This document shows positions 1-64,000 of a DNA stretch of 64,000 nt, piece after piece. This DNA comes from Alloalcanivorax mobilis. Lineage in GTDB: Bacteria > Pseudomonadota > Gammaproteobacteria > Pseudomonadales > Alcanivoracaceae. Numbering within the stretch: position 1 is the first letter of the stretch; every line of letters starts with the position of its first letter. The DNA is taken from the NCBI RefSeq assembly GCF_002864685.1, contig NZ_NMQZ01000033.1, forward strand, positions 1 to 64,000. The letters run 5' to 3'. Below the pieces are notes generated by a model. The model searched no databases. It worked only from the letters and a program-made list of their open reading frames with translations, and was not told the DNA's origin. A program made the translations under genes and the position numbers.

Positions 1-263
1 TTGACGCCGGGCCCGGGCAAGGCGCGCTCCAGGCGCGGCAGGTGAAAGCGCAGCAATTGCGCGGTGGCGCTGGTTTCCACCAGGGCCAGCCAGTGTTGCT
101 CCTCTTCCACCAGCCGCACCCGGTCGCGCAGCGCTGGCGGCAGGCATTCGCGGGGGTCGCGCTGGGCTGGCCCGCTGTCGCGGGCGGCCCGCGCCAGCCG
201 CTTTAAAGCCGGGTTGCCGCCCAGCAGGGCCTGAAGTTCATCGGGTAGCCTTTTCTTGCTCAT
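1..263 (-). CDS. DciA-like (DUF721) protein, N-terminal part, cut by the window edge
   Basis: An open frame reads leftward from an ATG at 263 and leaves the window, giving about 87 residues. The start reads MSKKRLPDELQALLGG, followed by an Arg/Ala-rich stretch and LVETSATAQLLRFHLPRL. That layout fits the DUF721 family, whose member DciA helps load the replicative helicase in bacteria lacking DnaC. Established gene order supports it: in pseudomonads a DUF721 gene lies divergently next to the M23 peptidase-secA pair, as here. The C-terminal half is not visible, so the family call rests on N-terminal resemblance and context. Confidence 0.6.
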   Translation of the reverse strand, partial: MSKKRLPDELQALLGGNPALKRLARAARDSGPAQRDPRECLPPALRDRVRLVEEEQHWLALVETSATAQLLRFHLPRLERALPGPGV

Positions 264-697
264 ACCATTTCCCTACGCTACCCTCCGGATTGTAAAAAGA
301 ATGATAACTGAGACCGCGCCGGGATACCCGGCATCCAGGGCTCGAGCCGGACCCGTGTCAATCGCACTGGTGACCGGCCCTGATGCCAGCCCTGATGCCA
401 GCAAGAGTACGGTGCCGTGGCATTGGGCGCCAGCCCGGCCAGGCGCGACCGGCTGGCGAGCACTCGCTGGCAACGACTAATCCGGCAACGACTAATAAAG
501 ACACGCTTCATCGCATGGATGCCCCACGGAAAGGATTTCTGGCCCGCCTCATGCATATCCCGTGCCGGGGCACCGGACGGATGGGGCCGGCCATTTCTGG
601 TCGACTTGGGGTCTGGCAAAGCGTGCGATTGAACGGCCCGGGGCGTGTGGTCCCGCTCCCGGGTTAAAGCGAATTAATAAAAGGCGCGACCACCACC
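264..697. other. 434-bp divergent spacer with two short direct repeats
   Basis: This gap separates the DUF721 gene from the M23 peptidase and must carry both promoters. I see two small tandem duplications: a 12-bp unit repeated at about 378-402, and a 15-bp unit (GGCAACGACTAAT plus two bases) repeated at about 469-497. Short open frames here have no family features and overlap each other, so I do not call a gene. No convincing terminator or regulator site was seen. Confidence 0.5.
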
Positions 698-1624
698 ATG
701 AATATCATAGTGCTTAACAGCAAGCGCGGGCATTCCCGCACCTTCAGTTTGCCGCGTTTCTTGCCGGGTCTGTTGTTGGCCGCGCTGCTCGTGGTTCCCG
801 TGTTCGCCGGGGTCGGCGCCTACTGGCTGGTTTATCGGGTGGCGCCGCCGGCGTACACCGATGCCGTTGCACGGCGCTTTCAGTCCTATTTGGACACCCA
901 GACCAGCGAAGTGGCGGAGCTGCGCCGGCTCAGCAAAGAGCAATTTCAGGCGCTGACCCTGAAGCTGGCCGACGCCCAGGCGCGCCTGGTCCGTTTGGAC
1001 GCCCTCGGCGAGCGGCTGGTGGACGTGGCCGGCATCGACAGTGACGAGTTCGATTTTGGCGGTGAACTGGCGATGGGCGGCCCGGAACCCCAGGAGAGCA
1101 GCGCCTTTACGCCGCCCTCGTTTCTGGAGGAGCTGGATCAACTGACCGCCACCCTGGAGCGGCGCGAACAGCAGCTTGATATCCTCGAGAAGCTGCTTGC
1201 CAACCGCCATCTGGAAAACGCCACCTTTCTGGCCGGGCGGCCGATTCTGCACGGCTGGATGTCAAGCCGTTTCGGGCGCCGCGCCGACCCCTTCACGGGC
1301 AAGCTGGCCTGGCACGAAGGGGTGGATTTCGCCGGCAAGGACGGCTCACCGGTGGTGGCCACCGCCTCCGGGGTGGTGACCTACGCGGGCGCCCGTTCCG
1401 GCTACGGCAAGCTGGTGGAAATCAACCACGGTAATGGCATCAGCACCCGTTATGGCCACGCCAAAACCGTGAAAGTGCAGGTCGGCGACATCGTGCGCAC
1501 CGGCGACGTGGTCGCTTTGATGGGCTCCACCGGCCGCTCCACCGGGCCCCACGTGCACTACGAAGTGCTCAAGGACGGCCGCCAGGTCAACCCGCACCCC
1601 TATATTTACCGCGCCCGGCGCTAA
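698..1624 (+). CDS. Membrane-anchored M23-family peptidoglycan endopeptidase
   Basis: The 308-residue protein has a short cytoplasmic N-terminus, one membrane segment (about 22-47), a helical probably coiled region (about 55-170) and a C-terminal M23/LytM domain (about 185-305). The zinc and catalytic signature is present: H206 and D210 in HEGVD and H285-V-H287 in HVHYEV. It is therefore likely an active periplasmic DD-endopeptidase acting on peptidoglycan cross-links, unlike degenerate NlpD/EnvC activators. It lies just upstream of secA in the same direction, the arrangement known in pseudomonads, with a repeat-filled 175-bp gap between them. The cell-wall process it serves is not visible. 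Confidence 0.88.
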   Translation: MNIIVLNSKRGHSRTFSLPRFLPGLLLAALLVVPVFAGVGAYWLVYRVAPPAYTDAVARRFQSYLDTQTSEVAELRRLSKEQFQALTLKLADAQARLVRLDALGERLVDVAGIDSDEFDFGGELAMGGPEPQESSAFTPPSFLEELDQLTATLERREQQLDILEKLLANRHLENATFLAGRPILHGWMSSRFGRRADPFTGKLAWHEGVDFAGKDGSPVVATASGVVTYAGARSGYGKLVEINHGNGISTRYGHAKTVKVQVGDIVRTGDVVALMGSTGRSTGPHVHYEVLKDGRQVNPHPYIYRARR

Positions 1625-1633
1625 CGCCAGCGA

Positions 1634-1710
1634 CAAGCTCCAGGCCTCAAGCTACAAGCGGCGGCTCCAGGCGGGAGCTTGTAGTTTGAAGCTTGTGGCT
1701 TGAGCCTTGA
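1634..1710. repeat. Heptamer inverted-arm element upstream of secA (CAAGCTA / AGCTTGT type)
   Basis: The left arm is four 7-bp units (CAAGCTC, CAGGCCT, CAAGCTA, CAAGCGG; 1634-1661). A 14-bp core follows, then a right arm of five in-phase units (AGCTTGT, AGTTTGA, AGCTTGT, GGCTTGA, GCCTTGA; 1676-1710). The arms are inverted relative to each other and could fold into a hairpin. It fills most of the gap between the M23 peptidase stop and the secA start. Confidence 0.75.
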
Positions 1711-1799
1711 ATAGTCACGCCCCGCACCTTATCTCCCTGGTCTATTGTGTTTAGAATGATCCCCTTTCGCCCCACCCACTGAGAATAAACGGACGTTTC

Positions 1800-4529
1800 A
1801 TGCTGGCTACCATCGTCAAGAAAGTCTTCGGCACAAAAAATGACCGCGAACTCAAGCGGATATCGCGCCTGGTCTCCTCCGTGAACGCGTTGGGCGATGA
1901 GATCGCCCAGCTCGACGACGAGGCGCTGAAAAACAAAACCGCCGAACTGAAAGCCGCTTTTGCCGAGGGCAAGACGCTGGATGAGCTGCTGCCGAGCGCT
2001 TTCGCGGTGGCCCGCGAAGCCGCCACCCGGGTGATGGGCATGCGCCATTTCGATGTGCAGATCGTGGGCGGCATCGCTTTGCACGAGGGGCGCATCGCCG
2101 AAATGCGCACCGGCGAGGGCAAGACCCTCACCGCGACCCTGCCGGTGTATCTCAATGCGCTGTCCGGCAAGGGCGTGCATGTGGTGACGGTGAACGATTA
2201 TCTGGCCGAGCGGGACGCCAACTGGATGCGTCCTTTGTATGAGTTCCTGGGGTTGAGCGTGGGCGTGATTCTTTCCCAGCAGCCACAGGCGCAAAAACGC
2301 GAAGCCTACGGCTCGGACATCACCTACGGCACCAACAATGAATTCGGCTTCGATTACCTGCGCGACAACATGGCGTTTCGCCTGGAAGACCGGGTGCAGC
2401 GCCCGCTCAACTACGCGGTGGTCGACGAGGTGGATTCCATTCTTATCGATGAAGCCCGCACCCCGCTGATCATTTCCGGCCCGGCGGCGGATTCCTCCGA
2501 GCTGTATAAGCAGATCAACCTGTTGATCCCGCAGCTTAAGCCGCAGGTCGAGGAAGAGGGCGAGGGCGACTACTTCGTGGATGAGAAGCAGCGCCAGGTG
2601 GAACTCACCGAGCAGGGCCATCAACTGATCGAATCGCTGCTGGTGGAGAACAACCTGCTGGAAGCCGGCGAAAGCCTGTACGCCGCCCACAACCTGAACC
2701 TGCTGCACCATGTGCACGCGGGGCTGAAAGCCTACGTGCTGTTCCACAAAGATCGTGAATACGTGGTGCAGAACGACCAGATCGTGATCGTCGATGAGCA
2801 CACTGGCCGCACCATGCCGGGCCGCCGCTGGTCCGAAGGCATTCACCAGGCGGTGGAAGCGAAAGAGGGGGTGCGCATTCAGCAGGAGAACCAGACCCTG
2901 GCCTCCACCACCTTCCAGAACTACTTCCGGCTGTACGACAAGCTCGCGGGGATGACCGGCACCGCCGACACCGAGGCGATGGAATTCCGGCAGATCTATG
3001 GCATGGATGTGGTGGTGATTCCCACCAACCGGCCGATGGTGCGTAAGGATGCCAACGATCTGGTCTATCTGACCCTGGAAGAAAAATTCGACGCCATCGT
3101 CGAGGAAGTGCGCGCCTGCGTGGAGAAAGGCGCGCCGGTGCTGGTGGGTACCGCCACCATCGAAGCCTCCGAATACATTGACCAGCGGCTCACCAAGGCC
3201 AAGATCAAGCACCAGGTGCTCAACGCCAAGCAGCACCAGCGCGAGGCGCAGGTGATCGCACAGGCCGGGCGCCCGGGCACGGTGACCATCGCCACCAATA
3301 TGGCGGGTCGCGGCACCGACATCATGCTGGGCGGTAACCCGGAAGAAGAAATCAAGCACATGGACGAGCCCTCCGAGGAACTCGCCGAGAAGATCCGCGC
3401 CGAATGGCAGGACAACCACGAGAAAGTGCTGGCCGCGGGCGGCCTGCACATTATCGGCACCGAACGCCACGAATCGCGCCGCATCGATAACCAGCTGCGT
3501 GGCCGGGCCGGCCGCCAGGGTGACCCGGGCTACACGCGCTTCTTCCTGTCCATGGAAGACGATCTGATGCGCATCTTCGCCTCCGACCGGGTGCGTAACA
3601 TGATGCGCTCGCTGGGCCTGAAAGACGGCGAAGCGATTGAACACCGCTGGGTCTCCCGCGCCATCGAGAACGCCCAGCGCAAAGTCGAGGCGCGCAACTT
3701 CGACATTCGTAAAAACCTGCTCGAATACGACAATGTGTCCAACGATCAGCGCCGTGTTGTCTACAGTCAGCGCGAGCAGATTCTCGAATCCGAGTCTTTG
3801 CAGGCCTCCATCGAGAGCATCCGCAAGGATGTGCTGCCGGAGGTGGTGCACAGCTATATGCCGGTGGGCTCGGTGGAAGATCAGTGGGACGTGGAAGGCC
3901 TGGAAAAGATGCTCGAGGCCGAGTTCAGCTGCGCGGTGCCGGTGGGCCAGTGGCTGGAAGAAGACAAGGGCATGCACATCGAGGGTGTGGTCGAGCGGGT
4001 CGTCGAGCACCTGGAAGCCGATTACGTGGCCAAGGAAGAGCAGATTGGCACCGACACCCTGCGCCAGATCGAGAAGCATCTGATGCTGCAGATTCTCGAT
4101 CGCCATTGGAAAGAGCACCTGGCCAGCATGGATCATCTGCGCCAGGGCATTCACCTGCGCGGCTACGCTCAGAAAAACCCCAAGCAGGAATACAAGAAAG
4201 AAGCGTTCGAGCTGTTCCAGACCATGCTCAACCAGATTCAGCATGAACTGATCCGCGTGTTGCACAGTTTCGAAGTGCGCCGTGACGACGAAGTCGAACG
4301 CCTCGAAGCGCAGCGCCAGGAAGAAGCCCGCATTCAGTCCGAGAGAATGAAGGCCGAGCAAGAGCAAATCGCCGCGCCCACCGCGGACGGCGAAGGCATT
4401 CAGACCCAAGGGCCGCCGGAAGTGCCGCGCACGGTGGTGCGCGAGGGCCGCAAAGTGGGCCGCAATGAGCCCTGCCCGTGTGGTTCGGGCAAGAAATACA
4501 AGCAGTGCCACGGCCGCTTGGAATCTTGA
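1800..4529 (+). CDS. secA: Protein translocase ATPase SecA
   Basis: The product is 909 residues, the usual SecA length. It drives preproteins through SecYEG by ATP hydrolysis at the inner membrane. Visible features are the Walker A motif MRTGEGKT (about 102-109), the DEVD motif ([15 protein letters not shown]), the second nucleotide-binding-fold sequence [17 protein letters not shown], the [24 protein letters not shown] block, and the C-terminal zinc/SecB-binding tail with C892, C894, C903 and H904. The gene ends at LES, followed by argJ after 145 bp. The start matches the conserved SecA beginning [16 protein letters not shown]. No SecM-like leader is seen upstream, only a heptamer repeat element. 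Confidence 0.98.
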
Positions 4530-4674
4530 TTCTCCACGGCAAACCCGGTTAAAACCTCTGTTGTGGGCGGGCGGCGATTCGCCGTGCCGCCCACACCCGC
4601 CGCCCACGAGAGTGGCACCCGTGCCAAACGCAGACGCGGTGAGCACCGCGCTTTCAATTGAAGAAGGGCCGATC

Positions 4675-5880
4675 ATGTCGCAGACCCAATGGTTCCCGGT
4701 TACCGGCGTTAAACTGGCCGCCGTTGAAGCGGGCATCAAAAAGCGCAATCGCAAGGACCTGGTGGTGATTGAGCTGGCCCCGGGCAGCCGCGCCGCCGGC
4801 GTCTTCACCAGCAACCGTTTCCAGGCCGCGCCGGTGCAGGTGGCACGCCGCAACCTGGCCGCCAGCGCGCCGCGCTATCTGATGATCAACACCGGCTATG
4901 CCAACGCCGGCACCGGCGATCAGGGCTTCGTCTACTGCGAGGAAACCTGCCTGCTGCTCGCCGAGCTGGCTCACTGCCAGCCCGATGAAGTGTTGCCGTT
5001 TTCCACCGGCGTGATCGGCCAGACCTTTCCCATGGAGCCGTTCGAAGAGGGCTTGCCCCAGGCGCTGGACCAGCTCGACGAGCACGGCTGGGGCCGCGCC
5101 GCCGAAGGCATCATGACCACCGACACGGTGCCCAAGGCGGCCAGCCGGCGGGTGGAAATCAACGGCACAACGGTGACCGTCACCGGCATCGCCAAGGGCG
5201 CCGGCATGATTCGGCCCAATATGGCGACCATGCTGGGCTTTATCGCCACCGACGCGGCGGTGGCCCAGCCGCTGCTGGACGCCTGGGTCAAAGCGCTGGC
5301 GGATCTCTCTTTCAACCGCATCACCGTGGATGGCGACACCTCCACCAACGACGCCTGCGTGCTGATCGCCAGTGGCCAGAGCGGGCTGGCGGAGATCGAC
5401 GACACCGAAAGCGAGCACGCGCAACTGCTGTTCCAGGCGCTGGAGCAGGTGTTCGTGGAATTGGCGCAGGCGCTGATTCGTGACGCCGAGGGCGCCACCA
5501 AGTTCGTCGACATTCAGGTGCGCGGCGCGCGCAGCGATCAGGACGCCCGCGCCGTCGCCGACACCATTGGCCACTCGCCGCTGGTGAAGACCGCGCTGTT
5601 TGCCTCGGACCCCAACTGGGGGCGCATTCTCGCCGCCATCGGCCGCGCCCCCATCGACCAGCTCGACGTGGACAAAGTGACGGTATGGCTGGGCGACGTG
5701 CAGATTGTCGCCGAAGGCGGTGTCGCCGACAGCTACCGCGAAGAGCTGGGCGCCGCGGTGATGGCGAAGCCGGAGATCAGCATCGTGGTTGACCTGGGCG
5801 TCGGCAGCGGCAGCGGCCAGGTGTGGACCTGCGATTTCAGCTATGACTATGTGAAGATAAACGCTGAATATCGGACGTAA
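4675..5880 (+). CDS. argJ: Bifunctional ornithine acetyltransferase / N-acetylglutamate synthase ArgJ
   Basis: ArgJ transfers the acetyl group from N-acetylornithine to glutamate in the cyclic arginine pathway; bifunctional forms also use acetyl-CoA. The 401-residue protein carries the self-cleavage context KGAGMIRPNMATMLGF, with the nucleophilic threonine at T185 after Ala184. Further family sequences are TVDGDTSTNDA and ASDPNWGR. I chose the ATG at 4675, preceded by AAGAAGGG, because the in-frame extension upstream (from 4465) overlaps the end of secA and has no family resemblance. The secA-argJ-mutT order is known from pseudomonads. Whether this enzyme is mono- or bifunctional cannot be told from the sequence alone. 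Confidence 0.95.
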   Translation: MSQTQWFPVTGVKLAAVEAGIKKRNRKDLVVIELAPGSRAAGVFTSNRFQAAPVQVARRNLAASAPRYLMINTGYANAGTGDQGFVYCEETCLLLAELAHCQPDEVLPFSTGVIGQTFPMEPFEEGLPQALDQLDEHGWGRAAEGIMTTDTVPKAASRRVEINGTTVTVTGIAKGAGMIRPNMATMLGFIATDAAVAQPLLDAWVKALADLSFNRITVDGDTSTNDACVLIASGQSGLAEIDDTESEHAQLLFQALEQVFVELAQALIRDAEGATKFVDIQVRGARSDQDARAVADTIGHSPLVKTALFASDPNWGRILAAIGRAPIDQLDVDKVTVWLGDVQIVAEGGVADSYREELGAAVMAKPEISIVVDLGVGSGSGQVWTCDFSYDYVKINAEYRT

Positions 5881-5886
5881 GGCGCT

Positions 5887-6063
5887 GGACGCCGGACGCC
5901 GGACGCCGGACGCTAGACGCTTAAACCCGTGGTCCGAGGGGCTTGCGGGTTTGCAGAAAGGCATATGCGTATTGGCAAAACCGCGGGTACGAACACAAGA
6001 GTATCAGCCACCCCGGGTTTTGGTTTTAAGCGTCCGGCGTCTAGCGTCCGGCGTCCAGCGTCC
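5887..6063. repeat. Heptamer inverted-arm element (GGACGCC / AGCGTCC type) between argJ and mutT
   Basis: The left arm holds five 7-bp units at 5887-5921 (GGACGCC three times, GGACGCT, AGACGCT). The right arm holds five units at 6029-6063 (AGCGTCC, GGCGTCT, AGCGTCC, GGCGTCC, AGCGTCC), inverted relative to the left. The roughly 107-bp core begins TTAAACCCGTGG. The right arm ends 6 bp before the AAGGAG ribosome binding site of the Nudix-ThiE gene. Confidence 0.85.
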
Positions 6064-6081
6064 CCCCCCAAGGAGCCTCTC

Positions 6082-7011
6082 TTGACCACTGACGCATCGC
6101 TGCCCGAAATCGTGGTGGTAGCCGGTATTATTCGCGACGCTCAAGGGCGGCTGTGTCTGAGTCGGCGGCCGGAGCACAAGCACCAGGGCGGGCTGTGGGA
6201 GTTTCCCGGCGGCAAGGTCGAGGCCGGCGAGGCGTTGGGCGACGCTCTGGCCCGCGAGCTGGACGAAGAGCTGGGCCTGCGCGATCTGGTCTCCACGCCG
6301 TTTATGAGCGTCGAGCACGCCTACCCGGATCTTCGCGTGGTGCTGCATTTTCGTGAAGTGCGCGCCTGGTCCGGTGAGCCCCACGGCCGTGAGGGCCAGC
6401 CGGTGGAGTGGGTGCCCTTGCAGCAGGTGTCCGAACGCTCGTTGCCGGCGGCCAATCGGCCGGTGGCCGCCGCCCTGCGGCTGCCCCGTGAGCTGGTGGT
6501 GCTGCCCGACGGCCTGGGCAGCGCCGCGCTGCTGTCCGGGCTGGCCAGCCTGGACCCGGCCCGGCAGGGCATCTATCTGCGCCACGCGGGCGAACAGCTG
6601 CGCGGCCTGGCGGCGCGTTGCCACGAGCTGGGGCTGCGCTTCTGGATCGCCGATGACGCCGATCTGGCCCGTCGTCTGGATGCCTTCGGGCTGCATCTCA
6701 CCGCGCCGGTGCTGATGGCGCACACCCAACGCCCGGCGTTCGAGGGGATGATTTCCGCCGCCTGCCATGACCGCGCGCAAATTCAGCGGGCCATCGATAT
6801 TGGCGCGCACATGGCGACGCTCTCGCCGGTGCGGCGTACCGCCAGCCACCCGGGCGCCACGCCGCTGGGGTGGCCGGGCTTTCAGGACCTGGTGCGCGAA
6901 CAGCCCCTGGTGTTCTACGCGCTCGGCGGAGTGGCGCCGGACGACCTCGCCCTGGCCCGTGAGCACGGCGCTTTTGGCGTGGCCGGCATCCGCGCGTTCT
7001 GGCCGGGCTGA
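6082..7011 (+). CDS. mutT: Nudix hydrolase (MutT-like) fused to a ThiE/TenI-like C-terminal domain
   Basis: The N-terminal domain (about 8-130) has a complete Nudix box from G44 to L66 (GX5EX7REUXEEXGU, read as GKVEAGEALGDALARELDEE). It likely cleans 8-oxo-dGTP from the nucleotide pool, as in MutT. The remainder (about 150-309) resembles the thiamine phosphate synthase/TenI barrel (YLRHAGEQ, HLTAP, FYALGGV). This Nudix-TenI fusion is a known architecture next to argJ in pseudomonads. I chose the TTG at 6082 because AAGGAG lies 6 bp upstream, whereas the longer in-frame extension from 5929 runs through the heptamer repeat element. Whether the TenI-like half is catalytic is unclear. Confidence 0.9.
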   Translation: MTTDASLPEIVVVAGIIRDAQGRLCLSRRPEHKHQGGLWEFPGGKVEAGEALGDALARELDEELGLRDLVSTPFMSVEHAYPDLRVVLHFREVRAWSGEPHGREGQPVEWVPLQQVSERSLPAANRPVAAALRLPRELVVLPDGLGSAALLSGLASLDPARQGIYLRHAGEQLRGLAARCHELGLRFWIADDADLARRLDAFGLHLTAPVLMAHTQRPAFEGMISAACHDRAQIQRAIDIGAHMATLSPVRRTASHPGATPLGWPGFQDLVREQPLVFYALGGVAPDDLALAREHGAFGVAGIRAFWPG

Positions 7012-7059
7012 TCGCCAGGCTTCAACGGCCGGCGTTCGCCGCCGCCCGTTGCGCTCTCT

Positions 7060-7251
7060 TCAGTACAAATCGTCCAGGTCGTCGCCCGGTTCGGAGGGGT
7101 CGCCGGGGATGCCGTGGCGCTCGGAGGCCCAGTCACCCAGGTCGATCAGTTTGCAGCGCTCGCTGCAAAAGGGTCGCCATGGGTTGTCGTCCCAGCGGCT
7201 GGGTTTGCGGCAGTGTGGGCAGGGATAGATCAACGTCGGTTTATCAGGCAT
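7060..7251 (-). CDS. yacG: DNA gyrase inhibitor / zinc-binding protein YacG
   Basis: This 63-residue protein has the YacG zinc site formed by C11, C14, C29 and C33 (CPHC ... FCSERC), followed by [12 protein letters not shown] and an acidic tail. In E. coli YacG binds GyrB and inhibits gyrase. The start ATG at 7251 overlaps the end of coaE by 8 bp, so the two are translationally coupled. The coaE-yacG neighbourhood next to the pilin-processing genes is conserved in gammaproteobacteria. A longer frame upstream (to 7419) runs inside coaE and is ignored. Confidence 0.93.
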
Positions 7252-7843
7252 AACGGTCGGCAAGCTGCAGGTAATGTTGGTGGAGTGCATTGAGGCGCTG
7301 GTGCAGATCCTCCAGCGGGCCGTGATTTTCAACCACATCGTCGGCCAGCCGCAAGCGTGTTTCCCGATCCATCTGGGCGCGCATGATCGCCTCCACCTGA
7401 CTCTCGGGCACCTCATCACGCACCACGGTTCGGGCCATCTGCAGCTCTGGAGCCACGTCCACCACCATCACCCGCTGCACCATCTCTTTCTGGCTTCCTT
7501 CCAGCAGCAAGGGCGACACCAGGATCGTGTACGGGCTGGCGCTGGCTTTGATCTGACGGCGCAATTCCAGGCCGATGGCGGGGTGAGTGATTGCTTCCAG
7601 GTCGCGCCGCGCCTGCTCGTCGGCGAACACGATATCGCGCAGCGCGCGGCGGTTGAGGCTGCCGTCGCTCTGCAGAACATCGCCGAAGCGATCAGCGATG
7701 GCAGCCAGCGCCGGGCTGCCAGGCGCCACCACCACCCGGGAGGCGAGATCGGCATCCACAATGGTAATGCCCAAGCGGCCGAGATAATCGGTGGCCGCGC
7801 TTTTGCCGCTGCCAATGCCGCCGGTAAGGCCAACCACGAACAT
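7244..7843 (-). CDS. coaE: Dephospho-CoA kinase
   Basis: CoaE phosphorylates dephospho-CoA, the last step of coenzyme A synthesis. The 199-residue product begins [19 protein letters not shown], with the P-loop at about 8-15, and continues with DADLASR and VSPLLLEG, both typical of the family. Length is normal. It is followed by yacG with an 8-bp overlap. Upstream lies the long heptamer array that separates it from pilD, so in this strain coaE is probably not co-transcribed with pilDC as directly as in relatives. Confidence 0.96.
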
Positions 7844-7916
7844 AGGGGGGCTCCAAGAATTCGGTCAGCCGCGAAGGTACCGGCGTGGAAAGGAAAAATC
7901 CAGGGGGAGTTGCTGG

Positions 7917-8046
7917 CTTGAAGCTGCAAGCTTCAAGCTTCAAGCCGCAAAAACACCTCCAGATAGGCTTCAAGCCGCAAGCCGCAAGCTACAAAAAGAC
8001 TTCCAGAAAGGCTTGACAGGCTTTGCGGGGCCACGATCCTTTTCTG
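7917..8046. repeat. Left arms and core of the pilD-coaE heptamer element
   Basis: Two short heptad runs (CTTGAAG, CTGCAAG, CTTCAAG, CTTCAAG at 7917-7944; CTTCAAG, CCGCAAG, CCGCAAG at about 7968-7988) are each followed by a similar spacer beginning CAAAAA and containing TCCAGA. The second is followed by AAAGGCTTGACAGG and CGGGGCC before the big array starts. The same core is recognisable at 26882-26935, upstream of ampD, so this is a shared element rather than chance sequence. Confidence 0.8.
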
Positions 8047-8606
8047 GCTTGCAGCTTGCAGCTTGCAGCTTGCAGCTTGCAGCTTGCAGCTTGCAGCTTG
8101 CAGCTTGCAGCTTGCAGCTTGCAGCTTGCAGCTTGCAGCTTGCAGCTTGCAGCTTGCAGCTTGCAGCTTGCAGCTTGCAGCTTGCAGCTTGCAGCTTGCA
8201 GCTTGCAGCTTGCAGCTTGCAGCTTGCAGCTTGCAGCTTGCAGCTTGCAGCTTGCAGCTTGCAGCTTGCAGCTTGCAGCTTGCAGCTTGCAGCTTGCAGC
8301 TTGCAGCTTGCAGCTTGCAGCTTGCAGCTTGCAGCTTGCAGCTTGCAGCTTGCAGCTTGCAGCTTGCAGCTTGCAGCTTGCAGCTTGCAGCTTGCAGCTT
8401 GCAGCTTGCAGCTTGCAGCTTGCAGCTTGCAGCTTGCAGCTTGCAGCTTGCAGCTTGCAGCTTGCAGCTTGCAGCTTGCAGCTTGCAGCTTGCAGCTTGC
8501 AGCTTGCAGCTTGCAGCTTGCAGCTTGCAGCTTGCAGCTTGCAGCTTGCAGCTTGCAGCTTGCAGCTTGCAGCTTGCAGGTTGCAGCTTGCAGCTTGCAG
8601 CTTGCA
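8047..8606. repeat. 80-copy tandem array of the heptamer GCTTGCA
   Basis: 560 bp consist of 80 in-phase copies of GCTTGCA. The only deviation I see is copy 77 (8579-8585), which reads GGTTGCA. The array ends 2 bp before the pilD stop codon (TAG at 8609-8611 on the minus strand). The unit contains no stop codon in any frame, so long meaningless open frames run through it on both strands. It is the hugely expanded right arm of the element starting at 7917. Confidence 0.97.
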
Positions 8607-8608
8607 CC

Positions 8609-9484
8609 CTAGCTGAGGTTAAACAACCCCAGATACCCGCTGACAATCGGCTCGCCCCAGAGCAGGGCGATCCAGCCGGCGATGGCCAGGTAGGGGCCGA
8701 AGGGGATGCCCTGGCCCCGTTTGACGCGGCCGCCGGCCATCATCGCCAGCGCAAACACCAGGCCCACCACCGACGACAGCAGAATCACCAGGGGCAGGTA
8801 TTGCCAGCCCAGCCAGGCGCCCAGCGCGGCGAGCAATTTGAAATCGCCGTAGCCCATGCCCTCCTTGCCGGTGACCAGCTTGAACACCCAGTAGAGACTC
8901 CACAGAGCCAGGTAGCCGGCCATGGCGCCGGCCACCGCCTCCGGCAGAGGCACTGGTGACAAGTCCAGCAGGGCGGCCAGCAGGCCGGCCCACAGCAACG
9001 GGTAGGTGAGGGCGTCGGGCAGCAGGGTGGTGTCCAGGTCGATCACCGCCAACGCCAGCAGGGTAAAGCTGGCGAACAGGGTGAACGGCAACCACGGGCC
9101 GTAGCCGAAGCGCCAGGCGCACAGTGCCGCCACCAGCGCGGCCAGCAGCTCGATGATCGGATAGCGTTTGCTGATCGGCGCCTGGCAGGCGCTGCAGCGT
9201 CCGCGCAGCGCCAGCCAACTGAGCACTGGAATGTTTTCGTGCCAGGCAATGCCGTGATCGCAGTGCGGGCAGCGTGAGCGTGGCACCAGCAGATTGAACA
9301 GCGGCTCGTTGTGTTCGGGCTGGCCGAGCAATTCGCGGGCTTCGCGGCGCCAGCCGCGCTCCATCATCAGCGGCAGGCGGTGAATCACCACGTTCAAGAA
9401 GCTGCCCACCAGCAGACCCAGCACCGCGCAGACGATGATCAAGGCGAGCGGGCTCGCCGCCAGCCAATCCAGTCGCAGCATCAT
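8609..9484 (-). CDS. pilD: Type IV prepilin peptidase / N-methyltransferase PilD
   Basis: PilD cleaves the leader of prepilins and N-methylates the new N-terminal phenylalanine in the inner membrane. The 291-residue protein has the cytoplasmic zinc-type motif C72-x2-C75 ... C97-x2-C100 and the two aspartates of this protease family: D149 in VIDLD and D214 in GYGDFK. Several membrane segments follow. Its ATG overlaps the pilC stop by one base (TGATG), so it is coupled to pilBC. Downstream, the 80-copy heptamer array begins right after the stop codon. Its likely substrates are PilA and any type II secretion pseudopilins elsewhere. Confidence 0.96.
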   Translation of the reverse strand: MMLRLDWLAASPLALIIVCAVLGLLVGSFLNVVIHRLPLMMERGWRREARELLGQPEHNEPLFNLLVPRSRCPHCDHGIAWHENIPVLSWLALRGRCSACQAPISKRYPIIELLAALVAALCAWRFGYGPWLPFTLFASFTLLALAVIDLDTTLLPDALTYPLLWAGLLAALLDLSPVPLPEAVAGAMAGYLALWSLYWVFKLVTGKEGMGYGDFKLLAALGAWLGWQYLPLVILLSSVVGLVFALAMMAGGRVKRGQGIPFGPYLAIAGWIALLWGEPIVSGYLGLFNLS

Positions 9485-10707
9485 CAGACCACGTTGCCGA
9501 GTTGGAAAATGGGCAGATACATGGCGATGATCAAGCCGCCGATCAGCACCCCCAGCACCGCCATGATCAGCGGTTCGAGCATGCTGGTGAGGCCGTCCAC
9601 CAGGTTGTCCACTTCGTCTTCATAATAGGTGGCGACCTTGGCGAGCATGGCGTCCAGGGAGCCGGATTCCTCGCCGATGGCGGTCATCTGCAGGGCCATG
9701 GGCGGAAACACACCGGTGGAACGCATGGCGAACTGCAATTGCTGGCCGGTGGAGACGTCGTCCTTCACCTGCAGCACCGCCTTGCGGTAGACCACATTGC
9801 CGGTAGCGCCGGCGCAGGCGTCCAGGGCGTCAATCAGCGGCACACCGGCGGCGAAGGTGGTGGAGAGCGTGCGCGAGAAACGCGCCACCGTGGCTTTATG
9901 GGCGATCTGGCCGACAATCGGCAGGCGCAAGGTCAGCCGGTCGACGGCGTCGGCGAACGCCCGGGATCGCTTCTTGCCCTCGATAAAGCCGTAAATCAGG
10001 CCGGCGACGACCAGCAGGATGATCAAAAAATTATTCTGCAGGCCCTCGGAAATGCTGATCACGAAGCGGGTAAAGGCGGGCAACTCGGCACCAAACCCCT
10101 CGAACAGCTCCTGGAACACCGGCACCACCTTGAGCAGCAGAATAGCGGTGACGATCACCGCCACCGCGACCACCGCAATGGGGTATTTCACCGCTTTTTT
10201 GACCTTCGACTTCAACGCTTCGCTTTTTTCTTTGTACAGCGCCACCCGGTCGAGCATGGTTTCCAGGGCCCCGGAGGCTTCGCCGGATTCCACCAGGCTG
10301 CAGTACAGATCGTCGAACAGGGTGGGGTGCTGCCGCAGTGCGCCGGCGAAATTGTTGCCGCCTTCCACGTCCGCTTTGATCTTCAGAATCACCGCTTTCA
10401 TGGAGGGATTCTCCAGCCCGTCGGCGACGATTTCGAACGACTGCACCAGCGGTACGCCGGCTTTCATCATGGTCGCCATCTGCCGGGTAAAAATGGCGAT
10501 GTCCATGGACTTGATCTTTTTCTTCCCACCGAAGGCACTCTGGCGTTTCTTCACCACCTTGCGGGCCTGAATGCCCTGGCGGCGCAACTCGGCACGCACC
10601 AGCGCCGGGCCCTTGCCGTTGACCTCGCCCTTGACCCGCGCCCCTTTGCGGTCGGTGCCTTCGTAAATAAAGGTGGCGGTCTTCTGTTGTGCCGCTGCTT
10701 TTGCCAT
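9484..10707 (-). CDS. pilC: Type IV pilus inner-membrane platform protein PilC
   Basis: PilC is the polytopic inner-membrane protein on which the PilB/PilT motors act. The 407-residue product has two GspF domains (about 70-195 and 270-395), with the family sequences FTRQMATMMKAGVPLVQSFE and ARFSRTLSTTFAAGVPLIDA and about three membrane segments. I chose ATG 10707 (MAKAAAQQ), preceded by GGGGA, over a TTG at 10743 that would overlap the pilB stop. It lies 32 bp after pilB and overlaps pilD by one base, which indicates an operon. Confidence 0.96.
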   Translation of the reverse strand: MAKAAAQQKTATFIYEGTDRKGARVKGEVNGKGPALVRAELRRQGIQARKVVKKRQSAFGGKKKIKSMDIAIFTRQMATMMKAGVPLVQSFEIVADGLENPSMKAVILKIKADVEGGNNFAGALRQHPTLFDDLYCSLVESGEASGALETMLDRVALYKEKSEALKSKVKKAVKYPIAVVAVAVIVTAILLLKVVPVFQELFEGFGAELPAFTRFVISISEGLQNNFLIILLVVAGLIYGFIEGKKRSRAFADAVDRLTLRLPIVGQIAHKATVARFSRTLSTTFAAGVPLIDALDACAGATGNVVYRKAVLQVKDDVSTGQQLQFAMRSTGVFPPMALQMTAIGEESGSLDAMLAKVATYYEDEVDNLVDGLTSMLEPLIMAVLGVLIGGLIIAMYLPIFQLGNVV

Positions 10708-10739
10708 ACCCTGATTCCCCGCTAAGCCGACCGAGCGCG

Positions 10740-12452
10740 TCAATGACCGCTGGTGACCCGGCTCACCTCTTCAAGACTGGTTACCCCCTGCATCACCTTA
10801 TTCAAGCCGGAGCGGTACAGATCATTGAACCCCTCCTTGCGGCACTGATCGGCGATCTCGATGGAGTTGCCTTCCTCCATGATGATGCGGCCAATGCCGT
10901 CGGTGATGCGCACGACTTCGTAAACCCCCAGGCGGCCCTTATAGCCGGCCTTGCATTTTTCGCAGCCGGCCGGGCCGTACACAGTAAAGCCGCTCTGCAG
11001 ATCGCTGTCCGTGAAACCCATCTCACGCAAGGACTGATCGGGAATCTCCACCGGCTCCTTGCAGTGATCGCACAGCCGCCGCGCCAGCCGCTGGGCGATG
11101 ATCAGAATCACCGAGGTGGCGATGTTGAATGAAGGCACGCCCATATTGCGCAGCCGGGTCAGCGTTTCCGGCGCGCTGTTGGTGTGCAGGGTGGAGAGCA
11201 CCAGATGGCCGGTCTGCGCCGCTTTCACCGCGATTTCAGCGGTCTCCAGATCGCGGATTTCGCCGACCAGAATCACGTCCGGATCCTGGCGCAAGAAGGC
11301 GCGCAGCGCGGACGAGAAATCCAGGCCCTGCTTGGGATTCACGTTGACCTGGTTGATGCCGTCCAGATTGATTTCCACCGGATCTTCCGCGGTGGAAATG
11401 TTGCGCTCCGGCGTATTGAGAATGTTGACGCCGGTGTACAGCGACACGGTCTTGCCCGAACCGGTGGGCCCGGTGACCAGAATCATGCCCTGGGGCTTAT
11501 GCAGCGCGTCCATGTACATCTGCTTTTGCTCGGGCTCATAGCCGAGCGCATCGATGCCCATCTTGGCGCTTTCCGCATCCAGAATCCGCAGCACGATCTT
11601 CTCGCCGAACAGGGTCGGGCAGGTGTTGACGCGGAAATCAATCGAGCGGGTCTTGGAAATTTTCAGTTTGATGCGGCCATCCTGAGGCACCCGCCGCTCG
11701 GAGATATCCAGCCGCGCCATTACTTTCAAGCGCGCCGCCAGCTTGCTGGCGGTGGTGATCGGAGGCTTGGACACGGTCTCGAGAATGCCGTCCTGGCGGA
11801 AGCGCACCCGGTAGGTCTTCTCATACGGCTCGAAATGCAAATCCGAAGCGCCGCCTTTAATGGCGTCCAGCAGCAGCTTGTTAACAAAACGCACGATCGG
11901 CGCATCGTCCGCCCCGGACGCCGCGTCGTCCTTACCGGCGTTGTCCGGCTCTTCCGCTACGTCCAGCCCGTCCAGATCGTCATCGAGATCGTCGAACGCC
12001 TTGCCTTCCTGCTCCGACTCCAGCTTATCGATCCAGCGCAGCAGCTTGTCGTCCTCGGCGATCAACGTTTCCACGTTGAGGCCGGTATTGAATCGGATCT
12101 CTTCCAGCGCGGGCAGATTGGTGGGGTCGGACACCGCCACGAACAAACGGCTGCCGCGCCGCATCAGCGGCAAAATGGAATGCTTCACGATCAGCCGGGT
12201 ATCGACCAGATCGCGGACCATCATGTCCCCGGAAAAGGCGTTCAGATCGATCAGCGGATCACCGAATTCCTCCGCCGCCGCCCGTGCCAGCGCCATCGAC
12301 GACACCTTGCCAGAGGCGGTCAGATGCCGCACCAGCGGCACCTGCTCCCGGCGCGCATCGGCGGCCGCCTGCTGGGCGATTTCCACGGTCAGATGGCCAT
12401 CATTCACCAACCGGCGGGCCAGGCCACTCAAAGACGACGACGAAGTGCTCAT
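10740..12452 (-). CDS. pilB: Type IV pilus assembly ATPase PilB
   Basis: PilB is the hexameric extension motor for pilus polymerisation. The 570-residue protein has an N-terminal MshEN-type domain (about 10-150), which in relatives binds cyclic di-GMP. The motor domain follows, with Walker A GPTGSGKT (328-335), DPDVILVGEIRD (about 390-401), and the zinc tetracysteine C461, C464, C497, C500. ATG 12452 is preferred over the TTG three codons upstream. An acidic linker (DDLDDDLDGLD) sits between the domains. First gene of the pilB-pilC-pilD operon, divergent from pilA. Confidence 0.96.
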   Translation of the reverse strand: MSTSSSSLSGLARRLVNDGHLTVEIAQQAAADARREQVPLVRHLTASGKVSSMALARAAAEEFGDPLIDLNAFSGDMMVRDLVDTRLIVKHSILPLMRRGSRLFVAVSDPTNLPALEEIRFNTGLNVETLIAEDDKLLRWIDKLESEQEGKAFDDLDDDLDGLDVAEEPDNAGKDDAASGADDAPIVRFVNKLLLDAIKGGASDLHFEPYEKTYRVRFRQDGILETVSKPPITTASKLAARLKVMARLDISERRVPQDGRIKLKISKTRSIDFRVNTCPTLFGEKIVLRILDAESAKMGIDALGYEPEQKQMYMDALHKPQGMILVTGPTGSGKTVSLYTGVNILNTPERNISTAEDPVEINLDGINQVNVNPKQGLDFSSALRAFLRQDPDVILVGEIRDLETAEIAVKAAQTGHLVLSTLHTNSAPETLTRLRNMGVPSFNIATSVILIIAQRLARRLCDHCKEPVEIPDQSLREMGFTDSDLQSGFTVYGPAGCEKCKAGYKGRLGVYEVVRITDGIGRIIMEEGNSIEIADQCRKEGFNDLYRSGLNKVMQGVTSLEEVSRVTSGH

Positions 12453-12782
12453 GGGCAACAAATCAGCAGGTTATGATTTCTATTATGAGAAGAAGGGCTT
12501 ACTTGCGAAACAGATTGGCAGCGTTGCTCCCGGCTGTAAAGTCCGCCCCGTCAACCACTTGGCGCCGCTGCTTAAATCACGCCTGAAGTGACACAACCGG
12601 GCACCCGGGCGTGACCATTTGCGTCACACGATGACAAAAAACGGCAATTTCCCAAAGAGCGGCCATCGCAAAAACGGCCGTCCGCCGGGCGTGAAAAGAT
12701 TGGCCCGATAGCTGCATAGAGGAGACAGGCGCTCGCCGGGGGTGGGCACAATAAAAAGTTTTCCAAGACGGAGAAGCTGAAC
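12453..12782. other. Divergent pilB-pilA regulatory spacer
   Basis: This 330-bp gap separates divergent pilB and pilA. Its pilA-proximal part carries a sigma-54 promoter (12700-12717). Upstream of it is GC-rich palindromic sequence (for example around 12660-12685, GGCCATCGCAAAAACGGCCG) where an activator such as PilR might bind, though no binding site could be identified by eye. Confidence 0.5.
12700..12717 (+). promoter_or_regulatory. Sigma-54 (RpoN) promoter of pilA
   Basis: The sequence TTGGCCCGATAGCTGCAT has the -24 GG (12702-12703) and -12 GC (12714-12715) separated by exactly 10 bp, matching the sigma-54 rule. It ends 65 bp upstream of the pilA ATG. Pilin genes in Pseudomonas are transcribed by RpoN with PilR, so the site fits known biology. 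Confidence 0.8.
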
Positions 12783-13268
12783 ATGAAACAAGTGCAGAAG
12801 GGTTTCACTCTTATCGAACTGATGATCGTGGTGGCGATCATCGGTATTCTGGCTGCCGTGGCTCTGCCGGCTTATCAGGATTACACCAAGCGGGCGAAGA
12901 TGAGCGAAGTGATTGGCTTTGCTGCTGCTGCTAAGACTGCGGTTACTGAAACTTTTCAATCCAGTGGGACTTTGCCCGCTGACAACGCAGCAGCGGGAAT
13001 CGATTCAACGCCAGGTAATATCGAGTCCGAATATGTCGAAAGCGTGACCATTGCTACCGGCGTAATTACAGTTGCTGTTCAAGGCACCAACGACACCGCA
13101 CTAGACGCTGCTGCAGTTGTGTTCACGCCTGTCGAGCCTGGTACTTCCACCACTATTACTACCGGTTATTCCGGCTCAATCGCTTGGCAATGTACTGTGA
13201 CTGGGACCGAAGTGGCTAAATATTTCCCGGCTAACTGCCGTGGCGGTGCAGCTGCTCCTACTCCGTAA
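12783..13268 (+). CDS. pilA: Type IVa major pilin PilA
   Basis: The 161-residue prepilin starts MKQVQKG followed by [20 protein letters not shown]. PilD would cut after G7, leaving N-methyl-Phe with Glu at mature position 5. A C-terminal disulfide loop is likely between C137 and C152, as in Pseudomonas-type pilins. The globular part is rich in Ala, Thr and Gly. A sigma-54 promoter precedes it and a strong terminator follows, so it is mainly monocistronic. It is probably surface-variable and may be the subunit of twitching, adhesion or uptake pili. Confidence 0.95.
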
Positions 13269-13290
13269 TGTGATCTGCTATTCGCTACAA

Positions 13291-13320
13291 AAAAAGGAGG
13301 CTTTCGAGCCTCCTTTTTTT
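13291..13320 (+). terminator. Rho-independent terminator after pilA
   Basis: A 12-bp stem (AAAAAGGAGGCT at 13291-13302, TTCG loop, AGCCTCCTTTTT at 13307-13318) ends in a T run. The symmetry with A and T flanks could work both ways, but the position shows it ends pilA, 12 bp before the next ATG. Confidence 0.92.
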
Positions 13321-13331
13321 TGGGGATTGAA

Positions 13332-14465
13332 ATGGGAAATGTTCAAATAATAAATCCAAATTCCGCTGTTAAAAATACTACGGGGGACGAAGGTTATCTT
13401 TGGGGGCCCTATCTGGACTTCTTTTTGCTGGGTGGTGGCTCGCTCTTTGTATTGGTTCCGGTGGTTTTTCTTTGGTCTGGGGATAGGGATATGGCAAGCC
13501 TTGGTGCGCTGTTTCTCCTTTTGGCTAATTTTGTAAACAATCCTCATTTCGCTCATTCTTATCAGATCTTTTATAAAGATTTTGGGGGGCGAGCTTTTGG
13601 TGCGCTATTTCCGGCTTCCCTTCGGGCGCGATATATTTTTTCTGCAATCCTGGTGCCTGCCATTTTGCTTTGCTTCTTTGCATATGTTTATTTTCAGAGC
13701 GATGTCTTAGCGTTGGGATATGGTGCCAACTTGATGCTGTTTCTTGTTGGTTGGCATTATGTCAAACAGGGTTATGGAATGTTGCAGGTGGATGCGGCAT
13801 TGAAGAAAAATTTTTTCAATGACAAAGAGAAAAAAATTCTGGTAGGGAATGCCTATATCGTCTGGGTGACATCTTGGGTTCTGGCTAACCATTTATTTCA
13901 TGAAAACCAAATATGGGGTATCTCCTATTATGCATTTGACATTCCTTATTGGATTCTTTGGGCCTTGGGGGCGGTTTCGTCTTTAGGCGCTATAATTGTG
14001 ACGCCTATTCTCTTTGGAAAGGTTGTGGCCCAGGAAAAAGGGGCGTCATTACTTAATGGCTCGGTTGCCTATGTGGTAAGTCTATATGTGTGGTTGCTTG
14101 TGCGGCACCCGGCGATGCTTTTGGTTATCCCAGCATTCCACTCTCTTCAGTATATGGCGGTGGTTTGGAGGTACAGGCTAAATGTCGAGAAGAAGAGAAG
14201 CGATCAATCTTTAATATTTAGTCGCTCATACAGCGTGAGAATGCGACTTTCTATGTTTTTCGCAATAGCAGTGATTTTAGGCTATCTGATGTTCTGGGGA
14301 TTGCCTTTGTTTTTTTATGAATTTTTTGACTATGATCAAAGTGTTTTTGGTTCGTCGCTCTTCCTCTACTTCTTCCTTATCTTTGTAAATGTCCATCATT
14401 ACTTTATGGACAGCGTGATATGGCGGAAGGGGAATCCAGACACAGGTAAGTATTTGTTTGGCTAG
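13332..14465 (+). CDS. AT-rich polytopic membrane protein of unknown function, downstream of pilA
   Basis: I do not recognise this 377-residue protein. It has roughly nine to ten hydrophobic segments and several histidines close to membrane segments: NNPHFAHSYQ (about 75), GWHYVKQGYG (about 142) and NVHHYFMDSVIWR near the C-terminus. Such paired His/Asp clusters recall metal- or lipid-active membrane enzymes, but this is only a resemblance. The codons are clearly A/T-rich (many AAA, TTT, ATA, TTA) compared with all neighbours, suggesting acquisition from elsewhere. ATG 13332 follows the pilA terminator directly. In other bacteria the slot behind pilA often holds pilin-modifying or chaperone genes (tfpO, tfpY, tfpZ types), so a pilin-linked role is possible. 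Confidence 0.75.
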   Translation: MGNVQIINPNSAVKNTTGDEGYLWGPYLDFFLLGGGSLFVLVPVVFLWSGDRDMASLGALFLLLANFVNNPHFAHSYQIFYKDFGGRAFGALFPASLRARYIFSAILVPAILLCFFAYVYFQSDVLALGYGANLMLFLVGWHYVKQGYGMLQVDAALKKNFFNDKEKKILVGNAYIVWVTSWVLANHLFHENQIWGISYYAFDIPYWILWALGAVSSLGAIIVTPILFGKVVAQEKGASLLNGSVAYVVSLYVWLLVRHPAMLLVIPAFHSLQYMAVVWRYRLNVEKKRSDQSLIFSRSYSVRMRLSMFFAIAVILGYLMFWGLPLFFYEFFDYDQSVFGSSLFLYFFLIFVNVHHYFMDSVIWRKGNPDTGKYLFG

Positions 14466-14515
14466 TAAGCGTTTAAATGAGATCTAACAGTGAAGGATCA
14501 TTTTCCATCACCGCC

Positions 14516-14561
14516 GACGCCCTGTTGGGCGTCCTACTTTCTTGCTTTTCCAAGAAAGTAG
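14516..14561. repeat. Two adjacent perfect hairpins
   Basis: GACGCCC / GGGCGTC (14516-14533, loop TGTT) is followed at once by CTACTTTCTTG / CAAGAAAGTAG (14534-14561, loop CTTTTC). Both stems are perfect. The second type is widespread as a dispersed repeat in proteobacteria, to my recollection. They may stop transcription from the AT-rich gene on the left. Confidence 0.75.
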
Positions 14562-14635
14562 ACACATCCCGCGCAGCGGGTGAACGCACGCAGTGCGGGC
14601 CGTAGGCCGGAGCGAAGCGGAGTCAAGAAGGACAT

Positions 14636-14874
14636 CCCGTTGTGTCGCCCTCCGGGTACCCTTCATTCTCCAAACAAGAGGCGCGGGAAATTGATGGCCG
14701 GGTCGGCGACGCGACGAGCCTGCGGCCCCGGCCCCGAGCTTGCATGCGCGGGGCGCTACGCCGGGCGAAGCATGCTTCGCTGATTCCAGCTTCGCCCTGT
14801 CGTCCGCCGCCTCAGTTGGCTGTCCCTGGCCAACTGACCCTATCAATTTCCCGCGCCTCGGCGACACAACAGGG
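14636..14874. repeat. Split inverted repeat enclosing about 150 bp
   Basis: Outer arms are 14636-14649 and 14860-14874 (one extra base on the right). Inner arms are 14679-14695 and 14842-14858, a perfect 17-bp match containing GCGCGGGAAATTGAT. The enclosed 146 bp contain further GC-rich palindromes. The build looks like a small non-autonomous element, but no target duplication was identified. Confidence 0.55.
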
Positions 14875-15177
14875 GGAATGGCTCTCCAGAGATGTACGGT
14901 AAGGCCTTGGCCATCAGAGGTGGAGATCGGACCGAGGAGCTTGCCCTAAGAACATTGATGGCTCGACGCCATCCCGCAGTCGCGGCCTGGCGGTGTTATG
15001 ACCCGTGGCGGCGACGCTGGCCAGTGAGCAGGGCAAGGACGGTCCCGGAAGGCACCGCCCTTGCCCCGCGCCCCTAATCGGCCGCCAAATCACGATCCCC
15101 AACTTCCCGCTAAACCGCGATGAATCAAGAATGGCCACGAAACGCGGCCATTTTGTTAAGCGGAGCAGAGCTCGGAC

Positions 15178-17490
15178 CTACTTACTAAGCGGAATCAGTT
15201 GCGAGCGCTGGTAACTGCCCTCTGCTGTATCGGTATATTTGATCATCAGAGTACCGGGTTCCGCTTCGGCGAAATCTTCCGGATCGGTTGATCCCTGAAT
15301 AATGATGGGACAGATGATGGCCTCGGTGGTGTTCTCCGCCTGACAAATCACCGAACTGCCAGGCAGCGAGAAGTCGGAATCCAATGTGATGGTGGCGCGA
15401 AAGGTGCTGAATGGCGCGTTACCATTGGAATCCGCGATCACTGCCCAGTAGCGATTGAAGCCCGGGACGACCTGCAACTGGCTTAGTGGGCTGATGCCGG
15501 CCGGGGTTGCGGATCCCCATTGAGAAACGCCTTGCCAGCCGATGCTATTTGGAATCGCATCAACGAAGTACGCATGTATTTGATCGGTCGAGAGCACCAT
15601 CACTTGTGAATCGCGCACGTTTGCCAGGTCATCACAGTGATTCAGGTTACGAGCTTCCGTGCTGCATCCGAGGCCACGGAAGTGGGTGCCGGCCTGATCG
15701 TATTCGCCGTTGGTGTTGTGATCCCGAAAGTCTTCGCTGTAGTCGACGCCGCTGTCGTGCAGCCCGGTTTCGTTGTCGTCCCGGAACGCCTCGGGCAGAG
15801 CCAGCCAGCTTTCATTGCTGTCGTAGATATTGTTGCCGTTAACGTCGACAAACGATTCTTCGCCTTCGGTCCATGCGCTAACGGTATTGCGCCCGTAACG
15901 ATCCGTCGCCAGGCACGGGATTCCAAAAACAAGTCCGGTCTGTTCAGCGGTAGAAGAATCACCCGTGAAGCACTCCCGAGTGGCGCGATCCGTATCGAAG
16001 TGGGCGGTTTGCACGCCCTGGCTGGTCCAGACCACGCTGCATTGGCCTTCGCTGGTCGTGCAGCTTCCATCGATGTCACCGAGCTCAGTGGTGAAATTGA
16101 TGCGTGTGCCGTCCGGCGCCCAATTGCCGAAGCGATCAGCGGCGCGCACGTTTACGTCGACCGTTACGCCCTGGTGGCTCCCCGCCCTCGGGTTAATGGT
16201 CTCCAACGCCAGCGAGAAACGGTTCTGGGTGATTGGCCCGGATTGCACGGAGACCGAGCCGGTCGCGCGGATGTCGGCATTATCAACCAGCTTGGCGATC
16301 ACAAAGGCGGACAGGGGCACGGTGCCGCTTCGCACCGTCACCTGAACCAGGCCATTGCTGTCAGTGGTGCTTTGCTCACCGGAGGTGATCGAAAAGCCAC
16401 CATTGCCGGAAGACACCTCAAAGGCGATCTCCTGCCCCGCGCTGACGGGGTCGCCGTTGCTGTCTTTAACCTGGAAGCTCAAGGTCGACGACTCCGGGAC
16501 ACCGATCTGAGACGAACCGAGTAAGCCGATGACCGGAGGCTCGGCACCTTGAAACGTCATCGAGGCAGCTGTGGATTGGATCACGGTGATGGTGTCCGAG
16601 GTGGCGGTGCTGGTCTCGCCAGCCAGGGTGACGGACGCTGTGATGACGTCGTCGGCACAGTCGTTCGCTGGCGTGTAGCTGGTTATCGCGGTGCCGCCCA
16701 CCGGAATGATTTCCGCCGGATCGAAGCTGGCTTTGCCCGCACTGGCACAGGTTGAGGAAAACGTCACCGTAGCGGTGCCGCTCCAGGGTATGTTGCCTTC
16801 GGCGTCGACGAGATTGACCAATGCCGACAGTGATGACTTGGCGTTGACGGTGGTGTCAGACAGCTCTATTTCGCCCTCCTGGAAGTCGCCCCCGGTACCG
16901 TTGCCCAACAAAACCGAAACGGCGGTATCGTCGTTGTCATCGCCGTCAGCGCCATTGCCGCTGGTCTGGAAGTTAATGTCGCTGGTTACTTCCTCGCCAT
17001 CGACCGTGGTGGTGGCGGTAATGGTGCCGGCGCCGGCATCCTCGCCCGCGTTCAGCGCAATCTCCGCGACACCGTCGGTGTTGGTCAGGGCGGTACCCGA
17101 GACCGGATCAAGTTCACCCAGAGTCGTTTTGAAGGTAACCACCATGCCGGCCAGGTTGCTCTGGTCGGCGGAGATCATCGCGCGGACCCGCGCCGACCGG
17201 TTGCCGGTAATAGGGCGATCGACGGTGCCAACAACCACGCCTTCGGCGTCGGCCAGCGTTAGTGCCATGGTCGCATTCGCGACGTTATCGTCCGATCCGT
17301 TGTCCTCGTCGCCGGTGTCGCCCCCATTGTTATTGCCCGGGTCGATTTCGGTGTCGCCATTACCGGGAATCAGGTCTTTACTGTCACTGCCGCCACAGGA
17401 AGCGATCAGCACTGAGACCAGAATAAGGGCAATAAAGCGAATCCCCAGGAAATGCGACAAGCTGGAACGGTTGAATCTTGATTGCGACAT
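15178..17490 (-). CDS. Large lipoprotein with Ig-like (Big/invasin-type) repeats
   Basis: The 770-residue protein starts with a signal peptide ending in a lipobox (LIASC), then a Gly/Asp/Asn-rich linker (about 30-75). Three or four beta-sandwich repeats of the bacterial Ig-like 1 type follow, recognisable by motifs such as VTFKTTLGELDP, GVAEIALNAGEDAG, LVQVTVRSGTVP and INFTTELGDIDG. The C-terminal part has Asp/Asn-rich loops resembling calcium sites (DVNGNNIYDSNE, DHNTNGEYDQ). It is likely an outer-membrane lipoprotein exposed at the surface or periplasm, perhaps an adhesin. ATG 17490 is chosen because GGGGAAG lies 8 bp upstream; an ATG five codons earlier lacks a site. Confidence 0.85.
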   Translation of the reverse strand: MSQSRFNRSSLSHFLGIRFIALILVSVLIASCGGSDSKDLIPGNGDTEIDPGNNNGGDTGDEDNGSDDNVANATMALTLADAEGVVVGTVDRPITGNRSARVRAMISADQSNLAGMVVTFKTTLGELDPVSGTALTNTDGVAEIALNAGEDAGAGTITATTTVDGEEVTSDINFQTSGNGADGDDNDDTAVSVLLGNGTGGDFQEGEIELSDTTVNAKSSLSALVNLVDAEGNIPWSGTATVTFSSTCASAGKASFDPAEIIPVGGTAITSYTPANDCADDVITASVTLAGETSTATSDTITVIQSTAASMTFQGAEPPVIGLLGSSQIGVPESSTLSFQVKDSNGDPVSAGQEIAFEVSSGNGGFSITSGEQSTTDSNGLVQVTVRSGTVPLSAFVIAKLVDNADIRATGSVSVQSGPITQNRFSLALETINPRAGSHQGVTVDVNVRAADRFGNWAPDGTRINFTTELGDIDGSCTTSEGQCSVVWTSQGVQTAHFDTDRATRECFTGDSSTAEQTGLVFGIPCLATDRYGRNTVSAWTEGEESFVDVNGNNIYDSNESWLALPEAFRDDNETGLHDSGVDYSEDFRDHNTNGEYDQAGTHFRGLGCSTEARNLNHCDDLANVRDSQVMVLSTDQIHAYFVDAIPNSIGWQGVSQWGSATPAGISPLSQLQVVPGFNRYWAVIADSNGNAPFSTFRATITLDSDFSLPGSSVICQAENTTEAIICPIIIQGSTDPEDFAEAEPGTLMIKYTDTAEGSYQRSQLIPLSK

Positions 17491-17875
17491 CACTGTCTTC
17501 CCCATGTGAAGCTGGTTGTCCAGGCCGAAGAGCGAAGCGCTCTCCCTGGCCGTGATCCGGTATTTTTATGCTTGCGATAAAAGGGCATAACTTACACGCA
17601 ACCACCACGACCGGTTCGAGGCGACTCAAAGCCCGACGGGTGGACAGCGTTGGATTGTCTTATGCGTTTTCAGGAGGCATGAATGGCGATGCTTCGCTCT
17701 TGTCGGCCCCCGTTGCAATGCCAGCCCCTTTAGCCCCTTTTTGGCGTTGCGTTGTGGTTATGAATGCTACCAATCAATAAAGATCGTTATCGGAATTTAC
17801 CTTTTTAAAGAGAGGGCGGCAATGGCCAGGCGTCGCGCCCATGGCTTCCCGGTAGAGACGGTTTTCCGCAGCCTG
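17491..17875. other. Spacer upstream of the Ig-repeat lipoprotein
   Basis: This stretch holds the promoter side of the lipoprotein gene and the sequence beyond the broken nuclease gene. I see no reliable gene, promoter or repeat in it. Confidence 0.4.
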
Positions 17876-18165
17876 CTAAATCGATGACTCGCGAAACACC
17901 ACCTCCAGAGCATCAGCGTCCAGCATGCGATCAGCCCAGCTATTGAGCTGTTCCGGGGTGGCATCACGGACCTGGTTCTCGATGGTCTTGGGCAGTGCCA
18001 CATAACTGCGTTCCAGCAAGCGCAGCAACAACTCACGTCCGCCTTCCCGCCTTCCCGCCAGCCCTCCAGATGGCCCTCCTGTTTGGCGAGGCGTTCGAAA
18101 CGGGTCACGTATTGCATGGTGTCCGCTCCTTCCAGGGTGGCGATTCTCCGCCACAGGCTCTGTGC
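17876..18165 (-). pseudogene. Frameshifted C-terminal remnant of an Rpn/YhgA-type nuclease gene
   Basis: Reading leftward from about 18165, the sequence encodes SLWRRIATLEGADTMQYV and RFERLAKQEG. After a frame change it continues REGGRELLLRLLERSYVALP to a stop at 17876. This matches the C-terminus of the intact gene at 19325-20275 (QRLITVEGERHMQYV ... LLLRLLERRFGALP). The frame is broken at an apparent 8-bp duplication (CTTCCCGC twice, about 18044-18060), and a stop lies just upstream of the homologous stretch. The N-terminal nuclease part is missing. Confidence 0.85.
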
Positions 18166-18212
18166 GCTTTAGCGGGAAATCCATGCGGGCGGTCTCTATC
18201 CGGGACGCGAAT

Positions 18213-18305
18213 CTGTGTGGGTGCCTTCCGGGATCGCTCAAGCCGTCCATGGGCGCTCCCGTTTTTGGCACCTGCCAAAAAGGGTCCCGGAAGGCACCCA
18301 CACAG
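18213..18305. repeat. Nested long palindrome
   Basis: A perfect 21-bp inverted repeat (18213-18233 with 18285-18305, containing GGTGCCTTCCGG) encloses a second perfect 9-bp palindrome (TTTTTGGCA at 18262-18270 with TGCCAAAAA at 18273-18281). The outer arms continue imperfectly for about 15 bp on each side. It lies between the broken nuclease gene and vapBC. Possibly a small mobile element or a strong terminator. Confidence 0.75.
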
Positions 18306-18465
18306 CTCCGCTTCGAGATAGCGGAACCGTTCCGGGTACCAACAACGATGAACCACGTGGGGTAGAGGTGGCGGCTCCGTGGGGGCCCACCTTTGAGCCG
18401 GCAGGCTCCGATTTTCGCTCCACCCGGCGTCTGCAACGGCCGATGTCGCCGAGGCTCATTGCTAA

Positions 18466-18494
18466 GCGGCTCAGGGCGCGGCGCCCTGAGCCGC
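18466..18494. repeat. Perfect 14-bp hairpin with one-base centre
   Basis: GCGGCTCAGGGCGC (18466-18479) faces GCGCCCTGAGCCGC (18481-18494) around a single G. No T run follows. It lies in the gap before vapBC and its role is unknown. Confidence 0.7.
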
Positions 18495-18587
18495 GCCCCC
18501 GGCCGCTCATCCGCGAAGAACCAGAAGTAAGGCCTGACCCCCGGCACCAGGCACTACTGGCATCAATCCTTGTTGCGTCATCAAATC

Positions 18588-18605
18588 TGATTCAAAATGG
18601 AATCA
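18588..18605 (+). promoter_or_regulatory. Putative VapBC operator palindrome
   Basis: TGATTC (18588-18593) and GAATCA (18600-18605) form a perfect inverted repeat with a 6-bp spacer, about 25 bp upstream of the vapB start. Antitoxins of this class bind such palindromes over their own promoter, so autoregulation is likely. No clear -10/-35 pair was assigned. Confidence 0.55.
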
Positions 18606-18629
18606 AATATGGTTCTGGAGGTTTGGCTG

Positions 18630-18836
18630 ATGAGAACGACCGTGACGATCGACGACGATCTTTACCAACAGGCCTTGGCCATGGCCGGACCGGAGGTGAA
18701 CAAGGCGGATTTATTTCGCGAGGCGATGCGTACTTTCGTGCGTGTTCAGGCGGCGAAGCGCTTGTCTTCTCTGGGAGGGGCAGCGCCGGATATGCAGGAT
18801 ATTCCTCGTCGTCGTGATGACGAGCGCGCTGTATGA
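18630..18836 (+). CDS. vapB: VapB-type antitoxin
   Basis: The 68-residue protein begins [20 protein letters not shown] and continues [21 protein letters not shown]. This is typical of the ribbon-helix-helix/DUF2191 VapB antitoxins, whose basic N-terminal strand binds DNA and whose tail wraps the toxin. GGAGG at 18617-18621 decides the ATG at 18630; an in-frame extension from 18597 has no such site. It overlaps vapC by 4 bp (ATGA), the usual antitoxin-first arrangement. Confidence 0.85.
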
Positions 18837-19204
18837 ATGTTTTGGTCGACACTTCCGTCTGGGTCTCGCATTTCAAGGAAACCAACCCGGTACTATCCGC
18901 CCGTTTGCTGCGGGATGAAGTGTTAATTCATCCCTTCATAATTGGAGAAATTGCCTGCGGAATACCTCCGGCTCCTCGCCAGCGAACGCTTGCCGACCTT
19001 TTCTTGCTGGCTCATGTCAATGAGGCGACGGCCACGGAAGTGATGGCGTTTATTGATCGTAAGGAACTTTATGGGAGGGGATGTGGCTGGGTGGATATCT
19101 CCCTGCTGGCTTCAACCTTGATGACCCCGGATTGCCGTTTGTGGACTCGGGATAAGCGCTTGGCAATCCTCGCGGATCAGTTTGGGGTTGGACTTGAGAG
19201 CTGA
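18833..19204 (+). CDS. vapC: VapC-type PIN-domain ribonuclease toxin
   Basis: The 123-residue protein is a PIN domain with the expected acidic residues: D6 in LVDTSVW, the glutamate in IIGEIACG, the aspartate in [10 protein letters not shown] and the aspartate in WTRDKRL. VapC toxins are magnesium-dependent endoribonucleases that cut tRNA or rRNA to slow growth. The ATGA overlap with vapB makes them one transcription and translation unit. The pair sits between nuclease-gene remnants in the accessory interval, consistent with lateral gain. Confidence 0.87.
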
Positions 19205-19324
19205 TTGGGAGGGAGAGCCCGGAGGCGTTTTGCTGATTCGAGCCTTGCTTACTGGTCTGCTCTCAATGGCCATGCCGCTCGGAAACCCCGCTTCTGGTTG
19301 AATGGTAGTATGGCGCTGTGGCGA

Positions 19325-20275
19325 TCATAAGTGGCGGAACACCGCCTCCAGGCAGTCAGCGTCCAACACGCGATCAGCCCAGGCATTGAGCTGTTCCGAA
19401 GTGGCATCACGGATCTGGTTCTCAATGGCGTCGGGCAGCGCCCCAAAACGACGTTCAAGCAAGCGAAGCAACAGGTCACGTCCGCCTTCCTGCCGACCCT
19501 CTTGATGGCCCTCCTGCCGACCCTCTTGCTTGGCGAGCCGCTCGAAGCTGGTGACGTATTGCATGTGTCTCTCTCCTTCGACGGTGATAAGGCGTTGCCG
19601 CAGGCTTTGTTCCAGGTGGGGCGGCAGCGCCATCAGCCAATCGATGATGCGTAATAGTTGAATAATACGGCGTTTCTCCCAGCCCCGGCCATAGAGCAAC
19701 CGGATCAGCCGGTACTTGGCGCGATAGCGCCGTGCGCTCTGGTTGCGGGTGCCTTGTGTACGCAAATGAGCAAGCGTCACCAGGCCAAAGGGATTGTCGC
19801 TGCTGGCGAGGGTCTTTTCCCCGCGACGGTAGTCGAGCAGTTTGACGCTGGGGTACTCCAGCGTCCAGTTGCAGCCAAGCACTGACTGCCGGTAAGGTCC
19901 GGGCCGCCATCCGGGCCGGCTGTCGGCCAGCATGGCCAGGCTGGCCACGGGCCGGCGGAAACGGTCGAAGATGCGGTAGTGGTAGATCATCATGCGTTCG
20001 GCGAAGTCGGCTTCGGGGCTGCTTTGGATTTCGATGTGCAGATGAATCCACTGCTCGCCGCGGCCGCACACCAGCGCCACTTCCACCAACTTGTCCACCA
20101 CGCGCCGCCCGGTGTGGGATTCCGGCACGATTTTCTGTAGCTCCTGATCCAGGAAACGATAGGGCTGTTGCCAATCGATGGCCCGCCAGGCGCCAGGAAA
20201 ATAAAACGCTATAAAATCCGGCAGCATTATTTCAATGGCTTCTTTCCACGGTGAGTCGTACTGATCCTGAGTCAT
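19325..20275 (-). CDS. Rpn/YhgA-family PD-(D/E)XK nuclease-like protein (DUF4351 type)
   Basis: The 316-residue product starts MTQDQYDSPWKEAIEIMLPD and has the nuclease-type core DKLVEVALVCGRGEQW then IHLHIEIQSS. There the usual E-x-K appears as E-x-Q, a variant known in this superfamily. The C-terminal half is charged, with an EGRQEGHQEG repeat followed by a conserved helix (LLLRLLERRFGALP). Relatives are annotated as putative transposases or recombination-promoting nucleases. ATG 20275 fits the family start; the in-frame extension upstream to 20395 does not. A truncated, frameshifted paralogue lies at 17876-18165, so this region has had at least two copies. Confidence 0.8.
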   Translation of the reverse strand: MTQDQYDSPWKEAIEIMLPDFIAFYFPGAWRAIDWQQPYRFLDQELQKIVPESHTGRRVVDKLVEVALVCGRGEQWIHLHIEIQSSPEADFAERMMIYHYRIFDRFRRPVASLAMLADSRPGWRPGPYRQSVLGCNWTLEYPSVKLLDYRRGEKTLASSDNPFGLVTLAHLRTQGTRNQSARRYRAKYRLIRLLYGRGWEKRRIIQLLRIIDWLMALPPHLEQSLRQRLITVEGERHMQYVTSFERLAKQEGRQEGHQEGRQEGGRDLLLRLLERRFGALPDAIENQIRDATSEQLNAWADRVLDADCLEAVFRHL

Positions 20276-20447
20276 GCCTTCGCGCCGCTGTTTCAGGGGA
20301 CGAAAAGTCTGGCACGGCAAAGCCGCCGTGGCTGTCAGCCACGACGGGAGAACGATGTAGGTGGAAAACCCTGAGACAGGTAAGCCAGCGAACACCAGGC
20401 GTTCATCGGGTGCCAGCGGGGTGTCGGGTCGCGGCGATCCGGGTGGC
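20276..20447. other. Spacer between nuclease and lipoprotein genes
   Basis: I see no gene, terminator or repeat in this 172-bp gap. Confidence 0.4.
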
Positions 20448-20816
20448 TCAGTTCAAAACGCGATAGCCACGCCCGCGCATGCAGTTCTTCAATACCTGTT
20501 TCTTCTCTTGCTGGGCATCGCCGGCTTTGCCGGCGCCGCCGACCACCGCCCCGGCGCCGGCACCCATGCCGGCGGTGCTGGAGTTGCCGAAGATGGCGCC
20601 GAGCAGCCCGCCGATCACGGCGCCGCCAACGGCGCCTTCGGTGGCGTCACGGCCGGTGCCGACCTGGTCGGCGACCTGCTGGCATTCGTTGAGATCCTGC
20701 TGGTATTGGGCCGGGTCGACGCCTTTCTGGTCGACGATCACGCGGTCGGTGGAGGCACAGGCGCTGAGCAGCAAACCGGCGAATAGGGCAGTGCAGGGTA
20801 ACAGGTGGCGCATCAT
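20448..20816 (-). CDS. Small glycine-zipper lipoprotein
   Basis: The 122-residue protein has a lipoprotein signal (MMRHLLPCTALFAGLLLSAC, lipid on the second cysteine) and a central glycine-zipper stretch (AVGGAVIGGLLGAIFG and AGAGAVVGGAGKAGDA). The C-terminus has a cysteine (KNCMRGRGYRVLN) that could pair with that in NECQQVA. Glycine-zipper lipoproteins sit in the outer membrane and some help porin or envelope assembly. No closer role can be assigned. Either of the two adjacent ATGs may be used. Confidence 0.8.
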   Translation of the reverse strand: MMRHLLPCTALFAGLLLSACASTDRVIVDQKGVDPAQYQQDLNECQQVADQVGTGRDATEGAVGGAVIGGLLGAIFGNSSTAGMGAGAGAVVGGAGKAGDAQQEKKQVLKNCMRGRGYRVLN

Positions 20817-20862
20817 AGAGGCTCCTCGGCACGGGCCGACCGAATATCATTACAGTCATTCT

Positions 20863-20990
20863 AGGGCCTGTTCTCACTACTTGCATCCCACCTGCTGGAG
20901 GCCAGAAAGCCACCAAGCTTTTCTTCTCGCGCCTTGATGGGTGGATTTTTAGCCGCAACAGGAGTGATGTAAGTAGTGTGAACAGGCCCT
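20863..20990. mobile_element. MITE-like element with 25-bp terminal inverted repeats
   Basis: The ends at 20863-20887 and 20966-20990 are inverted copies of each other with only two mismatches (AGGGCCTGTTC at the outer tip). They enclose 78 bp without a coding frame. The 128-bp size and lack of a transposase fit a miniature inverted-repeat element. No target-site duplication is obvious. It lies between the glycine-zipper lipoprotein and the HepT gene. Confidence 0.65.
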
Positions 20991-21052
20991 GGCTTGCACG
21001 CCGACGCGCCAAGCCGACGAGAATTGTTTGATAAGGTTTTCCGATTGCCGCG

Positions 21053-21466
21053 TCAGGCGTTGTGCTGAATAACCGTGCGGGCGAAGCGGGACAGATCGTC
21101 CAGTTGGCGCTTGATGATGGCGACAACAATGGGAAGAAGGATTTTCTGATAGTTGTGAACGGCGGTATTTCGGAAGCCCACCATCTTTCTGAGCACACCG
21201 CCGAGAGGGGGGTCGATGTAACCGTGCTGGACCAGCAGCTCAAACAGCTCGCCGGAACTTTGCGGCATCCCCAGGCGGTCTCGTTTCACGAGGTAGGCGG
21301 CCAAATCAATGGCGGCTTCACAGGCGCGCTGAATATTCAGAATGGCGGCATCCTGGCGTGTGAAATCCTGATCGAAACGGTCGCCAGCGTTGCGGTATTC
21401 TTCGCGGGCCCGGTTGCAACAGTGCTCAATGGTCGCGGCCTTATTGATGATGACATCATCGACCAT
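21053..21466 (-). CDS. hepT: HepT-like HEPN ribonuclease toxin
   Basis: The 137-residue protein starts MVDDVIINKAATIEHC and is all-helical. It has the HEPN RX4-6H motif as RNTAVH in GFRNTAVHNYQ near residue 100, preceded by DLAAYLVKRDRLGMPQSSGE, typical of the HepT family (DUF86). HepT proteins are RNases neutralised by a partner MNT-type nucleotidyltransferase, which lies upstream and overlaps by 11 bp. The chosen ATG at 21466 fits the family; a longer frame to 21604 lies inside the partner gene. Confidence 0.88.
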   Translation of the reverse strand: MVDDVIINKAATIEHCCNRAREEYRNAGDRFDQDFTRQDAAILNIQRACEAAIDLAAYLVKRDRLGMPQSSGELFELLVQHGYIDPPLGGVLRKMVGFRNTAVHNYQKILLPIVVAIIKRQLDDLSRFARTVIQHNA

Positions 21467-21857
21467 AGATGGAACCCGACTCTTTAATGCGATCAATAAT
21501 GGGCCGGCGAATAATTTCCCAATCCCAATACTCGCGTTGGGCCGCCGTCGTAAACAAATCTCCGGCGTGATCAGCCTGCCAGAGCAGCTTGCCCTTGCTG
21601 ACAATCTGGAACTTCATCACCGTGCTCGCGCCGCCAAGGTCGACAAGATCGACATCACGATGGGCCACTTCCGCCAAGCGCGAAGAGAGCTCCCACAACG
21701 CCACCGGGTCCAAGGCGTGATCGCTCAACACGGCAATGTCCAGGTCGCTGTTCCGGTCAGCGCTGCCATCGGCTTCGCTGCCAAACAGGAACACCGCCCG
21801 CAGGCCAGCCACATCCCTGCGGATCAAACTAATGAGCTTTTCAAGGGTATGGGTCAT
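21456..21857 (-). CDS. mntA: MntA-like nucleotidyltransferase antitoxin
   Basis: The 133-residue product has the minimal nucleotidyltransferase signature GSEADGSADRNSDLDIAV (about 25-42), with a further aspartate in RDVDLVDL. MntA antitoxins inactivate HepT by AMPylating a tyrosine near its active site. Here HepT has the matching Tyr in the RNTAVHNY context. The ATG at 21857 (MTHTLEKL) fits the family; a frame reaching 21911 adds unconserved residues. Gene order MntA then HepT with overlap is standard. Confidence 0.88.
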   Translation of the reverse strand: MTHTLEKLISLIRRDVAGLRAVFLFGSEADGSADRNSDLDIAVLSDHALDPVALWELSSRLAEVAHRDVDLVDLGGASTVMKFQIVSKGKLLWQADHAGDLFTTAAQREYWDWEIIRRPIIDRIKESGSIYGR

Positions 21858-21970
21858 TTCAGGCACCTTGCCTCCAGCGAAATGGAAGTCACTGACTCTT
21901 GTGAGCCGCAAGCCACGACGCCGAGGTTCGCTGAATTCACTATATCGAATCCCTTGTGGATGTCACCCCG

Positions 21971-21990
21971 CGGGTTTACACGTAAACCCG
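21971..21990. repeat. Perfect 9-bp hairpin downstream of nadC
   Basis: CGGGTTTAC (21971-21979) faces GTAAACCCG (21982-21990) with an AC centre. It lies about 20 bp beyond the nadC stop on the minus strand. No T run follows, so terminator function is doubtful. Confidence 0.5.
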
Positions 21991-22010
21991 TATTGGGTCA
22001 CGAGGGCACC

Positions 22011-22880
22011 TCAATTAAGCCGCAGGGACAGGTCCACGGCCTGAACATGCTTGGTCAGAGCGCCGGAGGAAAGATACAGATCCCGCACGCCGGGCAGGCG
22101 GGTGGCGTCGTCCACGGTGCAGTTGCCGGAGATTTCCAGGGCGCTTTCCGACGCCAGCTTCACCGCCTCTTCGATCATCGCTGGCGAGAAGTTGTCGAGC
22201 ATGATCTGGTCCGGCGCCAGAATGGCGGCCTCGCGCAGTTCATCCAGGTTTTCCACCTCGATGATGATCATCTTGCCCGGCGCGTTTTCCCGGGCGGTGC
22301 GAATGGCGGCGGTGATCGAGCCGCAGGCGGTGATGTGGTTTTCCTTGATCAGGAAGGCGTCATAGAGGCCCAGGCGGTGATTCTGGCAGCCGCCGCAGAG
22401 CACCGCGTATTTCTGCGCGGTGCGCAGGCCCGGCAGGGTTTTGCGGGTGTCGAGCACGGTCACCCGGCTGCCGGCCACGGCGTCGGCGAAGCGCCGCGCG
22501 CTGGTGGCGGTGGCCATCAGGGTCTGCAGAAAGTTCAACGCGGTGCGCTCGCCGGTGAGAATGCGCCGGGTATGGCCGTGCAGGGTGCACAGCACGGTGC
22601 CGGCGGCCACCCGGTCGCCGTCGCGCACGTGCCATTCCAGGTCCACGCCGCCGAGGCGCCGGAACACTTCGTCGGCCCAGGCGCGGCCGCACATGACCGC
22701 GTCGTCGCGGCAGGTGATGGTGGCGCTGGCGGTGGCGCTTTCGGGAATCAGCGCGGCGGTGATGTCACCGTCGCCGATGTCCTCTTCGAGGGCGAAGGCG
22801 ACGGTGCGGGCAACGTCCTGGCGGGCGTATTCGGGCAGCAGCGGGCCCTGTTCGGGAGATTCGGGAGTATTAACGGTCAT
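22011..22880 (-). CDS. nadC: Nicotinate-nucleotide pyrophosphorylase (quinolinate phosphoribosyltransferase)
   Basis: NadC converts quinolinate and PRPP to nicotinate mononucleotide in de novo NAD synthesis. The 289-residue protein shows the family stretches GERTALNFLQ, DTRKTLPGLR, KYAVLCGG, NHRLGLYD and IEVEN. In pseudomonads nadC adjoins pilA; here an 8.7-kb accessory interval separates them. It starts inside the end of the AGCS transporter gene (11-bp overlap), so the two are probably co-transcribed, an unusual pairing. Confidence 0.96.
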   Translation of the reverse strand: MTVNTPESPEQGPLLPEYARQDVARTVAFALEEDIGDGDITAALIPESATASATITCRDDAVMCGRAWADEVFRRLGGVDLEWHVRDGDRVAAGTVLCTLHGHTRRILTGERTALNFLQTLMATATSARRFADAVAGSRVTVLDTRKTLPGLRTAQKYAVLCGGCQNHRLGLYDAFLIKENHITACGSITAAIRTARENAPGKMIIIEVENLDELREAAILAPDQIMLDNFSPAMIEEAVKLASESALEISGNCTVDDATRLPGVRDLYLSSGALTKHVQAVDLSLRLN

Positions 22881-24201
22881 TGAAAAACTCGTTGCTAAGG
22901 CGCACCACCACGGGCGCCAGAAGTAACAGGGCGATCAGGTTGGGGATCGCCATCAGGATGTTCATGATGTCGGCCAGCGCCCAGACCAGGTCCAGGCTGA
23001 CAATCGCGCCCAGCGGCACCGCGATCACCCAGACCACACGAAACGGCAGCACGGCGCGCTCACCGAACAGGTACTGGGTGCAGCGTTCACTGTAGAGGCT
23101 CCAGCCGAGCAGGGTGGTGAAGGCGAAGATCGCCATGCCGCAGGTCACCACCACGTCGCCGAACGTGCCGAAGGTGCTGGAGAAGGCCAGGGTGGACAGA
23201 GGCGCGCCCTTGGCGCCGCTGGTCCAGGCACCGCTGGAAATGATCGCCAGGCCGGTGATGGAGCATACCACAATGGTGTCGATGAACGTCCCGAGCATGG
23301 CGATGCTGCCCTGCCGGGCCGGGTGGTCGGTATTGGCCGAGGCGTGCGCGATGGGGGCGCTGCCGAGGCCCGCTTCGTTGGAAAAAATGCCGCGCGCCAT
23401 GCCGAAACGGATCGCCTCTTTCACGGCGGCGCCAGCGAAGCCGCCCGCCGCCGCGGTGCCGGTGAAGGCGTCGTTGAAACACAGGGCGATGGCGCCGGGC
23501 AGCGCACTGGCATGATCCACCAGCACCGCCAGGCCGGCGGCAATGTAAGCCAGCGCCATGAACGGCACCACGAACGTGGCGACCCGGGCGATGCGTTTGA
23601 CGCCGCCGAGCACCACCAGCCCGACCAGCACCGCCAGGGTCAGCCCGGTGGCCCAGGTGGGCACGCCGAAGCTGTCGGCGAGGCCGTGGGCCACCGAGTT
23701 GGTTTGCACGGTGTTACCGATGCCGAAGCCGGCGAACATGCCAAAAAACGCGAACACCAGCGCCAGCCAGGTCCAGTTCTTTCCCAGGCCATTGCGGATG
23801 TAATACATCGGCCCGCCAACGAATTGGCCGAGGCTGTCCTTTTCCCGGTAGTGCACCGCCAGCACCGCTTCGGCGTATTTGGTGGCCATGCCGAACAGGG
23901 CGATCAGCCACATCCACACCAGAGCGCCGGGGCCGCCGGAATGAATCGCCGTGGCCACGCCAACGATATTGCCGGTGCCGATGGTGGCCGACAGCGACGT
24001 GGCGAGTGCCGCCCCGGCGCCAATGGTGCCCTCGCCGGTGGCCGGCCCGAGAATCTGCCGGATGCCGAAACCGAGCCGGCGAAATTGCAGAAAGCCCAGC
24101 CGTATGGACAGATACAGGCCGGTGCCGGCGATCAGCGCCAGCGCCGGCCAGCCCCACAGGAACGAGCTGACCGCTTTCAACAGGGTAACGAGATCGGCCA
24201 T
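22870..24201 (-). CDS. Alanine/glycine:cation symporter (AGCS family)
   Basis: The 443-residue polytopic protein resembles AlsT/DagA-type sodium-coupled amino acid carriers. Family sequences include GAGAALATSLSATIGTGNIVG, PGALVWMWLIALFGMATKYAE and GIFSNEAGLGSAPIAHA. Around ten to eleven membrane segments are visible. It likely imports alanine or glycine with sodium or protons. ATG 24201 (MADLVTLLKAV) fits the family start, though the ribosome binding site is weak. It overlaps nadC by 11 bp and is the first gene of that pair. Confidence 0.92.
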   Translation of the reverse strand: MADLVTLLKAVSSFLWGWPALALIAGTGLYLSIRLGFLQFRRLGFGIRQILGPATGEGTIGAGAALATSLSATIGTGNIVGVATAIHSGGPGALVWMWLIALFGMATKYAEAVLAVHYREKDSLGQFVGGPMYYIRNGLGKNWTWLALVFAFFGMFAGFGIGNTVQTNSVAHGLADSFGVPTWATGLTLAVLVGLVVLGGVKRIARVATFVVPFMALAYIAAGLAVLVDHASALPGAIALCFNDAFTGTAAAGGFAGAAVKEAIRFGMARGIFSNEAGLGSAPIAHASANTDHPARQGSIAMLGTFIDTIVVCSITGLAIISSGAWTSGAKGAPLSTLAFSSTFGTFGDVVVTCGMAIFAFTTLLGWSLYSERCTQYLFGERAVLPFRVVWVIAVPLGAIVSLDLVWALADIMNILMAIPNLIALLLLAPVVVRLSNEFFNDR

Positions 24202-24622
24202 GGTCAAGGATTCCGGTTGGTTGCGCGCACTGCTCCGGCGCTGCGGTGGTTGGCCCAAGCCGCCGGGTGCGTCTGTTTATTGACGGTATTTCACGCCGCT
24301 ATGGTGGTGAAGCGCTCAAGATTAGGGAATTTATTGCTGTTGGAAAAGGCCGCTGTTTCGTGAATCTGACTGTCCGGTGCTGGCAATCGGGGCTTTCGGG
24401 CTCGTCGCTGTTGGTTGGCGCCGTTGCTCTGGAGCCGTGGAGGGCGATTGCCGTGCCTGCCAACTGGTTCAAAATTCGTAGTTGCGGTTCGTGATAGCGT
24501 ACCAAAAGGTGATCGCCAAGCCAGCCAGATTCGTTTTCCGAGCCCGCTGTCTGTTGCCCGTTGTGCCCGTTGCGGCTGTTGCCCATTGTGCCTGTTGCCC
24601 ATTGCGCCTGTTGAGAGTGGCC
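24202..24622. other. 421-bp divergent spacer with a 7/9-bp repeat run
   Basis: This gap lies between the divergent AGCS and DUF1631 genes. Its right end (24554-24610) is a periodic sequence described separately. I see no gene or clear promoter in the rest. Confidence 0.5.
24554..24610. repeat. Alternating 7-bp / 9-bp repeat run upstream of the DUF1631 gene
   Basis: The run reads TTGCCCG, TTGTGCCCG, TTGCGGCTG, TTGCCCA, TTGTGCCTG, TTGCCCA, TTGCGCCTG, then TTGAG. The last four units give a 16-bp period. It ends 12 bp before the ATG of the DUF1631 gene, so it replaces the normal leader sequence. Confidence 0.75.
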
Positions 24623-26905
24623 ATGTCCAAGGTAACCCGATTAACACCGAAACCCGCCAATGTGCGAACCGCGCCAAACGCGCCGCTTCCCCGTGCCCTG
24701 GAAAAGGTGCGCGAACGGGTGCTGGAGCGGGCCGGCGGGCTGCTTTCGGACATGCTCGATGGCGCCGACGACACCCTGTTTAATCTGTCCGAGAAAGAGA
24801 CCGACAGCGAGCGCGTGCGCTATTTCGATGCGATGCGCGAGCTGCGCATCCAGCGTGCCGGGCTGGAGACCGGATTCCGGCAGGCACTGAGCCGCCATTT
24901 TCAGGAAGCCGGCCAGCCACGGCCGGACGCCATCCCGGCCAGCGAAGTGGATGTGGAAAGTCTTGCCCTGGTGCAGGAAGAAGAGCTGGAAACCCAGGTG
25001 GCGCTGGATAACCTCGCGCGCCGGGCGCGCAACGGCTGTGAAGAATCCCTGCGTGCCTTTATGCACCGCCTCGAATACCTGTTCGAGGGTAAGCGCGCGT
25101 TCACCGAAAAGAACAATCCGCTGGACCCGCGCCAGCTGGCGGCCAGTTTCGCCGGGGCGCTGGAGCGGTTGCCGCTGGATATCCGCTCGCGGTTGATCGT
25201 ATTGAAGCTGTTCGAGCGGGTGGTGCTGGACGAGGCCGGCGGGCTGGTGGAGGAAGCCAACGGTATTCTCGCCGACGCCGGTGTACTGCCGACGATGACC
25301 CGCGTACCGGTGACGCCGACCCGGCCTCACGCTGGCGCCCGGGCTGGCGGCGCCCGGCCGGCGTCGCCGACGGCCCATGGCGAGGCGCCGCCGGACGGCG
25401 CCGACAATCCCATGTTCGGCCTGCTCCAGGAATTGCTCGCCACCCTTAACGGCCTGGGCGGCCCCGCGCCCGCCCCCGCCGCGCCGGCTCCGCTGGACAG
25501 CCGCGCCCTGGCCGGTGCCCTGGCGGTAATGCACGACGGCGTTGCCCATGTGAACGGCGCGCCGCTGGCGTCCGGTGAACCGGTGCAGGCGCTCAGCAGC
25601 GGCGATCTGTTCGGCTTGCTGAACCGGCTTCAGCGGTTGGAGAACGCGCTTGAAAGTGGCGCGTCGTTGGCCGGCGAGCGCAGCGTTCGCAGTGAGCTTT
25701 CCGGCCTGCTCGAAAGCGAAAATGACGGCGCCATTCACGCACTGGAACGGGCCGACGACGACGTCATCAACCTGGTTTCCATGCTGTTCGACTTTATTCT
25801 TGATGACGAAAACCTGCCGTCGGAGATCAAGGCCCTGATCGGCCGCTTGCAGATCCCGCTGCTCAAGGTGGCGATCAGCGACAAAACTTTCTTCAGCAAC
25901 GAACGCCACGACGCCCGGGTCTTGCTCAACACCCTGGCCCGGGCCGGGTGCCAGTGGGACCCGCAGCAGGGCATCGCCGACGAGCTCTACCAGCGCATCC
26001 ATCGCGCCGTACACGTGGTGATCGACAACTACGACGACGACGCCACCCTGTTCCGGGACTTGCTGGACGAATTCGACGGCTATTTTGACGAGCAACGCCG
26101 CCGCGCGGAGCGGGTCGCCGAGCGGGTCCGCGAAGCGGAGGAGGGCAAGGCGCTGGGCGAGCAGGCCAGCGAAGCGGTGAGTGAGTACTTGCGGGCACGG
26201 CTGGCCGGGCGCGCGCTGCCGGACGTCACCGTGCGCCTGCTTCAGCAGGGCTGGCAACAGGTGCTTTATCTGACCTGGTTGCGCAATGGAGTGAACAGCG
26301 AGCAATGGCGCCGGCACACCAAGGTGGTGGACGCCCTGGTGTGGAGCGCGCTGGCCCACGAAAGCCGTGCCGATCTGGAAAAACTGCGCGACCTGAGCCC
26401 CAAGCTGCTGCGCGCGGTGCGCCACGGCCTCGAATCGATCGAATACGACGGCGCGGAAATCGAGACGCTGTGTGACCAATTGCAGCGGCTGCACGAGACG
26501 CTGCTGGCCGGCCTGGACACCGAGCGGGTGGCGCTGCCCGCGCCGCCGCCGGCACCGCCGCCCGCCCCGACACTGCCCGAGGACCACGAACTGATGACCC
26601 TGGTCCGCCATCTGCCGGTGGGGCAATGGCTGGAAACCGGCGAGGGCGAACAGGCCCGGCGCATGCGCCTGGCGGCGAACATTCGCGACGGCAGCAAGCT
26701 GGTGTTCATCAACCGCCGGGGCATTAAAGTCGAGGAATTCGACGGCGCCGGCCTCGCCGCCGCACTGCACCGTGGCGAAGTCAGGCTGATCCAGGAAGGC
26801 GCCCTGTTCGACCGTGCCCTGGAAGCGGTGATCGGCGACCTGCGTCGACGGCATCAAGGGTTCAAGCCACAAGCCACAAGCAAAAACACCTCTAGAAAGG
26901 TTTGA
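24623..26905 (+). CDS. DUF1631 family protein with element-derived C-terminal tail
   Basis: The 760-residue protein matches the DUF1631 family, found next to nadC/ampD in pseudomonads and sometimes misnamed thymidine phosphorylase. It is mostly helical, with a Pro/Ala-rich linker (about 230-310). The C-terminal domain (about 645-740; LPVGQWLETGEG, KLVFINRRGIKVEEF) resembles the end of other members and recalls PilZ-like barrels. Function is unknown. The last 16 residues (QGFKPQATSKNTSRKV) are read from the left arm and core of a heptamer repeat element, so the normal C-terminus seems to have been replaced. ATG 24623 (MSKVTRL) fits the family start. Confidence 0.85.
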   Translation: MSKVTRLTPKPANVRTAPNAPLPRALEKVRERVLERAGGLLSDMLDGADDTLFNLSEKETDSERVRYFDAMRELRIQRAGLETGFRQALSRHFQEAGQPRPDAIPASEVDVESLALVQEEELETQVALDNLARRARNGCEESLRAFMHRLEYLFEGKRAFTEKNNPLDPRQLAASFAGALERLPLDIRSRLIVLKLFERVVLDEAGGLVEEANGILADAGVLPTMTRVPVTPTRPHAGARAGGARPASPTAHGEAPPDGADNPMFGLLQELLATLNGLGGPAPAPAAPAPLDSRALAGALAVMHDGVAHVNGAPLASGEPVQALSSGDLFGLLNRLQRLENALESGASLAGERSVRSELSGLLESENDGAIHALERADDDVINLVSMLFDFILDDENLPSEIKALIGRLQIPLLKVAISDKTFFSNERHDARVLLNTLARAGCQWDPQQGIADELYQRIHRAVHVVIDNYDDDATLFRDLLDEFDGYFDEQRRRAERVAERVREAEEGKALGEQASEAVSEYLRARLAGRALPDVTVRLLQQGWQQVLYLTWLRNGVNSEQWRRHTKVVDALVWSALAHESRADLEKLRDLSPKLLRAVRHGLESIEYDGAEIETLCDQLQRLHETLLAGLDTERVALPAPPPAPPPAPTLPEDHELMTLVRHLPVGQWLETGEGEQARRMRLAANIRDGSKLVFINRRGIKVEEFDGAGLAAALHRGEVRLIQEGALFDRALEAVIGDLRRRHQGFKPQATSKNTSRKV

Positions 26906-26991
26906 CGAGTTTTTCGGGGCCGTCACGCTGTCCTGGCTTGCAGCTTGCAGCTTGCAGCTTGCAGCTTGCAGCTTGCAGCTTGCAGCTTGCA
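26854..26991. repeat. Heptamer element between the DUF1631 gene and ampD
   Basis: The left arm is four units (TCAAGGG, TTCAAGC, CACAAGC, CACAAGC; 26854-26881) lying inside the end of the DUF1631 gene. The core 26882-26935 (AAAAACACC, CTAGAAAGG, CGGGGCC) resembles that at 7995-8046. The right arm is eight perfect GCTTGCA units (26936-26991). It ends 16 bp before the ampD ATG. Confidence 0.92.
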
Positions 26992-27007
26992 GCTCGAAAC
27001 TACCCCC

Positions 27008-27550
27008 ATGCTGACTCTCACCGACCATTGGATCGATCAGGCCCGCCGGGTGCCTTCGCCGAACCATAACGAGCGTCCGGACCCGCACGACATTGCCTTG
27101 CTGGTGGTGCACAACATCAGCCTGCCGCCGGGGCGGTTCGGTGGCCCGGAGATCGAGGCGTTTTTCCAGAACCGCCTGGACTGCCAGGCCCATCCCTATT
27201 TCGAGCAACTGCGCGAGGTGCGTGTCTCCAGCCATTTTCTGATTCGCCGTGACGGTGAGTTGGTGCAGTTCGTGCCGTGTCACCGGCGCGCCTGGCACGC
27301 CGGCGTGTCCCACTGGAACGGTCGCGACAACTGCAACGACTTCTCCATTGGCATCGAGCTGGAGGGCACCGACACGCTCGCCTACGACGCGCGGCAATAC
27401 CGCGCGCTGAACCTGCTGCTGGAAACGCTGATAGCGGCCTACCCGAAGCTGTCGCGGCACACCGTGACCGGCCACCAGCAGATCGCGCCTGGGCGCAAGA
27501 CCGACCCCGGCCCGGCATTTGACTGGAGCCGCCTTGATCCCGGCCAATGA
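27008..27550 (+). CDS. ampD: 1,6-anhydro-N-acetylmuramyl-L-alanine amidase AmpD
   Basis: Cytosolic AmpD removes the peptide from anhydromuropeptides during cell-wall recycling and so keeps AmpR/AmpC-type beta-lactamase induction low. The 180-residue amidase_2 protein has the zinc ligands H35 (LLVVHN), H156 (TGHQQIAPGRKTDPG) and D166, and the catalytic glutamate in GIELEG. ATG 27008 is the family start. The frame stays open upstream through the heptamer array (LQLAACS repeats), but that lacks an ATG and is not protein-like. No Shine-Dalgarno is visible, because the array ends just upstream. Confidence 0.95.
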   Translation: MLTLTDHWIDQARRVPSPNHNERPDPHDIALLVVHNISLPPGRFGGPEIEAFFQNRLDCQAHPYFEQLREVRVSSHFLIRRDGELVQFVPCHRRAWHAGVSHWNGRDNCNDFSIGIELEGTDTLAYDARQYRALNLLLETLIAAYPKLSRHTVTGHQQIAPGRKTDPGPAFDWSRLDPGQ

Positions 27551-27625
27551 GGGCAAGCAGGGCGGCGTTGCCTCGCGCCCGCGCACGGACCATGATCGAC
27601 ACAGGATCGGATTCGAGGTACTGCA

Positions 27626-28456
27626 ATGAAACTGCTTGTCATTCTTCTGGTGCTGGCACTGCGCCGCCTGGACGGAGGCTGGCCGGCCTGGCTGGCGCGG
27701 CCTGATCGTCATCAGCGCTGGCTGGCGGCCCTGGCGCCGGGGCGCGAGGGAACCCTGGGCTGGTGGCTGGCGGTGGCCCTGCCGTCGATCGTGGCGGCGC
27801 TGTTGTTCGCCTGGTTCGACGGATTCTGGGGCGCCTTGGCCACCTTGCTGCTGGGCAGCCTGCTGTTGTTGTGGCTGGTGGGCGTGGAAAGTGAGTTCCG
27901 GCAGACCGATGAGTTGCTGGTGCGGGGGCGGCTGAACGACCCCGAGGCGCTGATGAAGCGCGCCGAGGAGGATTTTCAACAACCCGCGGGTGAGCCCGAC
28001 CAGGACTGGTTCCATGCCCTCGGTGCGCGGCTGCTGATGCGTGTGTTCAACCTGTTTTCCGCCCTGTTCTGGTTGTGCGTGCTGGGGCCCGGCGCGGCGC
28101 TGCTGCTGGTGCTCAACCGCGCCTGGCTGGTGCGTCACCCGCGGCACAGCGACTGGTCGCGCAGTCTGGACGCGGCGTTAAGCTGGATTCCCTGCCGGCT
28201 GACGATTGTCGCGTTCGCGCTGGTCGGCCATTTCGCCGCCGTGCTGCACGCGGTGGCCGGGCGCCTGTGGCGGCTGGACGACAGCCGCGAGCTGCTGGGC
28301 GTGGCCGCCGGCGCGACGCTGCGTGAAGAGGTCAAGGAAGCCGGCTCCGTGTTTCAGGCCGGTCTGGATTGCCTTGAGGCGATGCACGGCTTGCTATTGC
28401 GGGCGCTGGCGGTGTGGTTGATCTTCATTGCTCTGTGGACCCTGCTCGCCTGGTGA
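27626..28456 (+). CDS. ampE: Inner-membrane regulatory protein AmpE
   Basis: The 276-residue protein follows ampD, as in enterobacteria and pseudomonads. It has an N-terminal membrane segment, two more near 52-90, further segments near 140-165 and 185-215, and a C-terminal one. The Arg/Asp motif ESEFRQTDELLVRGRLNDPEA is characteristic. AmpE belongs to the CobD/AmpE group and is linked to beta-lactam sensing, but its biochemical role is unresolved. The 75-bp gap suggests co-transcription with ampD. Confidence 0.92.
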   Translation: MKLLVILLVLALRRLDGGWPAWLARPDRHQRWLAALAPGREGTLGWWLAVALPSIVAALLFAWFDGFWGALATLLLGSLLLLWLVGVESEFRQTDELLVRGRLNDPEALMKRAEEDFQQPAGEPDQDWFHALGARLLMRVFNLFSALFWLCVLGPGAALLLVLNRAWLVRHPRHSDWSRSLDAALSWIPCRLTIVAFALVGHFAAVLHAVAGRLWRLDDSRELLGVAAGATLREEVKEAGSVFQAGLDCLEAMHGLLLRALAVWLIFIALWTLLAW

Positions 28457-28474
28457 GGTGAGGTGAGGTGAGGG
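28454..28474. repeat. Short AGGTG pentamer run
   Basis: About four copies of AGGTG occur at the end of ampE and just after its stop (GGTGAGGTGAGGTGAGGTGA). The run is too short to assign a function. The following 165 bp up to aceE must hold the pyruvate dehydrogenase promoter, which I could not place. Confidence 0.55.
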
Positions 28475-28640
28475 GCGTCCGACATCCGTCGTCCAACGCC
28501 ATGAAGGGTTGCCGTGGCTGCCCGGTCACGCTACCTGTTAGTATTGCCTCAACGGCCTATATACCCAGTGCCGTTCGTTCCCATGCCAGCGCGGCGATCC
28601 CGCGCCGGTACAGGCAAATGCGAGTAAAGGACGCAAGCCC

Positions 28641-31331
28641 ATGCAGAAAAGAAATTTTTTTGACGATGTGGACCCCGCCGAAACGCGGGAATGGCTCGAG
28701 GCCCTGGAATCGGTGCTCGAGCGGGAAGGGCCGGAGCGCGCCGCCTGGCTGCTCAAGACCCTGACCAATGAAGCCCAGGAGCAGGGCGCGTTAAGAACCC
28801 GTCTCGACACCCCGTACCTGAACACCATTTCCCCCAAGAATGAAGCGCCGATCCCCGGTGACATCTACATGGAGCGCCGTATTCGCTCGCTGATCCGCTG
28901 GAATGCGCTGGCGATGGTGGCGAAGGCGAACCTCGACGACGATGAACTGGGCGGCCACATCGCCAGCTTCGCCTCCTCGGCGACGCTCTACGACATTGGT
29001 TTCAGCCATTTTTTCCACGCCCCCCATGAAGACAACCCCGGTGATCTGGTCTATTTCCAGGGCCATTCCGCGCCGGGCATTTACGCCCGCGCCTATCTGG
29101 AAGGGCGTATCACCGAACAGCAGATGGACAACTTCCGCCGCGAAGTGGACGGCGAAGGGCTGTCGTCCTACCCGCACCCCTGGCTGATGCCGGACTTCTG
29201 GCAATTCCCCACCGTGTCCATGGGGCTGGGGCCGATGCAGGCGATCTACCAGGCGCACATCATGAAGTACCTGCAGAACCGGGAGCTGATTCCGGATCGC
29301 AAGCGCAAGGTATGGGCGTTTCTCGGCGATGGCGAGATGGACGAGCCGGAATCCCTTGGCGCGCTGTCGCTGGCCGGTCGCGAACAGCTCGATAACCTGG
29401 TGTTCGTGGTCAACTGCAACCTGCAGCGGCTGGATGGCCCGGTGCGCGGCAACGGCAAGATCATCCAGGAGCTGGAGAGCCTGTTCCGCGGCGCCGGCTG
29501 GAATGTGATCAAGGTGGTGTGGGGCCGGCTCTGGGACCCGCTGCTGGAAAAAGACACCGACGGCCTGCTGCGCCGGCGCATGGACGAATGCGTGGACGGC
29601 GAATACCAGGCCTACAAACGCTACGGCGGCGAATACACCCGCGAGCACTTCTTCGGCAAATACCCGGAGCTGAAGAAGATGGTCGAGCACATGAGCGATG
29701 AGGACATTTACCGTCTCAACCGGGGCGGCCACGATCCGTTCAAGGTGTACGCGGCCTATCACGCGGCGGCCAACCACAGCGGCCAGCCCACGGTGATCCT
29801 GGCCAAGACCGTCAAGGGTTACGCCACCGGTGCCGGCGAGGCGGTCAACAAGGCCCACCAGATGAAAAAGATGGATCTGGACAGCCTCAAGGAATTCCGC
29901 GACCGCTTCGACATTCCCATCGCCGACGACAAACTCAAGGATCTGCCCTACTACCACCCCGGTGACGACTCAGCGGAAATGCGCTACATGAACGAGCAGC
30001 GCGAGAAGCTGGGTGGCTATATGCCGGTGCGCCGCCGCGAGGCCAGCCAGCAGCTCACGATTCCCGAGCTGGATGTGTTCAAGAGCTTTCTCGAAGGCAG
30101 CGGTGATCGCGAACTGTCCACCACGATGGCGTTCGTGCGCATGCTCAGCACCCTGATCAAGGACAAGAACATCGGCAAGCGGGTAGTGCCGATCGTGCCC
30201 GATGAGGCCCGTACCTTCGGCATGGAAGGCATGTTCCGGCAGCTCGGTATCTATTCGTCCAAGGGCCAGCAATACAAGCCCGAGGATTCCGAGCAGATGA
30301 TGTTCTACCGCGAGGACAAGAAAGGTCAGATCCTCGAAGAGGGCATCAACGAGGCCGGTGCCATGTGCGGCTGGATCGCCGCCGCCACCAGCTACAGCGT
30401 GCACGATTTCACTTTGATTCCATTCTTTATCTATTACTCCATGTTCGGCTTTCAGCGCACCGGGGATTTCTGGTGGGCGGCCGGCGACAGCCAGGCGCGT
30501 GGCTTTTTGCTCGGCGGCACCGCCGGACGCACCACGCTCAATGGCGAGGGCCTGCAGCACCAGGATGGCCACAGCCTGGTACTGGCCAGCACGGTGCCCA
30601 ACTGTGTCAGCTACGATCCCACCTACGGTTATGAGCTGGCGGTGATTCTGCAGGACGGCCTGCGGCGCATGTATCAGGACAACGAGAACGTGTTCTATTA
30701 CCTCACCCTGATGAACGAGAACTACGTGCACGGGGCGATGCCGAAAGGCGCGGAAGAGGGCATCCGCAAAGGCATGTATCTGCTGCGCGAAGGCAAAGCC
30801 AAGCAGGGCAAGCAGGCGAAACAGGCCAAGCAGGCAAAGAAAGTGCAGCTGCTCGGGTCCGGCACCATCTTGCGCGAGGTGGAAGCCGCCGCGGAACTGC
30901 TGCGTGACGACTTCGGTGTGATCGCGGACGTGTGGAGCGTCACCAGCTTCAATGAACTGCGCCGCGAAGGGCTCAGCGCCGACCGCGAACGCATGCTCAA
31001 GCCGGACAAAAAAGTCGCGCCCACCTGGGTGGAACAATGCCTGGATAAACGCCAGGGCCCGGTGGTGGCCGCCACCGATTACATCAAGGCGTACGCCGAT
31101 CAGATTCGTCCCTGGGTGAAGGCGCCGTATCGGGTGCTGGGCACCGATGGTTTTGGCCGCAGCGATTCACGCGCCAAGCTGCGTCAGTTCTTCGAAGTGG
31201 ACCGTTACTTCGTGGTGCTGGCGGCGCTCAACGCCCTCAAGGAGCAGGGCGACGCCACCGACGCCAACATCAAGCAGGCGATCAAGAAATATGGCATCGA
31301 TCCGGAGAAACCCAATCCGGTGAACCACTGA
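28641..31331 (+). CDS. aceE: Pyruvate dehydrogenase E1 component, homodimeric type
   Basis: AceE decarboxylates pyruvate with thiamine diphosphate and passes the acetyl group to the AceF lipoyl domains. The 896-residue single-chain form matches the gammaproteobacterial type. It has the thiamine diphosphate motif from GDGEMDEPES to NCNLQRLDGPVRGNG and the activity loop HNMKK-like region NKAHQMKKMDLDSL. Unusual is a Lys/Gln/Ala-rich insert near residue 715-735 (KAKQGKQAKQAKQAKK), encoded by imperfect 9-bp repeats. aceF follows after 161 bp in the same direction. Confidence 0.97.
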   Translation: MQKRNFFDDVDPAETREWLEALESVLEREGPERAAWLLKTLTNEAQEQGALRTRLDTPYLNTISPKNEAPIPGDIYMERRIRSLIRWNALAMVAKANLDDDELGGHIASFASSATLYDIGFSHFFHAPHEDNPGDLVYFQGHSAPGIYARAYLEGRITEQQMDNFRREVDGEGLSSYPHPWLMPDFWQFPTVSMGLGPMQAIYQAHIMKYLQNRELIPDRKRKVWAFLGDGEMDEPESLGALSLAGREQLDNLVFVVNCNLQRLDGPVRGNGKIIQELESLFRGAGWNVIKVVWGRLWDPLLEKDTDGLLRRRMDECVDGEYQAYKRYGGEYTREHFFGKYPELKKMVEHMSDEDIYRLNRGGHDPFKVYAAYHAAANHSGQPTVILAKTVKGYATGAGEAVNKAHQMKKMDLDSLKEFRDRFDIPIADDKLKDLPYYHPGDDSAEMRYMNEQREKLGGYMPVRRREASQQLTIPELDVFKSFLEGSGDRELSTTMAFVRMLSTLIKDKNIGKRVVPIVPDEARTFGMEGMFRQLGIYSSKGQQYKPEDSEQMMFYREDKKGQILEEGINEAGAMCGWIAAATSYSVHDFTLIPFFIYYSMFGFQRTGDFWWAAGDSQARGFLLGGTAGRTTLNGEGLQHQDGHSLVLASTVPNCVSYDPTYGYELAVILQDGLRRMYQDNENVFYYLTLMNENYVHGAMPKGAEEGIRKGMYLLREGKAKQGKQAKQAKQAKKVQLLGSGTILREVEAAAELLRDDFGVIADVWSVTSFNELRREGLSADRERMLKPDKKVAPTWVEQCLDKRQGPVVAATDYIKAYADQIRPWVKAPYRVLGTDGFGRSDSRAKLRQFFEVDRYFVVLAALNALKEQGDATDANIKQAIKKYGIDPEKPNPVNH

Positions 31332-31492
31332 TTCTCATGGCGGGCCAGGCGGTCCGCGGCCCCGCCACGCGGGGCGAAATCAAGCACCACCCAGGCTTGA
31401 TTTCCTGTGCCCACCCGCACGGCCACGCGCCGCGAGGGTGGCTTGAGAAGATCGGCATCCGGTCTTTTCAACACACTGATGAGGAGTAGAGC

Positions 31493-33280
31493 GTGAGCAA
31501 GGAAACCATCCGCGTACCCGATGTGGGCAGCAGCGATCCTGTTGACGTTATCGAGGTATCGGTAAAAAAAGGCGACAACATTGCCGCCGAAGACACCATC
31601 GTGGTGCTGGAGTCCGACAAGGCCTCTCTGGAAGTGCCGGCCCCCAAGGGCGGTACCGTGCTGGAACTGCTGGTGAAGGCCGGCGACCGGGTCAAGCAGG
31701 GCGACCCGCTGTTGGAGCTGGATGCCGAAAGCGGGAACGACAGCGGTGACCAGGACGCCGACGACGATCAGAAAGCCGGCGCATCCGGTGACAGCGACGA
31801 TCAAGAAGCCGCGCAGAGCGACGAGAAAGGCGAACAAGAGGACGAACAAGAGCGCCAGAAAGAGAGCCAGAAAGACAGCCAGAAAGAGAACGAGCAAAGC
31901 GAGAAGGCGGGCGACGACGCCAACACGCCCAAGGGCGGTGGCTCGGCCGGCGGCGGTGAGCAAGCGGTCAAGGTGCCCGACCTGGGCGACATCGACGAAG
32001 CCGAGATCATCGAGATCAGCGTGGCCGAAGGCGACAGTGTCGAGGCCGAGCAGACCATCCTGGTGCTGGAATCCGACAAGGCGTCTCTGGAAGTGCCGTC
32101 GCCGGCCGCCGGCACGGTGAAAAAGCTGCACGTGAAAGTGGGCGATAAAGTCACCGGCGGCAGCGAGATGATGACCCTGGCCACCGAAGGCGGCGACGCC
32201 TCCGGCGACGACGAGAAAGCCAACGGGAAGCAGGAAGCCGAAGCGGCGCGCAAGCCCGCCGGCGACGACAAGGCGGCGAAAGGCAAGCAACCGGCAGCGG
32301 AACAAAGCAGCGGCAAGAGCGCGAGCAAAAGCGCGAGCAAGAGCGATCCGCAGCCCGCCCCGGCGCGGCGCGAAGGCCAGCCGTCGAAAACCGTGCACGC
32401 TGGCCCGGCGGTGCGCAAACTGGCCCGGGAAGCGGGCGTGGATCTGGCCGAGGTGTCCGGCAGCGGGCCCAAGGACCGGGTCGTCAAGGAAGACGTTCAC
32501 GCGCACATCAAGAATCTGCTCGAGCGCCGCGCCAGTGGCGGCGGTGTCAGCGCCGATCTGCCGGAGATTGATTTCAGCGAATTCGGGCCGGTGGAACGGG
32601 TGGCGCTGAACAAACTGCGCAAGGTGGCGGCGAAAAACCTGCACCGCAGCTGGATCACCGTGCCCCACGTGACCCAGTTCGACGAGGCGGACATCACCGA
32701 GCTGGAAGCCTTCCGCAAAAGCCAGAACAAGGCGCTGGAGAAAGAGGGCGTCAAACTCACCATGCTGGCGTTTCTGGTCAAGGCCTGTGCCACCGCGCTG
32801 CGCGAGTTTCCGCGCTTCAACAGTTCCCTGGAGCTGGGTGGCGAGGCGTTGATTCAGAAGGACTACGTGCACATCGGCATCGCCGTGGACACGCCCAACG
32901 GCCTGGTGGTGCCGGTGATCCGTGACGCCGACAAGAAGGGCCTCAAGGAGATCGCCAGCGAGATGGGCGAACTGGCCGGCAAGGCCCGCGACCGCAAGCT
33001 TTCACCGGCGGACATGAAAGGCGCCTGCTTCAGCATTTCATCGCTGGGCGGGATCGGCGGCACCGCGTTCACGCCGATCGTCAACTGGCCGGAAGTGGCG
33101 ATTCTCGGCGTCAGCCGCAGCGACACCAAACCGGTTTGGGACGGCAAGGCATTTCAGCCGCGCCTGACGCTGCCGCTGTCGCTGTCCTACGATCACCGCG
33201 TTATCGACGGCGCCGACGCGGCGCGCTTCACCACCTACCTGAGCATGCTGCTCGCGGACATGAGGAGGGCGTTGTTGTAG
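31493..33280 (+). CDS. aceF: Pyruvate dehydrogenase E2, dihydrolipoyl acetyltransferase
   Basis: AceF forms the core of the complex and transfers acetyl groups to CoA. The 595-residue protein has two lipoyl domains with lipoylation lysines K43 and K196, both in LESDKASLEVP. A very charged linker rich in Asp, Glu, Gln and Lys (about 80-155) lies between them. The peripheral-subunit-binding domain is at about 300-340 (AVRKLAREAGVDLAEVSGSG). The catalytic domain ends with H568 and D572 in SYDHRVIDGAD. GTG at 31493 with GGAG upstream is the start. Confidence 0.97.
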   Translation: MSKETIRVPDVGSSDPVDVIEVSVKKGDNIAAEDTIVVLESDKASLEVPAPKGGTVLELLVKAGDRVKQGDPLLELDAESGNDSGDQDADDDQKAGASGDSDDQEAAQSDEKGEQEDEQERQKESQKDSQKENEQSEKAGDDANTPKGGGSAGGGEQAVKVPDLGDIDEAEIIEISVAEGDSVEAEQTILVLESDKASLEVPSPAAGTVKKLHVKVGDKVTGGSEMMTLATEGGDASGDDEKANGKQEAEAARKPAGDDKAAKGKQPAAEQSSGKSASKSASKSDPQPAPARREGQPSKTVHAGPAVRKLAREAGVDLAEVSGSGPKDRVVKEDVHAHIKNLLERRASGGGVSADLPEIDFSEFGPVERVALNKLRKVAAKNLHRSWITVPHVTQFDEADITELEAFRKSQNKALEKEGVKLTMLAFLVKACATALREFPRFNSSLELGGEALIQKDYVHIGIAVDTPNGLVVPVIRDADKKGLKEIASEMGELAGKARDRKLSPADMKGACFSISSLGGIGGTAFTPIVNWPEVAILGVSRSDTKPVWDGKAFQPRLTLPLSLSYDHRVIDGADAARFTTYLSMLLADMRRALL

Positions 33281-33345
33281 CGGTTCGAGAGGCGAACTTA
33301 ACGCTGCTTATTGAAGCGAAACGCTTCGCCTCAAGCTTTCCCTGG

Positions 33346-33491
33346 CCCCCTCTCCCCAACCCCTCTCCCGCGAGGGGAGAGGGGCTTTATGGCCCGGCTT
33401 AGAGCTGCTCACTGAAGCAGAACGCTCTGCCCAAGCCCTTCAGCCAGGTGCCCTCTCCCCTTGAGGGAGAGGGACAGGGAGAGGGGGTTTT
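33346..33491. repeat. Paired GGGAGAGGG-type palindromes (bidirectional terminator-like)
   Basis: Two related elements lie between convergent aceF and the Spy-like gene: 33346-33389 (CCCCTCTCCC facing GGGGAGAGGGG, then CTTT) and 33450-33491 (CCCTCTCCCC facing GGGAGAGGG, then TTTT). Each is preceded by a similar 35-40 bp stretch (TGAAGCGAAACGCTTCGC and TGAAGCAGAACGCTCTGC), so the unit is a direct duplication. The same two palindromes occur in the opposite order at 56722-56840. Confidence 0.8.
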
Positions 33492-33501
33492 GTGGACAGC
33501 A

Positions 33502-33843
33502 TCAATCGTGATCGCGGTTCTGATCGCGCTCGGCTTTCTTCTCTTTCCAGTGCTTCATGCGCTCTTCGCGCAGTTCCTTGGCTTTGGCTTTTTGTTCCGG
33601 CGTCAGCACTTGATCAATCTTGCCCTTGGTTTCGTCATGAAGGACGCGCATTTTCTTGCCCTGTTCGTCAAAGATCGCCTTCACCTGGCCCTGTTGCTGC
33701 TCGGTCAGGTTCAGCTCCTCGGTCATGTGTTTGACCATGCGCTCAGAGCCGGGGCCGGGGCCGTGTTTCGGGCCGGCCATGGCGGTGCCCGCCAGGGCGG
33801 CGCTGGTGAACAGGGCGAGGGCGAGAGTGGTGACTTTTTTCAT
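33502..33843 (-). CDS. Periplasmic Spy/CpxP-like protein (LTxxQ family)
   Basis: The 113-residue protein has a signal peptide (cut after about residue 23, TAMA) and a helical mature part with two LTxxQ-type motifs, LTEQQQ and LTPEQK. Spy and CpxP are periplasmic chaperones induced by envelope stress, CpxP also acting as a brake on its sensor kinase. Here it sits directly downstream, in direction of transcription, of an OmpR-type regulator and histidine kinase. This makes it a likely target or partner of that system. Confidence 0.88.
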   Translation of the reverse strand: MKKVTTLALALFTSAALAGTAMAGPKHGPGPGSERMVKHMTEELNLTEQQQGQVKAIFDEQGKKMRVLHDETKGKIDQVLTPEQKAKAKELREERMKHWKEKKAERDQNRDHD

Positions 33844-33947
33844 GGTGTTGCTCCTTGAGGCGGAGAATCAAAGCCGGGTCGATCCCGGCGTTGTCACCAG
33901 TGTCGGCTGAAAATGTGCAGCCAATATGCAGGAATCATGGAAGACGG

Positions 33948-34041
33948 CTGCAAGCTTCAAGCCGCAAGCTGCAAGCAGGTAGTGCCGGGCGGCACGGCCA
34001 TACCGGGCCGGCATGGCTCGCTTGTAGCTTGCAGCTTGAAG
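33948..34041. repeat. Heptamer inverted-arm element after the response regulator gene
   Basis: The left arm is four units (CTGCAAG, CTTCAAG, CCGCAAG, CTGCAAG; 33948-33975). A 45-bp core rich in CCGG palindromes follows. The right arm is three units (CTTGTAG, CTTGCAG, CTTGAAG; 34021-34041). The right arm ends exactly at the stop codon of the regulator gene (34042-34044). Confidence 0.85.
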
Positions 34042-34731
34042 CTAGGTCGTTTCGTCTGGGGTTTGCAGGCGGTAGCCGACTCCATAGACACTGCCGATCC
34101 AGTCGTGATCGCCGGGCAGGTCGGCGCTGAGTTTTCGGCGCAGTTTGCGGATATGGCTGTCGATGGTGCGGTCCGAGACCACCCGGTGGTCCGGGTAGAT
34201 CACGTCCATCAGCTGGTCGCGGGTCCAGATGCGCCCGGGTTGGCGGGCCAGGGTGGCGAGCAGCTCGAACTCAATCGCGGTGAGCGCCACCCGGTGGCCG
34301 CCGTGAACCACCTCGAAGCGGTGCCGGTCCAGGTGCAGGCCGGTGTCGACTTGCTCGCCGGCCGTCGCCATGCGGCTGCGGCGCAGCACCGCCTTGACCC
34401 GCGCCACCACTTCGCGAGGGCTGAACGGTTTGCAGATGTAATCGTCGGCGCCGATCTCCAGGCCGAGCAGGCGGTCCACCTCTTCGACCCGGGCGGTGAT
34501 CATCAACACCGGCACTTCGGAAAAGCGTCGGATCGCCTTGCACAGTTCCATGCCGTCGCCGTCGGGCAGCATCAGGTCCAGCAGCACCGCCCGGTAGTCC
34601 CGTTCGCGCACCCATTGTTCCGCCTGGGGGGCACTGGCGGTGATGTCCGCGTCGAAATGGCTGTGGCGCAGGTAATCGGCCAGCAACTGGGCGAGGCGGG
34701 GTTCATCTTCAACGATCAGAATGCGGGACAT
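34042..34731 (-). CDS. OmpR/PhoB-family response regulator
   Basis: The 229-residue protein has a receiver domain with phospho-acceptor D52 (VLLDLMLPDGDG), the acidic pair in VEDE and the conserved lysine in ICKPFSP. A winged-helix DNA-binding domain follows (about 130-225; LTAIEFELLATLARQPGRIW, SHIRKLRRKL). It most resembles BaeR/CpxR-type regulators. Together with the upstream histidine kinase and the downstream Spy-like gene it likely forms an envelope-stress circuit. Heptamer repeat elements flank it on both sides, inside what is normally a tight operon. Confidence 0.93.
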   Translation of the reverse strand: MSRILIVEDEPRLAQLLADYLRHSHFDADITASAPQAEQWVRERDYRAVLLDLMLPDGDGMELCKAIRRFSEVPVLMITARVEEVDRLLGLEIGADDYICKPFSPREVVARVKAVLRRSRMATAGEQVDTGLHLDRHRFEVVHGGHRVALTAIEFELLATLARQPGRIWTRDQLMDVIYPDHRVVSDRTIDSHIRKLRRKLSADLPGDHDWIGSVYGVGYRLQTPDETT

Positions 34732-34740
34732 AGGGGGGTC

Positions 34741-34811
34741 CAGTTTTCAGTTTTCAGTTTTCAGTTTTCAGTGGTTGGTTTTTCTGAACACTGAAAACTG
34801 AACACTGAAAA
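34741..34811. repeat. Heptamer inverted-arm element (CAGTTTT type) between kinase and regulator genes
   Basis: The left arm is four perfect CAGTTTT units (34741-34768). A 15-bp core follows. The right arm is four units CTGAACA, CTGAAAA, CTGAACA, CTGAAAA (34784-34811), inverted relative to the left. It fills the whole 85-bp gap between the histidine kinase stop and the regulator start. Confidence 0.92.
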
Positions 34812-34816
34812 CTGGG

Positions 34817-36187
34817 TTAAAAAAGAATCGTAATTTGTAATCCGCCCAGGGGGCTGTGGTCGGCGGTCATGGTGCCGCCGTGGGCTTCGACGATGCGCTG
34901 GCAGATCGCCAGGCCGAGCCCGGCGCCGCCGGTTTGCCGGTTGCGTGAGCTTTCTACCCGGAACAGGTGATCGAACAACTTTGGCAGGGCGTCGTCGGGC
35001 ACGCCGGGGGCGCTGTCGTTCAGGGTCAGGCGCCAGCGCTCGCCGTGCCGGGCCAGGCCCAGGTGCAATTGGCCATTCGGGTCGGTGTACTTGAGGCTGT
35101 TTTGCAGCAGGTTGTCGAGCAACTGCCGCAGGCGCACCGGATCGCCTTGAATGCGCGCGCTGGCCAGTTCGGTGCGCAGCTCGATGCCCAGGCGCGCCAG
35201 CGCCGGGCGCACCGCGTCCAGGGCGTCTTCGCACAGTTCGTCCAGATCCACGCCGGTGAAGTGATAACGCAGATTGCCGGCGTCGGCCAGGGCCAGATCG
35301 TGCAGATCGTTGACCAGATGGGTGAGCTGGCGCACTTCGGATTCCAACGCGGCGATGGTGTCGGCGCTGAGCGGGCGCACGCCATCGACGATCGCCTCCA
35401 GCTCGCCCTGCAGCACCGCCAACGGCGTGCGCAGCTCATGGGCAATGTCCGAGAACCAGCGCTGGCGGGCGCGCCGGCCCTGCTCCAGGCGTTGGCCCAG
35501 GGTGTCCACGTGGCGGATCAGTTCGCCCAGCTCGTCGCGCCGCTGGCTGCCCAGCCGGCCCTGGTAATCGCCTTCGCTGAGCCGCCGGGTGTGGCCGGTG
35601 AGCGCGGTGATCGGCGCCACCAGGTGGCGGGCCAGCAACCAGGACACCAACAAGGACAGCCCCAGCCCGACCAGCGCCATCCAGCCGGCGAAGCGCAACT
35701 GGCGGGCCTGGAAGCGCCGGTCCAGTTTGTCGCGCAGGGCGTCCTGGTCCGGGTAAGCGAGCCAGCCCACCAGGCGGTTGTTGACCTGAATCGCGACCTT
35801 GCGGCTCAGGCTGCGCGGCTGTGGCGGGCCCAGCAGCGGGCGCTTATCCGGCGCCAGCAGAGTCAGCGGCTGGGAATGGATGTCGTCGCGTTTGCGGTCC
35901 CGGTCACCGCGATCGTCGTCACGTTCCTGGTCGCGGTCGCGTTCCCCGGCCAGCCAATAGAGCCGGTGCAAAAGACGCGGGTCCTGAATCAGAAAGTCCC
36001 AGCTGCCGTTCTGCGCGTACGCCACCGCCAGGTGTTCGGCCAAGCGTTCCACCTGGGCCTGCTGGCGTTCGTCCAGATACTGGCTGAGGCTTTGCTGGAA
36101 CGAAAAAAAATAAAACCCGCTGGCGGCCAGAATCAACACCAGAAACGTGGCCAGGAAGGTGAGAAAAAATTTATTGCGTATGCCCAT
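34817..36187 (-). CDS. Two-component sensor histidine kinase (BaeS-like)
   Basis: The 456-residue kinase has two membrane segments (about 8-30 and 168-188), a periplasmic sensor loop, a HAMP domain (about 188-240), the H-box with H250 in SDIAHELRTPLAVL, and an ATPase domain with NLLQNSLKY and GGAGLGLAIC. The sensor loop contains an odd stretch of alternating Asp, Arg and Glu (about 82-102, for example GERDRDQERDDDRGDRDRK) that looks metal- or polycation-binding. It is the first gene of the two-component pair. The signal is unknown. Confidence 0.93.
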   Translation of the reverse strand: MGIRNKFFLTFLATFLVLILAASGFYFFSFQQSLSQYLDERQQAQVERLAEHLAVAYAQNGSWDFLIQDPRLLHRLYWLAGERDRDQERDDDRGDRDRKRDDIHSQPLTLLAPDKRPLLGPPQPRSLSRKVAIQVNNRLVGWLAYPDQDALRDKLDRRFQARQLRFAGWMALVGLGLSLLVSWLLARHLVAPITALTGHTRRLSEGDYQGRLGSQRRDELGELIRHVDTLGQRLEQGRRARQRWFSDIAHELRTPLAVLQGELEAIVDGVRPLSADTIAALESEVRQLTHLVNDLHDLALADAGNLRYHFTGVDLDELCEDALDAVRPALARLGIELRTELASARIQGDPVRLRQLLDNLLQNSLKYTDPNGQLHLGLARHGERWRLTLNDSAPGVPDDALPKLFDHLFRVESSRNRQTGGAGLGLAICQRIVEAHGGTMTADHSPLGGLQITILF

Positions 36188-36332
36188 GGAATCAACCGGC
36201 GGGGAAGCGGGCCGCGATGGCGGCGCGAAGTTCCCCAGTGTAAGCGGCGTGCCTCAGTGACCCCATAGTCTTGCACATTCTTTCAAAATCGCACCGTCTT
36301 CAAAGCCATACTGTCTTCAAAACCATGCCGGC

Positions 36333-36908
36333 TCAGCGATCCTGGCGGCGCACCCATTGGGGCTCGTCGGTCTCGGTGCGCAGGTTGATCACCCGCGCCA
36401 TCACGAACAGCAGGTCACTGACCCGGTTGAGCACCGCTCGGCTGACCGGGTTGACGGCCTGATCGTCGTGCTGGCTCAGTTGCACCAGACGGCGCTCGGC
36501 GCGGCGCGCCACGGTGCGGCAATGATGGCACCAGGCGGCGTCCGGGTGACCGCCGGGCAGCACGAATTCCTCCAGGGGCTCAAGCTCCGCGTTCAAGGTG
36601 TCGGCTTGCGATTCCACCTCCACCAGATCGGTTTCGGTCAGCGCTTCACTGCCCGGCACCGCCAACTCGCCGCCCAGGTCGAACAGCAAATGCTGTAACC
36701 GCTCCAGCAGGGCATCCAGATCGGCGTCCAGAGCCCGGGCCCGCAGCACGCCGAGCACGCCATTGAGTTCGTCCAGATCGCCCAGCGCTTCGATGCGCGG
36801 GTGGAATTTGGCCACCCGCGAGCCGTCGGCGAGGCCGGTCTCGCCCTGGTCGCCGCTGCGGGTAATGACACGATTGATGCGGGTCTTTTCTTCCTTGGAG
36901 GCACTCAT
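36333..36908 (-). CDS. Cob(I)alamin adenosyltransferase, PduO type
   Basis: The 191-residue protein adenosylates corrinoids to make coenzyme B12. Recognisable parts are the ATP-binding N-terminus TRSGDQGETGLADGSRV, then ELNGVLGVLR, LPGGHPDAAWCHHCRTVARRAER and the C-terminal NRVSDLLFVMARVIN. ATG 36908 (MSASKEEKT) is the likely start. No other B12 genes are nearby, so the strain probably salvages corrinoids or has the pathway elsewhere. Confidence 0.92.
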   Translation of the reverse strand: MSASKEEKTRINRVITRSGDQGETGLADGSRVAKFHPRIEALGDLDELNGVLGVLRARALDADLDALLERLQHLLFDLGGELAVPGSEALTETDLVEVESQADTLNAELEPLEEFVLPGGHPDAAWCHHCRTVARRAERRLVQLSQHDDQAVNPVSRAVLNRVSDLLFVMARVINLRTETDEPQWVRRQDR

Positions 36909-37022
36909 CGGGTTTCTCCCTGAAGCCAGGCGGGGCAAGGCGCCCCCTTGAAGGTGGTTCGCCGAGAGTACCCCGGCGCTGGCAACGGGGGAACCGACGC
37001 CGGCCCGGCGCGGGAATTTTTG

Positions 37023-37931
37023 TCACTGTTTTCCAATCGGATGGCGAGCGCGCACCGCCGCCACGATCCGCTCGTGGCTGGGCAGGGCCAGCCCCAGCGT
37101 GGCCGCCTGGCGCAGCAGCCAGCCATTGATCGCGTCGATCTCGGTGACCGCGCCGCGTTGCGCGTCGGCGCGCATCGATGAGGTATTGCCGGCGGTGGCG
37201 CGCACCACCGCCATCACTTGGGGTAAGGAATCGCCCGGCCAGTGCGGGTCAAGACGGCGCAGTAGCGTGTCCGCTTCGGCGGCCAGGGCGGCGGCCTCGG
37301 CGTGCAACGCCGGGTCCTCCAGCAGGCGGCCATTGGCGACGTCGTGCAGGGCGGTCAGCGGGTTGATCACCGCATTGGCGATCAGCTTGTGCCATTGGCG
37401 GTCGCGGATCGCATCGCTCCAGGCGAGCCCGGGCCAATGCCGGGCCAGTGTCGCGAACCACGCCGGTGGCGTGGCCGGGCCGCCCATCCAGCTGTGGTTC
37501 TCGGCGACGATCTCATGGCGCGGGTGCTGCCCCTTCACGGCCGTGGTGGTGACCACCTCGATCAGGGTGGCGGCGCGGGGCAGGCGCCCCTCCAGGCTGC
37601 CCAGGCCGTTCTGAAGACGCAGCACGGTGAGGTCCCCGGCCAGCGGCAGGCCGGCCAGGGCGTCGTCGGTGTAGGGCGTTTTGCAGGCCACGATCAGGCG
37701 CCGGATCGGCGCGCGCAGCGCCGCCGGCGCGATCACCGGCAGCGTCAGGGCCTGGGCCGGGCGGCCGTCGGCGAAACACAGGGTTTTGTCCAGCCGCGCC
37801 GGGCCCTGGCGGCGCAGCACCGTGACCGCCTGATCGGCGTTGCGCAGGTACCAGGCGGCCAGCGTGCCCATGTTGCCGGCGCCGAGCAGAAACCAGGGTG
37901 CCGGAGATGGCTGAAAAGGGGAGGTCGACAT
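37023..37931 (-). CDS. panE: 2-dehydropantoate 2-reductase (ketopantoate reductase)
   Basis: PanE reduces ketopantoate with NADPH to pantoate for coenzyme A synthesis. The 302-residue product has the Rossmann motif GAGNMGTLAAWYL near its N-terminus, the catalytic lysine context QWHKLIANAVINPLTAL, and SSMRADAQRGAVTEIDAING at the C-terminal domain. It diverges from ampG, with a 98-bp gap. It might also be a paralogue with another 2-oxoacid substrate. Confidence 0.88.
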   Translation of the reverse strand: MSTSPFQPSPAPWFLLGAGNMGTLAAWYLRNADQAVTVLRRQGPARLDKTLCFADGRPAQALTLPVIAPAALRAPIRRLIVACKTPYTDDALAGLPLAGDLTVLRLQNGLGSLEGRLPRAATLIEVVTTTAVKGQHPRHEIVAENHSWMGGPATPPAWFATLARHWPGLAWSDAIRDRQWHKLIANAVINPLTALHDVANGRLLEDPALHAEAAALAAEADTLLRRLDPHWPGDSLPQVMAVVRATAGNTSSMRADAQRGAVTEIDAINGWLLRQAATLGLALPSHERIVAAVRARHPIGKQ

Positions 37932-38029
37932 GGCGCTATGCTAACCGCCGGCCCCGCGCGGGTCATTGTTATCCGCGTCGTAAACCCTGAATATGACGAC
38001 TTCCTGATGTCTGGACCCTGCCGCTGACC

Positions 38030-39352
38030 ATGCGCGACACCCTTCGCTCCGCCTGGCAACTGTACCGCCACCCCCGGGTGCTGGTGATGCTGTTTCTGGG
38101 CTTCTCTTCCGGTTTGCCCTACCTGCTGGTGTTTTCCACGCTGTCGGCCTGGCTGACCGTGGAAGACGTGAGCCGCGCCACCATCGGTTACTTCAGTTGG
38201 GTGGGCATCATGTTCTCGATCAAGGTGTTCTGGGCGCCGGTGGTCGACCGGCTCAAACTGCCGTTTCTGACCCGCTGGCTGGGTCAGCGGCGCGGCTGGT
38301 TGCTGCTGGCCCAGCTCGGCATCGCGGTGTCGCTGGCGTCGATGGCGCTGGTGGAACCGGTCGGCCACCTGGCCCGCTTCGCGCAACTGGCACTGCTGGT
38401 GGCGTTCTTTTCCGCCACCCAGGACATCTGCGTGGACGCCTACCGCATCGATTCCGCCGAAGACCGCTTCCAGGGCGCCATGGCCGCCACCTATATTCTC
38501 GGCTACCGCAGCGCCATGCTGATGGCCGGCGCCGGCGCTTTCTACATCGCCAGTTTTGATTCCTGGAAGGGCGCTTACCAGGTGATGGCGGCGTTGATGG
38601 CGGTGGGGGTGATCACCACCCTGGTGATCCGCGAGCCGGACACCCCGGCGCGCGAAAGCTTCGGCCGCCATCCGCTGCAATGGTTGCGCAACGCGGTGTT
38701 CGAACCGTTCCACGACTTCTTCGTGCGCTACGGGAAATACGCCCTGGGCGCGCTGGCGCTGGTGGCGATCTATCGGGTCAGCGACATCAGCATGGGGGTG
38801 ATGGCCAACCCCTTCTACCTGGACATCGGCTACACCGAGACGGAAATCGCCACGGTGGCCAAGTTCTTTGGTTTCTTTATGACCATGCTGGGTTCGCTGG
38901 CGGGGGGCTTGCTGGTATCCAGGATGGGGCTGGCCCGCTCGCTGTTGGTGGGCGCGGTAGGGGTGGCGGCCACCAATCTGCTGTTCGCGGTGATGGCCGC
39001 CCACTCGCCGGTCACGGTGCTGGCCCAGGAGCCTGAGCAGATCCGCTGGCTGGCGCTGTCCTGGCTGGCGGCCGTGATCAGCGCCGACAACCTGTTCGGA
39101 GGCTTCGCCAACGTGGCCTTGATCGCCTATATGTCCAGCCTCACCAACCGCAACTTCAGCGCCACCCAGTTCGCCCTGTTCAGCTCACTGATGACCCTGC
39201 CGGGCAAGTTCATCGGCGGCTTCTCCGGCGAAGTGGTGGAAGCCGCCGGCTACCCGGTGTTCTTCAATTATTCGGCCCTGCTGGGCGTGCCGGCGATTCT
39301 GTTGGTGATTTGGTGGATGCGGCGCAACGGCGCGGATCGTCGTGTGGATTGA
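38030..39352 (+). CDS. ampG: Muropeptide permease AmpG (MFS type)
   Basis: AmpG imports anhydro-muropeptides from the periplasm for cell-wall recycling, feeding the cytosolic AmpD made at 27008. The 440-residue protein has about 12 membrane segments and strong AmpG-like stretches: FLGFSSGLPYLLVFSTLSAW, FSIKVFWAPVVDRL, FSATQDICVDAYRID. The short cytoplasmic ends are normal for this family; E. coli AmpG is slightly longer. A heptamer element lies directly downstream. Confidence 0.92.
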   Translation: MRDTLRSAWQLYRHPRVLVMLFLGFSSGLPYLLVFSTLSAWLTVEDVSRATIGYFSWVGIMFSIKVFWAPVVDRLKLPFLTRWLGQRRGWLLLAQLGIAVSLASMALVEPVGHLARFAQLALLVAFFSATQDICVDAYRIDSAEDRFQGAMAATYILGYRSAMLMAGAGAFYIASFDSWKGAYQVMAALMAVGVITTLVIREPDTPARESFGRHPLQWLRNAVFEPFHDFFVRYGKYALGALALVAIYRVSDISMGVMANPFYLDIGYTETEIATVAKFFGFFMTMLGSLAGGLLVSRMGLARSLLVGAVGVAATNLLFAVMAAHSPVTVLAQEPEQIRWLALSWLAAVISADNLFGGFANVALIAYMSSLTNRNFSATQFALFSSLMTLPGKFIGGFSGEVVEAAGYPVFFNYSALLGVPAILLVIWWMRRNGADRRVD

Positions 39353-39368
39353 TGTGGAGTTATGGATG

Positions 39369-39522
39369 CAGGATTCAGGATTCAGGATTCAGGATTCAGG
39401 ATACAGCGCGAAGACCGGAGTGGCGGTGGGCTGGACGTTGGGTGTCTCGCGCTGCAAGGATGAGTGTGGGCATTGTCGTTCAAGAGTGTCGTCGTCTTGA
39501 TCGGGTTGTATCCTGGATCCTG
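39369..39522. repeat. Heptamer element (CAGGATT type) between ampG and the alkyltransferase-like gene
   Basis: The left arm is four CAGGATT units plus CAGGATA (39369-39403). A core beginning CAGCGCGAAGACCGGAG follows. The right arm is TATCCTG, GATCCTG (39509-39522), inverted. The right arm ends 14 bp before the start codon of the next gene, leaving no normal ribosome binding site. Confidence 0.88.
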
Positions 39523-39536
39523 TATCGGTTTTTCCC

Positions 39537-39839
39537 ATGACCCCTGAGTTCCGCGACGCCGTTTACCAGATCGTTGCCGCCATTCCCGAAGGGGTGGTGG
39601 CCAGCTATGGCCAGGTGGCGGTGATGGCGGGTTGGCCGCGCCACGCCCGTTTCGTGGGCCGGCTGATGAGCCGGCTTCCCGAGGGCTCCAAGCTACCCTG
39701 GCATCGAGTGATACGCGGCGACGGCGGTTTGCCGCTGGCCGGCACATCCAGTGGCGAGGTCCAGCTTCGGCGACTCGCCGACGAGGGTGTGCTGGTGATC
39801 GGCGGCCGCGTCCCCAAGCGCTGTTTCTGGCAACCCTGA
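39537..39839 (+). CDS. Alkyltransferase-like protein (ATL, MGMT family)
   Basis: The 100-residue protein is a compact MGMT DNA-binding domain (VVASYGQVAVMAGWPRHARF). The active-site motif PCHRV reads PWHRVI: tryptophan replaces the alkyl-accepting cysteine. Such ATL proteins cannot repair directly, but bind O6-alkylguanine and hand the lesion to nucleotide excision repair. The gene is enclosed by inverted copies of the same repeat element (39369-39455 and 39862-39930). Confidence 0.93.
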   Translation: MTPEFRDAVYQIVAAIPEGVVASYGQVAVMAGWPRHARFVGRLMSRLPEGSKLPWHRVIRGDGGLPLAGTSSGEVQLRRLADEGVLVIGGRVPKRCFWQP

Positions 39840-39861
39840 GGCAACCGCCGATAGCGCGCAA

Positions 39862-39930
39862 CGACCAGCGCGGAACACCGCGCGTCCAGGCCACCGCCGC
39901 TCCGGTCTTCGCGCTGTATCCTGAATCCTG
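39862..39930. repeat. Inverted copy of the CAGGATT element core and arm
   Basis: The reverse complement of this stretch matches the element upstream of the ATL gene over about 70 bp with few changes, including CAGGATACAGCGCGAAG and GACCGGAG. It ends in TATCCTG, AATCCTG (39917-39930). It lies between the ATL stop and the reductase stop. Confidence 0.88.
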
Positions 39931-39952
39931 TATCGCGGCCGTAGGCCGCCCT

Positions 39953-40714
39953 CTATCTCAAACCGCCATCGGTTTCGATCACGCGGCCGGTGAAATAGTC
40001 GTTCTCGAAGATGAACAGCACCGACTTGGCGATGTGCTCCGGTTCGCCGAGGCGCTTCAGGGGCACCGAGCCGACCAGCCGGTCGCGGGCTTCCGGTTTC
40101 ATCGCGGCGATCATGTCGGTATTGATGGTGCCCGGCGCCACCACCCCGGTGCGAACGTTGTAGCGCGCCAGTTCCCGGGCCCAGACCTCGGCCATGGCCA
40201 CCACGCCGGCCTTGGCGGCGGCGTAGTTGGTTTGCCCGAAGCTGCCGTGGCGGGCGATCGAGGAGATATTGACGATCACCCCTTCCTCCACGCCCAGGCG
40301 TACCATCGCCGCCGCCGCTTCGCGGCCGCACAGGAACACCCCGGTCAGGTTGACGTCGATCACCGCCTGCCATTGCTGCAGGCTCATGATGGACTGCACC
40401 TCGCCATCGCGGGCTTTCACCAGCAGGCCATCGCGGGTAATGCCGGCATTGTTGACCAGCCCGTGCACGGCGCCGAAATCGGCCACCACGTTCTCGAACA
40501 GCGCGGTCACTTCGCTCTCGCTGGCGACGTTGGCCAGATAGCGCTTCGCTTCGCCACCGGCCTGCTCGCAACGGGCCACGGTGTCGCGCAGATCGTCCTC
40601 GTTCAGATCCACACAGGCCAGCCGTGCCCCGCGCGCCGCCAGCGTCTCGGCGATGGCGCGGCCGAGCCCGCGTCCGGCCCCGGTGACCACCACTACCTTG
40701 CCGTTGATGTCCAC
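39953..40714 (-). CDS. Short-chain dehydrogenase, FabG-like 3-oxoacyl-ACP reductase
   Basis: The 253-residue SDR has the cofactor motif GAGRGLGRA, an acidic residue after the second strand (CVDLNEDDL), NNAG in the middle, and the catalytic Ser, Tyr and Lys in NISSIARHGSFGQTNYAAAKAG. It may reduce 3-oxoacyl-ACP or a related carbonyl; it is not in a fab cluster, so the substrate is open. GTG 40714 is chosen because AAGGAG lies 7 bp upstream. A longer frame to 40912 has no family match. Confidence 0.9.
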   Translation of the reverse strand: MDINGKVVVVTGAGRGLGRAIAETLAARGARLACVDLNEDDLRDTVARCEQAGGEAKRYLANVASESEVTALFENVVADFGAVHGLVNNAGITRDGLLVKARDGEVQSIMSLQQWQAVIDVNLTGVFLCGREAAAAMVRLGVEEGVIVNISSIARHGSFGQTNYAAAKAGVVAMAEVWARELARYNVRTGVVAPGTINTDMIAAMKPEARDRLVGSVPLKRLGEPEHIAKSVLFIFENDYFTGRVIETDGGLR

Positions 40715-41046
40715 GGTGGAACTCCTTATTCGGATTAGGGGAGCGGGGATTATGCGGGCATCGGACGTGATGGCCAATCCGGGGCGCGTTGGTTCGGGGC
40801 AACAGCGCCGTGCCATTCGGCTGAAAGACGTCGCTGGCTGGGCGGCGCGCCTCCATGCCAGCGACGGGTTTGATTCTCCCCGCGCCGCAGCGCGGGCACG
40901 GCCTCCTGCCATATCACGGCCTCGCCCGTGTTGTATCCTGAATCCTGAATCCTGAATCCTGAATCCTGTTCCCCACCCTTGAATCCGGCCGGCCCAACCC
41001 CATCTCGCAGGCGCGGCGGTCGATAGCGATATCGGTATCCGCCTAT
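40715..41046. other. 332-bp spacer between the reductase and groESL
   Basis: It holds the reductase leader with AAGGAG, a stretch (about 40840-40880) sharing CGTCGCTGGCTGGGCGG with the flgL downstream region, and the heptamer arm at 40934-40968. The rest shows no gene. Confidence 0.55.
40934..40968. repeat. Heptamer arm (AATCCTG type) upstream of groESL
   Basis: Five in-phase units: TATCCTG followed by four AATCCTG. It is the same heptamer as the ATL-flanking element, in the opposite orientation to the arm at 39369. No facing arm is obvious nearby. Confidence 0.85.
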
Positions 41047-41074
41047 TGACTGGACACCGCGTGTCTCTATGATT
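41047..41074 (+). promoter_or_regulatory. Sigma-70 promoter of groESL
   Basis: TTGACT (41047-41052) and TATGAT (41069-41074) are separated by 16 bp. The -10 box runs directly into the CIRCE operator, so HrcA binding would block the polymerase. No heat-shock sigma-32 site was recognised. Confidence 0.78.
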
Positions 41075-41100
41075 GGCACTCGACTCGTGAGAGTGCTAAT
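41074..41100 (+). promoter_or_regulatory. CIRCE operator (HrcA binding site)
   Basis: TTGGCACTC (41074-41082), nine bases, then GAGTGCTAA (41092-41100) match the CIRCE consensus with one mismatch in the left arm (G for A). This indicates groESL repression by HrcA, which is absent from E. coli but present in a number of other gammaproteobacteria. hrcA is not in this window. Confidence 0.93.
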
Positions 41101-41162
41101 TCCGGCCCTTGAGGCGGCCAGCCGCCGGGGCCAATGAACTGTGAACTTGGAGATTGGAAACC

Positions 41163-41453
41163 ATGAAGATCCGTCCTTTGCATGATCGCGTGCTGGTGCG
41201 CCGCGAGGAGGAAGAGACCAAATCCGCTGGTGGCATCGTGCTGCCGGGTTCCGCCGCCGAGAAGCCTTCCCGTGGCGAAGTGATCGCCGCCGGCAACGGC
41301 AAGATCCAGGAAAACGGCGATGTCCGTCCCCTGGACGTGAAGGTGGGCGACAAGGTGATTTTTGGTCAGTACTCCGGCAGCACCGTTAAGGTCGAAGGCG
41401 AAGAGCTCCTGATCATGAGCGAAGCCGAGATTCTGGCCGTCATCGAAGGCTGA
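41163..41453 (+). CDS. groES: Co-chaperonin GroES
   Basis: The 96-residue protein begins [20 protein letters not shown] and has the mobile loop [20 protein letters not shown], the standard GroES features. It caps GroEL for ATP-dependent folding. ATG 41163 gives the conserved N-terminus. It lies directly after a sigma-70 promoter with CIRCE operator and is followed by groEL after 69 bp. Confidence 0.98.
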
Positions 41454-41498
41454 GAATTGAAGGTCCGGGGTGAATGCGTTCAACCCGGACGGCGATAA

Positions 41499-43166
<1,668 letters not shown>

Positions 43167-43198
43167 ATCACGCCGGTCATACCGACCCGTTCGAAAAG

Positions 43199-43223
43199 CC
43201 CCGCCTCCGTGCGGGGTTTTTTT
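43199..43223 (+). terminator. Rho-independent terminator after groEL
   Basis: A 6-bp GC stem (CCCCGC, loop CTCCGT, GCGGGG) is followed by seven T residues. Confidence 0.93.
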
Positions 43224-43389
43224 ATGCGTTTGATTTTCTTTTTCCATGCCGCAGGTTTGTTTGCCCGGGCCTGGCCGTGTCCGTGCTGCAGCGTCGCAAC
43301 AGACAACCCGTCGCTGGCACGGCCTGCTCCCACAAAACCGCCGGCTCTACGGTTCGTGCCCTCAACCGCGAAACGGCGTACCCTGCGTC

Positions 43390-43424
43390 CTGAAAACTGA
43401 AAACTGAAAACTGAAAACTGAAAA
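43390..43424. repeat. Heptamer arm (CTGAAAA type) upstream of the rhombosortase gene
   Basis: Five perfect in-phase CTGAAAA units. The array ends 7 bp before the ATG at 43432, again in place of a ribosome binding site. The preceding 90 bp contain AACCCGTCGCTGGC, also found in the core beside the flgL element. Confidence 0.88.
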
Positions 43425-43431
43425 CCGCCCT

Positions 43432-44034
43432 ATGCCCCCTCGTGATCGAAAATTGCGTGTCCACGCGGCGCTCTTTATCACCGTTCTGGTGGCGTTGGGC
43501 CTGGCGCACCCGTGGGTCAATCCCTGGTTGCGCTATGACCGGGGCGCGGTGCTGAATGGCCAGGTCTGGCGTCTGATCACGGCCCATCTGGTGCATCTGA
43601 ATGGCTGGCATTTACTGCTTAATCTGAGTGGTTTACTGCTGATTCTCTATTTTTTCCAGGATCTGCTTGATCGCCGCCGCTTCTGGCTGTGGTTTGCTTT
43701 TTGCGCGCTGGCGGTGAGTCTGACGTTCGTGTTTCTGGATACCGGTTTGCGCTGGTACCTGGGTTTATCCGGTTTGCTGCAGGGCTTGCTGGTGCTGTGT
43801 CTGGTGCTGGGCTGGCGGGGCAATCCATGGCTGCACTCACTGGTTCTGGCGCTGGTCGCCGGCCGTCTGATCTGGGAGCAGTTGCCCGGCTACGACACCG
43901 GCTACCTGAGCGCCTGGATCAACGCTCCAGTGTACGTGAACGCGCATCTTTACGGCGCCCTGAGCGGCCTGTTGCTGGCCACCGTGATGCTGGCGGCCGG
44001 CCCGGCGCGGGGCCACGCGCGGCAGGGCCACTGA
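43432..44034 (+). CDS. rrtA: Rhombosortase (rhomboid-family intramembrane protease)
   Basis: The 200-residue membrane protein has about six membrane segments and the rhombosortase pattern: WRLITAHLVHLNGWHLLLNL, the serine in WYLGLSGLLQG and the histidine in VNAHLYGALSG. Rhombosortases cleave proteins ending in a GlyGly-CTERM tail, often type II secretion substrates. No such substrate is encoded in the window. Downstream genes are holD-like and rimI, 82 bp away. Confidence 0.88.
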   Translation: MPPRDRKLRVHAALFITVLVALGLAHPWVNPWLRYDRGAVLNGQVWRLITAHLVHLNGWHLLLNLSGLLLILYFFQDLLDRRRFWLWFAFCALAVSLTFVFLDTGLRWYLGLSGLLQGLLVLCLVLGWRGNPWLHSLVLALVAGRLIWEQLPGYDTGYLSAWINAPVYVNAHLYGALSGLLLATVMLAAGPARGHARQGH

Positions 44035-44116
44035 CGCCGCGCTTCCTTTTTTCCGGTCACGGATTTGCTAGAATCCAGCCCACGCCTCTCACTTTCTTTT
44101 TCCCGGGACCCGCCCG

Positions 44117-44863
44117 ATGAACGAAGCTCGACGACAGTGGTACCTGAAGGCCATGGGGCTGACGCCCTGGGTGGCCCGCGCACCGCTGCCCGGGGCGGCG
44201 CCTTCGGAGCTGCTGGACTGGCGGATCGAAAGCGAAAACGACGAGGGCATGGCCGGCGAGCCCGCCACCGTGGCGGAGGCGACGCCGGTGGCGTCGCCGC
44301 AACGCCCGGCATCTCCGCCGCCCGCCGTCACTAAACAGGCCGCGCCGCCGCCGGTCGAGGCCGAACCCCAGAGGGCGCCGGAGGCCGCCGTGGTGACCGG
44401 GGAGGCGCCAGCCCTGGCGTTCACCCTGGAAGCCCATCTCGCCGGCGACACCTGGGTCATGTTCGAGCAGGAGGACGCCCAGGCGCCGGGGCTGGGCCGC
44501 TATGGCGCTCCGCTGGCGGCCTCGTTGCTGGCGGTCTTCGGCGTTACCCCGCAACGGCCGCGGCGTTTCTATTGCCCGCTCACCGCCGATCAGCCGATGA
44601 GCGCGGACGAGGCGGCCCAGGCCCTGCAGGCCTTTGTCGATGGGCTGGCCCGCCAGGCTGGCGGCGCGCGGGTGATGTTGTGCCTGGCCGAACAGCACGT
44701 GCTGGCGCTGTTCGGCGCCGAGCGCTATCAGCCCTTTACCCTGGGCGAGCGGCCGGCCCTGGCGATCAGCACCCTGGCGGAAATGCTGGCCGAGCCGGCC
44801 ACCCACAAAGCCCGTAGCTGGCGCGCCATGGTCGAAGGCGGCTTCGCCGGCGGGCAGCAATGA
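44117..44863 (+). CDS. HolD-like protein (possible DNA polymerase III psi subunit)
   Basis: The 248-residue protein begins MNEARRQWYLKAMGLTPWVA, resembling the N-terminus of E. coli HolD (a conserved Arg-x-Trp-x-Leu and Leu/Ile-Thr-x-Trp pattern). That segment of psi contacts SSB and the clamp-loader chi subunit. A Pro/Ala-rich linker (about 55-95) follows, then a C-terminal domain of unclear type. It overlaps rimI by 4 bp, and holD-rimI is the classic gammaproteobacterial order. The long linker makes it much larger than enteric psi (about 137 residues), so the assignment is by motif and context. Confidence 0.65.
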   Translation: MNEARRQWYLKAMGLTPWVARAPLPGAAPSELLDWRIESENDEGMAGEPATVAEATPVASPQRPASPPPAVTKQAAPPPVEAEPQRAPEAAVVTGEAPALAFTLEAHLAGDTWVMFEQEDAQAPGLGRYGAPLAASLLAVFGVTPQRPRRFYCPLTADQPMSADEAAQALQAFVDGLARQAGGARVMLCLAEQHVLALFGAERYQPFTLGERPALAISTLAEMLAEPATHKARSWRAMVEGGFAGGQQ

Positions 44864-45330
44864 GCCACCGTGCCACCGGCGCGCGCCTGCGCGCCATGAC
44901 CCGTGCCGATCTGCCCGGCGTGCTCGCCATTGAGCAGGCCTGCCAGAGTACGCCCTGGAGCGAGGGCAACTTCCGCGATTGCCTGCAAAGTGACTATCAC
45001 TGCCAGGTGGCCGCCGTGGACGGCGTGCTGGCGGCGTTCATGGTGCTCTCCAGCGTGCTCGATGAAACCCACCTGCTCAATATCGCCGTGGCGCCGGCGT
45101 TTCAACGCCGGGGCCTGGGCCGCTGGATGATCACCGAAGCGCTCACCGAGGCGGTGTCCTCCGGTATCACGGTGATGTATCTGGAAGTACGCGCTAGCAA
45201 CCACGGCGCCCGGGACCTCTACCAACAACTCGGCTTTCAGGAATCCGGCCGGCGCAAGAACTACTACCGCGCTGGCGACGGCCGCGAAGACGCGGTGTTG
45301 ATGTGGGCCGAACTGGCGCCGCATAAATAG
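44860..45330 (+). CDS. rimI: Ribosomal protein S18-alanine N-acetyltransferase RimI
   Basis: The 156-residue GNAT acetyltransferase has the acetyl-CoA loop VAPAFQRRGLGRWMI, and VRASNHGARDLYQQLGFQESG followed by RKNYY at the C-terminal end, typical of RimI. It acetylates the N-terminus of ribosomal protein S18. It overlaps the holD-like gene (ATGA). Confidence 0.92.
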   Translation: MSHRATGARLRAMTRADLPGVLAIEQACQSTPWSEGNFRDCLQSDYHCQVAAVDGVLAAFMVLSSVLDETHLLNIAVAPAFQRRGLGRWMITEALTEAVSSGITVMYLEVRASNHGARDLYQQLGFQESGRRKNYYRAGDGREDAVLMWAELAPHK

Positions 45331-45430
45331 AAGGCGGGACAGGGAGCAGAGCGGGCAAGGCGCTTGCACGCGACACGCACGCGCTTCGCGCTACACGCAG
45401 CACGCAAAGTCAAAACCCGGTTCGGCCGCG

Positions 45431-45842
45431 TGGGATCTTGATCGCGAACCGAGCCTGAAAGGCGAGGCGGGCTTGGCAAAGCCGATTCGCGGTCAAGGAC
45501 CGCTCCCACACCAGAATCCAACTCCGGCGCAGGCCTGGCTGTTCTCTTCTAACCTGTGCCCTGTTCCGGCCCCGCTACAACGCCGCTGTGGGAGCGATCC
45601 CTGATCGCGAACCGAGCCTGAAAGGCGAGGCCAGCTTGGCAAAGGCGGTTCGCGGTCAAGGACCGCTCCCGCACGAGAATCCGACTCCGGCGCAGGCCTG
45701 GCTGTTCCCTCCTAACCTGTTCCCTGTTCCGGCCCCGCTACAACGCCGCTGTGGGAGCGATCCCTGATCGCGAACCGAGCCTGAAAGGCGAGGCCAGCGT
45801 GGCAAAGCCGATTCGCGGTCAGGGACCGCTCCCACACCAGTA
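45431..45842. repeat. Tandem 163-bp units each containing a REP palindrome
   Basis: A unit of 163 bp is repeated about 2.5 times: equivalent positions are 45439 and 45602, and 45581 and 45744. Each unit contains a REP-type palindrome (GGGAGCGATCCCTGATCGCG facing GCGGTCAAGGACCGCTCCC) and a spacer. The spacer resembles the 3' end of the lipoprotein gene that begins at 45843 (CCGGCG, CTGGCTGTTCC, CCTGTT), so the array seems to have grown by copying the gene end plus a REP. Confidence 0.82.
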
Positions 45843-46340
45843 TCAAATACCGGCGTCAGTCTGGCTGTTCCCCGCATCCTGTTTCTTGTTGCCGTCTTGG
45901 GCCGGCCGTTGCGGGCGGGGGATGACCCAGCCATCTTCGCCGTGTTCCAGGTTGAGGCGGCGTTCCTGGGTAAAGTGGTCGTCTTTGGCGAAATCGCCGA
46001 ATTGCACGCGCACCGCCGCCAACGCCATGATCATGGCGAAGCGGTCCATGGCGTCGCGGTCTTCGTCGTTTTTGATTTCCTTGGAGTAGTCGGACAGGTC
46101 CCGTTTCGCGCGCAGGGTGTAGCTCACGGCGAGGGTGTAGTGGTCGTCGTCCTGTTGCTGGCGATCGGCGATTTCCACATCGTCGGCTTCCAGCAGGGCG
46201 TCCAGGTGCGCTTCTTTGAGCTCCCGGTTCAGGGCATCGCGGATCACGTCGTTATCGGGGGCGTTGCCGCAGGCGCTGAGCAAAACCAACAGGGCAAGCG
46301 TGCAAAGGGCAATCGGCGCCCGCAAAAGAGAAGGGTTCAT
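45843..46340 (-). CDS. Putative lipoprotein of unknown function
   Basis: The 165-residue protein has a lipoprotein signal ending LLSAC (cysteine about 24), then an acidic, charged soluble part (ALNRELKEAHLDALLEADDVE, RDLSDYSKEIKNDEDRDAMD). No family is recognised. The last dozen residues (KKQDAGNSQTDAGI) are encoded by sequence that belongs to the tandem repeat next to it, so the C-terminus may vary between strains. Confidence 0.75.
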   Translation of the reverse strand: MNPSLLRAPIALCTLALLVLLSACGNAPDNDVIRDALNRELKEAHLDALLEADDVEIADRQQQDDDHYTLAVSYTLRAKRDLSDYSKEIKNDEDRDAMDRFAMIMALAAVRVQFGDFAKDDHFTQERRLNLEHGEDGWVIPRPQRPAQDGNKKQDAGNSQTDAGI

Positions 46341-46451
46341 GGGTCGTCCTTGTTATGGTTCCGGCGCCGGTCAGCGGTGCCGTCGCCTGCAACTCTAGCA
46401 GGGTGGTGAAAAAGCCACAAAAGCGCTTTCGTGGCCCGTTGCGGGGCCGCT

Positions 46452-47696
46452 TTAGCGACCCATCGCTTGTTGCACCTGCTGGGCCCAGGCGGTGCTGTGC
46501 CGGTAGGCGACTTCGTAGTAGGGCTTGTCCAGTAACCAGGCCAGCGCCTCGAAGCGACCGCTCTCGTAGTGCTCCACCTCGTTGAGGATTTCGCCCAGGT
46601 CGCCCTGGCGGTGCACCAGCGCCGCTTTTACATCCTGGCTCAGGGGCACCTGGCGCATCAGTTCCTCCATGGAAATGTCCATCAGGGCGTCCAGACGCGA
46701 CAGCAGGCCGACGATAAAATGATTCACCGGCCGGCTCTTGCCGGACAACTCGGCCAGAATTTCACACATGCGGCCTCGCACCAGCATGCTGCGGGTCAGT
46801 TCCGCGGGTTTGTCTTTTTCGCCATCGACCAGAAACAGGTTGGCCCAGCGTTTAATCTCTTCCATGCCGAGCAGGGCAATGGCGTGGGAGAGGGAGTCCA
46901 CTTCCTTGCCGAAGCCGAGCGCCGCGGAATTGACGATTTTAAGGATGCGGTAGGTAAGGTTGGCGTCCTTGATGGCGATCTCCTCCAGGGTGGAGGGGGT
47001 CGCGTGGGGGTTGTGCAGCTCCGAGAGCAATTGCAGCAGCACCAGCTTATTGCCGGCGATCTTTTTGCCTTTGACCGGGTAGGGCTGGCTGAGAAAGTCG
47101 CCCTGATAGTAGGTGAAACCGAGCCCCATGCAGCGGCCGAAATCCTCGCGCCGGTGCAGGTTGTCGGCGAGCAGATCAAGGCCGTAAGGTTTGAGTTTTT
47201 CCACCGCCTGTTGCAGGCGTTCCAGACCCAGCGTGGCGATGTCGAGCTTAACGATGTGGACCACGCCGAGCAGCACGTCCAACGCCGGATTGTCCGGTTC
47301 AAAACCGGCCAGCGCGAGCCGGTAACCGCGCCGGCCGAGGCTGCGCAGCCGGTCCACCAGGGCGCCGCTCACTTTGTCGCGCGCCGCGACTTCCAGAATG
47401 TACTGTTTCTTGGGCAGGTCGGGCAGTTCCGGGGCGAGCAGGACTTCATCGGTGACGCGCAGGAAGGTGGAGATGCTTTGCACCTTGCCGCCCTGAAAGA
47501 TGTGCGTGTAGGTGCCCAGAATCACCGAGCTGGTGGCTTCGATGTCCGATAGCGAGGCGCCCTGGGCGCTGTCGCCGCCGTGCAACAGCAGTTCGAAGGC
47601 GGCCACGTCCTGATTCTTGGTGAAGACCGGCCGGCAGGCCAGCACCACGTCGAGTTTGTCGTCGTCTTCGACCGCTTGCGTCGCTCTTGTTACCAA
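46452..47696 (-). CDS. EAL-HDOD domain protein (YuxH type)
   Basis: The 414-residue protein has an N-terminal degenerate EAL domain (LACRPVFTKNQDVAAFELLL, QYILEVAARDKVSGALV) lacking the E-x-L catalytic motif. An HDOD domain follows (about 200-330; ELHNPHATPSTLEEIAI, LTYRILKIVNSAALGF, SHAIALLGMEEIKRW). Such proteins regulate signalling and motility without cutting cyclic di-GMP. I chose TTG 47696 because GGAG stands 8 bp upstream. It follows flgN by 49 bp on the same strand, so it is probably co-expressed with flgM-flgN. Confidence 0.88.
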   Translation of the reverse strand: MVTRATQAVEDDDKLDVVLACRPVFTKNQDVAAFELLLHGGDSAQGASLSDIEATSSVILGTYTHIFQGGKVQSISTFLRVTDEVLLAPELPDLPKKQYILEVAARDKVSGALVDRLRSLGRRGYRLALAGFEPDNPALDVLLGVVHIVKLDIATLGLERLQQAVEKLKPYGLDLLADNLHRREDFGRCMGLGFTYYQGDFLSQPYPVKGKKIAGNKLVLLQLLSELHNPHATPSTLEEIAIKDANLTYRILKIVNSAALGFGKEVDSLSHAIALLGMEEIKRWANLFLVDGEKDKPAELTRSMLVRGRMCEILAELSGKSRPVNHFIVGLLSRLDALMDISMEELMRQVPLSQDVKAALVHRQGDLGEILNEVEHYESGRFEALAWLLDKPYYEVAYRHSTAWAQQVQQAMGR

Positions 47697-47745
47697 CGCT
47701 GTTCTCCAGTAATCCAAGGGAGCGGAAGGGGGCGGCGCTGGCGCC

Positions 47746-48195
47746 TCAGGCCCGTGACGAGAGCTGCCCGCCGTGGCCGCGTGCCTGCCCATCCGGGCCG
47801 TACAGGCCGTGGCCGGCGATCTTGCGCAGGGTTTCCAGCAGGCGCTGATTGTTATCCAGACGCAGGCCGATCAGGCCACCGTTGAGCTGATTGAGGCGGC
47901 GCGCGCGCTCGGCGCCGGCACGACTCTCCAGCCACACCGGCAGGCAGTGCGCGTCGCGGGCGGCTTGCTCGTCGCCGTGCCGGTCATCGCGGTAACCGAG
48001 GCGGCGCTGCACCTGGCGGCGCTGCTTCTCGAAGCGTTCCAACTCGGCCAGGGCCTCGCTTTTGCGCTCCGCCACGCCGCGCAGTTGCTCGCCGTCGATG
48101 TGCCCATCGCCGAGCAGGCCGCGTTCCTCGGTGAGCAGCGCCACCAGGGTCTCAAGGTGTTGCCGGTGGCGCTCAAGGTGGCCGGCCAGGCTCAC
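47746..48195 (-). CDS. flgN: Flagellar export chaperone FlgN
   Basis: The 149-residue helical protein has heptad-like leucines and the FlgN pattern (HLERHRQHLETLVALLTEER, LNQLNGGLIGLRLDNNQRLL). FlgN carries the hook-filament junction proteins FlgK and FlgL, encoded at 56902 and 58567, to the flagellar export gate. It overlaps flgM by 4 bp. Confidence 0.9.
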   Translation of the reverse strand: MSLAGHLERHRQHLETLVALLTEERGLLGDGHIDGEQLRGVAERKSEALAELERFEKQRRQVQRRLGYRDDRHGDEQAARDAHCLPVWLESRAGAERARRLNQLNGGLIGLRLDNNQRLLETLRKIAGHGLYGPDGQARGHGGQLSSRA

Positions 48196-48479
48196 GGCTG
48201 CTCTCCGCCCAGCAGATCCTGGACGCTGGCGATCAGGCCATCGGCGATGCGATCAGCGCGGATTTCCAGGCGGCCTTCGGCGATCGCCTGGCGCAGCTCA
48301 TCGACCCGGGCCTGATCGATGTCCTGGCTGCCATCGTTGCCGGATTGGCTGAGATGGGTGACCGAGGCGCTGTCGCCGGCACCGCCGCTTTTCACCGCGT
48401 CGGTGGCGGCTTTTTCGCTGCTTTTGCCCGGGCTCACCGCGTTGTTCTGGCCCAGATGCGAGATATTGTCGATCTTCAA
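48192..48479 (-). CDS. flgM: Anti-sigma-28 factor FlgM
   Basis: The 95-residue protein has the FlgM C-terminal region (DQARVDELRQAIAEGRLEIR then ADRIADGLIASVQDLLG) that binds FliA (sigma-28), and a flexible N-terminus. It is exported once the hook is complete, freeing FliA for late genes. It begins a flgM-flgN-(EAL-HDOD) unit and is preceded by a perfect sigma-28 promoter. Confidence 0.95.
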   Translation of the reverse strand: MKIDNISHLGQNNAVSPGKSSEKAATDAVKSGGAGDSASVTHLSQSGNDGSQDIDQARVDELRQAIAEGRLEIRADRIADGLIASVQDLLGGEQP

Positions 48480-48509
48480 GGGAAATCCCTCCGTTGCTCT
48501 TCCCCCCTG

Positions 48510-48536
48510 ATATCGGCGGGCCGAGAGAGAACTTTA
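48510..48536 (-). promoter_or_regulatory. Sigma-28 (FliA) promoter of flgM
   Basis: On the minus strand the sequence reads TAAAGTTC, eleven bases, then GCCGATAT, matching the FliA consensus (TAAAGTTT, N11, GCCGATAA) except for the last base of each box. It lies 31 bp upstream of the flgM ATG, giving the usual feedback control of FlgM by FliA. Confidence 0.9.
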
Positions 48537-48550
48537 ATGCCGGTCAAGCG

Positions 48551-48713
48551 CTGGACGCCAGACGCTGGACGCACGCGCTTCGCGCTACACGCTCGAACAG
48601 TGCCACCGGCCACGCCTGCGGATTCGCAAGTCCATTTTGCGCCCCGCCCACGCGGCGTTGTAGACAGGTTCTGACTTTGACGTTGATCTTTTAGCGTCCA
48701 GCGTCCAGCGTCC
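48551..48713. repeat. Heptamer inverted-arm element (CTGGACG / AGCGTCC type) between flgM and flgA
   Basis: Three units on the left (CTGGACG, CCAGACG, CTGGACG; 48551-48571) and three perfect AGCGTCC units on the right (48693-48713) face each other across a 121-bp core. It sits between the divergently oriented flgM promoter and the flgA end. Confidence 0.85.
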
Positions 48714-48740
48714 AGCGCGAAGCGTGCAAATGCTTACGCA

Positions 48741-49427
48741 TCAATAATCCACCGCCACTTGGCCGCGCCCGGTGACGGTGGCGGTGAGGGTTTGCCGGTT
48801 GTTCATTCGTATGCGGATGCGTTCGCCCAGGGCGCCGTCTTGCAGGGCTTCGCCTTCGCGGGCGATGCGAAAGCCTTTGCCGCTGGCGACCACCGACACA
48901 TTCTGGCGGCGGCTCACCAGGTTCCGCTGGCGTAGTTGGCGGTCACTGAGCACGCTGTTGGCGGCCAGCGGCCGGGTCAGCACCTGGCCCAGCGCTTGAT
49001 CGGGATCGCGAATGGCGTGGCGTGGCAACTCGCTCAGATCGCCCTGTTTGCGCTCCAGCATGCCCGCGCCGATTACTTCGCCCGCGTCCAGGGCGCGCCG
49101 TGTCACCCAGTACTCCCCGATCACGCTGACGCGCGCCTGAAGGTAGCGCACCCGGCCGTGCTCTCCGCAACGGATGCCCACCGACACCCGGCCCTGAAGG
49201 CGCTGGCCGTGGCCGGGCAGAAACGGGCGTGGATTCTGGCAGGTCGTGAACGCCGCATCCGGCGCCGCCACCGTGACCCGCACCTGCTCGCCGGGCCGGG
49301 CCGCCGCCTGCTCCAGAAAAGCCCGCACGGTTTCGGCCAGGGCCGGCGCACTGGCCAGCGCCGGCGCGCCGGCCATCAACACCAGCATGGGCAGAAAGCG
49401 GATACATCGTTGCAGGCAGGGCGCCAT
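48741..49427 (-). CDS. flgA: Flagellar P-ring assembly chaperone FlgA
   Basis: The 228-residue protein has a signal peptide (residues about 1-31, ending ALA) and the SAF/FlgA C-terminal domain ([60 protein letters not shown]). FlgA helps FlgI assemble the P ring in the periplasm. ATG 49427 is preferred to a TTG at 49460 because it begins right at the signal peptide. It is divergent from flgB. Confidence 0.92.
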
Positions 49428-49631
49428 GGCGTCGCGGTCCTCGGGCCGGTGGAGGTTCAATGGCCCATTCTAGGACGTCACCGCCCCGGCGAAGAAAAAG
49501 AAATGGCGGTGAAAAGCCGGCCTTTTTGTCGGTTTGCCCTGACGCCGCTGCTCGTACTCTGCACTCTGACCCTTTCCCGCGAGCCTGGTGTTCGTCGGGT
49601 CGGGATGAGTGATACGCGAGGGAGCCTCCGG

Positions 49632-50048
49632 ATGATCGACCAGCTTTCCGCCGCCCTGAACTTCCATCAGGAGGCGTTGAATCTGCGCGCCGAGCGCCAA
49701 AAGGTGCTGGCGGCCAACATCGCCAACGCCGACACGCCGAACTACAAGGCGCGGGATTTCGACTTTGCCAGCGAGCTGTCCCAGGCGATGGCCAGCGGCC
49801 GCGCCAACGCCGATGGCCTGGCGCTGGCGACCACCTCGGCGCGGCATATCCCGGCGTCGTTGCCGTCGTCGTCCGGGGTGCGCGATCTGCTTTACCGGGT
49901 GCCCGAGCAGCCGAGTCTGGACGGCAACACCGTGGACATGAACCGCGAGCGGGTGCAGTTCGCCGACAACGCGGTGCGCTATCAGGCGGCGTTGAGCTTG
50001 CTCAACGGCCGCATCCAGGGGCTTAAATCGGCGATGCAGCCTGAATAG
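49632..50048 (+). CDS. flgB: Flagellar proximal rod protein FlgB
   Basis: The 138-residue rod protein has the conserved N-terminal [20 protein letters not shown] and typical length. It is the first gene of the flgBCDEFGHIJKL run. ATG 49632 is chosen because GGAG lies 7 bp upstream; an in-frame ATG at 49605 has none. Confidence 0.95.
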
Positions 50049-50061
50049 TAAGAGGTGACGG

Positions 50062-50457
50062 ATGTTTTCGGTTTTTGATATTTCCGGTTCGGCGATGGCG
50101 GCGCAGTCGCAACGCATGAACGTGACCGCCAGCAATCTCGCCAACGCGGACAGCGTCACCGGCCCCGATGGCCAGGCCTACCGGGCCAAGCAGGTGATGT
50201 TCGAGGCGCGCGGCGAAAACGGCATCGGCGGCGTCGGCGTGAGCCGCGTGGTGGAAGACCCGTCGCCGTTGCGGCAGGAATACCGCCCCAACGATCCGCT
50301 CGCCGATGAGAACGGTTACGTCAGCTTGCCCAACGTGGAGCCGGTCAACGAGATGGTCAACATGATCTCCGCCTCGCGCTCCTACCAGGCCAACGTGGAA
50401 GTACTCAATACCAGCAAGCAATTGATGCTGAAGACTCTGACCCTGGGAGAAAGCTGA
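50062..50457 (+). CDS. flgC: Flagellar proximal rod protein FlgC
   Basis: The 131-residue protein has the rod-family N-terminus [16 protein letters not shown] and C-terminal [20 protein letters not shown]. It lies 13 bp after flgB and its stop overlaps the flgD start by one base. Confidence 0.96.
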
Positions 50458-51143
50458 TGTCGGTTTCCAGCACCACCCTTGATGCCAACGTGGTCAACAG
50501 CATGAACGCCGGTGCCGCCGCGACCACTGGCGGCGCCGGCGCGGATCTGCAGGACAGCTTCATGACCCTGCTGGTGACGCAGCTGAAAAACCAAGACCCG
50601 ATGAACCCGATGGAAAACGCCGAGATGACCTCGCAGCTGGCGCAGATCAACACGGTCACCGGCATCCAGGAATTGAATGACACCCTGGCCGGCATCACCG
50701 GCCAGATCGACGCCGGCCAGACACTGCAGGCGGCCGGTTTGATCGGCAAAGGCGTGCTGGTGCCCGGCGACCGGGTGCTGGTCGGCGAGGACGGCACCAC
50801 CACGCCGTTCGGTATCGAGCTGGGCAGCGCCGCCGAGGAGGTCAACATCACCATTCGCGATGGCAGCGGCCAGGTGATGCGCCGCTTCGAGCTGGGTGCT
50901 CAGCAGGCCGGCGTGCAGTCGTTCTCCTGGGATGGCCTGCTCGAAGACGAGACCACGGCGGCGCCGGAAGGCGCCTACAGCGTGTCGGTGGAAGCTCTTA
51001 CCGGCGGCAAGAGCCAGGACGCCCTGGCGTTGAATTACGCGCTGGTGAACAGCGTCAGCAGTTCCAAACAGGACGGCCCGCTGCTGGATCTGGGCGGCAT
51101 TTCCGAGCCGGTGGGGCTGGACGACGTCCGCCAGATTCTGTGA
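50457..51143 (+). CDS. flgD: Flagellar hook capping protein FlgD
   Basis: The 228-residue protein has the FlgD signature DSFMTLLVTQLKNQDPMNPM, then MENAEMTSQLAQIN, and two beta domains. It forms the cap that guides hook assembly and is lost afterwards. It is translationally coupled to flgC. Confidence 0.95.
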   Translation: MSVSSTTLDANVVNSMNAGAAATTGGAGADLQDSFMTLLVTQLKNQDPMNPMENAEMTSQLAQINTVTGIQELNDTLAGITGQIDAGQTLQAAGLIGKGVLVPGDRVLVGEDGTTTPFGIELGSAAEEVNITIRDGSGQVMRRFELGAQQAGVQSFSWDGLLEDETTAAPEGAYSVSVEALTGGKSQDALALNYALVNSVSSSKQDGPLLDLGGISEPVGLDDVRQIL

Positions 51144-51184
51144 ACACCACGGCACCAACAACGACCGATTGAAGGAGCGTCACC

Positions 51185-52372
51185 ATGGGTTTTTCGCAAG
51201 CATTGAGCGGCCTTAACGCCGCCGCCACCAATCTCGACGTGGTCGGCAACAACATCGCCAACTCGCAAACCGTGGGCTTCAAAGGCTCCAGCGTGCAGTT
51301 CGCGGACGTCTTTACCGGCGCCCAGGTCGGGCAGGGCACGCGGGTCGCCGCGGTGTTGCAGGACTTTTCCGACGGCACCCTGGAGACCACCGGGCGCGGT
51401 CTGGATCTGGGCCTGAACGGGTCCGGGTTCTTCCGCTATCTGCAGGGTGACCAGGTGGTGTACTCGCGCAATGGCCGGCTCACCATGACCCAGGACGGTT
51501 ACCTGGAAAACGCGCAAGGCGCGCGCCTCACCGGCTTCCCGGCCGGGGTGGGCACCGGCGGCCAGCCAGAAGCGCTGCGGGTGCCGGCGGGCTCCATGGC
51601 GGCGGCGGCCACCACCCAGGTGGAGGCATCGTTCAATCTCGACGCCGATTCCGAAGTCATCGACCGGGGCACGGTGCCGTTTGATCCCACCGATGGCGAC
51701 AGCTATTCCTACGCCAACACCGGCTCTGCTTACGATTCCCTGGGTGTGCAGCACACCATGACCACCTACTTCACCAAGACCGGCGAAAACAGTTGGGAAG
51801 TGCGGGTCGCCGTGGACGGCAATCCGGCTGCGAATCCTGGCACGCTGGCCTTCGATGGCAACGGCAATCTGGACGAAGCGAGCAGTACGTTTCCCGCTTA
51901 CGAGTTCACCCCTGGTGGTGGCGCCAACGAGATGGCGATTGCGATTGATTTCGATGGCACCACCCAGTTCGGCAACGATTTCAATATGGATTCGTTGAAT
52001 CAGAACGGCTACACCGCCGGTGCGCTGGTGGGCATCAGCATCGACAACGATGGCAATGTGATCGGCAATTACGCCAACGAACAGTCCCAGGTACTGGGCA
52101 CCATCGCGCTGGCCAATTTCCGTAACGCGGAAGGCCTGGAACCGGCCGGCGACAACGCCTGGGTGGAAACCGGCGCCTCCGGTCAGCCGCTGCTGGGCCT
52201 GGCCGGTGTTGGCATGTTCGGCACCCTGCAAAGCGGCACGGTGGAAACCTCCAACGTGGATCTGACCAGCGAGCTGGTGAACCTGATCATCGCGCAGCGC
52301 AACTACCAGGCCAACACCCAGACCATCAAGGTCCAGGACGAGGTGCTGCAAAGCGCGGTGAATCTGCGCTAA
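51185..52372 (+). CDS. flgE: Flagellar hook protein FlgE
   Basis: The 395-residue hook subunit starts MGFSQALSGLNAAATNLDVV with NNIANSQTVGFK, and ends VNLIIAQRNYQANTQTIKVQ. It shares both end motifs with the rod proteins and has inserted outer domains. Length is normal. Confidence 0.96.
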   Translation: MGFSQALSGLNAAATNLDVVGNNIANSQTVGFKGSSVQFADVFTGAQVGQGTRVAAVLQDFSDGTLETTGRGLDLGLNGSGFFRYLQGDQVVYSRNGRLTMTQDGYLENAQGARLTGFPAGVGTGGQPEALRVPAGSMAAAATTQVEASFNLDADSEVIDRGTVPFDPTDGDSYSYANTGSAYDSLGVQHTMTTYFTKTGENSWEVRVAVDGNPAANPGTLAFDGNGNLDEASSTFPAYEFTPGGGANEMAIAIDFDGTTQFGNDFNMDSLNQNGYTAGALVGISIDNDGNVIGNYANEQSQVLGTIALANFRNAEGLEPAGDNAWVETGASGQPLLGLAGVGMFGTLQSGTVETSNVDLTSELVNLIIAQRNYQANTQTIKVQDEVLQSAVNLR

Positions 52373-52397
52373 GGATCGGCCAACGGGAGCCTGAATC

Positions 52398-53156
52398 ATG
52401 GATCGTATTCTCTACACCGCCATGGGCGGCGCCAAACAAAGCCTGGACCAGCAGGCGGTGGTCAGCAACAACCTGGCCAACGCCTCCACCGCCGGCTTTC
52501 GTGCCCAGTTGCACGCGATGCGCGCGGTGCCGGTGCTCGGCGACGGCCTGCTGGCGACGCGCACCACGGTGATGGCGTCGACGCCGGGGGCGGATTTCAC
52601 CCCGGGCGCCATCGAAGCCACTGGCCGCGATCTGGACGTGGCGATTCAGGGCAACGGCTGGCTGGCGGTGCAGGGCGAAGATGGCTCGGAGGCCTACACC
52701 CGCCGTGGTGATCTGCAGGTTGATGGCAACGGCGTGCTCAACAGCGCCGGGCACCCGGTGATTGGCGAGGGCGGCCCGATCGTGGTGCCGTTGGGGGCGC
52801 AACTTTCGGTCGGCGCCGACGGCACGCTCAGCGCCATTGGCGCCGGTGAATCGCCGGACGCTCTGGTGGAAGTGGGCCGCTTGAAACTGGTCGATCCCGG
52901 CAACGCGACGTTACTGCGCGGTCAGGATGGTCTGTTCCGGGCGCCGCCCAACGCCGACGGCGACGCCACCCGGCTGGCCGCCGACGAAGCGGTGCGGGTG
53001 ATCTCCGGCGCGCTGGAGGGCAGCAACGTCAGCGCGGTGGAATCGATGGTGTCGATGATCGACGGCGCGCGCCGCTATGAAATGCAGATGAAAGTGATTC
53101 AGAGCGCGGACGAAAACGCGCAGCGGGCTGACAGCCTGCTGTCCATACAGGGTTAA
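52398..53156 (+). CDS. flgF: Flagellar proximal rod protein FlgF
   Basis: The 252-residue protein begins [20 protein letters not shown] and includes [16 protein letters not shown] and the C-terminal [20 protein letters not shown], both typical of FlgF. It lies between flgE and flgG. Confidence 0.95.
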
Positions 53157-53167
53157 AGGAGAACACC

Positions 53168-53950
53168 ATGATCCGATCACTGTGGACCGCCAAAACCGGT
53201 CTTGAATCGCAGCAGGTGAAGATGGACGTGATCGCCAACAACCTGGCGAACGTCAGCACCAACGGCTTTAAGAAATCGCGCGCCGTGTTCGAGGACCTGC
53301 TCTACCAGAACGTGCGCCAGCCGGGCAGCCAGAACGACATTCAGAATCGTCTGCCCTCGGGCATGCAGATCGGCACCGGGGTGCGCCCGGTGGCCACCGA
53401 ACGCCTGCACAGCAACGGCGGCCTGGAAAACACCGGCAACTCCCGGGACCTGGCCATCGACGGCAAAGGCTTTTTCCAGGTGCTGATGCCGGACGGCTCC
53501 ATTGCCTACACCCGCGACGGCAGCTTCCAACTGGATGAAAACGGCCAGATGGTGACCTCCAGTGGTTACCCGCTGGACCCGGCGGTGATCATCCCCGACA
53601 ACGCGCTGTCGGTGTCGATCGGCAAGGACGGCATCGTTTCGGTGACCCAGCCCGGCGACACCCAGAGCAACGAAGTGGGGCAACTGACGCTGTCCACCTT
53701 CGTCAATCCCGCCGGGCTGCAAAGCATTGGCGAGAACCTGTATCTGGAAACCAGCGCCTCGGGCATGCGCACCGAAAGCATGCCGGGCATGAACGGCGCC
53801 GGCCGTCTTTATCAGAACTACGTGGAGACCTCCAACGTCAACGTGGTTGAAGAGATGGTCAATATGATCCAGACCCAGCGTGCCTACGAGATCAACAGCA
53901 AGGCGGTGCAGACGTCTGACGAAATGCTCAGCCGGCTGACTCAGCTTTAA
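53168..53950 (+). CDS. flgG: Flagellar distal rod protein FlgG
   Basis: The 260-residue protein begins [20 protein letters not shown] and has [20 protein letters not shown] and [20 protein letters not shown], standard for FlgG. It forms the distal rod that passes through the P and L rings. Confidence 0.97.
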
Positions 53951-53975
53951 GCGCCGGCGGCGGGAGCGTAAAGCG

Positions 53976-54656
53976 ATGGCGTGCAGGCTCAAACAAGCGT
54001 TGATCACGGTCACCGTGGCAATGGCGTTGCTGGCGGCCGGCTGCGCGCAATTGCCGCGCCCGTCGGTGGTCGGCGAGCAGGAAAAGGTGGAGATCGCGCA
54101 GCCGCCGCCGCTGCAACCGGACGGCTCGATCTTCCAGGCCAACCGGGGCTACCGGCCCCTGTTCGAGGACCGCCGCCCGCGCATGGTCGGTGATGTGCTG
54201 ACCATTATTCTTGATGAGCAGGTCAGCGCCAGCAAGAACTCGCAAAGCAACGCCACCCGTAGCGGCTCCAGCTCGCTGACGCCCACGGTGGTGCCCAAGG
54301 GGTTGGAAGACCTGAGCGACTACGGTTACGACCTGTCCGGCAACAACGATTTCGAAGGCGGCGGCGGCTCCCAGGCCAACAACACCTTCAGTGGCACCAT
54401 CACCGTGTCGATTTTGCAGGTGATGGCCAATGGCAACCTGCGGGTGCGCGGCGAGAAACAGATCGCCATCAACCAGGGCACCGAGTTTATCCGTTTTTCC
54501 GGCGTGGTCGATCCGCTCAACGTGGCCGGCGACAACTCGGTGCTCTCGACCCGGGTGGCCGATGCGCGCATAGAGTACGTCGGCGACGGTTACATTAATG
54601 AAGCGCAGACCATGGGCTGGTTGCAGCGCTTATTCCTGAATATTTCACCGTTCTGA
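53976..54656 (+). CDS. flgH: Flagellar L-ring lipoprotein FlgH
   Basis: The 226-residue protein has a lipoprotein signal (LLAAGC, cysteine about 23) and conserved [40 protein letters not shown] and SGVVDPLNV. It forms the outer-membrane L ring. Confidence 0.96.
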
Positions 54657-54669
54657 CGAGGGTGTCGCC

Positions 54670-55791
54670 GTGCGCACGGGAAGACCGCGATTGAAACCGC
54701 TGCTGAAAACCGCCGTCGTGCTGATGCTGCTGATGCAGGGGATGGCGCAGGCCGCGCCGTTGCGTGAACTGGCGGATTTTGCCGGGGTGCGCGACAACGT
54801 GCTGATCGGTTACGGCCTGGTGGTGGGGCTGGATGGTTCCGGCGATCAGACCATGCAGACGCCCTTCACCACCCAGTCGCTGACCAATATGTTTTCCCAG
54901 CTTGGCATCACCATTCCGCCCGGCACCAACATGCAGTTGCGCAACGTGGCGGCGGTGATGGTCACCGCCAATCTGCCGCCCTTCGCCCGTTCCGGGCAGC
55001 GCATCGACGTGGTCGCCTCGTCCATCGGCAACGCCCGCAGCCTGCGCGGCGGCACCCTGTTGATGACGCCGCTGAAGGGCGTTGACGGCGCCACCTACGC
55101 GGTTGCCCAGGGCAATCTTCTGGTCGGCGGCGTGGGCGCCGAAGCCGGCGGTTCCAGCGTGCAGATCAACCAACAGGCGGGCGGGCGCATCAGCAACGGC
55201 GCCCTGGTGGAAAGAGAGGTGCCGCTGGAACTGGGCAGCAACGGCGGTCAGCTTGAATTGCAATTGCGCGCCGCCGATTTCAACACCGCCCTGCGCGCGG
55301 TGCAGGCGATCAACGGTGAGTTCGGCCGCCCGGTGGCCGCCGCCCTGGATGGCCGCAGCATTCGCCTTCAGGGGCCGATTGATCCCAATCAGCGGGTGGC
55401 GTTCATGGCCCGGGTGGAGCGCATTAATGTGCTGCCCATGGAGGCGCCGGCGCGGGTGGTGATCAACGCGCGCACCGGCTCGGTGGTGCTGAACGGCCGC
55501 GTTACGCTGAAGCCGGCCGCCGTGGCCCACGGCAATCTGTCGGTGGTGATCGACACCCAGTATGGCGTCAGCCAGCCGTCGCCGTTCGGCCAGGGAGAAA
55601 CCGCCGTAGTGCCGGACAGCGACATCAGCATCAGCCAGGAACAGCGCGCGCTGCAGGTGGTGGAAGGCGCCGACCTGATGCAGGTGGTGGACGCGCTCAA
55701 TGCGCTCGGCGCCACGCCACAGGATCTGATGTCGATTCTGCAGGCGCTTAAAGCCGCCGGTTCCCTGCAAGCGGAGCTGGAGATCATCTGA
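54670..55791 (+). CDS. flgI: Flagellar P-ring protein FlgI
   Basis: The 373-residue protein has a signal peptide (cut after about AQAA) and the family sequences [20 protein letters not shown] and GTGDQT-like [14 protein letters not shown]. The start is GTG at 54670. It builds the P ring in peptidoglycan, with FlgA as chaperone. Its stop overlaps the flgJ start by one base. Confidence 0.96.
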
Positions 55792-56681
55792 TGAGCGTGG
55801 ATTCCCTGAGCGGCCATTTCGCCCTCGATCTCAAGGGCCTGGAGCGGATCAAACACAGCGCCGCGCGCGACCCGCAAAGCCAGTTGAAAACCGCCGCCAA
55901 TCAGTTCGAGGCGCTGTTTTTGCAGCGCATGCTGAAAAGCATGCGCGACGCGATGCCGAAATCCGATCTCAACGACAGCTCACAGATGCAGTTCTACCAA
56001 TCCATGTTCGACCAGCAGATGGCCCAGCATCTGGCCGGTAAGGGCTTTGGGCTGGCGCAGCAATTGATCGGCCAGCTTTCCGGCGATGCCCCGGCCGCCG
56101 GCCAGCATGAGATTCCGCGCGCGTCTCCACAGGCGCTGTACGGCGCGGTGCCGGCGGCCGGCGCGGTCACGGTGACGGCCGGCGCTCGTGCCGGCGGTGC
56201 CGAGCCCGAGCGCTTCATCTCCCAACTGGCCGGCCCGGCGCGCGCCGCCAGCCGCCGCTCCGGCGTGCCGGCTGAGCTGATTCTTGCCCAAGCAGCGCTG
56301 GAAACCGGCTGGGGCCGCCGGGAAATCACCACCGCCGACGGCGGCAACAGCCATAACCTGTTCGGCATCAAAGCCACCGGCGGCTGGGCCGGCGCCAGCA
56401 CCGAGGCGGCCACCCATGAATACGTCGCCGGCGAACGGACCCCGGCCCGTGAACGCTTCCGTGTATACCGCTCCTACGACGAGGCGTTCGCCGACCACGC
56501 CCGCCTGCTGGGAGAAAACCCCCGCTACGCCGGCGTGGTCAACGCGGACTCCCCGCAACAGGCGGCGGTGGCCTTGCAACAGGGCGGCTACGCCACCGAC
56601 CCCGCCTACGCCAGCAAGCTGATCGCGGTGATGGAACGCATCGGGCCGCTGTCGGGTGAGGTGCTGGCGATGGGGCGGTAA
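55791..56681 (+). CDS. flgJ: Flagellar rod cap and muramidase FlgJ
   Basis: The 296-residue protein has an N-terminal rod-cap domain (FEALFLQRMLKSMRDAMPKS) and a C-terminal glucosaminidase domain with the catalytic glutamate in ELILAQAALETGWGRRE and NLFGIKATGGW. It helps rod export and cuts peptidoglycan to let the rod through. Both domains are complete. Confidence 0.96.
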   Translation: MSVDSLSGHFALDLKGLERIKHSAARDPQSQLKTAANQFEALFLQRMLKSMRDAMPKSDLNDSSQMQFYQSMFDQQMAQHLAGKGFGLAQQLIGQLSGDAPAAGQHEIPRASPQALYGAVPAAGAVTVTAGARAGGAEPERFISQLAGPARAASRRSGVPAELILAQAALETGWGRREITTADGGNSHNLFGIKATGGWAGASTEAATHEYVAGERTPARERFRVYRSYDEAFADHARLLGENPRYAGVVNADSPQQAAVALQQGGYATDPAYASKLIAVMERIGPLSGEVLAMGR

Positions 56682-56721
56682 AGAGGGTGTTCGGTTTCGC
56701 GTCCAGCGTTTCAGGAAGGTT

Positions 56722-56840
56722 CCCTCTCCCCTTGTGGGAGAGGGACAGGGAGAGGGGGTGACGAGATTTCAATGCCTTGCCGAGCCTTACCGTGATCCCC
56801 CTCTCCCCAACCCCTCTCCCGCGAGGGGAGAGGGGCTTTT
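56722..56840. repeat. Paired GGGAGAGGG-type palindromes upstream of flgK
   Basis: Two palindromes related to those at 33346-33491 but in reverse order: 56722-56759 (CCCTCTCCCC facing GGGAGAGGG) and 56796-56840 (CCCCTCTCCC facing GGGGAGAGGGG, then CTTTT). The second may terminate flgB-flgJ transcripts, 7 bp before the sigma-28 promoter of flgK. Confidence 0.8.
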
Positions 56841-56847
56841 AAAACCT

Positions 56848-56874
56848 TAAAGATCATAGCGTCGCCGCCGATAA
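56848..56874 (+). promoter_or_regulatory. Sigma-28 (FliA) promoter of flgK
   Basis: TAAAGATC (56848-56855), eleven bases, then GCCGATAA (56867-56874) match the FliA consensus closely. It lies 27 bp upstream of the flgK ATG, placing flgK-flgL in the late flagellar class. Confidence 0.9.
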
Positions 56875-56901
56875 AGCGAACAAGCAACAGGGAACGCCGA
56901 G

Positions 56902-58521
56902 ATGAGCATTTTTTCCACCGGGCTGAGCGGACTGAACGCGGCGCAGAACGCGCTGAACACCACCAGCAACAACATCAGTAACGTCTACACCCCCGGCTAC
57001 AACCGGGAGTTGATCATGCTGGGCGAAAACAGCGTGGGCGGTGGCGTTAAGGTGAACGACATCCAGCGCCAGTTTGATCGCTACGTGGCCGGCCAGCTCA
57101 ACCAGGCCAACAGCAAGACCAGCGCTTTGAACACCTACCAGGTTCAGATCAGCCAGATCGACAACCTGCTTGCCGATCAGAACGCCGGCCTGGCGCCGTT
57201 GATGCAGAATTTCTTCTCGTCCCTGGAAGACCTCGCCGCCACGCCCTCCGATCCGGCCGCCCGCGAAGGTGTGATGGGCTCGGCGGATACCCTCACCGCC
57301 CAGTTCCGCGCCTTCGACAGCTACCTGAACGACATGGACGCGGGCATTAACGGTCAGCTCCGCGACGAAGTCACCCAGATCAATAACACCGCCAATCAGA
57401 TCGCCTCGCTCAATAAGGAAATCGCGCTCGCCAAGGCCAAACAGGGGGAAGCCCCCAACAGCCTGCTCAACCAGCGTGATCAACTGGTGGCGGACCTGAG
57501 CCAGCGCCTGGACGTGTCGCTCACCGTGCAGGGCAACGGCACCTACAACCTGTCCATCGGCAATGGCCAGCCGCTGGTGGCCGGCACCCGCAGTTTTGGG
57601 CTGGAAGCGATGACCTCGGCGGCGGACCCGAGCCGCACGGTGATTGGCTACAACGATTCCGCCGGCAACCTGGTGGAATTGAAAGACGATAAGCTCACCG
57701 GCGGTTCCCTGGGCGGGCTGTTGACGTTCCGCTCGGAAACCCTGGACACCACCCGCAATCAGATCGGCCAGCTGGCCGCCTCGTTCGCGCTGGCGTTCAA
57801 CCAGCAGCACCAGGCCGGCGTGGACCTGAACGGCGAGGCCGGCGAGGCGATGTTTTCGCTCGGCCAGCCGCGTGCCTTCAGCAACGCCAACAACGATGGC
57901 GGCGCCTCGCTCGGGGCGGTGTTCGGCGATGCCAGCCAGCTCACCAGCAGCGATTTCGATTTGCAGGTGAGCAACGCCGCCGCCGGCGAATTCGAGATCA
58001 CCCGCCGCGACACCGGCGAGACGTTTACCGCCACCCTGGACGGCAACGACCAGCTGGCCTTCGGTGGCGTGGTGGTGACCGTGGCCGACCGCGCCGCGCT
58101 CGCCGACGGTGACCGCTTCCAGGTGCAGCCCACCCGCGCCGCCGCCGCCGACATGCGCAACCTGATTGAGGACGCCGATGAGCTGGCCGCCGGCGCCTCG
58201 GCGGGCAGCGGCGACAACGAAAACGCCCTGTTGCTGCAGGAATTGCAGAACAAAAGCCTGGTGGGCGGCAGCGCCACTTTCAATCAATCCTATGCGTCGA
58301 TCGTCGGTTCGGTGGGCAACCGCACCAACATCGTACAGGTGAATCTGGAAGCGCAGCAGGGGCTCAGCGAGCAGCTTACCGCCGTGCAGCAGTCCGAATC
58401 CGGGGTCAACCTGGACGAAGAAGCCGCCAACCTGATCCGCTATCAACAGTATTACCAGGCCAATGCCAAAGTGATTCAGACCGGCATTACCGTGATCGAC
58501 TCCCTGCTCGGGCTGCGCTAA
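56902..58521 (+). CDS. flgK: Flagellar hook-filament junction protein FlgK
   Basis: The 539-residue protein has conserved ends: MSIFSTGLSGLNAAQNALNT with NNISNVYTPGYNRE, and NLDEEAANLIRYQQYYQANA. It joins hook and filament and is carried by FlgN. Its own sigma-28 promoter shows late expression. Confidence 0.96.
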   Translation: MSIFSTGLSGLNAAQNALNTTSNNISNVYTPGYNRELIMLGENSVGGGVKVNDIQRQFDRYVAGQLNQANSKTSALNTYQVQISQIDNLLADQNAGLAPLMQNFFSSLEDLAATPSDPAAREGVMGSADTLTAQFRAFDSYLNDMDAGINGQLRDEVTQINNTANQIASLNKEIALAKAKQGEAPNSLLNQRDQLVADLSQRLDVSLTVQGNGTYNLSIGNGQPLVAGTRSFGLEAMTSAADPSRTVIGYNDSAGNLVELKDDKLTGGSLGGLLTFRSETLDTTRNQIGQLAASFALAFNQQHQAGVDLNGEAGEAMFSLGQPRAFSNANNDGGASLGAVFGDASQLTSSDFDLQVSNAAAGEFEITRRDTGETFTATLDGNDQLAFGGVVVTVADRAALADGDRFQVQPTRAAAADMRNLIEDADELAAGASAGSGDNENALLLQELQNKSLVGGSATFNQSYASIVGSVGNRTNIVQVNLEAQQGLSEQLTAVQQSESGVNLDEEAANLIRYQQYYQANAKVIQTGITVIDSLLGLR

Positions 58522-58566
58522 CGCGCCGCCGGGCAAGCACCGCACAAGCACAACCGAGGACCGCCC

Positions 58567-59763
58567 ATGCGCATCAGCACCCTGACCATGTATGACCAGA
58601 GTGTCTCGTCCATGAACCGCCAGCAGAGCGACTTCATGCACGTCAGCCAGCAGATCGCCACGGGCCGCCGGGTGGTCAACCCGTCCGACGATCCGCAGGC
58701 CGCGTCCCGGGCGGTGCAGGTGGCGCAATCCCAGGCGGTCACTCAGCAGTACAGCGACGCGCGGGTGTCCGCCCGCAACGCCTTGTCCCAGGAAGAAAGT
58801 GTGCTGAACAGCGTCAGCGACGCCATCACCAGTGCCAAAACCCTGATGCTGCAAGCCGCCAGCGACACCCTCAGCGACGCCGACCGCGCCTCCGTGGCCA
58901 GCGAGCTGCGTGGCATCTACGAAACCGTGATCGGCCAGGCCAACGCCACCGATGGCAACGGCCGCTACCTGTTCGGTGGCTACCAGGATTCCAGCGAGCC
59001 GTTCGTGCGCGCCGCCGACGGCAGCGTCGAGTACGTTGGCGACAGCAAGGTTCGCGAGCAACGCATCGATGCCTCGCGGCTGATGCCGGTGGCCGACAAC
59101 GGCGCCGATATTTTCCAAAGCGTGCCCGGCGGCGCCGGCTATGCCGCCCAGGCGGACGGTGGCAATCAGGGCAGCGTTACCTTCAAGGGCCCGGCGGTCG
59201 CCGACGTCAATGACCCGGCCTACGGCCAGGACTTCGAAATCACCTTCGCGGTGGACGGCGAGAACGTCACCTACTCGGTCAACGGCGGCGACCCGGAAGT
59301 GTATGAAGAGGGCGCCACGGTGCGCTTTGGCGGGCTCTCCATGACGCTCACCGGCGCCCCCGCGGACGGCGACGGCATCGAGGTGGCCAAGGCCGCCAAC
59401 CTCAACACCGACCTGTTCAAGACGTTCGAAAAAGCCCTGGCCGTGCTGGAAAACCCGGCCACCACCGACAACCAGAAAGCGACCCGGCAGAACACCATCA
59501 ACGAAGCCCTGCGCGAGTTCGACAACAGCCTCGACAACGTGCTCACCACCCGCGCCTCGGTGGGCGCGCGCCTCAACGAACTGGACGTGGTCGACTCGGT
59601 CGCTGGCAACCGCCAGACCAACTACGAGCAGACCCTGTCCGATCTGGTGGATCTGGACTACTACGCCGCCATCTCCGAATACACCCTGCGTCAGGTGGGC
59701 CTGCAAGCCGCGCAGCAGGCGTTTGTTGATATCAAGGGCATGAGCCTGTTTGATCGGTTGTAG
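58567..59763 (+). CDS. flgL: Flagellar hook-filament junction protein FlgL
   Basis: The 398-residue protein has the flagellin-like N-terminus (MRISTLTMYDQSVSSMNRQQ, then GRRVVNPSDDPQAASRAVQV) and the C-terminal LSDLVDLDYYAAISEYTLRQ. It follows flgK by 45 bp and shares its promoter. A heptamer array begins 8 bp after the stop. Confidence 0.96.
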   Translation: MRISTLTMYDQSVSSMNRQQSDFMHVSQQIATGRRVVNPSDDPQAASRAVQVAQSQAVTQQYSDARVSARNALSQEESVLNSVSDAITSAKTLMLQAASDTLSDADRASVASELRGIYETVIGQANATDGNGRYLFGGYQDSSEPFVRAADGSVEYVGDSKVREQRIDASRLMPVADNGADIFQSVPGGAGYAAQADGGNQGSVTFKGPAVADVNDPAYGQDFEITFAVDGENVTYSVNGGDPEVYEEGATVRFGGLSMTLTGAPADGDGIEVAKAANLNTDLFKTFEKALAVLENPATTDNQKATRQNTINEALREFDNSLDNVLTTRASVGARLNELDVVDSVAGNRQTNYEQTLSDLVDLDYYAAISEYTLRQVGLQAAQQAFVDIKGMSLFDRL

Positions 59764-59771
59764 GGGGCGCC

Positions 59772-59806
59772 GGACGCCGGACGCCGGACGCCGGACGCCG
59801 GACGCT
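59772..59806. repeat. Heptamer arm (GGACGCC type) downstream of flgL
   Basis: Four perfect GGACGCC units and one GGACGCT (59772-59806), followed by AAGATCAAACCCGTCGCTGG, a core piece also present inverted near 40860-40880. No facing arm is seen before the DUF1090 gene. Same heptamer as the argJ-mutT element. Confidence 0.88.
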
Positions 59807-59908
59807 AAGATCAAACCCGTCGCTGGCTGGGCGGGGCGCTGTTGCCCCGCACCGGCCTGGCATCCTGTATTGTGCTCCCTGAACCGTGTCAAAACAGGGA
59901 GTGAGGTT

Positions 59909-60298
59909 ATGCGTAGCGTGAGAATCGGTCTGATGGGTGCCGTCATGATATCGGTCTTGATGGCGGGCGGCGCCCAGGCCGAGCCCTTGAGCGGTTGCGC
60001 GGCCAAGCAGGCGGAGATCGAAACGAATCTGGCTCAAGCGCGCTCGGAAGGCCGTAAGGGGCAGATCCGAGGCTTGGAAAAGGCGCTTAAGGAACATCGC
60101 GAGCACTGCACCGACGACGGGCTGCGCCAGGAGCGCGAAGAGGCCGTGCAGCAGGCCCGTGAAGAACTTCGCGAACGGCAACAGGATCTGCGCGAAGCTC
60201 GCGTCAAAGGCGATCAAAGCAAAATCCGCCGGCGCGAACAGAAACTGGCCGAATCGCAGCGGGAACTGGAGCAAGCCTTGGAGGCTTTGCGGCAGTAG
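59909..60298 (+). CDS. DUF1090 (YqjC-like) small periplasmic protein
   Basis: The 129-residue protein has a signal peptide (cut after AQA, about residue 24) and a highly charged helical body with two cysteines (LSGCAAKQAEIE, REHCTDDGLRQ), matching DUF1090. E. coli YqjC is a relative of unknown function. GGAGTGAGG precedes ATG 59909; the frame upstream to 59750 runs through the heptamer repeats and is not counted. Confidence 0.88.
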   Translation: MRSVRIGLMGAVMISVLMAGGAQAEPLSGCAAKQAEIETNLAQARSEGRKGQIRGLEKALKEHREHCTDDGLRQEREEAVQQAREELRERQQDLREARVKGDQSKIRRREQKLAESQRELEQALEALRQ

Positions 60299-60343
60299 CC
60301 ATCCTGGCTCGCGCAGGAACAGATCGTGCGGCGACGTCTTTTT

Positions 60344-60429
60344 GTGGGAGCGGTCGCTGACCGCGAATCGGCTTTGCCAGGCCGTCCTCGCCTTTCAGGC
60401 TCGGTTCGCGGTCGAGGACCGCTCCCACA
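60344..60429. repeat. REP palindrome between DUF1090 and fliR
   Basis: TGTGGGAGCGGTC (60344-60356) faces GACCGCTCCCACA (60417-60429) around a GC-rich core containing CGCCTTTCAGGCTCGGTTCG. It is the reverse-oriented relative of the three palindromes at 45431-45842. It lies between convergent genes and may act as terminator. Confidence 0.85.
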
Positions 60430-60466
60430 GCGGCGTTGTAGCGGGCTTTGTGCCAGTGTGGTGTGC

Positions 60467-61255
60467 CTACACCGGCGCCATGGTTTCCACCAGCGCGCGC
60501 AGGAACGCCAGGCCATCGCCGAACAGACCCTGCAAAAAACGCCCGAAGTCGGTCATCAGCACCATCAGCAGGAAAATGCCCACCGTCAGCGAAGTAGGAA
60601 AGCCCACCGAGAACACGGTGAGCTGGGGCGCGGAGCGGTTGAGGATGCCCAGCGTCAGGTTGATGATCAGCAACGCGGCGACCAGGGGCAGCGCCAGCAG
60701 CAGGCCGGAGACGAAGATGGTGCCGCCGTAGCGCACCAGCATCTCAAAGGCACCGGCGTTCAGGCCGCCGAGGCCGATGGGCAGAGTCTGGAAGCTGCTC
60801 GCCAGGGTGTCGATCACCACCAGATGGCCGTTCACCGCCAAGAACATCAGCAGCGTGATCATGTAGAAAAGCCGCGAAAGAATCATCGTGTTGGCGCCGG
60901 TATCGGGCGAGAAGAAGGTGGCAAACGCCAGCCCCATTTGCAGGCCGATGTATTCGCCGGCGGCCTGCACGGCGGTCAGCATCACGCGCAGGCTCAACCC
61001 CATGGCCACGCCCACCAGCACCTGTTCCACCATGATCCCCAGCCCCGCCCAGGACAACACCGGCACCGCCGGCAGCGGTGGCAAAGTGGGGGCGATCACC
61101 AGGCACAGCATGAAAGCGAACGCCACCTTGACCTGGCGCGGCACACTGTTGTGGCCCAGCACCGGGGCGGCGGCGAGGAAGGCGGTCAGGCGGGTGAACG
61201 GCCACAGGAACATCACCAGCCAGGCGTGCAACTGGGCGAAGTCCACCTGCAACAC
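60467..61255 (-). CDS. fliR: Flagellar export gate protein FliR
   Basis: The 262-residue protein has about six membrane segments and family sequences FLWPFTRLTAFLAAAPVLGH, VGVAMGLSLRVMLTAVQAAG and GEYIGLQMGLAFATFFSPDT. FliR, FliQ and FliP form the export gate in the basal body. It follows fliQ by 2 bp. Confidence 0.95.
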   Translation of the reverse strand: MLQVDFAQLHAWLVMFLWPFTRLTAFLAAAPVLGHNSVPRQVKVAFAFMLCLVIAPTLPPLPAVPVLSWAGLGIMVEQVLVGVAMGLSLRVMLTAVQAAGEYIGLQMGLAFATFFSPDTGANTMILSRLFYMITLLMFLAVNGHLVVIDTLASSFQTLPIGLGGLNAGAFEMLVRYGGTIFVSGLLLALPLVAALLIINLTLGILNRSAPQLTVFSVGFPTSLTVGIFLLMVLMTDFGRFLQGLFGDGLAFLRALVETMAPV

Positions 61256-61257
61256 GG

Positions 61258-61527
61258 TCAGGACACCAGCAGCGGAATGTTCTGGAACAACTCGCGGGTA
61301 AAGTCGGTGATCAAGCCGAGCAGCCAGGGCCCGCTGATCACCAGCACCGCGAACACCGCGAGAATTTTGGGGATGAACGACAGCGTCATTTCATTGATCT
61401 GCGTGGCCGCCTGGAACAGGCTCACCAACAACCCCACCGCCAACGCCGTCAACAACAACGGCGCCGCCAGTAGCAGCGTCACCACCATCGCCTGATAGGC
61501 CATGCTCATTACTGTTTCTGGGGACAT
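61258..61527 (-). CDS. fliQ: Flagellar export gate protein FliQ
   Basis: The 89-residue protein has two membrane hairpin segments and the motif LVSLFQAATQINEMTLSFIP, as in FliQ. ATG 61527 fits; a frame extending to 61629 is repeat sequence. The gap to fliP contains a heptamer element, which is unusual for this tightly packed operon. Confidence 0.95.
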   Translation of the reverse strand: MSPETVMSMAYQAMVVTLLLAAPLLLTALAVGLLVSLFQAATQINEMTLSFIPKILAVFAVLVISGPWLLGLITDFTRELFQNIPLLVS

Positions 61528-61543
61528 AAAAGCCTCTTCGAGG

Positions 61544-61681
61544 AGTTGAAAGTTAAAAGTTAAAAGTTGAAAGACAAAGAGGCCGTGCTTTCCGGGGAGC
61601 CCCACGCTGTAGACGCGGGCACGACACAAGCCGCCACATTGCCCTTCATCGCGTTCAACTTTTCACTTTCAACTTTCAACT
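61544..61681. repeat. Heptamer inverted-arm element (AGTTGAA / TTCAACT type) between fliP and fliQ
   Basis: The left arm has four units (AGTTGAA, AGTTAAA, AGTTAAA, AGTTGAA; 61544-61571). The right arm has four (TTCAACT, TTTCACT, TTCAACT, TTCAACT; 61654-61681). The arms are inverted and of equal number, around an 82-bp core. It fills most of the 163-bp gap. Confidence 0.92.
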
Positions 61682-61690
61682 TCTTTCCGC

Positions 61691-62446
61691 TCATGTATAA
61701 AAACTCTGCGCCAGCGATCCGATGATCAACTGCCAGCCATCCACCAACACAAACAGCATCAGTTTAAAGGGCAGCGAGATGGTGGCTGGGGGCACCATCA
61801 TCATGCCCAGCGCCATCAGCACGCTGGCGACCACCAGATCGATGACCAGGAAGGGCACGAAGATGGTGAAGCCGATCTGGAAGGCGGTTTTCAGTTCGCT
61901 GGTCACATACGCGGGGATCAACACACGGATTGGCAGATCCTCCGGGCCTTGCAGATTGTCGAGCTTGGCCAGGCGGGTGAACAGGGCGATGTCCGGTTCG
62001 CGGGTTTGCGCGAGCATGAATTCACGGAACGGTTCGGCGCCGCGCACAATGAATTGATCGAAGCCGATCTCGTCGTTGGAGAGCGGCTGCCAGGCCTGTT
62101 CGTAGACCCGGTCGAACACCGGCGCCATGATAAAAAACGTCAGGAACAGGGTGAGCCCGAGCAGCACCTGGTTGGGCGGCGCCGATTGCGTGCCCATGGC
62201 GGTGCGCAGCAGGCCGAGCACGATGATAATGCGCGTGAAGCAGGTCATCATCAGCAGCACGGCGGGCAGGAACGCCAGGCTGCTGAGCAGCAACAGGGTT
62301 TGCAGCTGAATCGACCATTGCTGGCCGCCGTCGGCGGTGGGCGTGGTGGTGAGGCCCGGCAGGGTGGCCTGGGCGGCGGCCAGGCCGGGCAGGGCGGCCA
62401 GCACCAGCAGCGTGAGCATTCCGGCCAGCGGCCACCGCCTGATCAC
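61691..62446 (-). CDS. fliP: Flagellar export gate protein FliP
   Basis: The 251-residue protein has a signal peptide, then FliP sequences [40 protein letters not shown] and [21 protein letters not shown] chose GTG 62446, which overlaps the fliO stop as GTGA and yields the normal length and signal peptide. The next ATG is at 62419. Confidence 0.95.
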
Positions 62447-62877
62447 GGTGCGTTGTCCTTGCCACCGAAGCGCGTGCGGGCGTTGTGTTTCAACGCCTGG
62501 GCGAAGCGCGCCGCGAAGCCGCCGGCGTCGGTTTGGGTTTCGTCGCGGTTGGCCGAGGGGGGCGCTGGCGGGGCCGGGCGCTCGTGCAGTTTGCTGACCT
62601 GACCGTTGCCCACGCCCAGCACCAGCCAGGTGTCTTCCAGTTCGACGATCACCACCCGTTCCTTGGCGCCCACGGCGCGGCTGGCGATCACCTTCAAATG
62701 CTGGCCAGCGTTGGCCTGGCCCGGTGTCAGGCGGCGCACCAGCCAGGCGCACAGCACGATCAGCCCGACCACCAGCAATAACGCGAAGGCGGTTTTTCCC
62801 AGCGCCGCCATGCCCAGCAGGGCGTCGCTGCCACTGGTCACGGCGTGGGCCTGGGCGGATGCGCCGGCGTCGTTCAT
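62443..62877 (-). CDS. fliO: Flagellar protein FliO
   Basis: The 144-residue protein has one membrane segment (about 30-47), followed by the FliO motif [20 protein letters not shown] and [15 protein letters not shown]. It assists FliP assembly. It is coupled to fliN upstream (4-bp overlap) and fliP downstream. Confidence 0.92.
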
Positions 62878-63362
62878 CGGTTGAGCTTCTGCACCCGTTC
62901 CGAGGGCGTCACGATTTCGGTGATACGGATGCCGTACTTGTCTTCCACCACCACCACTTCGCCCTGGGCGATCAGATAGCCGTTGATGAGAATGTCCATG
63001 GGCTCGCCGGCCAGGCCGTCCAGTTCCACCACCGAACCCTGGGCCAGTTCCAGCAGTTGTTTGATGGTGATGCGGGTGCGCCCCAGCTCCACGCTCAGCT
63101 TGACCGGAATGTCCATCACCATTTCCAGGTCGCGGCTGTTGGCGCCACCGCTGCCGGCCTGCAACGGCTTGAACACCTGCTCGCCGGCGTTGCGCGATGC
63201 GTGGCTGTCGCTGTCGCCGTTGGCGGGGCTTTCCGTGGCGTTCTGTTCGGCCAGCGCCTCGGCCCAGGGATCGGCCTCGCCGGCGCCGCTGTCCGCTTGC
63301 TGCTCGGCCATCGCCTTATCCCAGTCGTCGCTGTCGTGGTCGGGGTTGTTGGGATCAGTCAT
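62874..63362 (-). CDS. fliN: Flagellar motor switch protein FliN
   Basis: The 162-residue protein has an acidic, variable N-terminal part and the SpoA/FliN domain (about 80-158): [58 protein letters not shown]. It forms the C ring with FliM and FliG. It overlaps fliM by 8 bp. Confidence 0.96.
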
Positions 63363-64000
63363 GGTCGGATTCCTCGGCTCTCGGCGTTGATCCTTTGATG
63401 AAGTTGGCGCCGCTGGCGGCGTGCAAGGTGTTGGTGTGATCGATCACCCGGGTAACGCGCAGCGCACGCTGTTGCTCCCGGCTGCCGTATTCGCATTCCA
63501 GAACCGGCACGCCATCGACGCTGGCGGTGACCGTGTCGGGCAGCTCCATGGGCAGCACGTCGCCGCGTTTCAGCGCCATCACCTGGGCAATGCGCGCCGG
63601 CACGGTGACGAACTCCGCCACCAGCTCCACCTCGGACTGGCGGATCTCGCCGGCCATGCGCTGGCTCCAGGAATGGTCGTTGGGGTCGCTGCTGTCGGTA
63701 ACCGGGTTGGTCAATAACTCGCGCAGCGGCTCGATCATGGAATAGGGCATGCAGATCTGGAAATCGCTGGCCAGATTGCCCACTTCCAGATGGAAGGTGG
63801 TGTTGACGATGATCTCGTTGGGCGAGTTGGTGATGTTGGCGAAACGGGCCTGGATCTCGGAGCGCAGGTAGCTGATTTCCAGGCTGTAGACCGCCCGCCA
63901 GGCATCCTGATAGGCGTCCAGCGCGAGCTGCAGAATGCGGCGGATAATGCGCTGCTCGGTGTTGGTGAACTCGCGGCCCTCGGACTTGGTCACGAAGCGG
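63355..64000 (-). CDS. fliM: Flagellar motor switch protein FliM, C-terminal part
   Basis: The gene enters from beyond the right edge; about 215 codons are visible. Family sequences are NEIIVNTTFHLEVGNLASDF, MPYSMIEPLRELLTN and VMALKRGDVLPMELPDTVTA. The missing N-terminal part would contain the CheY-P binding motif. It is followed by fliN with an 8-bp overlap. Confidence 0.95.
   Translation of the reverse strand, partial: RFVTKSEGREFTNTEQRIIRRILQLALDAYQDAWRAVYSLEISYLRSEIQARFANITNSPNEIIVNTTFHLEVGNLASDFQICMPYSMIEPLRELLTNPVTDSSDPNDHSWSQRMAGEIRQSEVELVAEFVTVPARIAQVMALKRGDVLPMELPDTVTASVDGVPVLECEYGSREQQRALRVTRVIDHTNTLHAASGANFIKGSTPRAEESDHD

Follow-up and report, generated by a model that had tools for sequence, protein, structure and literature searches.

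The window, a stretch of 64,000 nucleotides from one contig of Alloalcanivorax mobilis, carries period-7 tandem repeats at all thirteen places named by an earlier sequence-only reading (13/13), although the arrays at 1634 and 39917 are weak and degenerate. The heptads fall into classes A (GACGCYN), B (CAAGCNN / NNGCTTG), C (CAGTTTT / CTGAAAA), D (AAGTTGA / TCAACTT) and E (CAGGATT / CTGTATC), with class and core definitions that were set after the data had been seen. The arrays and their neighbouring genes are as follows.

1629..1708, no strand: class B facing pair in the spacer between an M23 peptidase gene and secA
5883..6062, no strand: class A facing pair directly 3' of the argJ reading frame, which ends at 5880
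7916..7995, no strand: class B left arms, two short CAAGC arrays, adjoining coaE (named by Pfam)
8047..8606, no strand: GCTTGCA array of 80 copies, the right arm opposite 7967-7995
26863..26998, no strand: class B pair of 3 + 9 units in the spacer between a DUF1631 gene and an Amidase_2 gene
33947..34047, no strand: class B pair at the 3' end of a response-regulator gene
34741..34814, no strand: class C (CAGTTTT / CTGAAAA) pair in the spacer between response-regulator and histidine-kinase genes
39362..39526, no strand: class E pair (CAGGATT / CTGTATC) on the downstream side of an MFS gene
39914..39934, no strand: short class E array of 3 units
40935..40968, no strand: single class E array, ATCCTGA, 5 units
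43390..43425, no strand: single class C array, CTGAAAA, 5 units, a short way upstream of a rhomboid gene (43432)
48548..48727, no strand: class A facing pair
59768..59805, no strand: single class A array, CGCCGGA, 5 units, directly 3' of a flagellin gene (58567-59763)
61544..61681, no strand: facing pair of class D (AAGTTGA / TCAACTT), with about 10 bp between its end and the 3' end of fliP (61691)

The genes next to coaE at 7916..7995 are presumably pilD and pilC, names taken from gene order. The inner sequence of the pair at 26863, whose facing arm of about 9 copies spans 26936-26998, is related to that of 7967-8606 (79% over 38 bp). The pair at 39362..39526 passes the strict-pair criteria of the genome-wide count and lies under the threshold of the partner scan of the window; at that threshold the arrays at 40935, 43390 and 59768 have no facing partner within 300 bp, and the one at 39914 is too short for scoring. 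A search of the window against Rfam gave 0 matches at the gathering threshold.

The seven-base period dominates well beyond the window. In 639 kb of the same genome (C1, positions 1-100 kb of C2 and 1-200 kb of C12), 27 arrays of period 7 reached a run score of at least 14, and every other period from 2 to 30 gave at most 4. A looser count, requiring 4 units with at least 4 conserved columns, found 49 arrays of period 7 vs 8, 15 and 15 for periods 8, 10 and 11; this count is easier to pass for longer periods and for multiples of three, and it returned 21, 56, 132, 18, 43, 191 and 38 arrays for periods 6, 9, 12, 13, 14, 15 and 16. A mononucleotide shuffle of C1 yielded 0 period-7 arrays by the same looser count, and a chance origin of the arrays is excluded. 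Altogether, 246 arrays were collected in 1.25 Mb of the genome, and at least six heptad cores (ACGC, AAGC, AAGT, CAGT, CAGG and GGAC) occur in it. Each heptad combines a conserved core of about 4-5 bases with 2-3 variable ones. A strict 4+3 core model received only partial support: of 32 arrays with five conserved columns, 22 have them contiguous (1/3 expected), as do 15 of the 44 with four (1/5 expected). The idea that period 7 serves to place stops in all three frames was dropped because, by eye, some heptads contain no stop codon.

The facing partners are genuine, since 159 of the 246 arrays have a partner scoring at least 7, compared with 4/246 in a reversed-not-complemented control. The 1.25 Mb contains 79 strictly paired, facing elements with arms of typically 4-5 units, and polarity is fixed for each heptad class (77/79 strict pairs, with 12 of 14 half-detected pairs in agreement). 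The sequences enclosed by the arms are also specific to class. The motif CGCGGGC/GCCCGCG is found in the inner sequence of 16 of 22 class D elements, 0/27 of class A and 0/19 of class B (background 18/423), and AAACCC/GGGTTT in 18 of 31 elements of classes A and G, 0/22 of D and 0/19 of B (background 23/423). A comparison of the 60 inner sequences that reach 25 bp (19 shorter ones being excluded) gave matches in 31 of 1770 pairs, every one of them joining members of one class or an A with a G element, vs 1/1770 for background segments. The best match between unlinked centres is 88% over 50 bp, and the best overall, 91% over 70 bp, joins neighbours 1 kb apart. The relation is mostly weak, and class B includes many short centres that are unrelated. 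BLAST with two of the centres against 23 genomes gave 5 and 2 matches in the window's genome, the query included each time, which is too weak to map the family. The centres are class-specific palindromes common to several loci.

Gene ends were taken from an in-house codon-usage caller, and some called genes overlap elements; 74 of the 79 pairs lie beside a gene end, 4 lie between divergent genes and 1 is unassigned. Among the 74, the distance from the stop codon to the start of the element is at most 15 bp in 64 (median 4 bp), while uniform placement predicts a fraction of 0.34 (computed for 136 paired and unpaired elements). REPs, for comparison, lie at a median of 129 bp from the stop, with 9 of 20 loci tandem. 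Of the spacers of at least 100 bp, an element is held by 33/63 convergent, 69/279 tandem and 6/124 divergent ones, and spacers between divergent genes are avoided. These context counts omit 14 arrays of no named class, and in the orientation count 6 elements lie inside called genes and 4 have no assignment. Furthermore, the elements fill their spacers: in 19 convergent spacers that hold a single pair, the element leaves a median of 16 bp uncovered, vs 92.5 bp in 64 element-free spacers. The elements thus take the place of the spacer rather than enlarging it, which is not predicted by simple insertion.

In relatives, both class and occupancy change at orthologous spacers, and differing heptads occupy the same spacer. 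Between the M23 peptidase gene and secA, L011 and L012 have D-type arms, and L013 has what by eye is a REP-like pair. Sites that by eye are heptad-free (L132, and the argJ side of L011 and L013) share an identity of only about 77-80%. The flanks of locus L120 recur in one other long copy only. Another genus of the family (G048) has 87 period-7 arrays in 400 kb, and 16 of its 19 paired elements lie within 15 bp of a stop; its list of left arms includes three possibly reversed units (TCGCAAC, CTCGCAG and TTGCGTG). Period-7 dominance, recurrent facing arms of fixed polarity and other heptads in relatives together support the proposal of a single design realized with differing heptads.

Tandem heptads have been described elsewhere. 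Cyanobacterial STRR heptamers are tandem seven-base units in intergenic regions and, sequences aside, are alike by description. The combination of heptads and facing arms had been regarded as unrecognised, but convergent heptameric pairs are already published for Xanthomonas (Rehm et al. 2015, PMC4692102), where, in the available part of that paper, intergenic GGGAATC repeats form 70 and 75 convergent pairs near stop codons in two species, with 83% in a context common to both; the Nostoc counterpart is GGGGA(C/T)T. As far as that account extends, these repeats are the closest precedent: they are tandem intergenic heptads of mostly 4 units with conserved and variable positions, they lie near or overlap stop codons, are few between divergent genes and form convergent facing pairs. 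On the same account, Xanthomonas and Nostoc each use a single G-rich, quadruplex-forming heptad per genome, whereas here there are at least six classes and no GGG run, and the GGGA core for G-quadruplexes occurs in none of them. Several heptad words in one genome distinguish the present elements from the one-word Xanthomonas arrangement, as do class-specific palindromic centres, spacer filling and a class that differs by species at one site. In the Nostoc trnL (tRNA-Leu UAA) intron, the P6b stem is made of 7-nt motifs (Kaasalainen et al. 2015, PMC4476775), and in the portion available its alternative classes (TDNGATT and NNTGAGT) swap at the same site, as they do here, with indels on both stem sides in some cases and on one in others; P6b is, however, one RNA stem within an intron rather than a genome-wide intergenic family. 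The TAACTGA repeats of marine Beggiatoaceae (MacGregor 2015, PMC4679880) are likewise abundant intergenic tandem heptads in gammaproteobacteria, but according to the accessible sections they consist of one heptad in 2-6 units, lie mostly upstream of start codons and comprise 169 sets in direct orientation and a single inverted repeat. REP elements, which go with RAYT transposases, share the form of dispersed short palindromes, frequently inverted dimers (PMC3733652), but carry a GTAG or CGTC tag, and heptads go unmentioned in the part of PMC3733652 at hand.

The elements may belong to several dispersed families, made up of composite DNA palindromes that reside at gene 3' ends, an interpretation with a little less than an even chance of being right. 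What is observed speaks for it: the period, the facing arms and their fixed polarity, the kinship of centres from unlinked loci, and a start at or just past the stop codon. Each element would consist of a central class-specific palindrome and two inverted arms of tandem heptads. Centre and arms would be copied jointly as a unit by some activity, after which each arm could lengthen or shorten independently by seven-base replication slippage, which would yield arms of 9, 11 or 80 units. Tolerance or usefulness at gene ends would explain why the elements stay there, and they would act at the DNA level, as palindromes, and not as RNA hairpins under selection.

The sequence-only reading instead saw balanced arms and proposed a mechanism acting on both, such as hairpin-templated copying that keeps their number and sequence the same. 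The two arms of a pair do share a core, although the pairing rule itself imposes this, and in relatives L209 and L210 one heptad is absent from both arms compared with other relatives. Yet balance is no better than chance: arm copy numbers are uncorrelated across the 79 pairs (rho 0.03) and in G048 (rho -0.07, 20 pairs), equal arms occur in 26/79 (0.33, vs 0.33 when permuted within class), the mean difference is 2.51 vs 2.46, and arms of 3/9, 4/80 and 11/3 units are on record. The order of unit variants is not mirrored either (mean Z -0.09, s.e. 0.15, in the 56 of 79 pairs that can be scored), and some differences are one-sided, with one unit absent from the right arm only in L211 and one additional unit in the left arm only in L216. 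Hairpin-templated copying is therefore unsupported; it is already largely refuted, and very improbable. The single-family idea had been tied to two expectations, of which the excess of period 7 held and the correlation of arm numbers failed. Another proposal is local noise, in which seven-base slippage builds arrays in any non-coding DNA and gene ends are merely tolerated space. Long uniform arrays of 5, 8-9 and 80 units are in its favour, as is the presence of a GCTTGAA array and a TCCTGAA array at the matching place of two similar gene ends in C1. Heptanucleotide abundance was surveyed in 2007, reportedly by Mrazek. As relayed in parts of PMC4692102 and PMC4679880, that survey saw in many bacteria an over-representation of heptanucleotide repeats, or had them as its most abundant category, which also favours slippage. 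Nevertheless, noise alone is improbable, given that the same few classes, each with its fixed polarity and its own type of centre, are found at many unlinked loci, and that loci L028-L088 of Pseudomonas, Stutzerimonas, Acinetobacter, Hahella and other genera show no period-7 excess (13 arrays vs 13, 11 and 14 for periods 8, 10 and 11).

Alternatively, the elements could be 3'-UTR RNA hairpins, terminators or exonuclease barriers, selected just past stops, with the heptads extending the stem. Anchoring at stop codons suits this, and so does the secA/argJ element of Alcanivorax, which is present in 15 relatives, encloses a canonical intrinsic terminator between its arms and shows some paired changes, features that argue for a hairpin role at that site. 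Its folding z-scores run from -4.2 to -10.1 (8 of 15 copies folded), and its covariation score is matched by 0/500 and 2/500 shuffles in two registers, slid partners pairing far less; on the other hand, the 7 pairs altered on both sides in one covariation run are reached by 183/500 shuffles, and the further pair types in the other run lie below most shuffles (487/500 reach them). In the window's genome a GC-rich hairpin followed by a T run was found by strict scan in only 4 of 78 pairs, and no RNA-level signature was seen by wobble bias (G-U 61 vs A-C 72 among sense-strand mismatches, p=0.39) or by folding energy, which is equal on both strands; unit variants are moreover out of register between arms. 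Terminator-like 3' ends number 8/81 tandem and 9/68 convergent with elements, and 18/245 and 14/72 without, and this comparison gave no signal that elements substitute for intrinsic terminators there. Selected RNA hairpins are thus unlikely. Gyrase binding is known for some BIMEs, and the arrays might similarly be candidate sites for gyrase or a nucleoid protein acting on supercoiling between convergent genes, as their regular core spacing, inverted orientation and enrichment in convergent spacers would allow. One genome alone has at least six different cores, and relatives have still others; this proposal is less probable again than slippage noise.

Beyond the reading as dispersed families, a more far-reaching one is possible, although we would not expect it to prove right: a multi-class system of heptad-armed palindromes at Alcanivoracaceae gene 3' ends, in which convergent spacers would often be replaced nearly stop-to-stop by one element, both arms would swap words together between species, and a new DNA-level activity would write and spread them. 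The seven-base length recurs with at least six words in one genome, in one architecture and at gene ends, and again in a second genus. A constant repeat length with many words means that length, which is constant, is separable from sequence, which is free. Birth, loss and class exchange are traceable at orthologous sites across 46 Alcanivoracaceae genomes, and the correlation between arms and the distance to the stop codon offer direct tests of slippage, hairpin and mobility models.

A search for a linked transposase had also been suggested, but none was found among the three Y1-type genes (Y1_Tnp matches) within about 3.3 kb around each: one (L233) has no period-7 array nearby, another (L234) is flanked by GTGGGAGCGGTCC-type REPs, which are unlike the heptad elements, and the third (L235) has a single 3-unit CACTGAA array, upstream only. 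Linkage to a RAYT was rejected, as no RAYT gene flanked by a heptad repeat was found in the window's genome. MITE-like traits are present: the elements have inverted repeats at their termini, and their internal sequences are related between unlinked loci, the relation being weak or absent in many copies. The strings CGTC and GTAG occur within some heptads.

Period-7 repeats are present at 13 of the 13 sites that the sequence-only reading had listed in the window, as judged from the sequence itself and from Tandem Repeats Finder output. A further array, which that reading did not mention, is the longest heptad (7-base unit) array in the sequence examined:

8047-8606: 80-unit GCTTGCA array, 560 bp, 99% matches, facing the arms at 7917

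The neighbours of the window repeats that could be named by Pfam are M23 peptidase/secA, argJ, coaE, DUF1631/Amidase_2, response regulator/histidine kinase, MFS, rhomboid, flagellin and fliP. The protein encoded at 9484-10743, presumably PilC by gene order, shares 84-86% identity with its six best matches, of which four carry the title Alloalcanivorax and two are Alcanivorax MAGs.

The window's genome comprises 4.10 Mb in 92 contigs, the window being C27:1-64000, and twelve of the genomes available for comparison are of the same genus. In total, 1,246,352 bases of the window's genome, window included, contain 246 arrays. Contigs C4, C7, C15, C16, C18 and C23 were sampled for holding GCTTGCA repeats, and array density should therefore be taken from C1, C2 and C12. 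A facing partner lies within 300 bp (score at least 7) for 159 of the 246 arrays, compared with 4 in the control. In 79 strict pairs both arms were detected independently, and these fall into classes, given here with left-arm core and number: A (ACGC, 27), D (AAGT, 22), B (AAGC, 19), E (CAGG, 4), G (GGAC, 4) and C (CAGT, 3). Polarity is nearly invariant, as the left arm carries one of these cores and the right arm its complement in 77 of the 79; the two exceptions are class B pairs whose right-arm unit contains both AAGC and GCTT. Polarity is also consistent in 12 of 14 half-detected pairs, and 74 single arrays are left over, including 14 outside the named classes. One hybrid element (C1:49763-49883, L110) has GACGCTG units on the left and GCGTGTT units on the right, which have only the ACGC/GCGT core in common, around an AAACCC...GGGTTT centre.

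An excess of period 7, on which the single-family idea of the sequence-only reading depended, is borne out in a 639-kb sample of the window's genome (C1, C2 1-100 kb and C12 1-200 kb), where run scoring yields 27 period-7 arrays with a score of at least 14 and no other period between 2 and 30 exceeds 4. A column-based count, in which long periods and those divisible by three reach higher values owing to the count design and coding sequence, gives 49 at period 7 and 8, 15 and 15 at periods 8, 10 and 11. By the same count, loci with mostly Alcanivorax or Alloalcanivorax titles (L009-L027) give 34 versus 0, 6 and 2, and among relatives excesses are found in G048 (400 kb; 87 versus 3, 3 and 7), in G005 of the same genus as the window (400 kb; 17 versus 1, 1 and 8, with 13 at period 13) and in G056 (200 kb; 8 versus 1, 6 and 1). 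No excess is seen in L028-L088 from Pseudomonas, Stutzerimonas, Acinetobacter, Hahella and others (13 versus 13, 11 and 14), and the period-7 count is 0 in G029 (120 kb) and G027 (41 kb), from other families of the order. Heptad arrays are therefore a common but unevenly distributed trait within the family.

The elements are tightly placed relative to genes, which were called by a simple codon-usage method. Among spacers of at least 100 bp, elements occupy 33/63 convergent, 69/279 tandem and 6/124 divergent ones. In tandem and convergent spacers, 64 of 74 paired elements begin no more than 15 bp from a stop codon (median 4), as do 28 of 62 half or single arrays, where uniform placement of all 136 would give a fraction of 0.34; the median for REPs (short dispersed palindromic repeats) in the same sequence is 129 bp, from only 9 of 20 REP loci. 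Convergent spacers with one pair (n=19) have a median of 16 bp outside the element versus 92.5 bp in element-free spacers (n=64), and both stop codons lie within 20 bp of the element in 12 of the 19. The element hugs the stop in 44 of 50 tandem spacers, 17 of these also lying within 25 bp of the following start. Paired elements of G048 match this (16/19 within 15 bp of a stop), and all five G005 pairs are convergent and within that distance, four of them built on the word CAGTTGA and one on TAGTTGA.

Selected RNA pairing would give more G-U than A-C mismatches on the sense strand, and no such excess is present there (61 versus 72). Folding does not differ between strands in 53 tandem pairs (-67.7 versus -67.9 kcal/mol), and a hairpin with a T run occurs within just 4 of 78 pairs. 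Together, these observations favour the view that the elements in the window's genome act as DNA palindromes. The secA/argJ spacer of Alcanivorax, where one element is retained in 15 relatives, may be a case of recruitment into a terminator. There the arms flank a terminator, their cores vary by species in both arms, and the eight copies that were folded exceed shuffled sequences in stability, with z between -4.2 and -10.1. The covariation score is matched by 0/500 and 2/500 shuffles in two registers, which is moderate evidence because kinship alone can let related sequences beat such shuffles without structure. Helix-2 has five pairs with both sides changed in each register; for the first register, pairs with both sides changed show no excess (183/500 shuffles match), and the second has few further pair types (487/500 shuffles match).

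In contrast to secA/argJ, other orthologous spacers, compared by eye, show turnover. Beside coaE, ATCCTGT arrays occur in L011-L013, GTTAATA-like units in L020-L021, facing arms with other words in L015, L023 and L024, and no arrays in the other loci. The M23/secA spacer holds class B in the window, class D in L011 and L012, a REP-like pair in L013 and a hairpin with a T run in seven loci (L015, L017, L019-L023). Downstream (3') of the response regulator, class B pairs occur in the window and L130, a short remnant in L135, a REP-like hairpin in L134 and none in L132. Within C1 (L120), 241340-241480 and 249640-249840 have similar gene ends with different arrays, GCTTGAA versus TCCTGAA, in equal position.

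The balance between arms claimed by the sequence-only reading does not hold: arms mostly have 4-5 units, the correlation (rho) of their numbers across strict pairs is 0.03, equal numbers occur at the permuted rate (26/79), and the mean difference is no smaller than after permutation. Mirroring of unit-variant order between arms is no stronger than after shuffling of the units (56 testable pairs; mean Z -0.09, s.e. 0.15), and the 15 secA/argJ elements include one paired change (L209, L210) and two one-sided ones (L211, L216). In L209 and L210, one heptad is absent from each arm relative to the other rows of alignment A1, the sole paired length change there. Centres recur by class, with CGCGGGC-type palindromes in 16 of 22 class D elements, AAACCC...GGGTTT in 18 and GTGTTTNCTG...CAGNAAACAC in 11 of 31 class A/G elements, and a common centre in three class B elements (7967, 26863 and C23:39146). 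Each of the significant inner matches (31/1770, versus 1/1770 for background segments) links two members of one class or an A with a G element. The strongest, at 91% over 70 bp and 97% over 32 bp, come from adjacent elements separated by about 1 kb, and the best between unlinked elements is 88% over 50 bp. These class-specific, recurrent centres argue that the elements would have spread as composites, contrary to purely local growth, though the families have diverged.

Among the matches listed for the open-access literature, no paper describes such repeats in Alcanivoracaceae. Two precedents come closest. GGGAATC repeats of Xanthomonas (PMC4692102) have in common unit length, unit number, convergent pairing, proximity to stop codons and scarcity between divergent genes; the P6b stem of Nostoc trnL has 7-nt motifs that are interchangeable (PMC4476775). 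It has been proposed that 7 nt is perhaps the length in contact with the polymerase, as reported in PMC4679880.

Elsewhere in the window, a 163-bp tandem repeat (45439-45872, 2.7 copies) contains CGGTCAAGGACCGCTCCCACA-type REPs, which also flank a gene for a Y1-transposase (RAYT-like) in L234. GC is lower in 12001-20000, where two 4-kb windows have 53% and 60%; this possibly acquired stretch holds genes for a pilin and for a protein with an invasin/Big_1 domain, as well as two ORFs that match no Pfam family.
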